From: Diploscapter coronatus
Taxonomy: Eukaryota > Nematoda > Chromadorea > Rhabditida > Rhabditidae
Length of the DNA: 64,000 nt
Direction of reading: 5' to 3'
Assembly (NCBI GenBank): GCA_964036155.1
Contig: OZ038423.1
Coordinates: 32,131,249 to 32,195,248 of the forward strand
Part shown: positions 1 through 64,000 of the stretch, piece after piece
Numbering within the stretch: position 1 is the first letter of the stretch
Layout of the letters: every line of letters starts with the position of its first letter
Program-made: the position numbers and the translations under genes
The notes under the pieces: model-generated
What the model was told of the DNA's origin: nothing
The model's database searches: none
What the model saw: only the letters and a program-made list of their open reading frames with translations

Positions 1-356
1 AAACAAAAAATTGAATTTTCTGGTAATGACATTGTCGCAAATGATGGAGAGTAAATGACAGAATCAGGGCTGTTGGAAGTTCCAAAAATGGGGCTTTCCT
101 ACCAATTTTGAACATGATCCGTTGTACACACATTGTCTACGTTCTTTTCCAAGTTCTTTAAAATTTTGCACGATAAATAAAGTTATTTTTCCTTCTAGAA
201 TTAGAATAGAATTTTGTTATGATCGATTGCTTGAACGGCTTTATGTTGTGATATGATTCATTTTGTAATTAGTCGCTTCATTATTTCAGTGTTAGTTTCA
301 AACCTCCACTTCAAAATCCACCCACCTAACCTCTACAGTTTCCAGGCTGCAGCAGA
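1..356. other. intergenic left edge
   Basis: No coding exon is visible. An AATAAA at 176-181 could be the poly(A) signal of a plus-strand gene lying to the left. A good 3' splice acceptor (TTTCCAG, ending at 345) lies 11 bases before the first start codon, so the next gene begins with either a 5' UTR intron or a spliced-leader acceptor. Confidence 0.5.
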
Positions 357-2076
357 ATGAAGAACAAATCGAAGTCAAAGTCTAAATCGCCTTTGGGCAA
401 CAAGACGAGCGACGCGAAGTCGGGGAAAAGCCGACCTCCCACGAGCAAGAGCAAGAACAGTCGGTCGGCGTCGCAGAAGAATGCCACAAAGAGCAGCAGC
501 AACAAGTTCGATAGGGTACCTCCTTGTAGGTTCTTCTATTGTTGGATGATGATCAACTCAATCAAGTTTCATAGTTGTTATCCCTTTGGAAAAGTCATGA
601 AACTTTACGGGATTTTTCTAGACTTTCTCTTTTGATCGATCATTCAAATCATACCTTGTTGTGATTTTATTATTTGCATCTATTATTGTTTCCAGCTCCA
701 AACGCAGTTTCGAGCTACACTCTGGCCGACAAACTGGCGGAAGAGCGAGACTCGTTCAGCTCCAACAGCGGGCCGGATTGGGATGTGACGCAGTGGGAAT
801 TCACGCGATTCGCAGACGACGTCAACAAGGGTTCCAAGGATGAGAATGACGAAGATCTGAGCATCGTCAACGACGACAAAGGTCTGCTGGGCGAGGACAG
901 GCAAGTGTATGTGATACGCGGCGAGCATCTGCTCAAACGACCCTACATTCTGCTCGCCCTGCTCGAGGTTGAAACGGTAAGAGTTGTTTCCAAGAAAAAG
1001 ACATAAAAATGTTTTTCTCCTTTGAAGTCAAAACCTACATTTATAAATTCATATTGGAGTAGAATTGTACAAAATTTGTGAAAACTGAAGATTTGCCATA
1101 AAAAATGGAACACATTCCTGAAAACTGAGTTCGTGCATCAATATTCTTGGATGCTCGCCTTCTTTGAATTAACTGAATTTTTGCAGGCGCTGTGCGCAGT
1201 GTCGATCGCAGTGTGGGGTGGCGCGGCGAAGAACCCGACCGCACCGATGACCGTCGCGCTCGTCAACCTCATCATCTGCTTCCTCACTCTCGTTGTGCTC
1301 ATTCTCACCGAGGTACACTCATTTTTCCTTACTACTGATGGTTTTACTCAATTTATCTTCCTTTTGCATTCTAATTTTTAACAGTCTCAGAAACGCGATG
1401 CGTGAATTTTTATTTGATCAGTTAAAATTCATCAGATTTTCGTCTGTTGATAATAATAAACGTCTTTGCAGAGTTTTCGTTGGCAAGTGCGAAAAGTCGA
1501 CTGCGGCGATGACAATTGGAAGCACTCGATTCCATCCAGATGGCGTTTTCTCGTGAGCTTTTTCTTCAAATTTGGGACTTTCAAAATTTTTATATTTCAC
1601 TTTGTTTTGAAATAGTTATGAAAATGCATACGAAATTTTGCAAGCTAAACTTTAGCCTTCTGTATTATTATCGGATTTCTTCTCTGCATTTCATAGCCAC
1701 TAAAGCTCGATAAAAAATACAGAAGGTTCCAGATTTTTGCCTGTGGGTGTGAAAGTTTTGAGCTGTTTTCCTTTTCATTGCACTTTTCTTATCGGTTCCC
1801 TGTATTTACAGACGGACAGAAACTACAGGAAAAGCGGGGAAATAAGAAAAAGAACGGTCTATAAATACAGGGGGCTTTTCTTATTTTCTCTATTAGATGT
1901 TCGTCTCACACCTGCTGCGCGTGATCTTCGTGTGCGCGAACATCACGATTATGGCATTGGACAGCGACCCGGACGGGGGTTCGATTGTCGTGCTCGCGAT
2001 GCAGCCGCTCATGCTGCTCCTCTCGCTCGCGCAAATGTATTTCCTTCTCAGACAACACCCCACAAAAGCTATCTAG
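357..2076 (+). CDS. four-span membrane protein of unknown function
   Basis: Model: join(357..525, 696..976, 1187..1312, 1897..2076), 251 aa. All phases agree, but the first donor was chosen (CTT|GTAGG) to keep frame over an earlier GT at 518. The first 55 residues are Lys/Ser-rich and look disordered. A soluble acidic stretch follows, then four hydrophobic segments at roughly residues 140-165, 170-190, 194-213 and 222-244. The C-terminus is short and probably cytosolic. The high GC at third codon positions matches the other genes here. The third intron carries a family A inverted-repeat element. I do not recognise the family. The four-span layout recalls small tetraspan or MARVEL-like proteins, but no diagnostic residues were seen. 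The four-exon structure is fairly secure; the function is unknown. Confidence 0.7.
1798..1872. mobile_element. family A MITE-like inverted repeat
   Basis: Non-coding 75-base palindromic element inside the last intron of the four-span protein gene. It begins CCCTGTATTTACAGACGG and ends with the near-complement (ACGGTCTATAAATACAGGG). The same termini recur near 11335, 22252, 29846 and 55261. Confidence 0.75.
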
Positions 2077-2488
2077 CCGATCAACAATACACTTCCCAGA
2101 AAGTCCATACCACTTTAAATATTTATACACTAATTGCATAAAAAGTGCATGAACTTCCCAAATGCACATGGTGTGTGGACTGCGAGTTTTTCAAGAAGCC
2201 CTACAAAATCAGCCCATGTTCCCAAAAGATACGTACATTAATTGAATGAAGGCTTTATTCGGATTCATTTCATAATTTATTGAAAGGAGATCTATGAGGT
2301 TTTGAGATAAAGGTGGAAAGACGAATTTTGAGATTTTTTCCTATTTTGTCAAGAACGTTGCATTGCACACCTTATCATTTTTACTTTTATTATTATTTGG
2401 ATAAATTTACACAATACGCAATCTCATTGTATGCTAACTTTGCTGTAAAATGATAAAGTGTTGTGCTATCTAAAAACTACTGCCTAAA
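2077..2488. other. convergent intergenic spacer
   Basis: AT-rich spacer between two genes that point toward each other. It should hold both 3' UTRs. No ORF or RNA gene was recognised. Confidence 0.5.
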
Positions 2489-3632
2489 TCACTCTTGGCC
2501 CTTGACATTCGGGTTTGTCTCTAAGTATTCCTTGAAGCAGTACCGGATCTTGTCGAACTGCGACAGACACACGATGTACTTCAGATAGTCTGTCGGCACT
2601 CCTCTCTTCGTTTGGCAGTAAACTACGCAGGCCGGCAGCACCTGAAGGGTGGTGATTCATCGTTAGTTTGGAATTAGTAATTCAATCTCCAACCTGTTGT
2701 CGTTGGCAGCAAGGGGTATGATCTTGGCGAGATGAAGCACAGTCCCACCTAAGTTAGAACATAAATTTCTAATCAAATACGAAGAAATTGAGATCGAGAT
2801 TTTTGAATAGTTTTCGAGAACTAACTGCAGAATTCACTTGAATGCTTACATTTGTCCCACAGTCGGTCCCTTCGAAGCGCATTCAGCCATGAATCCAATC
2901 ACCTAAAATAGGAAAGGCATAATTTTGAAGATCAGCTACTTTTCACTTACCTGATTCGAACTCAACGCGTTGAAATCGCAATACTTCCTTCTGCACTCGG
3001 GATCTGCGTCTTTCAGCGTTCGGCAGCAGGTTCTTAGCTTTTGGTTGGCATTTCTTTGACCGGGAATTCCGTATCTAAATTGATAAAATAGAGTTGATCT
3101 TCAGTATTTCGTCGGTGATATTAGTCTTTGTTAAAGTGATAAATCGGAAAAGGATCCTCAAGCCAATGAAAGAGGACCCCAATTTTAAATTATTTTGTCA
3201 TTAGGAAAAATTGGAGTCCTCTTTCATTGGGTTTGGGAATCCTTGTCCGGAGTTGCCGTTAAAAATTGTCACTTCAATTTCGTTTTTAATAAAACAAAAG
3301 CTGGATTTCACTTTCAAATTGAAGTGAAGCTGAAAAATTGATGATTCTTACATTTCCCTCCATCTCTGTCGAGCAGTTTGTGCCGGTGAGATGTCCGTAT
3401 TCGCTGCTAACTGCGCAGGTTGTTGCCAGTTTTGTTGTTGCTGCCAGTTTTGTTGCTGCCAATTTGGTTGCTGCCAATTTGGTTGCTGCCAATTTGGTTG
3501 TTGCAAATTTTGTTGTGGAATTGCGGGTGATTGCGAATTCCACGCTTGGAAGGGATTCCAATTCCATTGGCTGTCGACGAGTAGAGGCAGGAAGGGGAGA
3601 AGGGAGATCGTGAGGAGATAAGATAGTGACAT
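2489..3632 (-). CDS. secreted DB-module protein with NWQQ repeats
   Basis: Model: complement(join(2489..2641, 2694..2748, 2850..2902, 2951..3074, 3352..3632)), about 221 aa, all phases consistent. The N-terminus is a clear signal peptide ([20 protein letters not shown]), so the product is predicted to be secreted. A Gln/Asn/Trp-rich stretch follows, built on repeated WQQPN units (about residues 43-73). The last about 125 residues match the nematode DB module: the motifs WDCASS, DH-PCC, a later C-x3-YC, and Y-x3-CLSQFD-IR-CF are in order. DB-module proteins are nematode-expanded secreted Cys-rich proteins, mostly of unknown role. An AG acceptor lies just upstream of the ATG. Intron 1 holds an inverted-repeat element. 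Confidence 0.85.
3150..3245. repeat. inverted repeat in intron
   Basis: Two imperfect complementary arms (AGCCAATGAAAGAGGACCCC and GGAGTCCTCTTTCATTGGG) face each other within the first intron of the DB-module gene. This would fold into a long hairpin and looks MITE-like. No second copy was seen in the window. Confidence 0.65.
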
Positions 3633-5051
3633 TTGCCTGCTGAATGATGCAATCGGTATAAGAATGGAGATTTGGAAAATTCATACGGTTTGGAGGTAAA
3701 CAAACTTGGTAAAGAACAAGAATTATTAAACTCTTCAAAATAATGGAAACGCGTGACTCATAAGAAATGATCAGAAGAGGTAAGTAAAGGAAAAAATTCA
3801 GAGGTTCGGCTTAATAAAGTGATATCAATCTAAGCCTACTGATTATGAATCATCAACGTCGAAGCGTAAAAACACGTTCGGCATTGATCAATGCCAATGT
3901 CATAGAGTTGACCAAAGTTTCTCTCTTCACAAAGGAAAACAGAATATTTTCCGTGTTTTCAAAAGAATATGGAAGAGATTTGTGAAAATGCCAAAGGGAA
4001 TGGTGGGTGGGCTAATCTCCCGAACCAGAGCCAAGCAAAACGATCAAAGGATTGCAGAAGAAAGAAAGCGAGAAGAAAAGCTTTGAGAAGGAGGAGTGGC
4101 GCTGGAAAGCTGTGAAGAAGTCTATGCCCATGTCTGTGGCAGGTTTGATTTCGATCACAAAGATGGGAAGAAATCGATAGATGCATTATAATATGTGGAT
4201 AATGTGATTGATATACGAGAATTGCGATGCAAATGAAAGAATGATTGGAGGACCGGGAAGAAAGCAGAATAAGGCCTAGAAGAATAAGCAGAGGAAATGC
4301 AAACAACATGAAACGGGCGAGATTGGTATTGTTGAATCGCAATACATTCAAGGAAAAAATCATGCAAGATATTTTTCTGGTGAACCTTACAATATCGAAG
4401 CAACCGAAAACTGATCTTCACATGTTGTGATAATTTGATAACGTCGAAGATAATATAAAGTATTGCAGTTTCACTCTAGTTTTAGCAAACTTCAAATTGA
4501 ATTGAAATGTGATTGTTGAAGTTGAAATATCCATGCTTGCCATTGAACTATTGGATTGCGGTATGAACACATGGTTTTCTAATGATAGAAAAATATAAGA
4601 TCGAGAAGGGAAAAGGGAGAGGAGTTGGCATGCTACAGGCAAACACAGGCAGATCTGAATGAACTGGTTCAGATTCAACTGGAAAACTGGGCGAAAGTGA
4701 CATTCACAATTCGGGCGAAATATATGGTGTCTGGATTCGTAGCAGCGAGAAATGTGCTTTAATGATGCATCCATCGACCTGTTGCATTTCCTGTTCCAGG
4801 TTACTTTCGGCTACATGAAAACATGGAAACTGTAAGGCCTCATGGATAGAAAAATAGGAAACGGTTTATGATTCTATTTGCAGACGATATTTCGCTATGT
4901 CATAATGCGTTGTAATCTCCAGATCGTTTCTACTTTCCAATGTTCATTGATTCAAATGCAATGCATTTATTATGGCACAATGAATGTAAGTAAGGCACTT
5001 GGTCTAGTGAATCTGCGAAATCCCTAACTATCCAATAAAAATCACGATCCG
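3633..5051. other. intergenic, no gene seen
   Basis: Several short open frames exist, but they have AT-rich third positions, no splice structure and no recognisable motifs. Purine-rich tracts on the plus strand (about 4040-4120 and 4240-4300) explain the minus-strand frames. Confidence 0.5.
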
Positions 5052-7334
5052 TCATATTCGTCGGAGTAGTTCGAACTGAAAATTGTAATTCCGTTTTCCA
5101 GGTTTGACATCTGATAGAGGATGTGAACTTCCAAATTTCGTTCAAAAACTTTCTAAATTCTTCAAGAATAGAAGACGAAGACATTTTTCCACAGGCATGA
5201 TCTGTTTAAATAGGCATACCTGTTGCGACACACTCCTGGGCATGGCTTGCGATTCGTCAATTCTGTCTTCGCCTTCGATTTCTTCTTCAATTCTATGCAG
5301 AGGGTATTTATTGCCTTCGACGTCCGACCCGTCAAGAATAATCGCTTCTCCGACTGCAATATTGTGTTTAGAAGTTGACTTTTTTTGTTTTTCGATCTGA
5401 GGTTATAGAATAAGGAAACGACCCTTCGATCTTGCATACTATTCTTTTGGTTGCAATCTTGTATGCTACCTGTAGAATTGATGAGAATCGGTTCGAATAT
5501 GATCGCTCCACTGCCTGCATCGATAGTCTGTGAGCCAGCTGCAGACGAAATCACGTCGCTGTTGATGTAGAAGCTGTCCGACAGAGAAGCTGTCGTGTCT
5601 ACTGGGGAGCCTGTAAAAATATTATTCAGAAATTATATTCCAAGGAGAGTAAATTCAGCTATGAAGAAAAAGAAGAGGCATTGCTTTTTTATTTGACTAT
5701 TTTAGTATTCTTGGATGGTTCATTAAGTTCTAGGCGTCCATATACACATTTGTTGAAGAGAAGATTGAATTTTATTAGGAGGATCTTTATGAATGTCTTT
5801 TAAAATGACCCACCTGTGGAAGGGTCACTGGCAAGGCTATGCGGTTGTTGAGGAGAGAGTCGATGAGTTGACTCGATAGGGGCCGATGGAGGCGAATAGG
5901 TCGGAGCTGGCAACTGAAACCGAACAAGTCATCGCCCATTCTCATAAACTCGAGACATAAGCTGCATAGCTGAATGGGCAACTTGGAGACCTCAAGCCCT
6001 CAACCCATGCGAAATAGGGTGAGGAAGATGGTAGAGAAAACGATTCTTTTCTCACCCTATTTCGCATGGGTTGAGGGCTTGAGGTCTCCAAATAGCCAGC
6101 TGAATGAATGAAGGAAGGAAGGAAGGAAGGATAGCGCAAGCTCTTTGGTCTAGCTGATAGACAGAGAATTCTCGAAATTTTGCACGAATTTACTGCTTTT
6201 ACTCTAACCTGAACTGCGGAGAATCCCGATGATTCTGACTGGAATTTTTCATTCAGAATTAAAAATCGTATTTTTGTAATAAATGGTTGTTTTACTTGAT
6301 ATTCTGGAGGTTGCTGAGGTAGCGTTAGGTTGTAGCCGGAGTGATAGAAATAGAAACCACGAGGTGCGATCCTTCGGTCGGATAATAAGGAAACTGAGGT
6401 CTGGAAATTTAGATACCGAACTTCTAAATACTGTAAGGCATAGGATAGAGGTCCACGGTCTTTTATTTTTCTATATCGGCTTTTAATGACGAAATTCTAT
6501 TATTTAGTGCTTCACGAAAATCCAATCTTACCCTGTCAATAGACAACAACTCCTTAGCATCCTCGTCGTCTTCGGGAATCTCCGGAATTGTCGCACAACT
6601 TCTCGTTCCTCCCTCAAAAGACGTTATCCGACTATCTGGAGTTCCTAATAATGGTGGTCCGAGTGGAGGTCGATCTAAATCAGTTGTGAGATAGGTCAAA
6701 AATTCCCTTACATTTAGCAGATTTGGAAGTATTTAACGGGACAATGAGAGTCCCTGACAAAGGCCTTCTTGGCGGGGGAGGGGAATCAGATGAACTTCGG
6801 ACGATATTTTTGAGAAGTTGGGGCTAAACTTCAACGTTTGGCGACTGATTGAATTTCGATCTACCTGCTGAGTGATTAAAGAATCAGATGCATTAGAAGC
6901 AGACGGGGTTGAAATTAAAGGCGTTAGTGAATCGAATTCATCTAATCGAGCTAGCATTAGAGAGAATAGGCCTTTCTGAAAGGATAGTAGTTTTATATAA
7001 CTTGCTTGAAAGCTATGCTGCTTGCTGGGAAATTTTAGACTCATTTTGATCGAACTTGTTATGCTGGTCAAACGAAGTGACAGTTCGTGTGTTGCAAAAA
7101 TCAGGAGAAAAGACGAGAGGCAGAGGAAATTGCGTATTCGCTCCCTTCCCATTACCTCCCGCTAACTCTCCTTTTTCTGCGCATTGTCGTGACGCGCATT
7201 TCTCGCAAGGCGCTCTTTAGCATACGAACCATCACTTCATTTGGTTGATACAATACCTTGCTGCATAGAACTTCACTTCCCGCATACAGACATCCATCTA
7301 TTTTCTTCCTTCGCATTCTTGTGCAACAGAACAT
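5052..7334 (-). CDS. Pro/Ser-rich protein of unknown function
   Basis: Model: complement(join(5052..5075, 5220..5353, 5470..5610, 5814..5913, 6532..6674, 6712..6823, 6865..6975, 7257..7334)), about 280 aa, with every junction in phase. It starts MFCCTRMRRKK, where Cys next to basic residues could be lipid-modified. The rest is low complexity: Ser/Pro-rich blocks, a PPPPRRPL segment that could bind SH3 or WW domains, and acidic stretches such as EIPEDDEDAKELL and RIEEEIEGEDRID. No transmembrane segment or catalytic motif was seen. The last 8-codon exon (FELLRRI then stop) is the weakest part; an acceptor at about 5207 gives another tail. Introns contain family B and family D elements. Probably a disordered signalling or scaffold protein, by composition only. 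Confidence 0.6.
5985..6089. mobile_element. family B MITE-like inverted repeat
   Basis: Near-perfect arms of about 38 bases, starting GGAGACCTCAAGCCCTCAAC and including GCGAAATAGGGTGAG, around a short loop. It lies in an intron of the Pro/Ser-rich gene. A diverged copy lies near 20970-21085 and a weak one near 18058-18140. Confidence 0.8.
6106..6131. repeat. GAAG microsatellite
   Basis: Short run of GAAT/GAAG tetranucleotides directly beside the family B element, inside an intron. Confidence 0.75.
7066..7248. mobile_element. family D MITE-like inverted repeat
   Basis: Terminal arms GGTCAAACGAAGTGACAG and the complementary end near 7230-7248 flank sequence that is purine-rich on one side and pyrimidine-rich on the other. 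The element lies in the first intron of the Pro/Ser-rich gene. A second copy with the same ends lies at 55990-56138. Confidence 0.7.
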
Positions 7335-10199
7335 GGCTGGACACGAAATCTGAAGGTTGAAAAATTAGAACGTTATTGTTAAACAAAAGAGGGTTTCTGA
7401 ATTTCGTTGGCCTAAACTACGGAAATCCGTGTTTTAGGATGAAAAACACTGAAATCAGAACTCTTATGACAACCCACGATGTTTTAATGGAAGTAAAATT
7501 AGGAAAATTGAGTAGGAAGCATGAAAATCGATGCTTGTTTCTCATGAAACAGAAATGTGAAAGGGTGGTGCTTCATAAGCACCGCGGCACCAGACCAAAT
7601 GAGCCTGCGGGTCATTTCCGAGGCTCGTAGAAATGGAAGGCAAAAACGAGGGCAGTTAATTACAAAATACGAGAACTTATTGGGCTCACTGGGAAAACAT
7701 CAGATGCGAGTATGAATTTTTCGCTAATTAAGGCCTTAGGCATCGCAATTATTGAATTTCCGTTTTTATAGAGGGTAATTCTTTCGTTATCATGAAGATC
7801 GTTCAGATTTTGACTTTTCCTAGAATTAATTTAGTTCTCAAGTGAAGATTATTATTGGGGAAAAGAAATAGTTAATGATTTGAAAAATAAGATGTACTTC
7901 ACTTCATGAAAATGAGTCCGAAAGATGGCTTTTCCATGAAAGAGCCATACCCAAACCAGTCAGTTCGACCCTTTATCCCTTTATCTTCTCTGCTCTCCTT
8001 TGTTTCAGTTTCCAGAGATTCGCCTTTTGCCTTCTCTCCCTCTCATCTCTCATCAATTTGTCGATGGGCATTGATGTGCGTGTGTTTTTTGACTGCCAAC
8101 CGACTGGACGACTCCCCCGAGAAATGCCGCAAAACGCCTTGCAGAAGGCACAAATCGAAGCGCCACCAAATTTGTGCAGGAAAAAGTGAAAATTTGCAAA
8201 ATATACCTTTTTAGAAACTTTTTGATTTTGCAAGATTTATGGTTTACATAACGCACAAACCGAAGCACTATCATATTTATGCAGAAGGTAGGAAGATTTG
8301 TAAAGTTTACTTTTTTTTTGAAAAATGGATGAATTTTACAAAACGTGATCTTTATGAGATCATACGATAGGACTTACCAGAAAGCATATTATTGCAGAAA
8401 CGAGAAAACATAAACTGAGTAAGGTGCCTCTGGATAGTAACAAATCGGATGCCAGATTGTCGATGGAGGTCCATACATTTGCAAAGATAGAATCAATCTG
8501 GTCTGATGAATTGAACGATGCCATTCTTGATCGAGGTTGGTTGGTCGGAATCCTCTATTTTGACGCTAAGTTTCACATCCTTTTGAAAATTTAGGGATAA
8601 AGTGAAGATCAACTTTGAAAAGTGCGAAAGGATGATTGACTTTCGAATAACTTCTACAAATTTTCTAAAAACTGATAAAATGAAGATCATCTTTGTAAGA
8701 ATATGAATGGATGAGAATGAGCTGTTCTCGAATGAAAGAGTTATGAGAATAAAGGTGTTTGTATAAGAAACAGGATTGACTTTAGCGATACTTTTGAAAT
8801 AGGTCTAAAAATGAGATAAGATGAAGATCAGATTTGTAGGGATGAAGTGATGAAGCTGAATTTGTTCAGGATAAAGTGAAGAAGTCAAAGACAAGGAGAA
8901 ATAGAGGAAATGACTTCCGACAGCAGGACTTCGGGACTGCGGAAAGGAGCAGAGAGAAGTAGAGCAGAGGCAGGAGCAAGGGACAAAGACATGTCTGAAT
9001 TACTAATGAGACGCGAATTTGGGGATGAAAGGGGATGAAGCCAGATGATGGAGGATCAAAACTTCTGTAGGTTTAATCCAAAAATTGGTCTTCACCGAAT
9101 TTTCGGGTCTGTCAAGAAGTTCTTGGAATTTGAAATTAGTATTGTCTATTGTATTTCTGTCGATAAGTGTAATGAACGCAATCTTGAAGTCAGATCCATG
9201 CTAATTCTATGGGTTGCGTGTGTTTTTTGCCGTAAGAAGTGAGAAAGAAAAATAGCATTTTTCTTATTTTTATGACTTCTGAAAGCCCTCGTCTAAACTT
9301 CGTGAAGAGCTGGTTGTCAATGTAGACATCGTATGCAACAGAACCTTCGTACCAATCTAAGAATCTTAGAGAATTGCGAACTTTATAATAAAATCCATAG
9401 AGCGCACATTATGAAATCGAAATTTGTGCCTGCCTCAGGAAATAATTTGCCACTGAGATTTCGGATTTGGAGAAATTGAGAAATATGATCGGACGGGGCG
9501 GAATTCTCACGTGCATTGGCATTGGCACTGAATCCTTCCCGTTCCCCCTCCTACCCCACTCCTTCCTCTCCTAGAAATCTAGAAATGTCCACATTTGTCC
9601 ATCCCTCGAGGGGGGCACGAAACAAACCAATTGATGCGGTGATAGAGCATAGGAATTCGAGAGAGAGAAAAGCAAGACAAAAGGCAGGGCTTATGAGAGA
9701 TATCGAGACATTTTAGAAGTTGAGCCCGGACACACAATCGAGTTGGGGAAAGAAGGAATGCCAGTCAATTTGAATGCCCAATGCAGAGCGGAATTGGTAT
9801 TCTGATGGACAAGAGATAAGTAAGCGATTTGAGACAGGCAAATTATTGCAATTCAGGAAAGAAAAGTAAAGAAGAATTTTGGAAAGACACGAAATGAAGC
9901 GCTAATGAAGAAAATAAGGAAAAAACATTTTATTCTGTCGGTTTTCCTTTGATCTTCCGTTATTTTATTCATTTTCTCCTTCATACTGATTTTTTACTTT
10001 CATTTTTCATTTTTGCTACTCTATCTTTCCGAGTTGTCTATGACCTGTCTTCGTTTTTATTCACTCGTTTGTCTTGTTCTTTCTCGCCCTCTGCAGCAGA
10101 CTGACTCTTGCTAAAAGAGCGGTTGACATTTACTCGCTTTTTATCGCGCCATTTTGTGCTTTTTGAATTCGCGATTTAAATTTTTCAGACAGCGTTTCA
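7335..10199. other. divergent intergenic region
   Basis: Spacer of about 2.9 kb between two divergent genes, presumably holding both promoters. Around 8590-8880 a unit resembling ATAA-ATGAAGATCA-TTTG recurs three times at about 90-150 base spacing, a decayed tandem repeat. Around 8130-8300 two related blocks (GCACAAATCGAAGC and GCACAAACCGAAGC) form another old duplication. The stretch 8880-9000 is purine-rich. No gene was supported. Confidence 0.5.
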
Positions 10200-13100
10200 A
10201 TGCCACCGACGCCAAAGAAAGTCAAGAATTCGCCAGGATACAACCCGAAAGATCGAATTAGGAAGCATTTGAAGAGGAAGAGCAGGTCGGTTAGAAAATA
10301 AATCAAATAATTAATGAAGGGAACGAATTTTATAATAAAAAATGACTTCTTGGAATTGTTACCGCCTGATCACCGTCACCAGATAGAGTTATCGTCTTGT
10401 TCTGTTTTTTTCCTTAAGATTTATGCTTCCTAATCCAAATTAACCTTAAATTCAATGACAATAAAAAAGCCTAAAATGGATTTGGAATTTTCGAATGAAT
10501 TGAATTAAAAATTATTTCAGCAGTCGATGCATCGCTCCGGACTTGGAGAACTCGATTTCGCACCCACCCGACTGGGCTACCGCTACCGTCAGTTGTCCTT
10601 CTACTTTCAATGTAGGTTTTATTCTTTCAAAACCAACGATTTTTAAAATGAATTTTTAATTATGGAAATTACAAAAATATGAAAAACCCCTTTTTCATAA
10701 TTCAAAATTTCCCTTTCAGGAAACCCCTTCTTCCGTCGTGAAACGCAGTCGTCTGTCTGGCGAATCATCAGTCTCGTTCGCCCTGGATTTCGATGATTCG
10801 AATGCCTGCGACGGCACTGGGCTGTCCGAGTCCATCCTCTCGCCACTCGTAAACTCATTCCAGTCCACTTCTGCCAGGACTCCTCGTCAAGTCCACAACT
10901 TCAACCGATTCTTCAGTCTCGACATGGTATATGCCAAAACTCGTACATTTTTCAATGATATTTAAAATTTCTAAAAGGATGGCTTCAACTTCATCCCGTT
11001 TCATTTTAGACAATGTGGAAAGTTGAAACTTCACATTCTCATGTTAGAGGAAGAGTACATTTGAAAAGTGAATATTTATGCTAATCTTATACTTTTATTT
11101 ATTTTGAGAGTTCCGATGGCCGTCCCTCGATGCCTCTCGACTTCTCCCATTTCAACGCGTCTAAACTGCAAGAGTCCGAGCAGACGGAGCACGAATCGCT
11201 TCCGAAAGATGCCCGTCTTGGCTGCAAACTGAGAATCGTCTCCAAGACGCCATTTCCCTGCGTTCCTGCCGTGCGATCCGCCACAAGTAGGGCATTTTTA
11301 CCCTTTTATGCTTCATATCCGCCCTCATCTGACCTCCTGTATTTACCAACGGCTGTATTTGTCAGCGATTCTTTTTTTTTATTTCTTATACTCCCCATTC
11401 GTTGACAAATATACAGCCGTTGACGTTGACCAGCCTTTTACAAGCACAGGAATCCCATTCCTTCGTGTGCACCACAACCATTTTCTGCACAATTGTAACG
11501 TGCTTTATTATGCAGAAGTAGTTGTGGAATATAGGAGGAAAAATGTTACATTTCGAAGAAAATCTTGAATTCTAGCCGAAGTTAACATTCACACGAGCGG
11601 TTTGGAGAGGTTCAATGGAATTCAGTTGGCGCTAGGAAACGGCAGAATTCATGAAGTAATGCTTTTTTTCTAAATTAAGTCATTTTCATTAGAATTTCTC
11701 AAAGTTCCATCCCTGCTTCTCTCTTATTCTCACAAAATTTTATCTTCGATTTTTTTAAATTTAAAAATGGTTGATTTTCCATTTTTAGACCTCATCTGAC
11801 CCCCTGACCTACCTCGAAGCGGCATGTGTCTATTTCCAATTCCCGTATTTCCCGTGGCTGTCGATGTTTCCCCGTTGCGAGACGTTCTTGAAGAATTGCC
11901 CTGAACTCGGTCCGAACCTGCTGCCGAACACGGCAACAGATGCAGTCAATAGACAGTGGGTCGGCTGCTTCGAACAGCTCTTCTCTACCTGGAAGAAGGG
12001 CAACAGGAAGGAGTTCTATGTGGCATGCCCCAATTTCACCGTCCTGTTCACCAAAAATGTCGATGAGACAGGTTGTTTTGATTTTTCGAATATTGAAAAA
12101 GCTGATAGTTTTGTAACAACACGATGTTTGTCTGTTACAAATGAATAGCAAGGATATCGCTTTTCCTGTCAACTTACACTTTTATCATTCGTGCTACAAA
12201 ACGTCTTGCTTCTGCATGAAACATCCTATAATCTAAGATAATATTTGAAGGAAAAGTGAATCGATTTCAGAACCAACCGAGGACTCAGCCTCTTGTTTCC
12301 AGACTCGCTGCGGCATGAAGCATTTGGCGATTATGTCGCAGACGACCTCAAGTCTAAGGGAATTTCTCAAAACTGAAGGTTTTTTTTTCTAATTTTTGGT
12401 GCAAGTACTTTTGTCCCAAAGCGATAGGAATGAAAGATAGCGAAGAGAGGAGAACAAACGAGATAGCGTTTAGAACAAAAGTACTTGAATCATTCATTTT
12501 TGTTAAATTTCCAAATTCGCATTTCAGGAGTGGAATTCGAAATTTGTGCGCAGAAGAAGACGAAAAAGCCGCCCACGAATTTTGTCAACTTCAAAGGTCT
12601 GAAAATAATTTCGGACGAAAAAATGAAAATCTGAATTTCAGTGGATGAGAATTCCGTGAGCAACGACACGAACACGTCGGCTCCGCCTGAAGAGAACAAG
12701 GAGAACAACACGAATGAGGAAGAGTTTGTCAGGTAAGATACAAATTTGCATTCTTTTGAGAAATATTAATAGGCAAAATTATATGATCTTCTTCTTAAAT
12801 TTTATAAAGAAAATCTGCAGCATGGAAATTACCAAAAAAAAGAAAATTTCGAAGGTCTTTGATTTGAAGATTGCTTAATGAAAATCTTTCTTTTTTTCCA
12901 AAAAAAAAACGATTTTTCAGCCCGAAAAAGCGCACTGACGACGTCTGGCTGAATGACATAGGCATATCTCCAAATAACGCCGCCAAATTGAAAAAGAAAC
13001 TCTTCAGGTTCTTTTCAAATTTCTTTTTAAGAAGAATACAAAATTCAGAAAGGCCAAAAGTTCTACGACCAGTTTGAAGAAGTTGGACAATGAAGAGAAT

Positions 13101-14231
13101 GAACTGATTGCTTCGATTGTTGTCAAGGCAAATTTTGAAATTCAAGAAAAAAATTTAAGAAATATGAAAATGACTATTTTGACAGAAAATTATTTTAAAA
13201 AAAAAGACTTTAAAGGACTTTTACTCTTTTCATATTTTAGGAACAATTTTTTTTTCAATTTTAGGGCTCCTCAGTGCAGACCCTCTACAACATCCTGCAG
13301 ACCTCGAAGATTGTCCGTCCGATTGCCGGAGTCCATGCAAATCTGCCTCCGACTCTTATCGCCGCACAGCCTTTCGTCTTTTCGCATATGCTCTCTTTGA
13401 AGGTAGACTCATTAAGGAATAGACGGTCCCTTGTAGTTTCCACCAGGGGTGCGTGGAATTTCGATTCCGATAGTTCTGGGCCTCGGAATTCTGATTGTGA
13501 TTCCGGATCTTTCAAAATTCCAACTCCACACACCCCTGGTTTCCACCCTTTTTTGAAAAATAACCAGAGAAAACGATTAAAAAATCAACTAAAAAGGGTG
13601 AATGTGAAAAATGTTGGAAATACAAGAGATCAAGAAAATTGAGATTGTGCCATTTTTTCTGAAAAAAGATTCATCTTTCAAAATCTAAAATATATTTTTC
13701 TGTTATCTCATTTGTTTAATTTTGAAGGAAAAAAGATTTCAGAAAAGTTCATCTGTGATCAAACGGGAAAAGGATTCTGACTATGTAGTGGAATTGAGTG
13801 GAGGCCCTGCAATGCCGCAGCATGTTGAAATGGTAAGATACTTTATCACTTTGTCGGAAAAGCAAGTCATTTTATAGTCGGGTAGAAAAATAGCATTTAC
13901 ACTAACTTTTCTACAAGACATCATTTTTCTTCTACTGATAAAGTTTAATTTACATCCACTGACTTTGAAGGAGAAAGATCCTTCATCCTATGATTTTTTC
14001 TGAAAAAACTTCAATTCCTGCTCTAACTTATAAACTTTTAGAATTTTCATTTTTTCAATAATCTACAAGTATTTTCAGGCCTACGAATTCGTGAAGAGTT
14101 GCAATTTGAGAGAGGCGACAATTCGAGTGACGGAGAGACAGACGAATCAGGGACTCAACAACTACCTCGACGAGTGCTGCGATTGGAATCTGCTCAAACT
14201 GGAGCATGGCAAAATCTACGCCCAAACATAA
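10200..14231 (+). CDS. dnsn-1: DONSON replication-fork factor
   Basis: Model: join(10200..10285, 10521..10611, 10720..10926, 11109..11286, 11576..11655, 11789..12071, 12271..12378, 12528..12596, 12642..12732, 12921..13007, 13049..13127, 13265..13402, 13743..13832, 14079..14231), 579 aa, close to human DONSON. The N-terminus keeps the PGYNP motif followed by a basic patch. The core has YFPWLSMFPR, then WVGCFEQLFSTW, EFYVACPNFTVLF, and later LPPTLIAAQPFVFSHML, in the order known for DONSON/humpty dumpty. The family works in the nucleus, delivering GINS for CMG helicase assembly and protecting forks. The intron after 13127 starts with GC. The acceptor before 11109 (TTTTGAG) is weak but keeps frame. 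Several introns hold inverted repeats. Confidence 0.92.
11335..11423. mobile_element. family A MITE-like inverted repeat
   Basis: Begins CTCCTGTATTTACCAACGG. The inner pair CGGCTGTATTTGTCA / TTGACAAATATACAGCCG forms a second hairpin, so the element has the same double-arm structure as the copy at 29846. It lies in the intron between DONSON exons 4 and 5. Confidence 0.7.
12402..12487. mobile_element. family C MITE-like inverted repeat
   Basis: Arms CAAGTACTTTTGTCCCAAA and the complement ending ACAAAAGTACTTG enclose purine-rich sequence. It sits in a DONSON intron. A second copy lies at 54683-54769 in the coiled-coil protein gene. Confidence 0.75.
13128..13264 (+). other. GC-AG intron in DONSON
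   Basis: The donor reads GTCAAG|GCAAAT. No in-frame GT is available before the frame is lost, and both flanking exons are phase 0 and match DONSON. GC-AG is a known minor U2-type class. Confidence 0.75.
13437..13545. repeat. inverted repeat in intron
   Basis: Imperfect arms TTTCCACCAGGGGTGCGTGG and CCACACACCCCTGGTTTCCA face each other in a DONSON intron. Single copy in the window; MITE-like. Confidence 0.6.
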
Positions 14232-15511
14232 GCAGGACTTAAGTCCAAATCTATTGTGCAGACCCTCCTAAAGCCAAAATATTCCACCAAACATCTTATT
14301 GTGGACCCCTTCTCCTATAACTTTCGTTATTGCTAAAGTCTGTCTACGCCCACTACATGGTTTATTCCTATTGAACTTGAACAGATTTAGGGATTTTTGA
14401 AAAGTTCAAAGTCACTTTTATCAGAAACATGCTTCATTCGGACTACACATGAACTTTTCAAGAGTTCACATATTTTTGAATTTTTGGAAAGCTCATGCAG
14501 TTTTTATTCCCCCAGTTATTTTCTTAAAAACCGCATGAACTTTACAAAAATCTCGTCATTTTGGCTTACTGTAGGGGTCATCTTTATCTTTATAAAACAT
14601 GCACCAGAAGTTCGCAAAATACTGATGACTTTACAGTAAATCTCCCCCATTCTGTCTGTAAATTTTCGTACTTATTTGGATTTTCCAGAAGAGAAAATGA
14701 GTTTTCTTGCAAGATCGAATGTTCTGAAGGGAAAAGCTTTGCAAATTAGCTGGGATACCTTGTGCGATTGAATATAAACAGGCTGAAATGCTTGTTCGTG
14801 TGTTTGTACCCGTCCATCATGACAGTTTATGAATCTGAGATTTCCCACCCGCAAACCGGTCCCTCTTTGTCTATGTCTTTGGCAGATTCTCCTCATTCTT
14901 TTTTCTCTCCAATGTACTCTATTTCCTATTTACCTCTTTCTTTTCACTCTCTTATTTTCTCGTTATCTCTTTCAGTTCTTCCTTTGCACTCTCTCCAGTG
15001 CCTTCTGTCTTTCATTTATTTCCTTCTCTGCGCTCTCTAAATTTCACGTTGTCTCCGGTTCCCTCTGCGTACACTGCACTCTCTTTCCAACGCATTTCTC
15101 CTCTTCTATCGAACACGTCAGCGAATTTTCCCCATATCTTCAGCTGATTTTCCCCTTTTTCGGATTTTTCTCCATTTTATCTTATCAGTCATTTTTCGGA
15201 CCGCTAGCATTTCCACCGACTTGTCACAGTAAAATTTGTAAATCACATGGGATTTTCGGAAAAAATAGAAATAAACAAAGTGTAATTTGCGATTGGGACT
15301 GATAAGTTGATAAGTCGACCAAAATATACCTTCATTCATCCAACCTTATCACTGGCTTTTTCCTGTTATCACTGATTAGTTTACGATTGATTTGCGTCTG
15401 AATTGATTCAAAATCAATGGAAGAAATCGATTTTTCCACGCGACTTCCAAATTTTATTGAATGAATTTTATCGATTTTTAGGCTGATTGAAGCAGAAAAT
15501 CGATCCGGAAA
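14232..15511. other. intergenic, no gene seen
   Basis: Tandem same-strand spacer. The plus strand from 14880 to 15190 is pyrimidine-rich, which creates open frames without motifs. An AG acceptor ending at 15481 lies 30 bases before the next start codon. Confidence 0.5.
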
Positions 15512-18500
15512 ATGAGTGACGGCCCGTCGAAAACCGACCTGCAAACGGCGATGCGCAAGCTGAGGTCGCTGCCTGCGAACAAGGTGAGAATAAAGACCCT
15601 TTTTCATGCTAAAGTCAGAATTTACGTATTTTTTTTCTGAGTGATTTTCATTTCGATTGACTTCTGCTTTCTCTTGATTTTCTGCAATGGCATCTTGTAT
15701 GTACTTGTCAAAGGCTAATCCATATATACGACTGTTTTGCCAACAGATATGGAGATTAGGAAGTATAGGAAAAGAAACAAAGCTGCTGATAAATCCATGT
15801 GAACTGATCAAACATTGACAAGTATACAGTGGAACCCAGGACTGTAAATGTTTCGATACACGATCTCGTTATGCACGTACACGTGTGTGTCTAGACACTT
15901 ACAGCCCTGATAGAACTTTCTGTATGAAAACTCCATATGTTTGTTTGTTTTTCAGGTCTGCTTCGACTGCGGCGCGAAGAACCCGACGTGGGCCTCTGTG
16001 ACGTACGGCGTGTTCCTGTGCATCGACTGCTCTGCCACGCACCGCAATCTGGGCGTCCACCTCACGTTCATTCGCTCGACGAACCTCGACACCAATTGGA
16101 ATTGGCTTCAGCTCAGGTCCATGCAGTTGGGCGGGAATGCTAATGCTGTCAGTATTTTTTTTTTTAAATTAAAAAACATCCCAAAAATAATACATTTTCA
16201 AATCTCCTTCATTTTCTATTAGAAATATACAAAATATCACGAAAACTCTCGGAGAAAATGAAAAGATCGATGTTTTTCGCAGAACATTTACCGATTTTTG
16301 ACAATGGAAAAAATTACGAGGAAAAATTTGTCAGGAATGGAATGATCTTGTATTTTTGACAGGAATGAATGATTTGTATTTTCAGACTCAATTCTTCAAG
16401 CAGCACGGCTGCAACACGACGGACGCGCAGCAGAAGTACAAAAGCCGAGCGGCACAGCTGTACAAGGACAAACTGGCCGGCATATGCCAGGAAGCACAGA
16501 GGAAGTACGGCGCGCAGCTGATCATCGATACCATGGCGCATCATGAGAGTCAGGTAGGGAACGAGGAATTGAATTATTAAAATTTTTCTGAATGAAATGT
16601 CTTTAAAGCTCCTAATTCGTTCTTATTTCTTTGTTTTTTCCTAAAAAGAAAAAAATGACTGACAATTCATCCTTTCTCCTCTCTTTTCTGGTTTAGAAAG
16701 AAAGGACACTTTTCCTACAGTTTTTGAAAATAGAATTTCTGAAAATCAAATGGTTGATTTTTGTAGGACCAAGAAGACGTGGACTTCTTCGCGCAGGAGT
16801 TCAACACCGTTCACGTTTCCAATTCCAATGCCTCGCTGGGCAGTGATGCCTATATTTCCAAGGGCAAAGAAGAAGTTTCCGCTGATGAGTCAGCCGGCCC
16901 GAGGGTGGACCACATCGATTCGGTGGCCCACGAGACGGCTCCGCCCCCGTCGGTCATTCTCAAGAAACCCGTCAAAAAGCCCGCTGCAGCCGCGAAGAAG
17001 GGAGGCCTCGGCGCCCAGAAAGTCAAAGTCAACTTCAGCGAACTGGAACAGAGAGCTGCAGAGATGGAAAAGGAAGCGGAGGTAGGAAAAATACAAAGCA
17101 ACAAAAGATTTGAGAAAATTTACAGGAAAAAATCTTGGTGAACTTTCTGTGTCCGTATTCATAAACGCGTCAGGAGCCTCCGATGCGTTTATGAATACGG
17201 GTACTAGAAAGGAAAGGGAATGAGTGAATTTCTAAAAAAAAAAATATAAAAAATCGAATGATAGAATTTTCAGGCTACAAACGCGCCGATCAACCTGAAC
17301 ATGGAGGAGCCAAAGGCCGATCAGACCCCGGCGGCTGCACAGCTCAGTGCCAGACTCGCTATGCAGGATTTGGAGAAACAGAGGAAGAACATTGAGGTTG
17401 TATCAAAATAGAAACAAACGAAATAAATTAGGAGAATCTCGCACTTCTTTTTCGAAACTAATGGAAAAGATTCGCAACTTTCATGGCTAAATAAGCGAAA
17501 ATGCAGACGTTTTTCTCAATGCTTCGTGAACTCAAATGCAAGGATAAATATGACTTTCATTAACAGACACGAAGACAAAATGATCCCAGAAACACGTAAA
17601 TCTTAACATCCGCAAGTGCCAGCATGAACGAAATAGTATGTATTTTGAGAAGCAGAAAGAAGATATAGCCTTTTCTATCTCTTTAAGACACTCGTGTATA
17701 TGCGTGCATTCGCGGATTTGGAAATTTACAAGTGTTCAGAAAATAACAAGTACGAATTTCGATCATCGATTTGTTCAAATTGCAGGCAAAGGTGGCGGGC
17801 GATGCGACGAAGGCGGCTGCAGCAGAGCGACTTGGAATGGGAGGCATTGCGCGAGGCCGAGTGGCCCATTCGGTCGCACTGGGGGCGAGAACGATTGCAC
17901 AGGCAGATGCGAGCGGCCGGGAATCCAGACGACAGCCTGAGGAGAAGAAGGACGACGAATGGGAAGTCGTCGACACCGTCAAGTGGGGAAGGTATGGGAA
18001 AATTATAGCTTCTATAAAATTTATCCAATTTGAAAAAAAACCTATTTGGAAATCATGAGACATCGAGACACTAAACATGGGGAAAATAGGGTAGGAGATG
18101 GTAGGGTCGAATATCCTTCCTATTCTTTCCATGTCGTATGTATTCTGATTTACAAATTTTATGTTTTTTCAAGAAAAATTGGAAAGGACGTCCCATTTTT
18201 CCGAAAAAAAGATAAAAATTGAATTTTCTTCAGTTCCTCCAAAAATTCCTCTTCCAACAACGGATTCGACGATGATCTATGGAGCACGTCTTCTAATCCG
18301 TCTTCCAAAAACGATTTCGACTTCGAGAAGCCGGCGCCCAAGCCATATGCCAGTACTATAACTGAGTATGTTTTCAGAGAAAAAAAGAAAGATATATTTC
18401 AAGAAGAAAAAATTTGAATTTCTAGAAAACCGGCCCGCTCGAGTCGTCAAGCAGGCGGGCCAATCCACGCAGCCGCCCCCGAAGTGGACGTGCAGAAGAA

Positions 18501-19393
18501 ATTCGCGAACGCAAAGGCCATCTCCAGCGACATGTACTTCGGCAGCAACGAGATGGATGTAAGAATGACGTCTTCTTGGAGTTTTTAGAACTTCAAAAAC
18601 GTGGCATTTCTTTTCTACCTTGTGGGGAAATACGTGAAATTCAAAGTAAAAACTGGAAAGGGAAGATTCTATTCAAATATGTTGTCTCATTCTGCTCTGT
18701 TAAAAGTCATTCCTTTTTTGAAATTCGAAATTAAAAATAGTCATGTTTCTTCTCGGAATTATCTAAAGTTCAAATTTTTATCTGATTTTTAAGCTTACTT
18801 TTTCAGTACGAGACGAAGGCGGCGCTGTCTCGTTTTGAGGGTCAGTCCTCGCTGGGCTCTGCTGATCTGTGGGGCAACGGCCAGCAGCAGCAGTCCTCGT
18901 CCTACGCCAGCCAGGTGCCTGAAATGTCGGACATCAAGGACTCGTTGCGAGCGGGTGCATCGAAAGTCGCCGAGAAATTCTCCTCATTCAGCTCGTCCCT
19001 CTCGTCCTACATGTCGGTGAGTTGAAAAAGTGCAAAAATTGGATCGATCGATAAATTCTTGGAGTTTCAAATTTTCACAAACCCACTTATCTTACCCTTG
19101 GTATTACCCTCGATCTAGATGGTAAAGTAACAAGTCTCAAGTCTATTTTTGGGAAATACCAGACATAAAACTTTTAGATTGTTTTAGTCGCTCAAAAACT
19201 GCCATATGCATTCAATTTTCAGGTTTTCCAAAAACTAGACTTATCAAAGAACATCTTTTTTAATTTCAAGAATTTATTCAATGACCCAATATGGAATTAA
19301 GAATATTTGTGTGCAGAGTGAAAGAAATCCCTGATTTTGGATTTCTGATTTTCTGAAATTCCTGATTTGCAGCGTGCTCCTGAAAAGACATAA
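15512..19393 (+). CDS. ARFGAP2/3-type Arf GTPase-activating protein
   Basis: Model: join(15512..15583, 15956..16147, 16386..16553, 16767..17081, 17274..17396, 17786..17991, 18234..18365, 18426..18558, 18807..19016, 19373..19393), 523 aa, like human ARFGAP2/3. The ArfGAP zinc finger spans residues 25-57, with Cys26, 29, 46 and 49 and the arginine finger Arg54 in THRNLG. It is followed by FFKQHGC and [11 protein letters not shown]. The long low-complexity middle includes a Lys/Pro/Ala basic region. Near the C-terminus are [14 protein letters not shown] and [16 protein letters not shown], the repeats typical of the ARFGAP2/3 regulatory motif. Such proteins act on Arf1 at the Golgi in COPI coat cycling. 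Final exon RAPEKT is short but in phase; read-through of the preceding donor would stop after two codons. Confidence 0.93.
17141..17212. repeat. short perfect hairpin in intron
   Basis: CCGTATTCATAAACGC and GCGTTTATGAATACGG form a near-perfect hairpin between two ARFGAP exons. The words 'gaatacggg' and 'cccgta' recur near 30990, so it may share ancestry with that element. Confidence 0.65.
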
Positions 19394-19749
19394 TTAGGCC
19401 TAATCAGTCTCTAATAATTAGTGCTGAAGTGAGAATTGCGGACTAAATTCTGTAAGCAACAACAACACTCACACTTTTCCATCTTCTTTTTGAGAAACTC
19501 ACTACGCGATTAACAGAGTGTCCACTTTCCCCCAGACTTTACACTTCCTCCAAATTTTATTTAGAACAGGTAAGAGAAAAGTAAACGAAGTAGAGGGAAA
19601 GGAGATAGAGGAGTGAAACAAGGGTGAAAAAGCGCACTCTGCGTAAATCGCGTAACGGATTTCTTGAAAAGGGGACGAAGGGTGAAGCTCCTAATTTTGT
19701 GTGTAACGATGTTGTTGTGATTTTTCAACATTTTTAAACTCAACCATAG

Positions 19750-19890
19750 GGCAATTACAAAATGATGGCAAGACGGAACGCTTTTTCTGCAATATGACAG
19801 CGCGATTTTCTATAGAATAATGGTGTACTTTGGTAGAAATTGTGCCGTCTTATTGTAGAAAAACACGTGCCGCTCTGCCATCATATTGCC
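19750..19890. repeat. MITE-like inverted repeat
   Basis: Left end GGCAATTACAAAATGATGGC, right end GCCATCATATTGCC. Inner arms ACGGAACGC-TTTTTCTGCAA and GTAGAAAAACACGTGCCG also pair. Intergenic single copy. Confidence 0.65.
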
Positions 19891-20969
19891 ATTGCTCGAC
19901 CATATTGTGTTAATTTTCATTTCCTAACTTATTTTCAAAATTTAAGTGGAGAGCCTTATCGTTTTGCTTGGGATTTCGCTTCTTTTCGTGGCTTTAGTTT
20001 CAGTTTAGTTTCCTTTCTTTTCGAAAAAAAATTGAGCAGTGAAGTGAATTTTGTGGATTAATCAAATGCAGTATGTGAATAATCCCCAGTTCTGCAAAAT
20101 AACCTCTATTTTCTGAGTGATTTTGAGTGTTTTTATCACACTTCCTAGAATTGTGATAAAAATCGCTCGAGGTCCTTTTTTGAATAGCTCCTAAACATGT
20201 TGCTATTAGGTGTTTACAAGTGGGGTTTTCTGTAGGGTAGGAGGAATGACATCTCAAAATTCCAAAATGAAATAGTGAATTAAGGACTAAAGTCCTTTTA
20301 TCTTTGAAACTTTTAGATGTCAATTCCAGAATAACCCTATATGGAAGAATATTCTTTAAACCAAATATAAAAATATTTTCAGTGATTCTTCGCCTCAAAA
20401 ACTCGACCCCCTTTATTTCGCTTGCTCTTCCAACCTGACTCAGCAATTCGAGCGTAAGTCCAAGATCGATTTGTGATTAATTGTTTCATTTTATTCATTA
20501 TCAAACTTCTTAAATTTCTTTAAATCTAAAAATAGACTAAAAGTTCAACATACTTTTCTATTCATCTGCTTCATTAGAAGATTAATAATGCTGACAAATC
20601 TTTGTCGTTTTTGAATTGAAGAAGTTTGATAATACCAACTCGTATTTTTCCTTTCTTGTCTCTTTCCCAATTCTAGACACTTGAATATCTTATAATTTTT
20701 ATCATAATTTATGTGGAGAATGTTCATTTTACTCGTTTTTTATTTATTTTATTGTTTTCGAATTTCTGCACCCATTCTTCCATTTTTCATCCAATACACA
20801 TTCATATTATTTCCTTCTTGAAATCGTGATATTTTCCGTTCTGTTCTAGTACATTTTTGAGTAGTAGGAGATTTGTTCTTATGGTGTTTTAGGATTTCTT
20901 TTTCATTTGCATGGTCTTTTGTATTTATTACTGACTTATCTTTACAATTTGGAAATGTCACTCATTTTT

Positions 20970-21085
20970 GGCAACTTTGAAACCCCAGCCTTCAAATCAT
21001 GCGAAATAGCGTGGGAAATATTCTTTTTCCTACCATCCTTTACCCTATTTCGCATGGCGTAAGTCCTGAATTTTCCAAATAACCC
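20970..21085. mobile_element. family B MITE-like element, diverged copy
   Basis: Contains TCATGCGAAATAGCGTGG and the opposing CCCTATTTCGCATGGCGT, matching the arms of the copy at 5985 with several substitutions. Intergenic. Confidence 0.65.
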
Positions 21086-21402
21086 CCATTTTTCTTATTT
21101 CATCTCTAAAACCGGTGATATTTTCAAATTATAAGTAATAAGTTGATGATAATTATAACAGATCAATCCATATTTTAGCTGGAAAAGACTAATTCATATT
21201 CAATGTATCCGGGGTTTTATCATCAGATTTTTATGCGCAACACAAAATGGTCGAATAAAGAATATCTTTGAAGTTTTCATTGATCGGAAATCGATCAGCA
21301 ATCTGTTAGAGGGTCACGAGATCTCGTCAGATTCATTATTTTTATTTCTGGCTTTATGCTAATTTTATGCCGCTTTTCAGGTGGTAAGGTTCGGTGAAGA
21401 AA

Positions 21403-24056
21403 ATGGCAGCTCATCGGAATCAGGCCGCGAAGATGAGGCTGATGCTCATGCGCGACGAAGCAAATGGCATTCCAGTTTTCGACCGACACCAGTTGGAGGT
21501 ACGCTTGTCAAATGCACCGTGTGTTTGGATTCCCTCTTTGTCACCGGATTTCTCGCGATAATCTGGAAAAGTGCAGTAGTTGTTGGCATCGTTGCATACA
21601 AAATAGTCATGAAAGAGGCTTTATCCTAACATCTTATATTATGAATGACCGATTAGTTGAGACAAAATAAAAGAGATGAGCGTTTGAAGCATAAAATTAA
21701 CGCGTTGTTTGCAAACAAATAGACGACATTTCATCGATTCACGAAACGACTTTGAAAGCTATTCGTCATTACTCAATAAACGAACCACAGAATTCGAATA
21801 AGCAAAGTGTATTTTGTCCTAAATAATCAACCGGCCTTTTATAATACTATTTGGAATGCAACGATGCAGCTATTCTGAATTTTCGCTTTTTCCTTTCCAA
21901 TTTCCTTCCTATAATAAAATGTGATGGCAACTACAGGCAACCCGTATTTATGTTGCACTCAATTCACAGTTTGCAAGTTCACGAATTTTGGATTTTCAAT
22001 GTTATTTTTCTGTAGCATAATTATGTTCCACGGCAAATCTGGAAATTCAGTCGGTCTGGAAAATTCACTAAGTTCTAAAATTATGAAAACTATTTATGAT
22101 TGATTATAGAAATCCTTAATTTTTAATTCACTGTGATCAATGCACTTGATTATCAGAAAATATTTGAATTATAAAGATTCACATATTTTCTCTACTGCCT
22201 TCGATAGCATAGTTCTGTGTGTTGCACGAATACCTGGGGATGGTGACGATCTCCTGTATTTACAAACGGGTTTTTCCTTGCTTTCGCTACCCAAAACTAC
22301 CCCTAATATCCGACTGTAAATACAGGTAATCGGCGATGATTGGTAATTAATTTTTCAAAAATGCCAGATCCCGCAATCCCTGTGGAATCAGGTGGACAAT
22401 CTGCACGATGCGGCGTTGATCGCCTTCAGACAGTGGCACATGAAAAGGAGGGAATTGCTGGACAAAATGGCTGAAGTCGAGGCTGATGTAGGATAATTTC
22501 TGAATTCTAACAAAATAATTGGGAAAATGCACAATTGTTGTATAAATATTTTTATTTTACAAGCTTTTCTTTCACATTCGTTTCTCTATTTCCTTATAGT
22601 TTTTAAAGTTGGGCATTTTCCAAATTAAGGAATAGAATTTGTCAACTTGCTAAATTTTCTAGTTGCGCTCCCTAGAAAAGGGCTGCAACGTGAGCATGGT
22701 GGTGGGCAGTTCGTTTGGCGTGGCTGGCGGAGTCGCCATTGTCGCTGGGCTGGCCATGCCCCCGGTCGCTGTGGGAGGTCGGTTGAAATGTCTAAATCTG
22801 TTCCTCATTTTCTGCACATAATGCTCGACTTTCTCTGCACATTAACATGAAAAATGAGCAAGAAATGCATACTTCTGCGAAATGGACAGATAAAAACAGA
22901 TCATCAAAATCAAAGACAAGGCTAGAAATCAAAGAAGTAAAATTTAATGGAAAAAATTTGCTCGTCTTATTTTCCTAGTTTGGACTTTTCTTCTTCTTAG
23001 CACAGTTCTGTTTGAACCTGATTTTTACATACAATACATTCCTGTTGTTCCGTGAAGATAATGTTTCAATTTCTGGCTTGATCGTGAGCGGAGCCGCGGC
23101 CGCGTCGAATTTCGTCACGTCGATTGTCAAAATTGGCGTCACGAAGAAGAAGTTGAAACAGATCGAGGAGATGCTGCATCAGGACTCGTACAACTTCGGC
23201 TCCCTGAACGAAGCCGTGATTGAACTCGGCAAATATTTGGAACTGCTCAAAGATAGGGTAATTTCATCTGATTTGCTTTATCATTTGATTCTGATTTGAG
23301 ATAAAATTTTCCGAATCCTCACGCTTTTCTCTAAATTGGAAAATTTAGCAAAAGAGGGTGAGAGTAAACTGATGTTATGTTGTTCTGATGGAATTTTCTA
23401 ATGATCAGATTACAGTACCCCGAACTTGACAATCCGGATGTGGCGATTTCGAGCAGCGTTTTCTCGCTCCTGCAAATAGGTTCGACAGGCATCACCGCGG
23501 CCGTCCGCTCTGTTCTGCTCAAGGAGTCTGCAGCCGTGTCGACTGCCTTCGCCCGTGGCGCTGTGAGGAGTCTGGCCGTGGTTGGAGTCGTGTTGGATGG
23601 AATCTCCATCGCACTGAGCAGTCGAGTTAGTCTTATAAAAATTTCGAATATTTGAAAGTTCACATTCTTTTCTGTTATCAAATATAAGATGAAAATTCTC
23701 ACTTCAAAAAGTTTTAAGCAATCCCACTAGTCTGAACCTTCAAATTTTCACTCTACCCTTGATTTCTTTCACATCTCTGCCTAATCTTTTCGTCATTAAG
23801 TTATTTCTGCATCTCTAAAATTTGTTCAAATCCCTAGATAAGTAGAAATTTGAAGGATCTGGCAAAAGGCTCTCCCTCCGCGTTGGCGAACAAACTTTTC
23901 ATGGCAAGGAACGAACTGGAACAGCATCTGTTCGAGAACTGCGAGGCCGTCTCCATGCAGCTGAGCATCGAGAACCCCTACCCTCAGCCAATCCATGACA
24001 AGGCCAACGACAATGACATTGACATTGGCATTGACATCGCCAAGAACAATGACTGA
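21403..24056 (+). CDS. apolipoprotein-L-like protein
   Basis: Model: join(21403..21498, 22368..22487, 22663..22777, 23058..23257, 23416..23625, 23838..24056), 319 aa. The hallmark is LRSLEKGCNVSMVVGSSFGV followed by a Gly/Ala/Val-rich hydrophobic hairpin (about residues 82-125), the ApoL-family arrangement in which a helix is followed by a GSS motif and a membrane-insertable segment. A helical Lys/Glu-rich region and a second hydrophobic stretch (about 205-240) follow. The tail ends in an Asp/Ile repeat (NDIDIGIDIA). ApoL proteins are lipid- and membrane-associated; the worm role is unknown. No signal peptide was seen. The acceptor before exon 4 (CGTGAAG) is poor, so that junction is provisional. 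Intron 1 holds two inserted elements. Confidence 0.75.
21548..21877. mobile_element. family F-like element in intron
   Basis: Left end resembles CTGGAAAAGTGCAGTAGTTG-GCATCGTTGCATACAAAATAGT and right end ACTATTTGGAATGCAACGATGCAGCTATT. These match the ends of the family F copies at 25477 and 41084, but with about 330 bases between them. Confidence 0.5.
22252..22326. mobile_element. family A MITE-like inverted repeat
   Basis: Begins TCCTGTATTTACAAACGGG and ends CGACTGTAAATACAGG. Same size class (75 bases) as the copy at 1798. Lies in intron 1 of the ApoL-like gene, 41 bases before the acceptor. Confidence 0.75.
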
Positions 24057-24683
24057 CAAACAGCGGGTCGACAACGATCATAGTCCTTCTTCAGACGGGA
24101 TCTAATTGACATTCATTTGACTAGTCAGGGCTGAGCAGGGACATCTTTTTTCAAAATCAAAGACAAAACGCTGCTCAATCTTGCTTTTGTACTTATTCTT
24201 TGAAAGCGATTCAGGAATGGCATATTTTTACATGAAAAATCTGTCTTATCCAAACCTAGCTTTTTTTAAATGTTGCTGTGAAAATTCATACCATTTCGCT
24301 GAATCATCCTTGCCACAGACATTCATCGTACGGTTATTTTCACGTTGTGATTGTAAAGTATTTCGACTCAATCAGACCTGCCTCAGGCGTGTATAAATGA
24401 TAGTTTTCGATTTTGATGATATCGCGTGTTATGATCTCGGCTTTGTCCTGCTTCCTCAATTTAATGGCCTTTTCCCTCTTCACGAGAGTGAATGTTTTCA
24501 TCAGATATCGGCGAGAAGCAGTGGGCGGAGTCTCTCATATCCTCCTCAGGCAGGGGGAAAATGGAGAATCATCGGCCCCTTTGAGAGTCCTTCTGCTGTC
24601 GATTTGCATTTCCTCAATCCCATCTCAAATCATAATCATTTTCTTGTGCACTTCTCTTCGGAATTCCTCTAGATTCGCGAGCT
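24057..24683. other. short intergenic spacer
   Basis: Separates two plus-strand genes. No gene is supported. A CTCTAG acceptor ending at 24672 precedes the next start codon. Confidence 0.5.
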
Positions 24684-26033
24684 ATGGTGGTGAGTTTTCA
24701 TTTTCCATATACCTTTTTTAGAAGTAGGCAAACATTCTAGGCCTCTGGCAATAATAGTGCAATGGTGAGCGTGGAGGAACTAGTCAAAGCCAACCCAGAC
24801 GTGGACCCTTTCCTGATAAAGAAATGGGAGTACATTTTCACCATGTTCTTCGGTATAGTGTTTGATGGAACTGCTTAAGCTGAGAATTGAAAATTTAGAC
24901 AGAAACTCTTCGCATCAAATGGACTGGGGCGATTTTTACTTGGTCGTCAGAGTAAGTCGAATTAAATTTTCGGTTGAAACATATTTTTTGTAGAAAGTCA
25001 GAGATGTCTATGGTGCAGATAGTGTGCAGGTATACTGTGATTGGTCAAGAATTCGCTTTCAATACTGAAATTTCTAGACTGATTTCGCAAAGAAGACATT
25101 GGCAGCTTTGTGGGAGGGACTTTGTTCTTTGGCTGATTCGGACAAGGTCAGATTTGGAAATTCGAGAATACGTCATATTTTTATGGTGTATTTTTAAATG
25201 GTCACATTTTTGAGAACATGAGAAAAGTTGTAGGACCAACTAATTTCGATCGAGGAATGGATTCATCTGCTGAAAAAGACGAGCGCGCAGAAGGACACGA
25301 AGTGGTTCTCGGACTACGAGCATTTCATGTTCAAGTTGTTCGACGTGAGCTGCGACGGCGTGATGGACGTCGTCGAGTACAACGACGGAATGTCCGTGTA
25401 CGGATTCAAATTGCCTGCTTCCACTGAGGCGTTCAAGAAATTCGCTGTTGTAAGCTGATCTTCATCGTAGAAATTACGGCAACTTGGAAAACTAGTTGCA
25501 TCGCGTAGCATCGTTACATGTGAAATAGCGTCGAATTTGTCAAGAAAAAGATTATCTTCCTTTACTATTTCATATGCAACAACTATTGTAACTGCTTTTC
25601 CAGGTTGCCGAAGTTACATTGTCGCATTTTGGACATGATGAATTTTATGCAGCTAGAAAACGAAAAAGTTATGGAGATGCATTCATTTTTGACATCGATT
25701 TCAAGTGTATCGAAAATTTACAAGCGAAACCACTTCTCATCTCAAAACACCCGTGGGTATTGGAAAGTTTACCCCGGGTAAATTTTCCTTCCTATTTTTG
25801 AAAAAAACTATCCGCGGGTTAATCCTTCAAAACTCTCCGATACTCGTGAGTGCCTACGGGCTAGTTTTGAGTTGATGAAATTCCTGTGGATTACGGTAGT
25901 CTTGCAGGATAAGAAGGGAGCGTACACCGGCAAAGTTCACCCCAAAGAATGGACTCAATATTTCAACGAATTCTTTTGGTCGACTGACAAGAAATTGGCT
26001 GGAAATCACCTATTCGGAATCTTGGAATTCTAA
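24684..26033 (+). CDS. calexcitin-like EF-hand protein
   Basis: Model: join(24684..24689, 24741..24852, 24899..24951, 24994..25029, 25078..25146, 25234..25449, 25908..26033), 205 aa, the normal size for the four-EF-hand sarcoplasmic-calcium-binding/calexcitin group. Loops visible are DRNSSHQMDWGD (about 40-51), DSDKDQLISIEE (89-100) and DVSCDGVMDVVE (129-140), the last two with proper Ca2+-ligand spacing. A degenerate fourth loop lies in DKKGAYTGKVHPKEW. The FDVSCDG... and KEWTQYF... blocks resemble nematode CEX proteins. It should be a cytosolic Ca2+ sensor or buffer, probably neuronal or muscle by family. The first two-codon exon (ATGGTG) is inferred from a good donor/acceptor pair; the ATG at 24762 is the alternative start. 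The last intron contains a family F element. Confidence 0.82.
25477..25611. mobile_element. family F MITE-like inverted repeat
   Basis: Ends ACGGCAACTTGGAAAACTAG and TTTTCCAGGTTGCCG. Interior words 'gcatcgttacat' and 'actatttcatatgcaac' match the copy at 41084. In the last intron of the calexcitin-like gene. Confidence 0.7.
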
Positions 26034-27135
26034 CTTAAGGATTGTCACATATAAAACCTATGAAATTGAGATCTCTTTTTGACCTAACTTTATTATTTTC
26101 TTACAGTATTTATATTCATTTTGGTCTTCTTGAAAGGATCATAAAGTTTAGCAGTATTTTTCCATGAACCCTTCGAGAAGTCCATATTTGTGTGAAAAAT
26201 TCTAACTTCCGTGAAAGAAAATGAATTCTATTTAAACTTCATTGAATCATTGGTAAGAAATCCCAAATGGCTAAATGTTCCACTTCAACTTTGGCTCACT
26301 TTCGATAAACTGAAAGATTCAATTACAATGAAACATTGATTGAACTCTAAATGTTCCTGATATTTGGCTCTCTGCCAGATCAGATTAAGTGAAAGGCATG
26401 GGGGTAAATATTCAGAGAAAACAGCGGCAAGCAGCATAAAGCATCGGCGCCAACACATGTGCTAAGTTACAACACACATAGTCAGGCAACAAAGGGGACA
26501 TTCCTCTTGGTGTGAAATCAAAAGTGCCAGGAGGAAAAGGACAATCGGAATCCTTGGTCTGCATTCAATCTATTCTCCATGTTGAAGGGTAGGTGGATTA
26601 AAATTGCCTTGGATACTTTTTTGATTATTCTTTTATCCAAAGAGATATTAAAGGGGGTTTCCTTTATCCTTTCAGTCAAAGGTTGGTTGGTGGCATGCGC
26701 CTAACCGCCCACGCTGATATGAAGAACCAGCTGGTCGAAACCCTCAAATCTTCCCGGTCCAGGATATCCACTTTACATCCTCCTTTTTCTTATCAAGTCC
26801 CCCTTCGATAGATCTATCATCAGGTCAAATTGAGAATCGCACATCATTTGCCAGAATCAAAATAGCCCTCGAGTCATTCCCCCACTTGATTTAAAAAGTT
26901 GTTGATCTGCAAAATCACGCGGCCAAAGCGGATTTTTTCATCTGCAAGCATTTCTATTTCCTCCATCATATATCATAAATCAGTGGAAAACTTCATTTTC
27001 AAAAGAATTCAAAATAACGGGTAAAAACGAGAGAATGAACAGATCAAAATAAAGAATAAAATAAAACGGTGAAACAAGAATCCAGAATGGATTAGGATTG
27101 GTTTGGAATGAATATCGAATGATAAGACTGTTGAC
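26034..27135. other. convergent intergenic spacer
   Basis: Contains the 3' ends of two converging genes. The block 26680-26770 is unusually GC-rich (GGCATGCGCCTAACCGCCCA) but does not fold into a recognisable tRNA or snRNA by eye. Confidence 0.45.
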
Positions 27136-30100
27136 TCAAACATTGTGTCTTTGCCTATCTTCGGTGGATTTCTTCCAGAGGATCTGGCGCTTTGTGCCTC
27201 GAGGGGGGAACGAGGAGGTCTTCATGGGTTGATTGGGTCCGGTCGAAACGGTTTTCTTCTGAAATGTGTCAGTTCAACTTGAGTTGGGTTGAAAAGAAAT
27301 TCGACTATTTGTAAATGAAAATATTGACAGATTTCGCCTTTTCATCTTTAAGATTAAGGAAGAAGTCATTGAAAACTTCTCTGAACTTTAGAACTTGTTT
27401 GTAAAACTAACCATTCCAAGCATTTTACTTCGTCGGCCATGCCCAACTGAAGTCTTGTTTTTGAGGGTCTCGACGAACTGCAAGAATTGTTTCATGAAAA
27501 GCGAAAAAAAATCATTTACCATCAATCTAGCATTTTCGATGCTTTCCTCTGCGAGTTTCTTGGACGTGTTGTTGACGAAGTGTTCAGTCTGAAACATTTG
27601 CATATTTAGCAGAAAAACGGCAATTTATAAAAAGTAGTACGATAAGGTTTACAGTAACTTCCTGATTTCTAAATACGGGCTCCATTAGTCTATGTTGCAC
27701 TACTTTTATTAATGATCCAGAAGCATGTCTCGGGCTATCTGCGTTGACAGGCGGCTTTTTTTTTCTTATTTCTTCGTTTTTCCCCATATTCCCTGCCCTT
27801 CTTATTCCCGCCTTTAAATACAGACCAATATCTCGAATGAGTTACCGAGTTGTACATGACGGCGTTGGCGAACATCTGCATGAGTTTGTGCTTGAGCTCG
27901 AGCCAACTCATGATCGCGCCGCTCTCGATCTCCTTTTTGATCGTCGCCAGGTCCATTCGTCTCTTCACAACTTTTGAGTATCTGCAAAAGGAATATCCTA
28001 TTTTTGAACAAATCGTTTTTTTTTTCAACTATTGAAATCTGACGATATAAAAAATTAAGTTGTAAACTTTCTCAGAAAGGCTATCTCATTTTTTTCCATT
28101 GAAATGGGTTATGACATGGTTTTGGCAACATGAATTGGTAGAGATGCTAATTTTTCTAGTTGTTTTTTGTTTTCAAACTTTCTCTTGTCAAACTTCTTTT
28201 GCATCTATTTGATGAAAAATGACCTCTTTCGGAAAATGAAAAGTGTCCTTACCCCTCCTCAACATCATCCGTGACGGGAGTGGCGAAGATGTGTGCATTC
28301 GGTCCCGTACTGACGATATTCCAGGCACTGAGCAGAGCTCGCTTAGTTTCCTCCTTTTCGGTGCCAATTCCCCTCGTTCCCTTCTCCTCCTTCCTTCGTT
28401 TGACAGGCGTATACTGCAGGTCGGCTTCAATTCGGACCATCTCATAGCCAGGTCTTTTCGAGTATTCTGAATTTTTAATCATCTTTGTCAGATAGAATAA
28501 TAGATCCTCGTTCATTAAGGGGAGTAATGTGTCGGTAGAAAATTTTAGAAGAAATTACTCGTGGGAACTTGGAAAATACACGATCTTTCATTTTTAAAAC
28601 CCTCTTTCAGATTTGGATTTCCAAAAATGAAAATTTTCTCTCACCCTCCGCAACCCACTGATCGACCTCGTAGACAAGCATGACGTCGAAATTCGCTTCC
28701 TTTCCTCCAAATGCACTCGAAGTGTCGCGTTCACTCGGCAGTGCGTCTTGGCTAGGTGAATTCGTGCTCGCAGATTTCCTCGCCAACTTCTCGAGTGACA
28801 ACTCGTCCTCGTCAGACCAGTCTTCCACTTTTGTCCTAATGATTTTAATTTGAATCTATGATTTTTGAAGCAAGAGCGAGATAAAATGAATATACTGTAA
28901 ATTAGAAACTATCTCTCCTGAAAAATGAGGCAAAATGAATCCTCAGAAATTATGGGTTCAGAGTTTGTTCACGAAACCACCAGAATTAAAAATTGTATCC
29001 TATGTCAAAATTAGTTTTTAAAATCCCAAACCTGCTATCCTCAACCTTGATCGGCTTCTGATAGACCTTTCCACTCTGCACGCAATTCACAAACACAATG
29101 TCCTCCCTCTCGAAATCGACTCTGCCCGTCTGTGTTGATTTATGCGGTCCTTTGTCTTCGGATTCTGTCGGCCTTTTGGATTGGCGGCGCTGAAAATTTC
29201 AATTAAAACAAATTTCTGTGAAGTTAGAAAAAAAATACCGGTTGCTTCTTCTCCTGTCTGACCGTGGCGTTGAGCTGGTGTCGAATGGAAATGTCGGTCA
29301 TGATTTCGACAGTTGTTTGATGGGGCTGAAAAATAGATAATTAAAAATTTGCAAATTGAAAAAATGTTTCAAAAATGCAATTTATTCGGATTGAGAGTTT
29401 TCAATTTACCTGCTTTACCAGCAGAGACTCTTTCGCGGAAACAGATACACTGCCAGATTTTCCAACGACAGAAGAGGAATCGGAATGACGAGAGGACTCG
29501 CTTGCGGCCACACTAAAAATCGTTTTTTTTTGTCAGAATGATTTTGAGAAATTTATTTTTTTTTCAAATCATGAAGTTCACGATTTTGAAAAACTAGTTA
29601 ATTTAAAAGGAAACAAGAAATTTCCAACCTGACAGCGTCAGCATTGTCCCTCTTCCTTGATGCGGATTCGCTTTTCTTCTTTCCTCCAGAAGTCGACGGC
29701 TCTTCGAGTTTTCTCTTCTTGACTGACGGAGTCTCCAGAGCTTTCTCGTTCAAGTTCACTTCTTCGTTCTAAAATTGGAAATTCATCGTTAAAATAGCAA
29801 AGGATGAAAGTAAGATAAAATTTTGAGAAAAGGTTATTCTCCGGCCCCTGTATTTACAGACGGATGACAGGCATAGACGACTGTATTTATCAACGAATAG
29901 GGAGGATAGAGAACGTAGGAAAAGCAAAGAAATGAGAAAAAGAGCCGTTGACAAATACAGCCGTCTGGAAATACAGGAGGCCAATATTTCTTAACTTTCC
30001 CTCATTTTTAAGCTTCTTTCCGAATAAAAATAAATAATCTTTACCATTTTGTGATGGATGTTCTTCTGCGCGGGCTTCTTCTTTTCGATTTCGACGACAT

Positions 30101-31886
30101 TTTCGTGCCTCTCCTGATGACTGTCGAGCTCTTCTTTCAACTCGCGAACTCGCTGCTTTTCCCCGGAAATCGGCAACTTTTTGACAGCCACCTGCTGTTG
30201 CTGTTCAATCGATGAAGAATGCGCGTCTCTCAAAGCCTCGGCCACCGGACGAATCGGGGATTTTATGGGCGACCGGCTCAAATTTTCAAATTCGCAAGAT
30301 TTTTTTAAAGAAAAATCGTCAAACAGGTTCGTTGGATTTTGAAAATTAGCATATTCGCCAAATTCTACTGGCCATAGTGAAAGTATCATTTTTGGTTAAA
30401 AATCAGCATACTTTTTTTTATAGAAAGAATAGCAAATTAAGGCTGAAACTGCTACTTTCTAAATTCCAAGAACTTGTTTAACAACGGCGAAAAACAACTT
30501 TGAATTTATTTGAACCTGTTAGGCGAGGGAGATCTGAACAAGTTCTTGGCACCGACAGGCGATTGCAGTCCCCTCCTCGTCGCAGACAATCTCTCCGACT
30601 TTCCTCCTCCGCCCGCCTTTCTGCCGCTGCTCTTCGACTTCGTCCCGTCTTTCTTCATCTGTTCGAGCTCGCGAAATCGCGCTGCATACGCGTTGATCAC
30701 AATGTAGCGCTGCTCCACGTCGGGGGCCTGAAAATGGATTTTTTTTTTGTATTTTTAAGGAAAAAAATAAAATAAACCTCTTCATCTTCTTTTCGCAATT
30801 GTTCCAATAACTCATCCAGTTCTTCGGGGGCTGAAATTAAAAGAAACAAATTTTTTGAAACTCCTCTCCACCCCTGGACAGCGTGCCGATACGAATTCGT
30901 CTGCATTTACTAGTAATTACGGGAGGTAGCTGGAGGAAACTGGTCCCGTTCTCACCCAGTTTCTAGATACTGATGAATACGGGCCAGTTTCTTACAGTCA
31001 GTGCCCGTAGATACAAACGGGTCCGATTAGACCCCGTACCGGACCGTTGCCCTGGTGCTGAGTCACAGCAAATGAAAATTTTATATTTCAAAATTTTTAA
31101 AATAAAAGAAACTTTCTCCCTACTGAATTTTCCAGCATCCACTTTCTCAAGCAAATCGGCCTTCTGTCGAATTTGGACGAGTTGCAGCTCGTGTTCAACG
31201 TCGATTTCTTTGTCTGCCTGCAAATTCCCTTTTAAATTCCTCTACAAACAAACCTAGGGAGCAATAGAGTTAAACGCAAAAATATACGGAGAGTAGAGGT
31301 CGTATGAGTGAAATTTACGTTATGACTTCTCCATGAATTGAGATTTTTTTTTAATTCTAGACTAGAGATACGAAATTGTGAGGGAAATATTATAGGAGAT
31401 GAGTCGCACCGCTATTCTGACTCAAATCCTCTAGGTCTGAAAAGTTGCCTAAAAATTCAAAGTTCCACCTCATGTTTGAGATGCTGCACCCAGGACTCGA
31501 TGACCGCCTTGCGGCTGTAGGAGCCGGACTCGATGGAGATGGGGTCGACGGGCTTCGGACACGGCAGATTCATCAGACGCTCGAATTCTTGTTTGCAGTC
31601 CTGGAATAAACATCTTTGATTTTACAAAATTTATGCAATTCCCAAGAAACTAATCAGATACATGGCTTTTAGAATTTTTGTTCCCTTCGAAAACTCACTT
31701 TTGTCGTGACAACCGCCTTCCTGCTGTCGTCCATCCACTCATTCACTGCCTTTGCCCTAGAATCCCTGCAATTTTGCCCAACTCCTTCATTTTGACGGGA
31801 AATTTTTCCTACCAATCGTCGAACGTCTGATAGCCCTGCATCAGTGCGTACTGCATCTGAGCCGTCCATTTCAGATGCACTTTCAT
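27136..31886 (-). CDS. BRD8: BRD8-type bromodomain protein
   Basis: Model: complement(join(27136..27258, 27412..27477, 27520..27588, 27846..27981, 28253..28466, 28645..28835, 29032..29189, 29239..29325, 29410..29512, 29629..29768, 30045..30276, 30516..30727, 30778..30830, 31124..31217, 31469..31600, 31699..31765, 31813..31886)), 716 aa, all phases closed. The N-terminus resembles the SANT-like BRD8 head (W-TAQMQYALMQGYQTFDDW, then EELDELLEQL). The middle is Ser/Lys-rich and disordered. The C-terminal bromodomain has LSAWNIVS, HIFATPVTDDVEEGYS, RRMDLATIKKEIESG and MFANAVMYNS (about residues 555-632); the conserved Asn of NAVMYN contacts acetyl-lysine. BRD8 belongs to the NuA4/TIP60 complex in the nucleus. 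Weak points: donor TTCA|GTAGGG at 31123 and acceptor TTTGAG before 30276. Confidence 0.85.
27626..27711. repeat. inverted repeat in intron
   Basis: TTATAAAAAGTAGTAC and GTTGCACTACTTTTATTA face each other in a BRD8 intron, about 85 bases overall. Single copy seen. Confidence 0.5.
29846..29980. mobile_element. family A MITE-like inverted repeat, double hairpin
   Basis: Outer arms CCCCTGTATTTACAGACGG / CCGTCTGGAAATACAGG. Inner arms GACTGTATTTATCAACG / CGTTGACAAATACAG. This is the longest family A copy, in a BRD8 intron. Confidence 0.78.
30860..31065. repeat. complex inverted repeat in intron
   Basis: GC-richer block inside the BRD8 intron with the weak donor. GAGGAAACTGGTCCCG and CGGGCCAGTTTCTTAC are complementary, and CAGTTTCTAGATACTGATG overlaps a direct repeat of the same word. 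It probably inserted after the gene formed. Confidence 0.5.
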
Positions 31887-32537
31887 CCTGAAAATTTTTA
31901 AAAAATTATTAAAAAAAATGAAATATGTCACCGAAGTGAACGATAGTAATGGGTTTGCAAAACGACTTATTCTCATTTTCAAACTTGTTTATTTGCCGTT
32001 TGCATTTTTCATTTCGTCATGTTTCGAGATTTTTTTGCCGCTGCCAAATTTATGTGGTATTTGCTTCGCTGTTCCTTTGTTTGCTGGATTATGAGTTTGG
32101 AAGGGGGAGAGAAAAATTGGATATCAAAGGTGGAAAAAGTGGAGGGAATAAAGACATTTGTCGTGGATATAGGATAGAGATGAAGGCAGATAAGGGGTTT
32201 GTTAGGAAGACAGACAGGCAGAAAGAAAGGAACACCTTTACGACTGGACTGACTAGCCAGGCTAATGAGAAGCGGCGAAGCCTCGCTTCAAAGGGGAAAG
32301 CTAGGCATAACTGGAAAATATCGGAGAGATAAGCAGGGAATGCAATGGAAAAACGTGGATTAGATGAGAAGGGGGAAGGGGACATAATGAAGACATCAAA
32401 GCTAGGAGAAAATGGAACAGAAAAAATACGTCCATTCTATAAAAGGACGGTCGATTGAATCGACTCGAGCGGTGACGCGACTGCAGAAATTTACGCAATT
32501 TGCTGCTAATTTTCCAATCGTTTTTTGTCTTCAGAAC
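31887..32537. other. bidirectional promoter region
   Basis: Head-to-head spacer between the BRD8-type gene and the collagen gene. The plus strand is strongly purine-rich from 32095 to 32420. An AG acceptor lies immediately before each start codon (TTTTCAG one base before BRD8; GTCTTCAG three bases before the collagen). Confidence 0.5.
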
Positions 32538-34479
32538 ATGGCCGATGAAGCGAATTGCTCCAAGGCCCTGCTCAGTAGGGAGGCCGACATCCTCAGGAAA
32601 ATCGCATTCCTGGGCACCTGTGTCAGGTATAGAGCATCCGCAAGTCAAATGATTTGAAATCCTGGGCTTGTAGAATGTTGTCACCCCTTTTCTTGGAATT
32701 AGTAGGATGAAGAGAAAAGCTGATGACAAACAACAGACCAGAATCTGTTCCATTTCTAAAAATTAGCAATGTAGCAGATTTCAAATGATCGATCGACTTC
32801 CTCCAACAAATACATTTCCCTCTGCAGCACAGCAGCCACCCTGATCTGCATAGTGGCTATCCCCACTTTGTACAACTACATCCAACACGTGCAATCCACG
32901 CTCCAACCGGAAGTGGAATTTTGCCGACACAAGACTGGGGGACTGCACGCTCAATACGAGAAGCTGCAGGAGATTGTCGGAGTCCGAGACAAGAATGTCG
33001 AGAGGAGACAGGCCGGATATGGCGGAGGATATTCGGGCAGTTATGGAGGAGGAAGTGAGGATTATTTTGACCAAATTTGAGATGTTCTATCAGGAATGCT
33101 AGAATTCAATAGTTTTGACGATCGATCCGATCTGATATAACCTTCTCATGTTTAATTCGTGGAGTTGGCATAGATCTGGCACAAAATCCAAAATTTCTAG
33201 ATCCCGGCTATAGCAACTATGGAACGAATATGCCGAGAGGAGGCGGCGGCAATGAGGGCCAATGCTCGAACACCTGCAAAATTGGAATGCCGGGTCCACC
33301 GGGGTTTGAGATAATTTCGAATTGCACTAATTCTCGTAATCTTTTAGTCTGCCAGGCAAAGATGGCCCAGGTATTCTTGTTGAAATCGGAATAATTTTGT
33401 AGGGCTTTATCTTCGAGAGTAAATTTTAGACGGAAAAGATGGTGAAACGGGAATTGATGGTGAACATGCACCCGATATGGATGATTCATATGGCCAGCCC
33501 CAAACTCAGCCTTGCTTCGAATGTTTGCCGGGTCCGCCAGGTTTTTTTCCCCGATTTAGGATTATCAGACGATTTCTAAATTAAACTAGGTTCTCCTGGT
33601 AATCAAGGAAGAAAAGGAATTAATGGAGTGGCTGGAAAACCGGTAGGATTTTAGACTCATTATTCGAGGTAAATTGATAAAATTCAGGGAATGCCAGGCC
33701 GACCTGTGAGAATTTAAGCATTACTTTTGGTGAACTAAAAATATTCCTAATTTCTAGGGAATGCCTGCTCCATTGGGCGAGCCCGGTCCACAGGTACATT
33801 TTAGAGTCATCTTTAGAGAAAAAAAAAGAAATTTAGGGTCCTCCTGGTACTGATGGGTTCGTCTGAAAATAACAGTAGTTGAATTGAAATTGATAATTTA
33901 GAAATCCTGGGCAAAATGGCGAACATGGTAATTATCCTATTTAGATTTACCTAGATTTAAAATAATTGGCCTGTTTTATGTCAACCCGGTATATCGGAAG
34001 AAGTTGAAGTACCTCAAGGGCCACCGGGATTAGTGTAAGTTGTTGAAACCGTGGAAAATGTTCAATTTACAATTTTGTAGTGGCGCTCCTGGTCCCAGAG
34101 GTTTGTGACTCGATATTTAGTTTAATAAAATACAAAGATAATGGTTGAATTTTATGACCTGATGGTGAGCGCGGCCCGCCGGGAAGAGTAAGGATTCATC
34201 AGTGATAAAAATGATGATCAGAATGATTTTAGCCTGGTAGACCTGGGATCATGGGACCTCCTGGTGACATTGGTAAACATTGTATGCCTAGTTTGATAAA
34301 ACTTTGAAAATTTGAAGGAAGAGACGGTCCGCAAGGAAACGCAGGGCTACCTGGCCAAATGGGAGACAACGGAAATATGGGTGATAATGGGTAAAAGTTT
34401 ATAAGCAATTAAAAGAACAAGCAGAAATTATAGCTCTTGTAATCACTGTCCACCACCCAGAACGGCTCCAGGATATTAA
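32538..34479 (+). CDS. nematode cuticle collagen, 16 exons
   Basis: Model: join(32538..32626, 32828..33054, 33201..33303, 33348..33370, 33430..33540, 33590..33642, 33688..33705, 33758..33793, 33837..33856, 33902..33927, 33980..34034, 34081..34100, 34156..34187, 34233..34272, 34318..34390, 34434..34479), 323 aa, normal collagen size. The N-terminal cuticle-collagen region has a signal-anchor (ATLICIVAIPTLYNYIQHVQ), then NVERRQ, a subtilisin-like cleavage site. Cys clusters CSNTC and CFEC flank Gly-X-Y runs, and the tail is CNHCPPPRTAPGY. Gly-X-Y periodicity fixes almost every join. Two introns, 33928-33979 and 34101-34155, must end in AT instead of AG. The exon count is far above that of Caenorhabditis collagens, with one exon of only 18 bases. 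The product is secreted, trimeric, and cross-linked into cuticle. Confidence 0.93.
33928..33979 (+). other. GT-AT intron 1 of the collagen
   Basis: Donor CATG|GTAATT, 3' end CTGTTTTAT|GTC. Splicing here gives GEH-GQP-GIS in perfect Gly-X-Y register. The nearest AG site (CGGAAG) drops GQP and GIS. Confidence 0.75.
34101..34155 (+). other. GT-AT intron 2 of the collagen
   Basis: Donor AGAG|GTTTGT, 3' end GAATTTTAT|GAC. Splicing here gives GPR-GPD-GER-GPP-GRP without a break. Every AG in the intron either meets a stop or loses the Gly-X-Y frame. Confidence 0.8.
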
Positions 34480-35382
34480 ATTCGATCGGAAAATGAAGAT
34501 GAATAGAAGACTAGTTAATTTATGGGTACTTGTAACTATTGTTGATGGTTTAGTGAATAAATTATACGAAAATTTAAATTAGAAAAGTTATACTTACCCC
34601 AGAATCTGTGTAGAAATTTGAATTTATTGTCTCCAGTGTAGAGTTTTCGTCAAAATGTCGGGGGCGTGGCTTTTGTCCGTGTGCTGCAAAGTATGGGCAA
34701 TGTCTTTTCTATTCTTTGATATCGCGGACTTATTCGCCATTAAACACGACATAGTGAAGCACAAGAATTTGGAGCAATACGTGATCTTTTAGATATCAAA
34801 TTAGTCCATGTTTTCAGAATTGATGTTTCCTACAAATGAATGAATCAACGAAATTAATGAATCATCAAATATCTGTCAATGTCCCATATTCTTGTACACC
34901 ACTGTATTCGTATTCCGAAAGAAAAACCAAAGGAATGATTCCAGATTCTCGTTCGACTTTGACGAAGCGTGAAGAGAAGAATGGAAGAAGAACGTGAATG
35001 GACCAGCGACTTCAAGCTCAATTGAACAGAGATGATGGAATGGAAGCTAGATTTGGCGAATCTGTTGACAGTTAGTTTACCAAAAATTTTGAATTCGTTT
35101 ATTGTTACATAATCTCTTATAATTTATTATTAGGCGATAGAACCTTCATTTTCATCTAACCCGTAGTTAAATCGAATAAGTTTTAATGAGATCGGCATTG
35201 GCTTTGAATTGAGCATTTTAATGGAGGTGGAAATATGTTTGGCTTATCATCATTGACGTAGGTACTCTCTTGCCGACGAGTGAATTCGGTATGTTTCATC
35301 TGAAACAAGGAATGAGGGAATTTCAATTGCAAGTACTCACCTCAAATTTTTGAAAGTACTGATTATGATCATGATTCTGTCA
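34480..35382. other. spacer with a small ORF
   Basis: Mostly non-coding. A 45-codon plus-strand frame at 34655-34792 begins MSGAWLLSVCCKVWAMSFLF and looks like a membrane segment, but no second exon could be joined to it. It may be a degenerate or small membrane-protein gene. Confidence 0.35.
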
Positions 35383-36366
35383 TCACTGAAGAGCAAATGC
35401 AACTATAGCGTGAATTGCACAAAGTAGAATAGCGTCCGCCTAAATTTCATTTTGGAACTAGACAAATATGAAGCTCGAGAAGGTGTGTAAAATGAAAGGA
35501 TATGGAATATGCTAATTTTCAAAATTAGCTATTTCCGTTGATTTGTAATTTTCTTCGTGAACTTACCGCTGACCAGCTCCACTTCTCTGACCATTCCAAG
35601 TGGTTAAAATCTATCGAGTAGTGAATTTCGATGACAGCGCTAATTCCCGCTAGAAGTGAGCAAAATACTGCAGAAGGCATTTCCTAAAACCTGTAAATCA
35701 ACAAAACTATCAATCAGGTCATTCGAGCGTACCCCCCTTTAAGACAAAATACTCTGCCAGTCTTATTGCATACCTTCTATGCATATTACTTTTCTATAGG
35801 AAGAAAAATTATCTTACGTATCCCCTCCCCAAAATTTCCCATCTGGCTGAAAATCTGCCTGAGTCTGTTAACAATTCTACAACTTGCCATGCAATTGTAA
35901 CTTATCGAACAAGGCGTGTTTGAGTACCACAAGTGCGTGATTAACCATCCACTAGATATTAGAATAGTTATCATCGCTGAGAAAATAGGGAAATACTGAA
36001 AATTTGATTTAAATGGGTATTTTCAACTCGAATTTTGCATAAAAACGAAATGACGAGGGATTCTTTATTATTCTAATTTTCATATCTGCATTTTCTCAAC
36101 GTCTAACTTGACTCTGATATTTCATCTGGTGCTATTTCAAAATTCTCATCTTACAAAATAAAATGTTATTTTTTCTTTTGTCTAGGTATATATAAAATTG
36201 GACTTTGAACTAAATTTATAAAAAAAAAAAAAATTACCTGCGCATATTGCATTCCATTTCTGGCGTATTCTTTCGATTCCCCACACGTTTTATAGGTACA
36301 ATAGAATCCCGACCAGTAGAATAGGAAACAAGAGAGCATCTGCAAATTATATATCCTAGTGTCCAT
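35383..36366 (-). CDS. small multi-span membrane protein, model incomplete
   Basis: Two exons are firm: 35567..35683 (EMPSAVFCSLLAGISAVIEI... ending WSWSA) joined in phase to 35383..35439 (ADAILLCAIHAIVAFALQ, stop). Both have good splice sites and hydrophobic, helix-length segments. Upstream candidates are 36238..36366 (starting MDTRIYNLQMLSCFLFYW) and 35818..35995 (YFPIFSAMITILISSGWLIT). These two join in phase to each other, but the second leaves one extra base before 35683, so a micro-exon or a different boundary is missing. Layout and the Ala/Ile/Leu-rich last helix suggest a four-span MARVEL-like protein. This is inference from hydrophobicity only. Confidence 0.4.
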
Positions 36367-38185
36367 TAAATATCACTTCTTATTGCTAATCCTGATCTCC
36401 ATCTTATCAAATCCAATCTAATCTTATAGGTTTTCTGTATAATTTCGATGACTACGTCATAATGTTTTTGACTTAGAGTTACGGTTATAGTTAGGCATTA
36501 AATTTTCCGTTTTCAAATTATCATTTTATTTATTAGGATCTTCGATGGCTAAAATTTCGATTCAAGCTTCAAACTCGGTAAAATGTCAACTCTGAGCTTT
36601 TCATTAATCACAATTATTCCGGTGAGTGTAAAAAAGAATTTTTGGGCTGTCGACAATGCAAGTTCTGTTCTAAAGTTAGATTGAAAAATTTTAGTATCGG
36701 AATCGTAATTTCAAGATACAAATTTTGTCGGGGTCTGAATTTGCAGTGCTAATTGTAAGGCTGAAGTTTCGAGCAATCTTGAATAATATCTACTTGGAAG
36801 TATGTTGACCAGGGCTGTCCTAATTGAACTTCGAACTTGCTGAAAGCTCAGTTCAAGTTCGACCGCAAAAATTCTTCACGGTTCAAACTAAGTTAGTTTT
36901 ATTTTTCGAATTTCAGACAGCTGATTTTGGCCCGTTCTAGTTGCAAATAGTGGATGAATTATGCAAGATGCCAATCTTAGATGGGGTGAATGCTGTTCCT
37001 GTTTTGTACTCGGCTTTTCACACATTCCACTTCCTTCTCACTCTTGCCCGCCGAATGGTTTTGTTGCTAGGGGAACTCGACTCAAGGAACGAATCACTTC
37101 TGAGGGCGCATTAAATTTGAAATCGAGACCAAATATATGAGATTTGTCTAATTGCTGCTTGACATTAAACGAACGAAAATTCAATTATTTTGATGGTGCT
37201 TTTAGTTTCGAAAATAATTAAAACTATCGAAAAAACGAACTTACGATAGAGCACATATAAAGAAATAACGGGAATTTTGATCGCGGAGGCTTCGAGTACA
37301 ACGGCTTAGGCACTAATTTGGCCATTCTTAAAATTTTAAGGCCGAAAATCTGTAAAAAGAATCTTTGGATCATAAACTTTCACAAGGAATATAAAAATGC
37401 AAAATATTTGCGAAGCTGTGAGAGAAAAGGTGAAAATGAGCGAATAAGGAAAGGAAATACTGAAAAAGGGGGAAGATTAAAGCAGAATTGCTCTGCTGCA
37501 GAGCAGCAGACGTTGAATTGAGCTGGTGTGTATGTCGTGTTCAGATTTGGATAGCGTTTGAGTCGGATTTAAAAATACGCCTAGAAATAGGTAAAACGAG
37601 CGAAATCTCATGGTTAGTGGGTTTTCTACCTTTGAATAAAGCTAGAAATGCAATTTTTAAGAGAACATTTGGATCAATCAAGAAGTTCTTGAAATTTTCG
37701 AAAGCAGCAATATTTTACCATCAAAGATCAGGAGGTATGATATGAGAAAGCAGTGAAAATTCTTGAATTCCAATAACTTCTCAGAAGATCGAATTATTGG
37801 GAGTACGCCGTACGGACATTCTGATTTTAGCTTCTTCCCAGGTCTGGTCGTATTTCGTACGGGTGGATAGCTCTTGGCAAAGAAAAGGTAAAAGGAGCGA
37901 AGGAAGGATGGAAGAGGAAATGGGAAGAAAGGAATGAGGAGAATTGCATAAGAAATAAGGGAAGCCATGCCAGTGGGACAAAGACAATGCAAGAGAGAAG
38001 CTGCAAAGGAAGCAGAAAGGCTGTGAAACTGAAGAGCGTAGAAAATCAGACAAATGTAAACAAAACATACACATAGCATACGAACCAGAGGGGAAATATT
38101 CAAATACTCACATACACCACATGACATACACATCCAGGTGCAAGAGCATAAGAGAAATCTTGAATTCCCACGTGACAAACCAATT

Positions 38186-38500
38186 TTGTAGCCAGTATTT
38201 CGGAATTAGAAGGGGCATACACGGTACGTCAAAAATCTGGCTAATTTTCATATCAAATTCTGCCCAAAAATAGAACTAAAAAAATATATGAATGTAGGAT
38301 TTCTAATGAGACTTCTCAACTTGTAGCCCTATCGGAAAACTATAAGACACGAAATGATAGGATAAGCTGGCAACAATGTTTTAGAATTTCTGTATCTCTA
38401 CATAATTTATTTTCTTCGAATTTTCAAGTTGAACTTTGTAGTCAGTATTTCGGAATTAGAAAAGAACACACAGGACACGTCAAAAAGTTGGAGAAATTTT
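38186..38500. repeat. direct repeat pair
   Basis: The segment beginning TTTGTAGCCAGTATTTCGGA (about 38188) recurs as TTTGTAGTCAGTATTTCGGA (about 38434), each followed by AATTAGAA-G-CA-AC and ACGTCAAAAA. Spacing is about 246 bases. Confidence 0.65.
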
Positions 38501-39242
38501 ATACTGAAATAGAATTATGATGATAAAATTCCGAATTCCTAAATAAGATATTGAAATTTTGCATGCATGTAAAGCCAAAGATTTCTTCTCGAACACGAAA
38601 ATTCTTCGATCTTTTGACGCACAATGTAAAGAGCATAGGTAACTCGAACCAAGTGCAAAATTCGGCGGCATAGACAAAGACCCCCATTCGAAAATGTGCT
38701 AAAGCGACATCAGATATGCATTCAGAATAGAATGACCTAAAGGAAAAGGAGAACACTAAAATGGCTATGAAATATATTGAAGTGAGCCAGAAAGCTGATA
38801 AGAATACGAAATGAGTTCTTATAAGTCGAGAAAGAACGGATACTTTTATTAAGGAATGGGGAGCAAGATAAGCAAGAAAGGGGGGATTAGGATAGATTTG
38901 AATATGAAAGAGAGACAGGTGGATTGCATAAGGCAGATATTATGCCGACAGACTATGATTCGTATCAAAGGTATATTTGTAATGCAATTAAGTTGAAATT
39001 CTAGAAATCGTACAGAGAAAATCATACCTGACTGCACAAGACGTAAACATTCTGATATTCTGTTAGGCTTTTGAAATAGTAATAACAGTTGAACTAAACC
39101 CTACAAGAAAATGCGTAAATATCAATGGATTGAATGTGTTTTCCTGTAAATAACTAGACTTAATTCTGGTAATTCAAGTTTTCTGCGGAAAAATCATTTT
39201 GATTTCAAATTTACAACGAAATTTCATAATTGATAAATTCCC

Positions 39243-39458
39243 TCATTTGGTATTGTTTAATTTCTTCAAAGTTTCTCGCCGCTCCTTTCCGCGTTTGTGT
39301 TCCTCTGCTAATCTGCGCAAATCTTCCTTCACTTTTAGTATCAGCCGTTCAGATCTCCGAATGTCTCGTCGAGTTTTTTCAATGCGGCCAAAAATGCGAG
39401 TCAAATTTGGAAGCGGCCATGAAAAACGGCGAGTGTTCGGGTGAAAAACGACTTCCAA
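39243..39458 (-). other. charged open frame, possible exon
   Basis: A minus-strand frame ends RLAEEHKRGKERRETLKKLN and is Arg/Lys/Glu-rich, as in a coiled coil. It has no in-frame ATG and no convincing acceptor, so it is either an orphan exon, a pseudogene remnant or chance. Confidence 0.2.
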
Positions 39459-39535
39459 AAGAAGAAACGTTTATCTAAAATGCGCTAAAATTCATATAAA
39501 CATTGCGAAACAAACAATAATACGGGAATTATGAA

Positions 39536-39586
39536 CAGGGATGTTCGCGGTGCGGTGCGAAAAAAATCGCACCGCAAACATTCCTG
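39536..39586. repeat. short hairpin
   Basis: CAGGGATGTTCGCGGTGCGG and the opposing CACCGCAAACATTCCTG form a compact hairpin around an A-rich loop in the gene-poor region. Confidence 0.65.
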
Positions 39587-41083
39587 ATTATGAAGCTAGA
39601 TTTAGATTTTAGGATTTTCCCTTGTTGATAAGGGTATTCGAAGTTGTATTTCGAAAATTTTCGAAGTTTATCAACTCCTGTTTTCAGCTCAAGATTTGTC
39701 CCTGTTGATGATTAATTTATGCGAATCTGCAAGTCTCTTCAAGGATATCGAGCTGTTTTTGTCACTCATTAGTCGAGTCTCGATCAATCACTTTTTACAT
39801 TGAATTCTGCCGGCCTTCGTCTTGACCCCCTTCAAATTCGGATGTTTTCTGCCGGATTTTGTAATTGTCAAAGATAGTAAGTATTTCCGCTGCCTTATTG
39901 CATTTCGAGATTCTTTAATTTATGGTTCGACAATTTTCGGAGGATAGTTAAATTTATTCCGAAGTCAAGTTTAGCAATTCTTTTATTCCTAAAATTTTCG
40001 TTATTATCTTTATCGCTGATTTCCTCATTTTCCCTGCGGCACTTCATCTTCACTCAGTATTTGCCCTCGTGTAGTGGCTCGTTTGTTGTTTGTTTCTTTC
40101 GAATTTTGCGACTTTCTGCTAACCGACTTTCATCGCTTGTCAAATTATGTAGCAATTTTTTTCAGGATTTCGATAAAATTCTATCTTTGCGGAAGCCTCA
40201 GAAATTTGAATTTAGCATTGCTTTGTTCATTTGAATTAAATCTATCTCATCTAAAGATTCAATATTTAAGAAAAAAATACTCGAAAAGTAGACTTTAGCC
40301 AAAATTTCATCTGAACCAACTTTCATTTTCATACTTCAACCATTAGGTTTCTCCTTTTGTAATTTGGAATAGGCGGCGTTCCATAAGTAAAGAGGCCAAA
40401 GTAGCGGAAATTAGTTCGCATTTAAGTCAACACTTTCATCTCCCAAATCTTAATAATCGAGAATGGAGAAGATGGGAGGAAAGTTAGGGAGAATAAGAAT
40501 GGGCAAATTATGCGCGAACTTTTCCATATGAAGTTTAGGTTTTGGGTTACTTGACTCTCATTCCGTATGAATATTAGGCTGATCTGAATATTCTTATCAA
40601 ATTAAAAATGATTTAAAGTTGTTTCATTAATAACTCGTTTTATTGCATTTTGGATATCATTCATTTTTGGGAGTTCATCAGATCAAAGTTTAGACACTTC
40701 TAAAAACTAATTCTGACAAGAACTTTCTGTACAGCGCAATATTTTGCTCGAACCTTTCAAATCGAGAGTATGAGCCAGCTAATTGAGTCTTTCTTGTGCA
40801 GTACTTTTCCGTGCCTTGTTCCAATCACTTCGATCACAGGTTCACTTACCGCAGGCAATTTCTCTATTCACTCAGTTTTTCATTCATGTCCCCTAGTTTA
40901 TGCCAGCGTTCCTTTGTGAGCGATCCAGTGATTCAGAGGTCAGCGTCGTAACTCGGCTAAACTGACTTGCTCTCAACCCAAATAGAATTTCGTACTTTGA
41001 AAAACTGGCAGAGAAAATCGCTAGTTTTTCACTCATTCACAATTTTCTCCACAAATATTCTTACTAAAAAACGAAAGTATTTT

Positions 41084-41220
41084 TGGTAACCTGGAAAAGT
41101 AGTTGCAATAGTGCATCGTTATATACAAAATAGTAAAGGAAGACCATCTTTTCCTTAACAAAGCTCATATTACTTCGCATTTAACGATGCTACGATGCAC
41201 CTACTTTTCCAAATTGCCGT
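41084..41220. mobile_element. family F MITE-like inverted repeat
   Basis: Ends GGTAACCTGGAAAAGTAGTT and CTACTTTTCCAAATTGCC. Interior GCATCGTTATATACAAAATA pairs with the opposing block. Related to 25477-25611. Confidence 0.7.
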
Positions 41221-44200
41221 ATTTTTTGTTTATTTTTAGTACTAAGATTCTTCGTTTTTTCATACAAAATTCTAGAATCCACAAACAATCCTGACCATCT
41301 GTATTTTAGTTTTTTTTTTGCAATAATCAAGTGAAAACCTTTGAAGTGAATTGTTCGGGTCCATTTCCTTTATTTCATTTCCCCTCTTTATCAGCTAAAT
41401 GCTTTTGTTGGGAAGCCCGCCTCTACAGTCTGTCTATTTCTGTCTCTTTGTGGATAATCATAGGGCTGTGCAGTTCAGCCTCATTCCAGTGCGCATAATT
41501 CAGCTGGCAATTCGGTTTCCGGGTCTATCTTCTATGAGGAAAGAAGAATCAGTGCATGACCCTGTCTCTATCCACCATGTTTGGGCATTGCATAATCTGT
41601 AGTGCGCAAATTTGGAGAGGAGTAGAATGGGATGAGCAGATAATTATGCCACACCGCAGACAAACATATCCTCCCTTTGATGAGAGATGACCGTTATCCC
41701 TCAAATATACTCATTTCCGATGACAATTCTCTCATATTTCATATACGCATACCCATATTCAAACTGGAAGTTCCGAATTATACCAGTGATGAGGTTGAAT
41801 TTGAATTCTGATTCATATTATTTTGGAAGATCATCTAGATTCGGAAATTTGACATTTCACGTGCGCATGTTTTCGTTTCTGTACTCCGACAATACTATAC
41901 TATTCTGATTTAGGAATTAAAATTTTTCCTGATTTTGGGTATTCGGAAACCTCACAACTTCGCCATTTTACAAAATAGTATGTAGGGGAAAGGCTCTTTC
42001 ACTTTTGCATATTATCCCATAAAGTGGCGAGATTGTGAGATTTGCGAGTTACCTCGATGTTTGAAGAATTTAGGTATTTATTTTTTAAATACTGAAAAAT
42101 CATTTCTTATTGCTAGTTCTTTCTTAAATTTCAATTCCGTTTCATTATTTTTCTGTACTCTTCTTTGAATGAGGTAAACTCTTTCTTCAAATTGGACAAA
42201 GACTGCGACATTTCTGCATACTCGTTTGTCTATGATTCATGAAGAGGAAAACCCGATTCAATCCGACCGTTTTTGTATAGAATTTTGCTTTAACAGCTGC
42301 GTTGCGCTGAAATTAGTGGAAATTCGTAAAAAGTCGGCAAGTTTACGGAATTCACACACACGTGCTAATTTCGACGCATCTGAGCATGTGGGTGTGTAGA
42401 TTTGATTGTATTGGGACTTCCTCTTCCTCCCATTCTTCTCATAAATCTTTGTCTGCAAGAGTCTAATTTCTCATTCGTTCTGCTCTGCTAATTTTATGAT
42501 CTCCCTCATCCCAAGGTTAGCGCATAAACGCGACTTGTAAATGTTTTTGTTGCGAGATTTATGGTCCAGTGTTTGTTGTTTTATGTTTCTACCCTCGTTA
42601 TCCCATTCACACATTCTGGTGATTTTCTAAAACTTAGCATTTCAATTGTTATACTGTAATTTCAAGACTCCTGCTAATGGATACTGATTTTTATAATAAT
42701 TCTATTGATAGTCAGACTTATTTTCCCAATTTATTGGAATCTTGGTTATCATCTATGGAATCTTGAATGAAATCCTCGAATTTCGAGCTTTTTTCATTTC
42801 CATAACTGACATTCACCAAGCCCTGCCATTCTCTTTGTAGTTCAATTGCAAAAACCTCGTTATTCATAAAGAGACAGACTTTGAGATGCATATCTTTCCG
42901 AACACAACTTCCCCTGTTCCTTTCTCTCTCGAGATTGAATTGAACTGACAACTTGGATAGCTAGGCACCGTTCTTTATCGGAAAATCGGGAAAAATCTCC
43001 TTGAGTTTCGCGAAATTAATCGAGTCCGTTCATTCTAATAAGCATCGACATCTAGGAATTTCTGAAATTCAGATTTTCAAATTTTGAATTTCTCATTTTT
43101 CCGTAGAACATGAATTTTCGCTTCTGCCCTTGTTCTGTTCTTCTGTTTTTGCTCCTAGCAGTTAGTTTAGTCACGTCTGCCTTCTGCTTATGATTATGCA
43201 CAGAGTAACTTCACTCTGACTAATCATAATTCCAAAACAGTTCTTCATTTTTCCTAGCACTGTTTCTCGAATTACAACTTCATCAGTTCACTTCAAGAAA
43301 TTTTTTTCGAATTGTATGAACTTTCCAAAAATCCCATTTCAACATTTCATCATACCGTGCGTGTCTCGCAATTTGAGCCTTTCTTTCTCGTGTTAGAGAT
43401 CTCTCCCTTCCTTTAGCTCTTTATTAATATTTGCGTGTTTGGATTTGTCGCGCCTTTTCTCCATGTAAGACAATATACAAACAATGTGTAGGGTCTTTCT
43501 GTAGTCATTTTCGCAACTCAAAGTGACTAACTGATATTTTTACCGACATTTCCATGACTTGTTTGATTTTGAGCCGCCTTACAAGGAAACTTGCAAAGTT
43601 GAACGTGAATCATAGAAAGGCTGTAACTTGCAGAGTTTGTTGTTTAGGCGGTAGAACTTAGAATTAGAATTGAGCATGGACTATTTAGTCAGTAAGATTA
43701 TTCTTTGTAAGAAATTTTCCAATCTGCTCACACTTAGATTTACCTAAATTGCTAACTTTCCTTAAAATAACAATTTTACAGAAAAAGACTTTTCATAGTA
43801 CTCCGAAAAGTACCAAGTTTTTCTCCTCCTTCCTTATTGTACCTTCAGAAATCGTTTTCTATCAAAGCTGCTCTAAGCACATTGAATTTCCTTGATGCGT
43901 ATCGGTCCCTCCTTTCTGTGCAAAATATGTTTCATGACCATCGCAATCATCACTACTTTACACCTTTCATCGAGATTTACTCTTCCGTTCACACATTCAT
44001 TCATTCTCCTCTCGCGATATGCGTCTTTAATCCTCTTACAACAATCCCAATAAGAGAACTGTTGCAACCAGCAACTTGATAATTACTTGTCATTTATAAT
44101 TTTATATTTATCAATCGATGATAATCAATAACTTTAATAGTTACTTTTGGAAAATTGTTAAAACTTTCTATAGCCCGATAAGTATCCCAGATGTTAGTTG

Positions 44201-45143
44201 TTTTTTTCTGTAAAATTAATTTTATCAAATTTATCTTCCTTTTATTCACTTTTCCATATGAAATTTCGAAAATCTTTACAATCTTTTATAGACCTTTTCC
44301 TGCTCTATCACATGTCTAATGGTTACGGTCTCAAAAAGCGTCTTTTCACTTATCAATATCTTCCCTGTTCATTTCGATGTTCCTCGACTATTTTCCGCAG
44401 TCATTTTCCGCATTGCAGATCGACTCGCTTTCACCCAATTATCTGCCCGTTTTTCCTCGGTTTGTATGTGGATTGAATCGGTTTCATCGGCTTTCAACCC
44501 ACTCGAACTTCATTGACCCGGCCTTGGACTGCAGCTCTGCCTTTCCGCAGTCGATTTCACTTACTTCCAATCGGTAACTCGTAATTTATTCATTTCCCTA
44601 TTTCCTTTGTGGAAATTTCACTGAAATCATGGCGCTTTGAAATTTTCTGCCTTGGTCAGTTTCTATTTGTTTTGATTTAAGAAATCTTGAAATGAATATT
44701 CAGTCGAAAAGTAATCGGTTTACGTTTTTTCTACGATTTAGAATTAGATTTCGAAATTAAAGTTTGGTTTCGAAACTCCAGGTTCCAAATAATAGCCCTG
44801 ATTGGAACAACTCAATTGTTTGATTTACCTAAACTCATAATCGAATGAGAAGAGTTGCATAGACAGAGGTCATCAAGAAGTGTTTGAAAGGGAATCGAGA
44901 AAGGAAGGAGAAGGAAGAGAGGAAGGGGTACTGCCAAATACGCAAGCAACAAACACTCATGAAGGTCCTTTGGCAAGGAGGGCAGGAGAAGTGGATGAGA
45001 ATTCCGACAAGAATACCAGAATGAGAATGAGAATGACCGGACTGTATTCGGTTTTATGAGCACAGACCATTTTATTTGAATTTTCGAAATATTCGCATTT
45101 TTTCTTTCTGAATAGGAGCATGATGAAATTTCGCATCTATCAA

Positions 45144-45272
45144 GTCCTGTGTCCGGATCTACGAAACTCTCGCAACCTCCGAAACTTTCCTATAGGGAAC
45201 CTTCTTCCCGTTGAGAGGTCCCTATAGGAGGGATTCTGAGAGTGTCCCGGATCCGGACGATATTTTGTCTCT
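45144..45272. repeat. nested inverted repeat
   Basis: Outer arms GTCCGGATCTACGAAACTCT / GAGAGTGTCCCGGATCCGGAC and inner arms CCTATAGGGAACC / GGTCCCTATAGG. Single copy about 0.6 kb upstream of the fusogen start. Confidence 0.65.
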
Positions 45273-45878
45273 CTCAAACTTCGCACCAATTTCTGGGCTC
45301 ATGTTTAATTGCCAGATTGGCGAACTTTCATTTCTGCGTGAGGTCCATTCTAAAACATAGAATTTCAAAATCTAATGCGATACGGTATTTTGAGCCATTT
45401 TAGGGTCGTTAGTCATCGCTTATGAATGTTTAAACGATTAAAAATTTACGAAACTCTTGTCTTTAACTACGTAATAGTGATAAGTTCTTTTGTTGACAGT
45501 TTCTGTTCCCCTATTCCTTTCATCCTTCAATCGGTTCGGTTTAGAACTGATTTGTCTGATTTAACGCCTAATTCAAGTGCCACAGGGCATTCCTGCAAGG
45601 CTATGCAAATTCGCGCGTTTCGAGTGATTTGAGTGAGAACGGTCTAAACAGAAATGGGAGGAGAAGAAGAAGAGATAATGCAAGGCCATTTCCTGTAGAT
45701 TTAATTCACTCTGAAATTGCATTGTTGATTGCCAAAATGAGCTAGATTACTTCAAATTCATTATAAATACCCTCTTTTCTACTTTTCATGTTATTTTTCG
45801 GAATTTTTTAGAAATGATTTTTCATAACGAATACAAATTTTCAGAAGATAGACCCCTGCGAGTCCCTAAAATCATCAG

Positions 45879-48800
45879 ATGGGGCTTCCTCTGCAGGCCG
45901 CCCTCATGCTGATTTTATTTCTGTTCTGTCCTGCAGTTTCCCGAGTGATAGATGAATTACCGCACTGCACGAATTCACGAGTTATGGAAGGCAGTGTGAG
46001 TTTTTCTTTACTTTTTTTTTTTTATAAAAAATGAAAAATTCTGTCTTCGACTTAACTTTCCAAAATTACGTGTTTGATCATACCTTCCTTTCTTATCTTT
46101 GATGTGGTCTACTAGTCTGCTTATTCTCAACTTATAGACTTACTGATAACAAAAAACCATGCGAAAATTTTCGAAAATGAGCAAAACGTTTGTTTTTTCC
46201 AGATTAGAGATTGTGATGATTCGAAGGGGAAATGCAAGGTGTTCAGTGCGATTCAAATACGGTTGGGTCTGCATGAATCTGCCTGTTTGCAGCTGAAAGT
46301 AAGAAATTAGCATATGTAGAAATTTAGAAAAAAAAATATTGTTATCATAATTACTAAATGTTTTGTTCAATGCATACTTGAAAATCAAGAATTAAATTTG
46401 TCCTATAAAATACTATATTTTAGACAAACAGCAGTGAACCTGCCTTTATTCATACATTGGAATATCTCCGACTAGAACATCATCATCCAATTGCAGGTAG
46501 GAGAGATTGGAAATTCTATCGTTTTGAAACAAATCAAATGCAGGCAAATATTCATTCGGAATTCCTCAAATCAAGCCGTCTTGCATTTGCGACTGTGCTG
46601 GTGGCGATGTGACTTGCACTTTAAAGGTAAGTTGTTCAATTTGCCAAAATCAAAACTTTACGAGTTTGATTAAAAACCGAGTTCTTCATGCAGATTTTCA
46701 AATTGTTGCAAAGTTTTGACAATGAAATTTTTTAGGAATATTCACACGGCAACTGCACGCACGCCTCGATTTGCTACCGAACGCACTCGTTCGTGTCGAA
46801 TGAGGGTTGCCTCACGCAGGGCCAAGCAGAGGCCTGCTGTGACATTGCCATCGAGCCCTACAAGGGCTGGCGGTTTACAGCCATTAAAATCAATCAACCT
46901 GACACCTGGCTCATTTTTCGGTGGGTTGTTATTTTAACCAATCTGAAAAATTCATTTTTTTCCATTTTTGAAACTTCACTTTTTCATTTTTTGTTTCAGG
47001 TACTCAATATTTTCAAGATCAGCCCAAACGTGGAGACAAATTTCGTCTGAAATTATCAAGGTTGGATTTTTTGTCACAAAATGATGAGTTTTCATACTGC
47101 AGGTTCCTCTAAACAACGGAATAGCACGATTCCAATTTAACCAGATCCACCACATCGAGTTGTCCGTGTCTGGAGGACCGACCAACAGAAGAGTCGAGCC
47201 TGGAATGTACTTTGTTAGAGAAGGTAAGGAAAGAAGTTAATCATCTGGAAAACTTTCAGTTCCTTTTCAATTCTTCCTTCATAATCCCATTTTCTTACCT
47301 CCATTTAAGGATGTTAACATTTAGAAAATGCAAGAAAAGGTGATCTTCCAAAATGAACCTTTGAATTCAGGAAGCCACGAGCTGCATGGAGGCACTCTGA
47401 CTCCGCTAAACGACCTGACAGAAACGCACATGGAAAGACTTGGATGGATGAGGTTCAATGATGAAGGCAAACTGGCGATCTACAATGGGGACACGAAGAT
47501 CAAAATTGCGCATGTAAGTGATTTTTGAAGAATAGTCAAAATGGGAAGATTTGTTGAAATGTTCTTTTCTACGCATAAAATCTGCCCAATTTATGAGTTT
47601 TCCAAAATCATAGGATTGATTTGCAGAGCGTTCGGGTGATCAACTGCGTCAAGCAAGAATACGAGACGAAATTCGCAGGCAGAGAGTACGTTCTGGACAC
47701 TGGCAAGAGGGTCACAGAAAATTTCGACTTGGGTAAGTTGAATTGGGATTTTCAGGAAAATGTCATGAATTCAGGCAAAGCGTTGACAGAAGAAAGCTGG
47801 ATCAAAACGGCTCGAGTGGAGAGCAGAGTTGTCGTGGTCGAACATGGAGAGGGCAGTTATGTGAATGTAAGCAATTTTTGAAAATAAATTTGAAATTGTT
47901 TCAAAAGCTACCTTCTTTTGAAGCTGGGAGTGCGAAATTCTAGTTAGAACTGAAAAAAGCTCGTCTTTTTTTAGGAAAATTTCACCATTGCTTATTCATT
48001 CAGGGGTCCATTCAAGAGCTAGTTCAAATTTGGTTTTCTCGAAAAGTAGACTCTTATCGGAAAAATGAGTTGTTTTCTTCAGATCGATGTCCTGACAGAA
48101 ACAAGGCCCCAGATCCTGAAGCATCCCTCGCAAATGCAGAACTTCTCAGGACTCATCCAACTCGACAGGGAGAGCAATCGATTCCTCAACGTCACATTCT
48201 TCGGAGTCAAAGGCACGCTGATCGGCAAAATCTACAAGTCGGAAACGAAGACAGAACCCGAAATGACTTTCAGTGTGCAGAGTAGGACTTTCCTTTCTTT
48301 CTTATTTCTCACTTTACTTGCATTCATTTAAATCAAAATGCTAAAAAGTTTATCAAATTAAAATTCGAAAAGTCTGTTTTCATAATGAGTTCAAATTTTC
48401 AGCAAGTCTCTCAAAGACCCTGGATCAATTATCGATAATCTCCGTGCCAGCCTCGATCAACGGCAAAAGATACGTCTGCTTCTATCCGGCCAGCGATTTG
48501 AAGGGCGAAATCTGCAAGTGGTTCAAGTCAGTGAAATTCTAAAAATTGCTTAAAATCAGCTAAAAATTCCTATCAAGATTTCAAGGGAATAATTTCAGCT
48601 ACGATTCTCAACCACTTCACTCCTACAAGGCGTTAAATCCATTTGAAATGCAGGTCGGGGATTGTCATGGGTAAGTTGATTTTCTATATTTTTATTAAAA
48701 ATATCATGTTTTGCAGATGCAATGCTCGAGGTCTAGAAGGATATCTCGTTTCTTTGGATCCAAGAAGTTGGTTGAACGGGCTTAATTCGCCTTATGAGGT

Positions 48801-50282
48801 AAGGAGAATGTTTAAAAAATGATGCATTTTTCCTTCTTCACGCTAATTCAAATGAGATTTTTACGAAATAGTTTTCCTCCTAAACGGTCATGGTCTTTCA
48901 GTGGCTGGCCTTTATCGCTGAAGTCGTGCTTGGAATCGGTCTGATTCTGCTCATTGTCGCTCTCTGCACGAAATGCATCATTCCATTGGCCTGTTGTTCT
49001 CTGAGGATACCCAAATACAGCAGGAAAAATCGGAAGAAGTAAAACTTGGTGAGCAAATATTTTCAATAACAAGCAAATTACAGAAACTAAATTTCACTTC
49101 AATCTGCATTTAACAGATGAGTTGGGGTGTCATTTTTAATTTTCTGTAAATTTGTTTCCGATGAGAAAATATTTGAAGGATGAAAACTGAAATTACAGAA
49201 ATGCTATATATTCGAATTGATCTAAATGGATATTCATATCTATGATTTTTCTGCCATATCTGCAAACCATAGACATTTCATTTTCCCCAAACTATTAGGT
49301 GCAATTCCTCTCCATGTTTTTGTAGACACTTTTGACTGAAACTCGATGCCTTTAAACTCTTCCCTCAGGAGCACAATAATTTGCCTTTGTTATTCTGAAA
49401 GTTCATAGTATTCTTTGGAAGTTTGTTGAATTCATTAGGATCTCACTTTTGTACTTTTATCTGGAAATGGCAATCAGGAAAATTTTCAAAAGGGATAAGT
49501 AAAATCGCGATTTTTAATATTTCAATGTTGAGAAAGAACACGGTTTTTCTCGTCCCTGATTTTCAAGTTCGATGTTTTGACAGCAAGATTGCCATTTTCT
49601 GAAAATAGGCCTAGCAATCCAGCATCAATTTTTACTTATTCATCACAAGGCTCACCTCTTGCCTCTTCCTCTCAACCGGTACAGTAGACATAGAGAAATT
49701 ATCATTTATCGGTAAATATTCGAAAATCTGCTCCATTGCGAGTGCTTTCCAATAATATTGACATTGGAACAGATTTTCGTTTTTATCGTTTTTTCTAGAA
49801 TTTTGATTGATTTATTGATGACGATTCCAGGTGCTTTCCCTGTTCCCATTGCGATGTTTTGTGATATTCTAGTTTTCATTGAAATTGAAATATTGAACAT
49901 TTTGTCATAGAGACGTGTGATGGTTTTTGCATCTGAAAATTAATCGGAGAGTGTTTGAAATTTTTATTCTTACTTTTCTTTTTCAAGTCTGAAATTTCGA
50001 GCATTCCAAAAACTAAATTTTCACTTCACTTCACAATTCCCACTCGCACATCTCTATAAAATCACTGCCTAATCACTTTCAGCTTCCTGTATTTCTTACC
50101 GACCTTAAAATAGGAACAAAAGGTGGCTTCAAAATGTTTGCTGTGAAACATATAAGGAAGAGAATCATTTTAGCCTATTTTGCAGTAGTCCGAATTTGCG
50201 CCAGCACTCCAGTTTCCTTGCGGAGCTGCGACGAAGCGGCAAAAACAAGCACAAGGATTTGAGGCGAACGGCCATCAACTAG
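45879..50282 (+). CDS. eff-1/aff-1: EFF-1/AFF-1 family cell-cell fusogen
   Basis: Model: join(45879..45995, 46203..46298, 46424..46496, 46544..46626, 46736..46920, 47000..47060, 47103..47223, 47371..47513, 47627..47732, 47775..47866, 48083..48281, 48403..48526, 48599..48670, 48717..48798, 48902..49038, 50186..50282), 595 aa, close to AFF-1. A signal peptide (MGLPLQAALMLILFLFC) leads a Cys-rich ectodomain with the family's CICDCAGGDVTC and, later, CYRTHSF and AEACCDIAIEPYKGWRFTA. One transmembrane helix (about 519-542) precedes a basic cytoplasmic tail. Such proteins sit on the plasma membrane of both partners and merge somatic cells. Their ectodomain fold is the one shared with class II membrane-fusion proteins. 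The last intron is 1.1 kb; if unspliced, a stop follows at once (49040-49042). Confidence 0.9.
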
Positions 50283-51207
50283 GACTCTTCTAGAGATTGA
50301 TCAAGTGAGCTTTCAACCTAAACTTATCAGATCTCATCTCACAAAATCCCCAGGGCCGATTCTAGCCATTCTCTCCGAATCCGAAGGCTATCTTCTAGAA
50401 CTCAATCAGTGCCACCCCTATCCTATGCTTTTCGTACTCATTCTTCCCCTTCGAGCGTATTTTCACTCGTCTATTTTTGATGATGCAGTATTTTGAGTCA
50501 ATCCTCGTATCTTTATCCACACGGCCTTTTCAAATTGCGAAATGTTTCTTCTTTTCTTCTTTTTTGAGCGATAAGAAGGAGGGTTGTGCAAAGGAAGGGG
50601 CAGGCCCTTTGAAAATTGCTCGTTAGCGCGTCGACTCTGGAATCTGGAAGAGAAAAATCGTTGGTTTCTGGATTCAACAAAGAGTCTCAGAATCAGTTTG
50701 GTATTGCCTTTTCTGAAGACAGAAGCACAAATTTGGATATCTTTAGCATGTCTTGACTTGGGGAAGTAGGGTGAAAGGGAGAAAATGATTTTTTGACCTA
50801 CCCCTAAAGTCGGCTTTATCTTCTTCCTAGTTCTAGAGATACCAAATTAGGGTGTTCCTTGAAACTTCTAAGATCTAGGAATAGTGTGGAAAGCTAATTT
50901 TCTTATTTCACACTATTTCTTCAACTTTAGAGATCGCTGGGTTTCCGAATATCTCCCGGAATTCTCGAATTGACAACAAACAAATCGACATTAATGTAAT
51001 TTGCTTGACACAGCCTCCTCTGCTTCTGCCAAATGCGGTCTTCCATCTCTCCTTTCTCATCTTGCATTCCGCACTGCCAAACTTTGTCATTCAATGCCAC
51101 CACATTTCATTTTTGCATTGCTGAACTCTAATTTTCAAAAATCACCTGCTAAAATGAAATTGCGATGGGTTTTTCAGGTCTTCTGATATCAGTGGAAATC
51201 TACTGCC
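50283..51207. other. intergenic, no gene seen
   Basis: Same-strand spacer. A TTTTTCAG acceptor ending at 51177 lies 30 bases before the next start codon. Confidence 0.5.
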
Positions 51208-53811
51208 ATGTCAACTTCAACTTCCGCTCACGCTGCCACCACTTCCTCTCATATCCGGGTCAGTTTTTATAATTTAGAAAATTTGTAAAAATCGACTACT
51301 TTGAAAAACAATCACTCATTAAAAACGGGAAAGTTTCAAGTGAGTTAAATTTGAACTTGTTAAAGACCCCATTCAATTGCGAAACGACGATATTCTAAAT
51401 GAGTTTTATCTCCGTTAGAATCACGCCATGTTTCCTTCTAAAATCTAAAAGCAAACTCCGAATTTCTGAAATCCTTTTTCCAAATCTGCATTTCATTTTC
51501 GAAACTTTCAGCCCTCCAGCAATTAATTCATCCTTCCCCTTTACAATGCGCCCCCAGTTATTATGGTCGGTCATCCGTCCATTTCACGTTCATTTCCCCC
51601 TCTTTCCCACTTCATTTCCCCACGGCGCATATTCAAATTCTCCCCTTCCAACCTTTCCCTCGATTCTCCCAGAAAATCATCAAATGTGTCCCAAATTCGC
51701 AACATCTCCATTCACTTTGCATAAATGCTTCTGTATCCTCCTCTTTACCTGTCTGTCCGCATGTAATTGAACTGTCACATTCATTATTCGCACATTTATT
51801 TCCATTTCTCGCCTTTTAAATTCTCATTTATTCAGGTTCTTGTAAAAATCTTTTTTTAATTATCCAAAAACTTCCAGATGGCCGACAGTCTCCCTCCAGC
51901 CGAAAAACTCCGCTCGAAAATCCGAATCAAGAACATCGTCGTACGCAATGCGCTCGCTGAGTTTGTCGGAACATTTCTTCTAGTTGTGAGTGTTTTTCAC
52001 GAACTAAAAAAGTTGCATATTTTTCAATACATGGCAAATTTGAATATTTTACAATATCACGTCCCTACAGCTTGAAAAATTGAAAGTTTTTCTTACCGTC
52101 ACCCCCAACCTCTCCTATTCCTACACTCTTTTCATAAGCTGCTGTAATATTTTCAAAATTCTCGTAAAACATCTATCTTTGAAAGGTTTTAATTCAATAT
52201 TTGCCATTTTTCTATTTTTAGTTCATTGGCATTGGTGCTACAATGCAAAACATTCTGTCTCATGGTGCAGTGAACGCCCCCGTGCAGGTTAACATTGGAT
52301 GGGGCTTTGCCCTAGCCTTCTCCATCTATGTCACTTATCACATTTCTGGTAGGTTTACTATCGCATTTACTCCGCAAATTTTGCCCTCCTAGAAAAATTC
52401 TCTAATGCTAAATATTAGCTACTATTTTGTATAGTTAAAGAAAGGAAGAGTCACTAACATTTAGTATTAGGATATTTTTCTGCAAGGACAAGACTTGAAG
52501 ATTATATACGATAAAACATCGATAACAGACGTTGGGACGTTTTCCACCGCAAAAATTCGATCATCATCTCTTGTCCCATTATTAAAGATAGTAATTCAAA
52601 GCTGACTGGAATAATCCACCGCATAAGGGATATTTGCGGTGGAAAACTTCCCAAGTCTGGTCGAGAAGAATATGATATTTTATGCGGGCAACTGAATCCG
52701 GCAGTTTCGTTGGCTCTTGCAACCCTCAAGAAGATCTCCTTCAAAGAGTTCGTAATTAATTCGATCGCCCAGGTGTGCGGCGCTTTCTGGGGAGCCGTCT
52801 TTGCGTATTGGCTTTATTATAGTAAGTCGAAAGGGGGTTTTTTTTTGTAAATGTCTTCTAGTTTTACAATGCTCTTTCTTTTAGGGTAATTCAGCCAGAA
52901 AACCATTTTGTCTGTTTCCTGAAATTATTTGAAATATTCAGACCAATTCACCAAGACCGTCGGACCGAACCGTACCATTTTGGGCGACCGAAAGACTGCC
53001 GAGTGCTTCACCTCGTTCCCCGCTCTGCATGTCACAAGGACCACGGCTTTCTTCGATCAGGTAAGCCACTTTTCCTGCTTTTACGAGGACGATGACTTTT
53101 GCAGTTAGTCGGCACCGGATTACTTGTGTTTTTCATCGTGGCCATTTTGGATCGAAGAAATCGAATTCCACAGGCTGCTCACCCACTCCTGATCGGGTTC
53201 GTCGTTATGATGATCGGTGAGATTTTTTTTTTTTTTAAATCAATATTTTTATAAAATTGAAAGTAAACCAACATAGAATTTCTGAGACAGAAAAAACAGT
53301 AATACAAATTTCAGGAATGTCCTACGGCATGAACGTAGGCGCTCCAATTAATCCTGCTCGCGACTTCGGCCCCCGAATTGTAGCCGCTTTCATCTACGGC
53401 ACTGGGGTCTGGCAGTAAGTCAAGCTTCATTATCAATCACTTGAAAGGAATGCTGATAATTTGTATCACTTTTCAAAATGAACAAACGAATGTGATTCCA
53501 TATTCGAATGCCAAATCAATTTTTGAAAAAAAAAACTCCCATTAAAGTGTCCAAATTACATCTATATAATATTGTGTTGCGAATAAGTGTGCTTTCAGAT
53601 ACAACAACTTCTATTTTTGGATTCCGATAGTTGCCCCTCTGGTTGGCGCAATTTTGGCGACTTGGCTCTATCAATTCACCCTCGGCTCCCACCTTCCGGA
53701 CCTCGTCGTCCACGAGCAAGTCCCTGTCGACGAATCAAAACAACCCCTGAAAAATGGGTAAGTTTCGCAAAAATATCGACTTAAAGAAGTTATTTTAGAG
53801 ATGATGTGTGA
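51208..53811 (+). CDS. aquaglyceroporin
   Basis: Model: join(51208..51258, 51878..51985, 52222..52348, 52684..52821, 52942..53060, 53105..53216, 53315..53414, 53599..53757, 53799..53811), 308 aa, typical MIP-family length. The first half-helix is GGQLNPAVSL (Asn100-Ala102) and the second APINPARDFGPR (Asn231-Ala233). Asp235 after NPAR is the aquaglyceroporin signature, so glycerol as well as water should pass. Helix 1 starts at NALAEFVGTFLLV. The product is a six-span plasma-membrane channel, tetrameric by family. The third intron (52349-52683) only gives the conserved SGGQLNP loop if it ends in AT; the alternative AG site inserts EYDILC in place of the second Gly. That intron contains a family G element. 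An internal ATG at 51878 could serve as a second start. Confidence 0.93.
52349..52683 (+). other. GT-AT intron of the aquaglyceroporin
   Basis: Donor TTCTG|GTAGGT, 3' end GATATTTTAT|GCGGG. Joins HIS to GGQLNPAV, matching the family loop. A family G element fills much of the intron and ends 24 bases before the 3' site. Confidence 0.75.
52526..52659. mobile_element. family G MITE-like inverted repeat
   Basis: Arms CAGACGTTGGGACGTTTTCC-ACCGCAAA and TTTGCGGTGGAAAACTTCCC-AAGTCTG, about 28 bases each. A solo right end lies at 54093-54122. Confidence 0.8.
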
Positions 53812-54559
53812 ACAGTATTCACGTCTAAAGTTTCTAGATTCAATAAATCGTAGTCAATTTCTAAATTATGCAGTGAAAACAAGCTTCAACTCCAATTTAT
53901 AGGAAGGCTAACCTACTTTGATACTCATCATTTTTTATCATTCCATTTTGATTAATTAATTCTTTAAATTAATAAAGGCTTCATTTTTTATTATTGATTT
54001 TTTTTCATGTTGCTTACACAATAACCGCTGTCTAACAGTGTTGTGATATCTGGTTATTATGGGAGCTGTATTGGTTTTAGTGAAAAATGCTAATTTTTGC
54101 GGTGGAAAACGTCCCAAGTCTGCCTATGAAGCTTTATCAAAATTTTTATTTCTACTTTAAACCTGTGAGTCTCCCATACCGTAATGCGAACATATTTCAA
54201 CACTCGAAGACCAAATAATAGAAGATTATGTAGCGGGTCCTTTTATTAATAAAATCATTTTTCTCTAAAATAATGAAATTCATCAGTTATTTGTCCGCGA
54301 TAAATTCATAAACTGATCGATCAGTGCTTGCTAATATTAACGAATCTAGTGAATGTCAAATGAGAAGAACCTATTGTTTCCTTTCCTCATGCTGAGCAAT
54401 ATTATAGTCATGGCGCATCGGTGGTTTGCTACTCGCCTTCGTTTATCACCTCTTTTCTGAATTTTTCATTTCAGTTCCCTTTGTTTGTGAACGAATTTCA
54501 TGTTACATTTTTTTTATTTATTCGGTTTTTTTTTCTCAAAATATTAGTTTTTTTAGAAG
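53812..54559. other. intergenic with solo family G end
   Basis: AT-rich spacer. At 54093-54122 the word TTTTGCGGTGGAAAACGTCC-CAAGTCTG matches one arm of the family G element with no partner arm nearby. Confidence 0.5.
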
Positions 54560-56430
54560 ATGAGCAGAATCACAGACGGAAATGATTCTTCGAGTCTGCA
54601 GAGCACTAATTCTTTTTCCTCTGCTCAGGTAATAAATAAAAAATTTTCTTGGAAATTAATTTCATCACTGACTTTTCGGCTGCAAGTACTTTTGTTCCAA
54701 AATGAGAGAAAAGAGAAATAGCGAAAGGGAGAAAGAAAGGTAAAGAAATAGCGTTTGGGACAAAAGTACGTATTTTGCGACAAAAACACTCACTTCAAAT
54801 CTTTGGAACAAAACTACTCGCACTAATTAAATTCTCACTAATTCGATGAATTTCAGGCATTTAACAATCAACGAATCGAGAATATACATGACAGACAGGG
54901 AGACTTGACAGAACTTCGCGCAGGAGTCACTGCAGTGCAAGAAGAGCACAATGTGCAACAAGTCCTTCTTCTGCTGCGTAATAACGCGAATCTCTGCTTC
55001 AAATTCATCAATATGTTTCAAGAATCCGTATGAGAAATGTGTGTTTTTGCAAAATTAATCATTCTTTTAGTACAACACAGTAGAAGAGAAGAAGGAAGCA
55101 GTTAAAAATGTCGGAAGTGGGTTTTTTCCTATCATTTCCCCGAACATTTTCATTTAGTATTTGCCTCTTTAAACCCACTCGCAGGCAATTCTGCGAAGGA
55201 CGAACTAAACAATGCAGAAGGTGCTCATAAGGTAACGAAGCTCTCTTTCTGAACTTTAGCTTCCTATATTTAAAGACGGACGATATACACAGACGGATAT
55301 TAGGGGTAGGGCGGAGAGGAAAAAGAAGGAAAGACCGTCTAAATTACAGCCGTCTGTAAATACAGGAAGCCCTGATATTTGAGATCGATTGAAAATATTC
55401 TGACTTTCAGACAATAAAAGGCTTTCTCACTTCTACTCTACACGAGCTCACGACTGCATTCACCAGCTTCAGTGCTGCAATTGGTTCGATCAAACTACGA
55501 GGTGTGACAGAAGGTCAGGTCACGACCGTCATCAGCAATTTCGAGACCCACATTCGCGACTTGACTGATGAAGTTTCAGTAAGTTTTATTTGTTCTAACT
55601 GTTCTTCTGGGGGTCGAAAGCGATTTATGCCATAAAATAGATTATTTGTACCAAAATTTACGAGGGAAGTCCCTACAATTTTGGTACAAATCACCTTCAA
55701 CCCTTCTAGGCTTATTTAATTTTGCAATTTTAGAAGACGTCAAACGTGCAAATTAAAAAGGTAGAAGAACATGAAGCCAAGATGCGCTCCTTGCTCGAAG
55801 AATTGTCCGACAAGCTGAAACTCGACGCAAACGATCGACTTGAGGTGAGAAATTTCAAGGAATTCTTACAGAAAATGGTAAATTATATAAATCACACGAA
55901 TCAACATAAGATATCAAAACTAGTAACAAAATAATATGAAAATATATAACGTATCTTAGGGTATACTATCATATTTAGCCTATTGTATCGGTCAATGAAG
56001 TGACAGTTCGTGTGCTAAAGAGTGCCTTGCGAGAAAGGAGATTGTGAGAGATAATGAAAAGAGTAGTAGGCAATTTCCTCTGCCTCTTTCCCCTTTTCTA
56101 CCTATTTTTAATACATGATCTATCACTTCGTTTGACCTCGACCAAAACAATATATCCTGTGCCATTATGACATGCGGATAACTTATAAATTACCCGAATT
56201 TTTAGGCGCAATTCATCAAAAAGCAAAAAGAGCTGCTGCGAAAGATGCAAACGTACGTTATATCTGGGAACCTTCTGATAGACTCGACCTTCGATCTGAC
56301 ATTAATAAAGAAGACTTTGCCCCAACTTCCACCGCCGTCTCAACCCTCGTCTCAGCCCCCGCCTCAGTCCGCAGACGGAAAATATCTGCTGCCGGGGGAT
56401 CAATTGTCAGAAAGTGTTTTCCAATTTTAA
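54560..56430 (+). CDS. coiled-coil protein of unknown function
   Basis: Model: join(54560..54628, 54857..55027, 55071..55116, 55185..55231, 55411..55578, 55734..55844, 56206..56430), 278 aa, all phases closed. There is no signal peptide. Residues about 25-225 are helical and charged, with long coiled-coil-like stretches (QIKKVEEHEAKMRSLLEELS, then QFIKKQKELLRKMQ) around a more hydrophobic block (STLHELTTAFTSFSAAIGSI). The C-terminus is Pro/Gln/Ser-rich (LPQLPPPSQPSSQPPPQ). I do not recognise the family. A GTACGT donor inside the last exon (at 56254) could splice to about 56681 and give a Cys-containing alternative tail, but the open Pro-rich reading is favoured. Introns hold family A, C, D and E elements, the densest cluster in the window. 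Confidence 0.65.
54683..54769. mobile_element. family C MITE-like inverted repeat
   Basis: Arms CAAGTACTTTTGTTCCAAA and GTTTGGGACAAAAGTACG, matching the copy at 12402. First intron of the coiled-coil protein gene. Confidence 0.75.
55261..55369. mobile_element. family A MITE-like inverted repeat
   Basis: Begins TTCCTATATTTAAAGACGG and ends CCGTCTGTAAATACAGGAA. Inner words 'acagacggat' and 'gaccgtct' also pair. Confidence 0.72.
55610..55703. mobile_element. family E MITE-like hairpin
   Basis: ATTTGTACCAAAATTTACGA and CCCTACAATTTTGGTACAAA form a tight hairpin flanked by GGGTCGAAAG / CTTCAACCC. A second copy lies at 58912. Confidence 0.8.
55990..56138. mobile_element. family D MITE-like inverted repeat
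   Basis: Ends GGTCAATGAAGTGACAG and TATCACTTCGTTTGACC. Shares CAGTTCGTGTG and GAGTGCCTTGCGAGAAA-like words with the copy at 7066. Intron of the coiled-coil protein gene. Confidence 0.7.
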
Positions 56431-56875
56431 CAAGCGTAAATTGAAAATCCTACTTCTTTCATTTAACTTGTTCATCGCTTATGTGCTGCATTGTCCGAAT
56501 TATTCCGTGACAAATTTAAAATTTGAATTCATTTTTTTTTTTTTTAGATATTGTGCTAGCCTGATTTTATTTACGAGTAAAGGATTTTCAAGAATTGATC
56601 TTTTGTATCATGCAAGATACTTCGGCTTCTCTCGTTTTTTTTCCCGTCTGAGTTTTTCTCGAAAAATGTCGAATGATACAGGAATATGCAGACGGGCGAA
56701 TCATTCGTCTGTCGATACGCGAAGCGAGTGAAGCAATTGTCCGATTGCTTCCAGCAGACAGGGCCTATTCTCGTATTCCGGCTGAATTACTCGAGGAAAT
56801 TCAAGTCTTCAGATCAGCCCCGTGCCTGTCTCCCCCTAACCTCAAAACTGTACAGCTTCAAACCGCCGTTCAGTT
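56431..56875. other. spacer before the peroxidase
   Basis: Two overlapping frames of about 90 codons (from 56673 and 56686) are open here, and one has plausible codon usage. They could be a 5' UTR region of the peroxidase or an alternative tail of the upstream gene. Unresolved. Confidence 0.4.
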
Positions 56876-59800
56876 ATGCTACCCCTATTCAATCTCCTCT
56901 TTTTCCTGTTTTATTCCATCGAATTTTCTCTGTCTCAACCCCGTCATGTTGATGACTGTAAGTTCATTATGAGAAAGTGTTAATTGGGAATTTGGATTAA
57001 TAAAACTAATGACAATTTTCATTGAATTGGCAATGTTTGAGGGCTCCTTCCCGAAGTTCAACAGGCTATGCATCCCATTAGGCTGAATGAAGATCACCCA
57101 ATAATAAAGCGTAAGAATAATCATTTTCGGTTTACAATATAAGAGTTATCAATCTTCATGTAAAATAATGCTTGAAGAAAAAGTGACGGCGTTGCAGAAT
57201 TCAAGAATTTTCGAACCATTGATTGCTTCAGATGAAGAACTGCCGCCAACGTTTCATGAGTCTGATTGGAAAGAAGACGATGGAAGAGGAGTCAGTGGGT
57301 GGTCTGTGCTAAACCGACGAATTGATAGCGCGATTAGGCGAGCTGCAAGAGTTGAAGAGGGTGAAAGGAGACGAGTGCAGGAAATCACTGGGAGAGGCAG
57401 ACCACGTTAGTTTCTCATTTTTCTGGAACATTTTTGAAGATGTAAAGTATGAGGTTCACTATAAAAAAGAACTAATTGTCGTGAAGATGATGATCAGATT
57501 TCTGATATTCGTGAAGAAAGAGGAAGATGAATTTTATAACATTTCAAAAATGTCAGGACCAACCCCATTTCGAAGCTTCTTCTCCTACGGCAGATCGATG
57601 AGTGCCAAAGCTCAAGCAGTGCAGCTGTCAAATCGATCCGCGATTCTTCTGACGGTATTTTTAAAACATTTTTACTGTTTTTCTTCAATTTTAATGTTCA
57701 GACCACAAAAATGCTTCTTGGCGAATTACAAGACGATTCTTTCGCGTTTTCGATGAGTCGAGATGAAGAACTCCAGAAACTGTGGGGATATGATTTGTCG
57801 AGGTAGAAATTCAAATTTTTTTTTCTAAATTTTTGCTTTTTTCCCGAATTTTAGTTTTTTTCTGTATCTTTTTTAATTTCCAGAATCCTGCCCGAAAACG
57901 ACAATAATCGCTGCACACCAAAGAATCTGCCTTGCAACAGGGCCGCTAAATATCGGTTAGTAGTCTATATTTTCCACGACAAAATGAGCAGATCTGCGCA
58001 GGACTTAGTCAAGTATCCCTTAAAATTTTTCATTTTTCAATCTGTCTAAATCTAAAATAAGTGAATTCAAGGACCTTCGATGGTTGGTGCAACAATTTGA
58101 AGCATCTCGAGTTCGGCAACACTTTTAATGAATTAAAAAGGCTGTTGCCTCCTGCTTATGAGGATGGTATGAGTTTTGAAAAAATATTTTAAACAATATA
58201 TCTTTCTAATTTCATAAATTTTCTTTTTTTCTAAATTTCTAGTCCAGGAATCGACGAGCCTCGTTCCTTTTCTTCCTCTGGCAATCTGCTTCCGAACCCT
58301 CGAGTCATTTCGAACGTCGTTCATCACGACAAGAATATTCAGCATCCCATGGTCAGAAGTTTTTTTTAATTAAGAAAAACCTAATATTCATTAAAGCAAA
58401 AAAAGTTGAATTGTATTGAGTTCTTGAAGAAAATTTTTAAAAGTTGTCAAAATCAGTCGTTTTTCAGAAATATGGAAATTTTAGGTTTATTGATTTTTTA
58501 CATTTCTTATTTCAGCACTCTCATATGTTGATGCAACTTGGTCAGTTAATCGATCACGACCTCACTCATTCGCCGTTCGACGATTCTCTACTGGCTAATT
58601 GCTCTAGGTTTCACTTTTTCTTCCTTCATGAAGAATCCGATCATTTTAAAATACCCAACTTCTTCCGCTCCTAGCTAGATCCCCCTTATCTTCTTCTATC
58701 ATCGAAAATTTTAGTTTTATATTCTAACACCGAGTAAAAATTGCAATTTTCAGTTGCGATTCGTCTCGAACAGTGTCCGTGAATTGCGTGCCGATCCCGA
58801 TTCCTTCCGACGACCCGCATTTCCTTCCTGGGACTTGCCTGTCGTTTGTAAGATCGATTCCTGGGCAGAGACAGCTTGGAGCGAGGAATCAACTCAATCA
58901 GGTGAGTTCTGTTGGATTGAAGCGATTTGTACCAAAATTTGCGAGGAAAATCCCTACAATTTTGGTACAAATCTCTTCCAACCCAATTCTTTTCTCGATT
59001 TATTATCAAGAAGTATTTATTGTTTTCCTCTTTTACATTAGATGGATTTTCAAACTCTTTAAAAAATCGATTTTTAGATCAGCTCATTCCTTGACGCATC
59101 TCCAATTTATGGTTCGACTGATTGTGAAGCTGAAGTTTTGAGAGAAATGGAAGGAGGCAGACTGCTGACAGCGAGATCACAATGGAATGGAAGGTGAGTG
59201 GAAAGATTTAAAAACAATCAAAGTTTTATTTTCTTAAAATAATGAATTTCAGAGATACCCTGCCACAAAGAGATGAGGTGGACGAATGCCGTTCCGCGCC
59301 ACAATTTCCCTGTTTCCAGGCTGGAGATGATAGGTTGATTTTTTCGCTAAATTTGTTTTAAAACCAAAAAGATGGGTTTAATTTTTCCTACTTATATCGA
59401 TTTTTTTTTCAGGAATTCTCAACATCCGGCCCTCGTCTCCCTGCAGTCGATTCTTCTCCGAGAGCACAATCGAATCGCAGACGAATTGTCGAGCATCAAC
59501 AGGGACTGGAGAGATGAGCAGATTTATCAGGTTTTGACTTTTCAATAAATTAAAAAATCATGATCTTTTCAAAATTGAAAAGTATTTTCCCTTACATTCA
59601 TTTCTTCATTTTCTAAATCTTAACGTTTCCAGGAAACCCGGCGAATCGTCTCTGCGCAATGGGCTCACATAGTTTATTCGGAATATCTGCCGAAGATTCT
59701 CGGCAGAGAAGTCGTGGAAAAAGAGGAATTGCTGCCTCTGCAATCAGGGCATTTCGAGGGATACGACTCGGAGTGTGATGCAACCATCTCACAGCCATTC

Positions 59801-61221
59801 GCCACCGCTGCATTCAGATTCGGACATTCCACCATTGGGAGGTTGATCTTTGTCGTTTTTTCCCTTTTAAAACCGAGAGCAAATAATATAGCTTTGTCTT
59901 TGGTTTAGAAAGAAATTGCGTATATTTATGTGTTTCTAATCTAATTTTAGATTTTCATGTTTCAAACCTTTTTTTTCTTTCAGATATTTTCCCCGACTCG
60001 ATGCCCACTTTCGCCCAGTTGCTTCAGATGTCGACATCGCTGATAATTTCGACAACACGACAGTGATTTACGATTCTGAAGGTCAGTTTGAATAAACAAA
60101 AATCGACTTTTTCTTCCATTTTTCTAGCCTGAATTTTTCATCTTTGACTTTTTAAAGGCAAATTTTTCTTCAGGAAGTGTGGACAGTATCGTACTCGGAC
60201 TAGTTTCTACGGGACAAATGGCTTTGGATCGACATGTTACTGATGGAGTCAGGTAGTTTTAATCAAGCATTATTAGTCAAGAATGTCTTGCAGAAATCGC
60301 CTGTTTTCCGTACCAGGCGTGCCTCGAAGTGGATTAGATCTAATTTCCATCAACATTATGAGGGGCAGAGACCATGGCATTGGCAGTTACAACGTTCACA
60401 GGTAAAAGGTTTAAAACGTGAGGAAATGTTTTTTGCCTATAATTTTTTATCCTCGGAAGATGAATCGTTCAGAGAATACTGTGGCCTGCCGAAAGCGCTG
60501 TCGTTCTTCTCGCTGAAAGGAGTGATGCGAGACGAAACGATCGAACGACTGCAGACGGTGTACGAATCCGCAGAGGACATCGATTTATACACCGGGATTG
60601 TCAGCGAATTGCCTTTGGAAGGTTAGTTTTTAATCAAAAGTCGTGGCTATACCAGAATACATCTTCCTGAACAGAAAATGATAGCCGAATATGGTTCTCG
60701 TGAACCTGCTTGTGCTCTCTAGATATAGAAGCAAAGAACTATCCGAAATTGCCGAATGGAAGCATTCTCAGAGTAGCATAATTCGAGATTGTTTTCCTGA
60801 AATTATTCAATTTTTCATGCGCTCTCGTCGGCCCCCTTGCAACCTGCCTCATCGTGGAGCAATTCAGGCGATTGAAGAAGTGCGACCGATTCTACTACGA
60901 GAACAACCAACAGTTCGTGAAATTCACTCCTGGTTAGTTTGATGATTTTTTCAAGAAATTACAATTTTCTAGGCTAATTGCAAAGAAGTTGATCGAATTT
61001 TTAGAGCAATTGCAAGAAATCAGACAGACCTCTCTGGCTGCAATAATCTGTGCGAATTCCGCAGCCGCTCAGCTGCACAGGGATGTCCTCTCTCTGCCAC
61101 ACCATTTTCTGTCATTTTTTCCGAAAAATTAAACAAAAATTTGATTTTCAGGAATGAGTTGGAGGATTGCCGCCAGATTCCAGAGATAGATTTGGGAGCC
61201 TGGAAGGAGAAAAGCGAGTGA
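56876..61221 (+). CDS. secreted animal haem peroxidase, 20 exons
   Basis: Model: join(56876..56957, 57160..57405, 57557..57654, 57702..57802, 57884..57955, 58072..58166, 58248..58351, 58516..58607, 58754..58901, 59078..59193, 59253..59333, 59413..59530, 59633..59841, 59984..60081, 60174..60252, 60294..60401, 60473..60621, 60819..60932, 61005..61110, 61152..61221), 761 aa, frame closed throughout. Signal peptide [20 protein letters not shown]. Peroxidase landmarks in order: [36 protein letters not shown] (Asp279 and distal His280), [38 protein letters not shown] (proximal His516), [30 protein letters not shown], then [12 protein letters not shown]. Nematode relatives cross-link cuticle or make oxidants outside the cell. 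The introns ending at 57159 and 60818 must end in AT. The final donor (TTCT|GTCATT) leaves a 41-base intron. Confidence 0.93.
56958..57159 (+). other. GT-AT intron 1 of the peroxidase
   Basis: Donor GACT|GTAAGT, 3' end AATCTTCAT|GTAAA. Joins the signal-peptide exon in phase to the exon reading [12 protein letters not shown]. Using the later AG (GCGTTGCAG) leaves a TAA at the join. Confidence 0.6.
58912..58984. mobile_element. family E MITE-like hairpin
   Basis: TTGTACCAAAATTTGCGAGG and CTACAATTTTGGTACAAA with flanks TTGGATTGAAG / CTTCCAACCCAA. Intron of the peroxidase gene. Confidence 0.8.
60622..60818 (+). other. GT-AT intron 2 of the peroxidase
   Basis: Donor GGAAG|GTTAGT, 3' end CAATTTTTCAT|GCGCT. 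Joins LPLE to [16 protein letters not shown], matching the conserved peroxidase strand. No AG acceptor in the 3' half keeps frame without a stop. Confidence 0.8.
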
Positions 61222-61634
61222 TTTCAAAAACCATAGGCTTTTCAACAGGTTCTTGGAGTTCGAAAATTTACCGATTTTTCTCGGAAATTTTTTTTTTAAT
61301 TATGCTATAATATCTATTTTATATTCCCGAACCAAAATCTCAATGAAATCCCGGAAAACTACTCAAAATATGGCTTGTTAGCAGTTTGTACATGCAATTT
61401 GACAAAATTAGTAGTTCATTATTCATTTTGATTTGCCAGGAAATGTTCGAGCATGCATGGTTATGAAAATTCCGTTCTTTCATTTTTGAAATATTCATTT
61501 ATCAAATATGATTTATGGTCTATTTCAAATAAAATGAATAAACATTTTGAGATTTTCATAGATCAAATTGTCGTTCGCCGTTCAGTTATCCCTTGCAGGA
61601 TATCCAGGAAGTACCACGAGGAGGTAGACGAACA
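61222..61634. other. convergent spacer
   Basis: AT-rich sequence between two converging genes, presumably holding both 3' UTRs. Confidence 0.45.
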
Positions 61635-62254
61635 TCACTTCCCGCTACACAATAAAACACCTGAAACTCAAATATTTAGATTTTTAAATATTCTAGTGAG
61701 CTTACCGATGTGTACGACTCGTCCTTTTCTCCACTCATGACCTTGTCGATCCATTCGACCTTGTTGATTCGGTCCTAAAATCGAATTTTGAAAATCTCAA
61801 TTGTATTTTTTCAATTACCTTGTAGCTCTCCTCTCCCTTCTTTCCATTTCGCGTGCTGTTCCCATCGCGTCTAAGTTACTTTTTACAAGTTGTTCGGTCT
61901 CAAATATTACCTTGACTGACTGGACCGTCCGCCCGATGTAGCAGACTGATTTTCGGAAGTCGTTCGTCTCCCTCCATTTGTCCATGTCCATCCACAGATA
62001 TAGGTTGTGGATGGGATCTTCGGACGTGGCCGGCTTCCTGCCTGCGACCTGCAAATGTTTTTAATTTAATTGGTTCAATGATAAATTCTGTATTACCTTG
62101 TCCTGTCTGCGTTTCCAGGCCTTCTTTATCTGCTTCTCGCGGAACTTCTTGTCTATCCAGTACCTAAATTGCTAAGTCATTATCTTGAATTATTTTAAAG
62201 GTCTCATACCTCTTCTTTCTCTTCTCATTTTGTGCATCCTTAATCTTCGCCCAG
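61635..62254 (-). CDS. partial gene with GIY-YIG-like core
   Basis: Joined exons: complement(join(61635..61660, 61706..61774, 61819..61870, 61911..62048, 62097..62163, 62210..62254)), all in phase. The 5' end was not found. The first visible part is Lys/Arg-rich (WAKIKDAQNEKRKKRYWIDK). Then DPIHNLYLWMDMDKW and SVCYIGRTVQSVKTRWEQH follow. The pairing of NLYLW with CYIGRT...RWEQH has the spacing of a GIY-YIG nuclease core, where the Tyr and Arg would be catalytic. The C-terminus is uncertain: the last exon gives GVLLCSGK and stop, but an alternative acceptor gives another tail. If right, it is a structure-specific nuclease or a retroelement-derived domain. The motif match was made by eye. Confidence 0.5.
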
Positions 62255-63633
62255 CTGAAATTTTCGAAGTTATTTTCTAATCTCTATCCAACTCAAAAAT
62301 GTTTTACAAATCTCATTTCAAAATTAAAGTTACGATTAGATAGCGCAAGTGATATTCCCGATGTGAAGACAAAGTTATGGAAGTATTTTCCTCTAACATA
62401 GTTCAGTTTATTCGTGGAACGACAAGAGAATTGTCTATTTAAAATACTTACCATAATTTACTTGTCCTCTTGATGATAAATTTATAGATATTTAGTTAAA
62501 ATACATGTTGATTTAGTTCGAATATGTGACGATTTAGACGTCAAAATTTGTCCAATTTAGACGGACATTATTTGAGATACGGTATCTGAAACTTTAATTT
62601 TTAAATTGAAAAATCGATTTGAGGATAAAAAAAAATAAATGAAATGGTTTTTCTCTGAGAGATGTGTTAGAGGGAATGGCTGTAAAATGGAGGAGTCAGA
62701 GAAAGAATGACCGTTCACAAGATAGAGAAAAACGAACACATTCAAATGGCAGAAAGCAACGCAAAAAAAGTAAAACCACTTTCATGTAAGAGAAAGAAAT
62801 ATTGAAAAATTAGAATGGAATAGTCACAGCATGATAGACGAATTGGAGAAGAATGAATGAAGGAGCAACTCTTTTATACTAATTTTAGTGTAAGAAAGTG
62901 GCCAGATAGGCTTCATTGACTAAAGTACTGAAAGTTGTCAGATAGGCGAAATAGTGCGTGAAAAGATGCAGAATGGTACGAAAGGCAACTTGATTTCAGT
63001 ACAGAATTGAGAAGGATTGATGGAAAGTGGCTGTATCGCACGATTTGAATACGAGAGTGGCAAAGATGAACTATATTTAAAAGAAAGGGATAAAGAAATG
63101 CTAAATGTTTTGATTCATCATCGAAATAACAAGGGAAAAGATGCAGAATGAATACAAAAACAACGCACTTTTGGTGCAACTGTCAGTTTTGCGATAAGAT
63201 TCGCGAATCGGCGAAAGGGATTGAGAAAAAAGGAAATTGCAAATGCTTCCCAATCAAAATCGTAGAAATTTCGAACTCAACAGATGAATAGGCTTGGGAA
63301 TTCAGAAGTAAAGTTAGAGAGCGCAAGCTCTATCCTTCTGAAAATGCTCGGCATTTATTGTTGATTGGAGAGCAAAGTCGATATTCATGCAGCATAGAGT
63401 GGCATTGTGTATTAGAGAGAAATTTGCAGGTGAAAATCATTCAAGAATTTAGTTTATTCCTCGGTTTCATATAATTAATGCTGCATGTAATAGTTTGCAC
63501 GCAAAAATAAAGATCGTGTACGAGATTAACTAACCTGTATGGTTAGTAAAATGTCAACTGAAACTAAAAATCAAGCTAATGCATCTGTGAGAAAATAGGA
63601 TAGGCTGAGTTGCGACTAAAATCGACGAGATAT
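62255..63633. other. spacer, upstream exons not found
   Basis: This should contain the 5' exons or promoter of the GIY-YIG-like gene. The plus strand is purine-rich (62640-63120), giving minus-strand frames with no motifs. No exon could be joined. Confidence 0.4.
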
Positions 63634-63913
63634 CTAGAATGGGATGGCTTCGAGATTTCGATCGTAGAAATTGCCGGTGTGAGACTTGTTGAGTTTATAG
63701 AAGGAATTTACGAGAGCTTCCGCACTTTCATGAGGCTGAAATTAGTTGTTTAATTGGGAAGGAAAAAGCAATTTTAGTTCTGGGCCTTTGAAATCCAACT
63801 CGTCAAATGGTCATGATCATTCACTGTGTTCAGTAATCTAGTTGAACCTCAAATAGCCCGGATGAAAATCTTACCTCGAGCATAGCGGCCTGACTGCCCA
63901 TGTCGGTTTTTAC
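63634..63913 (-). CDS. 3' end of a short-chain dehydrogenase/reductase gene
   Basis: Two exons: complement(join(63634..63735, 63875..63913)). They read [13 protein letters not shown], then [20 protein letters not shown], then [13 protein letters not shown] and stop. The V-TDMG motif, the -ESAEAL- helix and the G-FYD...IPF ending are the usual C-terminus of the C-factor-like SDR group. The catalytic Tyr-x3-Lys and the Rossmann fold would lie to the right of the window. Truncated by the window edge; substrate cannot be inferred. Confidence 0.65.
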
Positions 63914-64000
63914 CTGGAAAGTTCATAAGACACGTTCTTCGTAAAAATAGAGTTTTCTATAAAGAGGGGTGGTACCCAAGAAGTCGACCTTCAAATTTCG
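63914..64000. other. right edge
   Basis: Intron and possibly a small part of the preceding SDR exon on the minus strand. The expected HPGW motif is not visible here, so the exact upstream donor is not assigned. Confidence 0.35.

Follow-up and report, generated by a model that had tools for sequence, protein, structure and literature searches.

At least three neighboring genes in a 64,000-nucleotide window, that is, the whole stretch of DNA that was analyzed, appear to carry introns that end in AT instead of the AG of nearly all introns. The genome is a diploid nematode assembly (169.7 Mb, 3 contigs) with Diploscapter pachys as the source of its closest protein relatives. Five introns (33928-33979, 34101-34155, 52349-52683, 56958-57159, and 60622-60818) start with GT and end in AT followed by G, and a check of their coordinates and ends upheld the claim of an earlier note that GT-AT introns recur in three unrelated genes (collagen, aquaporin, and haem peroxidase). 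All five are phase 1, as had been described, in the frame that fits downstream. The favored reading, to which we assign a probability of about 75%, is that these are ordinary U2-type introns in which the ancestral AG mutated to AT and constitutive splicing continues at the old place. The earlier note had treated the five introns as equally certain and AT as the only join consistent with frame and family consensus. Alignment and frame support this for three introns (34101-34155, 52349-52683, and 60622-60818), where the case that AT is required appears compelling, but AT is not forced at 33928-33979 and 56958-57159, where in-frame AG alternatives make the AT reading not compelling.

The acceptors of the five introns are UAU (three) or CAU (two) after U-rich tracts, and this context and the following G match TTTTAG sites and, as the earlier note had pointed out, TTTTCAG sites with the last base altered. 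The GT donors fit the ordinary donor consensus (scores of 3.1, 3.5, 3.1, 1.2, and 1.5, where the reference donors listed range from -1.7 to 4.1). In four of the five introns (the exception is 56958) the junction is flanked by a G on either side, and GT-AT and a shift by one base to the left (GG-TG) are indistinguishable by sequence in these four; the GT-AG introns of paralogues favor the GT-AT reading. Paralogue acceptors read ...attttag/G and ...gtttag/G (the slash marks the junction) and their counterparts in the window ...attttat/G and ...ttttcat/G. The birth of the aquaporin and peroxidase introns from introners or transposons was rejected, their positions being common to GT-AG introns of paralogues.

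The alternative that survives best is that splicing in fact takes place at weak AG sites close by or from other donors and that the AT reading is an artefact of seeking a perfect family consensus. We consider this unlikely, although weak AG sites in frame exist for the aquaporin intron (52665 and 52668), the first collagen intron (34018), and the intron at the peroxidase N-terminus, and a gene finder and an aligner restricted to AG chose 52665 and 60600/60787. The genes were aligned with a splice-aware profile aligner in which all 15 non-AG acceptors were permitted at equal cost; it selected AT for the aquaporin intron ending at 52683 and the peroxidase intron ending at 60818 in both haplotypes and, as a check of sensitivity, found two unannounced GC-AG introns. 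The aquaporin features are as follows.

51878 to 53757, plus strand: aquaporin (MIP) gene model (Pfam MIP, E 7e-46)
52349 to 52683, plus strand: GT-AT intron of the aquaporin gene, strong case (CTG/gtaggt...gatattttat/GC)
52684 to 52821, plus strand: aquaporin exon after the AT acceptor, GGQLNPAV...WLYY, 46 codons, with the first NPA motif

The AT acceptor restores HISGGQLNPAV, and even with a 7-nat penalty the AT model scores 10.5 nats above its best AG competitor (10.2 nats in contig C1, the second haplotype). Three of the seven aquaporin paralogues examined carry, in both haplotypes, a GT-AG intron that matches this one in codon and phase. The AG alternative at 52665 (TCGAG/AA) is in frame and open in both haplotypes, but it adds EEYDILC, costs one Gly of the SGG beside the NPA motif, and does not fall at the intron position seen in the paralogues; the resulting model looks clearly worse than the AT model, though not impossible. 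A MITE-like repeat lies within this intron and stops short of both intron ends.

The second strong case is in the peroxidase gene, with a weak case near its N-terminus.

57160 to 61221, plus strand: haem peroxidase gene model (Pfam An_peroxidase 1-528/530, E 7.3e-183)
60622 to 60818, plus strand: GT-AT intron of the animal haem peroxidase gene, strong case (AAG/gttagt...aatttttcat/GC)
60819 to 60932, plus strand: peroxidase exon after the AT acceptor, 38 codons
56958 to 57159, plus strand: possible GT-AT intron near the peroxidase N-terminus, weak case (AT also in C1)

For the intron ending at 60818 the AT model is favored by 17.2 nats (13.9 nats in C1), and a search for in-frame GT-AG and GC-AG introns returned no AG alternative that is open in both haplotypes and retains the following residues. 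In C1 an indel disrupts the option 60600/60787, which also costs SELPLEG. Among the 11 peroxidase paralogues examined, one carries, in both haplotypes, a GT-AG intron whose codon and phase match. Because paralogues share codon and phase in this way, the aquaporin and peroxidase AT introns look like ancestral GT-AG introns with a changed acceptor that are apparently still spliced. The possible intron at 56958-57159 sits in the poorly conserved N-terminus and has 14 in-frame GT-AG or GC-AG alternatives. A well conserved stretch at about 57041-57110 inside it may be an exon, in which case the 5' end of the true intron would be 57111.

The collagen gene contains one strong and one weak case.

32535 to 34394, plus strand: collagen gene model (two exon boundaries good to one or two bases)
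34101 to 34155, plus strand: GT-AT intron of the cuticle-type collagen gene, strong case (GAG/gtttgt...gaattttat/GA; AT also in C1)
34156 to 34187, plus strand: exon after the AT acceptor, GPDGERGPPGR, 32 nt, defined by Gly-X-Y continuity
33928 to 33979, plus strand: possible GT-AT intron of the same collagen gene, weak case (AT also in C1)

The same search found only two in-frame alternatives for 34101-34155, neither of which retains the following residues: both use the AG at 34188, so that the next exon is deleted entirely. For 33928-33979, the in-frame AG at 34018 likewise preserves Gly-X-Y (NPGQNGEH/GPPGLV).

A second alternative, in which the acceptors have decayed and the exons that follow the AT sites are cassettes, either skipped or regulated, is what the D. 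pachys gene models imply. The predicted proteins WR25_00047 (P0121) and WR25_17929 (P0001) lack precisely the equivalents of the aquaporin exon 52684-52821 and the peroxidase exon 60819-60932, and both exons (138 and 114 nt) are multiples of three, which keeps the frame; a further D. pachys peroxidase model (P0002) stops upstream of the equivalent of the latter. However, models without these exons would also be expected if predictors cannot place an AT acceptor in D. pachys either. The aquaporin exon holds the NPA motif, the peroxidase block recurs in the other full-length nematode peroxidases of the alignment, and skipping the collagen exon would break the frame since its length is 32 nt. Furthermore, the exons appear to be under purifying selection. 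Across four exons the haplotypes differ by 12 synonymous and 2 nonsynonymous codons (P = 3e-6 if 75% of changes are expected to be nonsynonymous, P = 1e-4 at 66%), among them one synonymous and no nonsynonymous difference in the aquaporin exon, eight and one in the peroxidase exon, and two and one in the collagen exon. Overall, we regard regulated skipping as quite improbable.

Two further explanations carry little weight. An assembly error at the AT sites would be conceivable for a single assembly, but it is very improbable given that C1 also reads AT at all five acceptors even though the haplotype contigs differ by about 5.5% over the aligned window. The chance that these are U12-type introns is close to negligible: GT-AT is an accepted terminal pair for that class, and U12 introns with a 5' G can splice to a 3' G or T (PMC4176328), but the five introns match the U12 5' consensus (RTATCCTTT) at 3-5 of 9 positions and the branch site (TTCCTTRAC) at best at 5-7 of 9, values that 22 GT-AG introns from these genes also reach (2-6 and 5-7), and all U12 snRNAs are said to have been lost from nematodes (PMC13326754). 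A search of the genome for U12 RNA gave no match, and since the controls were equally silent this result is uninformative.

Outside the window GT-AT introns are rare: the 188 intron positions surveyed in 18 paralogous genes include none with an AT end. Two of the non-AG acceptors picked by the aligner outside the window became GC-AG introns once GC donors were permitted (one of them on both haplotypes and the second observed on one), another was a 0.6-nat tie with an aaag acceptor in contig C2 whose C1 counterpart was likewise picked, and one was a genuine GT-CG difference confined to one haplotype. A de novo gene-finder control was too noisy to be decisive: AT gave the largest gain of the 15 dinucleotides on the plus strand (22.9) and was second to CT (19.6 and 22.5) on the minus strand, and the picks included spurious introns. 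The gene finder proposed nine AT introns on the minus strand, one of them at 4815; a minus-strand AT intron in a bromodomain gene was judged spurious, as short exons were added without support.

Three points of the favored reading are visible in the sequence itself: two of the introns share position and phase with GT-AG introns of paralogues, AT stands on both haplotypes, and the exons behind it are kept by purifying selection. Nematode 3' splice sites are U-rich and lack a branch-point consensus. In the likeliest mechanism, U2AF bound to the UUUU tract would position both the branch point and the 3' splice site, and in the second step the terminal U(-1) may replace the usual G as the pairing partner of the first intron base, G(+1), a pairing that would let UAU or CAU dock and serve as the acceptor, as proposed for yeast without Prp18. 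No special factor beyond the existing tolerance of nematode 3' splice sites would be needed; a second-step factor such as PRP18 may nevertheless have become slightly less strict.

The changes in splicing factors suggested by the earlier note find no support in U2AF1 or in the alpha-finger region of PRP8, both of which look ordinary. Eight U2AF1 exon matches fall at two places, one locus per haplotype contig, and the first zinc finger (CSFFFKTGACRHGDKCSRAH) is identical to that of Angiostrongylus P0220; splicing of the Fritillaria type, with duplicated and diverged U2AF, was rejected on the basis of this single U2AF1 locus per haplotype. The alpha-finger region of PRP8 equals PDB 8ro0_A, which we take to be from C. 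elegans, at 133 of 136 positions (hand count of the alignment). SLU7 was located in the genome, and the PRP18 domain is present in both haplotypes with the loop GVTRSGIHQRPGSAKAYV, compared with GVTSVGIHARSAHSKIQG in yeast, the only species in this comparison.

If cDNA confirms the junctions, this would be an animal in which conserved exons depend entirely on AT acceptors, beyond the known alternative or mutant use. It would directly test whether a wild-type U2 spliceosome can complete the second step with G(+1)-U(-1) pairing alone, with a bearing on why the AG rule is otherwise maintained. Gene-prediction and alignment software limited to GT-AG, GC-AG, and AT-AC loses exons of this kind, two D. 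pachys proteins being cases in point. A more speculative extension, with an outside chance of being right, is that in a lineage with a loosened second step (e.g., a diverged PRP18 loop) UAU and CAU after a U-tract act as 3' splice sites that are fully constitutive. The genome would then contain hundreds or more GT-AT introns, long retained in an asexual animal on two haplotypes that do not recombine, and essential exons would be silently missing from many gene models in the genus.

C. elegans mutants described by Aroian et al. in 1993 reportedly splice at the old site after loss of the AG; those are laboratory mutations, whereas the sites here are natural and common to both haplotypes. In the tunicate Fritillaria borealis, some introns also end in AU and are spliced by a U2-type spliceosome without a U12 partner, but 95% of its introns escape GT/AG and its U2AF subunits are duplicated (PMC13326754), whereas the introns here form a rare class with GT donors beside a single-locus U2AF1 per haplotype. 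The HAU 3' splice sites of prp18-delta budding yeast resemble those described here in their CAU and UAU motifs, strong upstream poly(U), and GU donor, but they are alternative sites of a mutant (PMC10711555), whereas here AT is apparently the sole site in a wild animal.

The GT-AT class was not found for nematodes in the open-licence PMC literature, where only a report on Drosophila surfaced. GT-AT is not the unknown class that the earlier note had supposed, since that report (PMC4528330) gives 14 such annotated introns among 60,223 in Drosophila melanogaster, 11 of them with RNA-seq support, which indicates that the U2 spliceosome is capable of using AT acceptors. As in the window, these introns combine a U2-type GT donor with an AT acceptor in protein-coding genes and were missed by gene predictors, and unstranded RNA-seq tends to read GT-AT as AT-AC on the opposite strand (PMC4528330). 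All 14 adjoin a similar canonical splice in the same source, and obligatory use would therefore be unusual; in contrast, three of the introns described here appear to have no good canonical alternative and to be obligatory.

The five candidate introns were read as the earlier note stated, each running from GT to AT, and the second haplotype contig (C1) has AT at all five acceptors too. The genome comprises three contigs (169,703,327 bases in total), and that of D. coronatus has been described as diploid, 170 Mb, 2n = 2 and 5.7% heterozygous (PMC5483258). The window lies at C2:32131249-32195248, and all of it has a collinear copy on C1, with 94.5% identity across 62,203 aligned bases. For each intron, every in-frame GT-AG or GC-AG join was listed that had a donor score above -3, a donor up to 60 bases downstream of the original or back in the upstream exon, and an acceptor no more than 260 bases upstream or 60 bases downstream of the AT acceptor:

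33928-33979, first collagen intron: five alternatives, one of which (34018) keeps Gly-X-Y
34101-34155, second collagen intron: two alternatives, the next exon being lost in both
52349-52683, aquaporin intron: 30 alternatives, including 52665 and 52668, which are in frame in both haplotypes but place extra residues within SGG-NPA
56958-57159, N-terminal peroxidase intron: 14 alternatives
60622-60818, peroxidase intron: 12 alternatives; among the best six, three start at 60867, deleting the conserved exon start, and three use 60787 and are disrupted in C1

The AT join is well supported for 34101-34155, 52349-52683 and 60622-60818 but not forced for the first collagen and N-terminal peroxidase introns. 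In all five introns, the AT model had a larger sum of donor and acceptor scores (last two bases unscored) than every AG alternative. Within the N-terminal peroxidase intron, 57041-57110 is near-identical between haplotypes with an open frame and may be an unrecognized exon.

Spliced alignments used profiles of peroxidase and aquaporin homologues from other organisms (the Diploscapter proteins P0001, P0002, P0017, P0121, and P0123 were excluded), and 15 non-AG acceptors were permitted, with the same cost of 7 nats charged for each. The window peroxidase was aligned with GT-AG at 17 introns and AT solely at 60818 (gain 17.2 nats), and the aquaporin with AT solely at 52683 (10.5 nats). The corresponding gains in the C1 copies were 13.9 and 10.2 nats.

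Judged by their sequence, the exons behind the AT sites are in use: those behind the four better-placed sites carry 12 synonymous and two non-synonymous codon differences between haplotypes, a count that says little for the first collagen site, whose acceptor may lie elsewhere. The D. pachys models WR25_00047 (aquaporin, 99% identical to the window protein outside the skipped exon) and WR25_17929 (peroxidase) omit exactly the exon behind the AT acceptor. As deposited, both predictions would each lack one essential exon, which a predictor could skip because both lengths are multiples of three. A second D. pachys peroxidase model (P0002) stops before the exon and is uninformative on skipping. 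Of the 502 residues aligned between the window peroxidase and D. pachys WR25_00048, 492 match. An EFF-AFF cell fusogen gene (45879-49038; full-length Pfam match, E = 1.1e-160) adjoins the aquaporin.

Three paralogues carry an intron that matches the aquaporin one in codon and phase (all TTTC(T/C/A)G/GT...TTTAG/G), and one paralogue carries such a match to the peroxidase intron (AAG/gttttc...gtttag/GCG); both haplotypes show this. Both are therefore, on this sequence comparison, old introns with an altered acceptor and a boundary exactly as in the paralogues. G flanks both sides of the junction in four of the five introns, so that a GG-TG reading gives an identical mRNA; in this one-base ambiguity the paralogous donor, G/GT, favours GT-AT. 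The aquaporin intron also holds a MITE-like element with inverted-repeat arms at 52526-52550 and 52636-52659; the 24-base arm has 79 genome-wide matches with at most two mismatches (reversed control, 0).

Searching the genome for both families yielded 126 peroxidase and 25 aquaporin matches, and loci from the best 30 and best 20, respectively, were merged into 33 stretches. The aligner placed 326 introns there (318 GT-AG, 2 GT-AT, 6 others); the two GT-AT cases are one intron of the window peroxidase, placed in C2 and again in C1. Once introns sharing gene, position, and phase were counted as one and the window peroxidase was excluded, 188 positions in 18 paralogous genes remained. None of the 188 has an AT acceptor among these best matches, which does not show the class to be common in this genome and places the frequency in such genes below about 1.6% (rule of three). 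Four positions received non-AG picks: one tied to within 0.6 nats in C2, two became GC-AG introns once GC donors were permitted, and one is GT-CG (acceptor TTTTTCG in C1 vs. TTTTTAG in C2), which is either tolerated or marks a null allele:

C1:40257615-40257659 (loci L027/L029), GT-CG intron of a peroxidase paralogue, in a single haplotype only
Locus starts C2:29309472/C1:31207922 and C1:53214435, GC-AG introns CAG/GCAATG and CAG/GCAAGT of peroxidase paralogues, placed by the aligner unprompted

The six window gene models contain AT in four of 67 introns (the N-terminal peroxidase intron lies outside this list, two collagen rows were judged GT-AG by eye, and the final EFF-AFF row is doubtful), a density that is no genome estimate since the window was chosen for its AT introns.

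A changed U2AF1 or a changed PRP8 alpha-finger found no support. U2AF1 has a single locus per haplotype and a first zinc finger resembling that of other nematodes, and the PRP8 alpha-finger segment differs from PDB 8ro0_A, which we take to be C. elegans, at only 3 of 136 positions. U12 motifs were looked for in the AT introns and were absent. PRP18 is present in the genome; its active-site loop, GVTRSGIHQRPGSAKAYV (L076, C2:59978400-59980200), shows several differences from yeast. In C. elegans, UUUUCAG/R is described as read by U2AF, with no consensus at the branch point (PMC4889670), and yeast without Prp18 is reported to use HAU sites with strong poly(U), for which U(-1)-G(+1) pairing was proposed (PMC10711555). 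On these grounds, we think that a tolerance inherent in the way nematodes recognize 3' splice sites, together with docking of U(-1) on G(+1), would suffice.

The earlier note regarded GT-AT introns as unfamiliar. A search of open-licence papers found no nematode report, and obligatory ones would be new there; as such, GT-AT introns are known but rare. Drosophila has 14 annotated among 60,223 introns, 11 with RNA-seq support and all 14 with a similar canonical splice, according to PMC4528330. Some Fritillaria introns are described as ending in AU, and U2AF is duplicated (PMC13326754). The five acceptors here (three UAU, two CAU) resemble the preference reported for yeast without Prp18, where CAU and UAU are the best-used non-G sites (PMC10711555).
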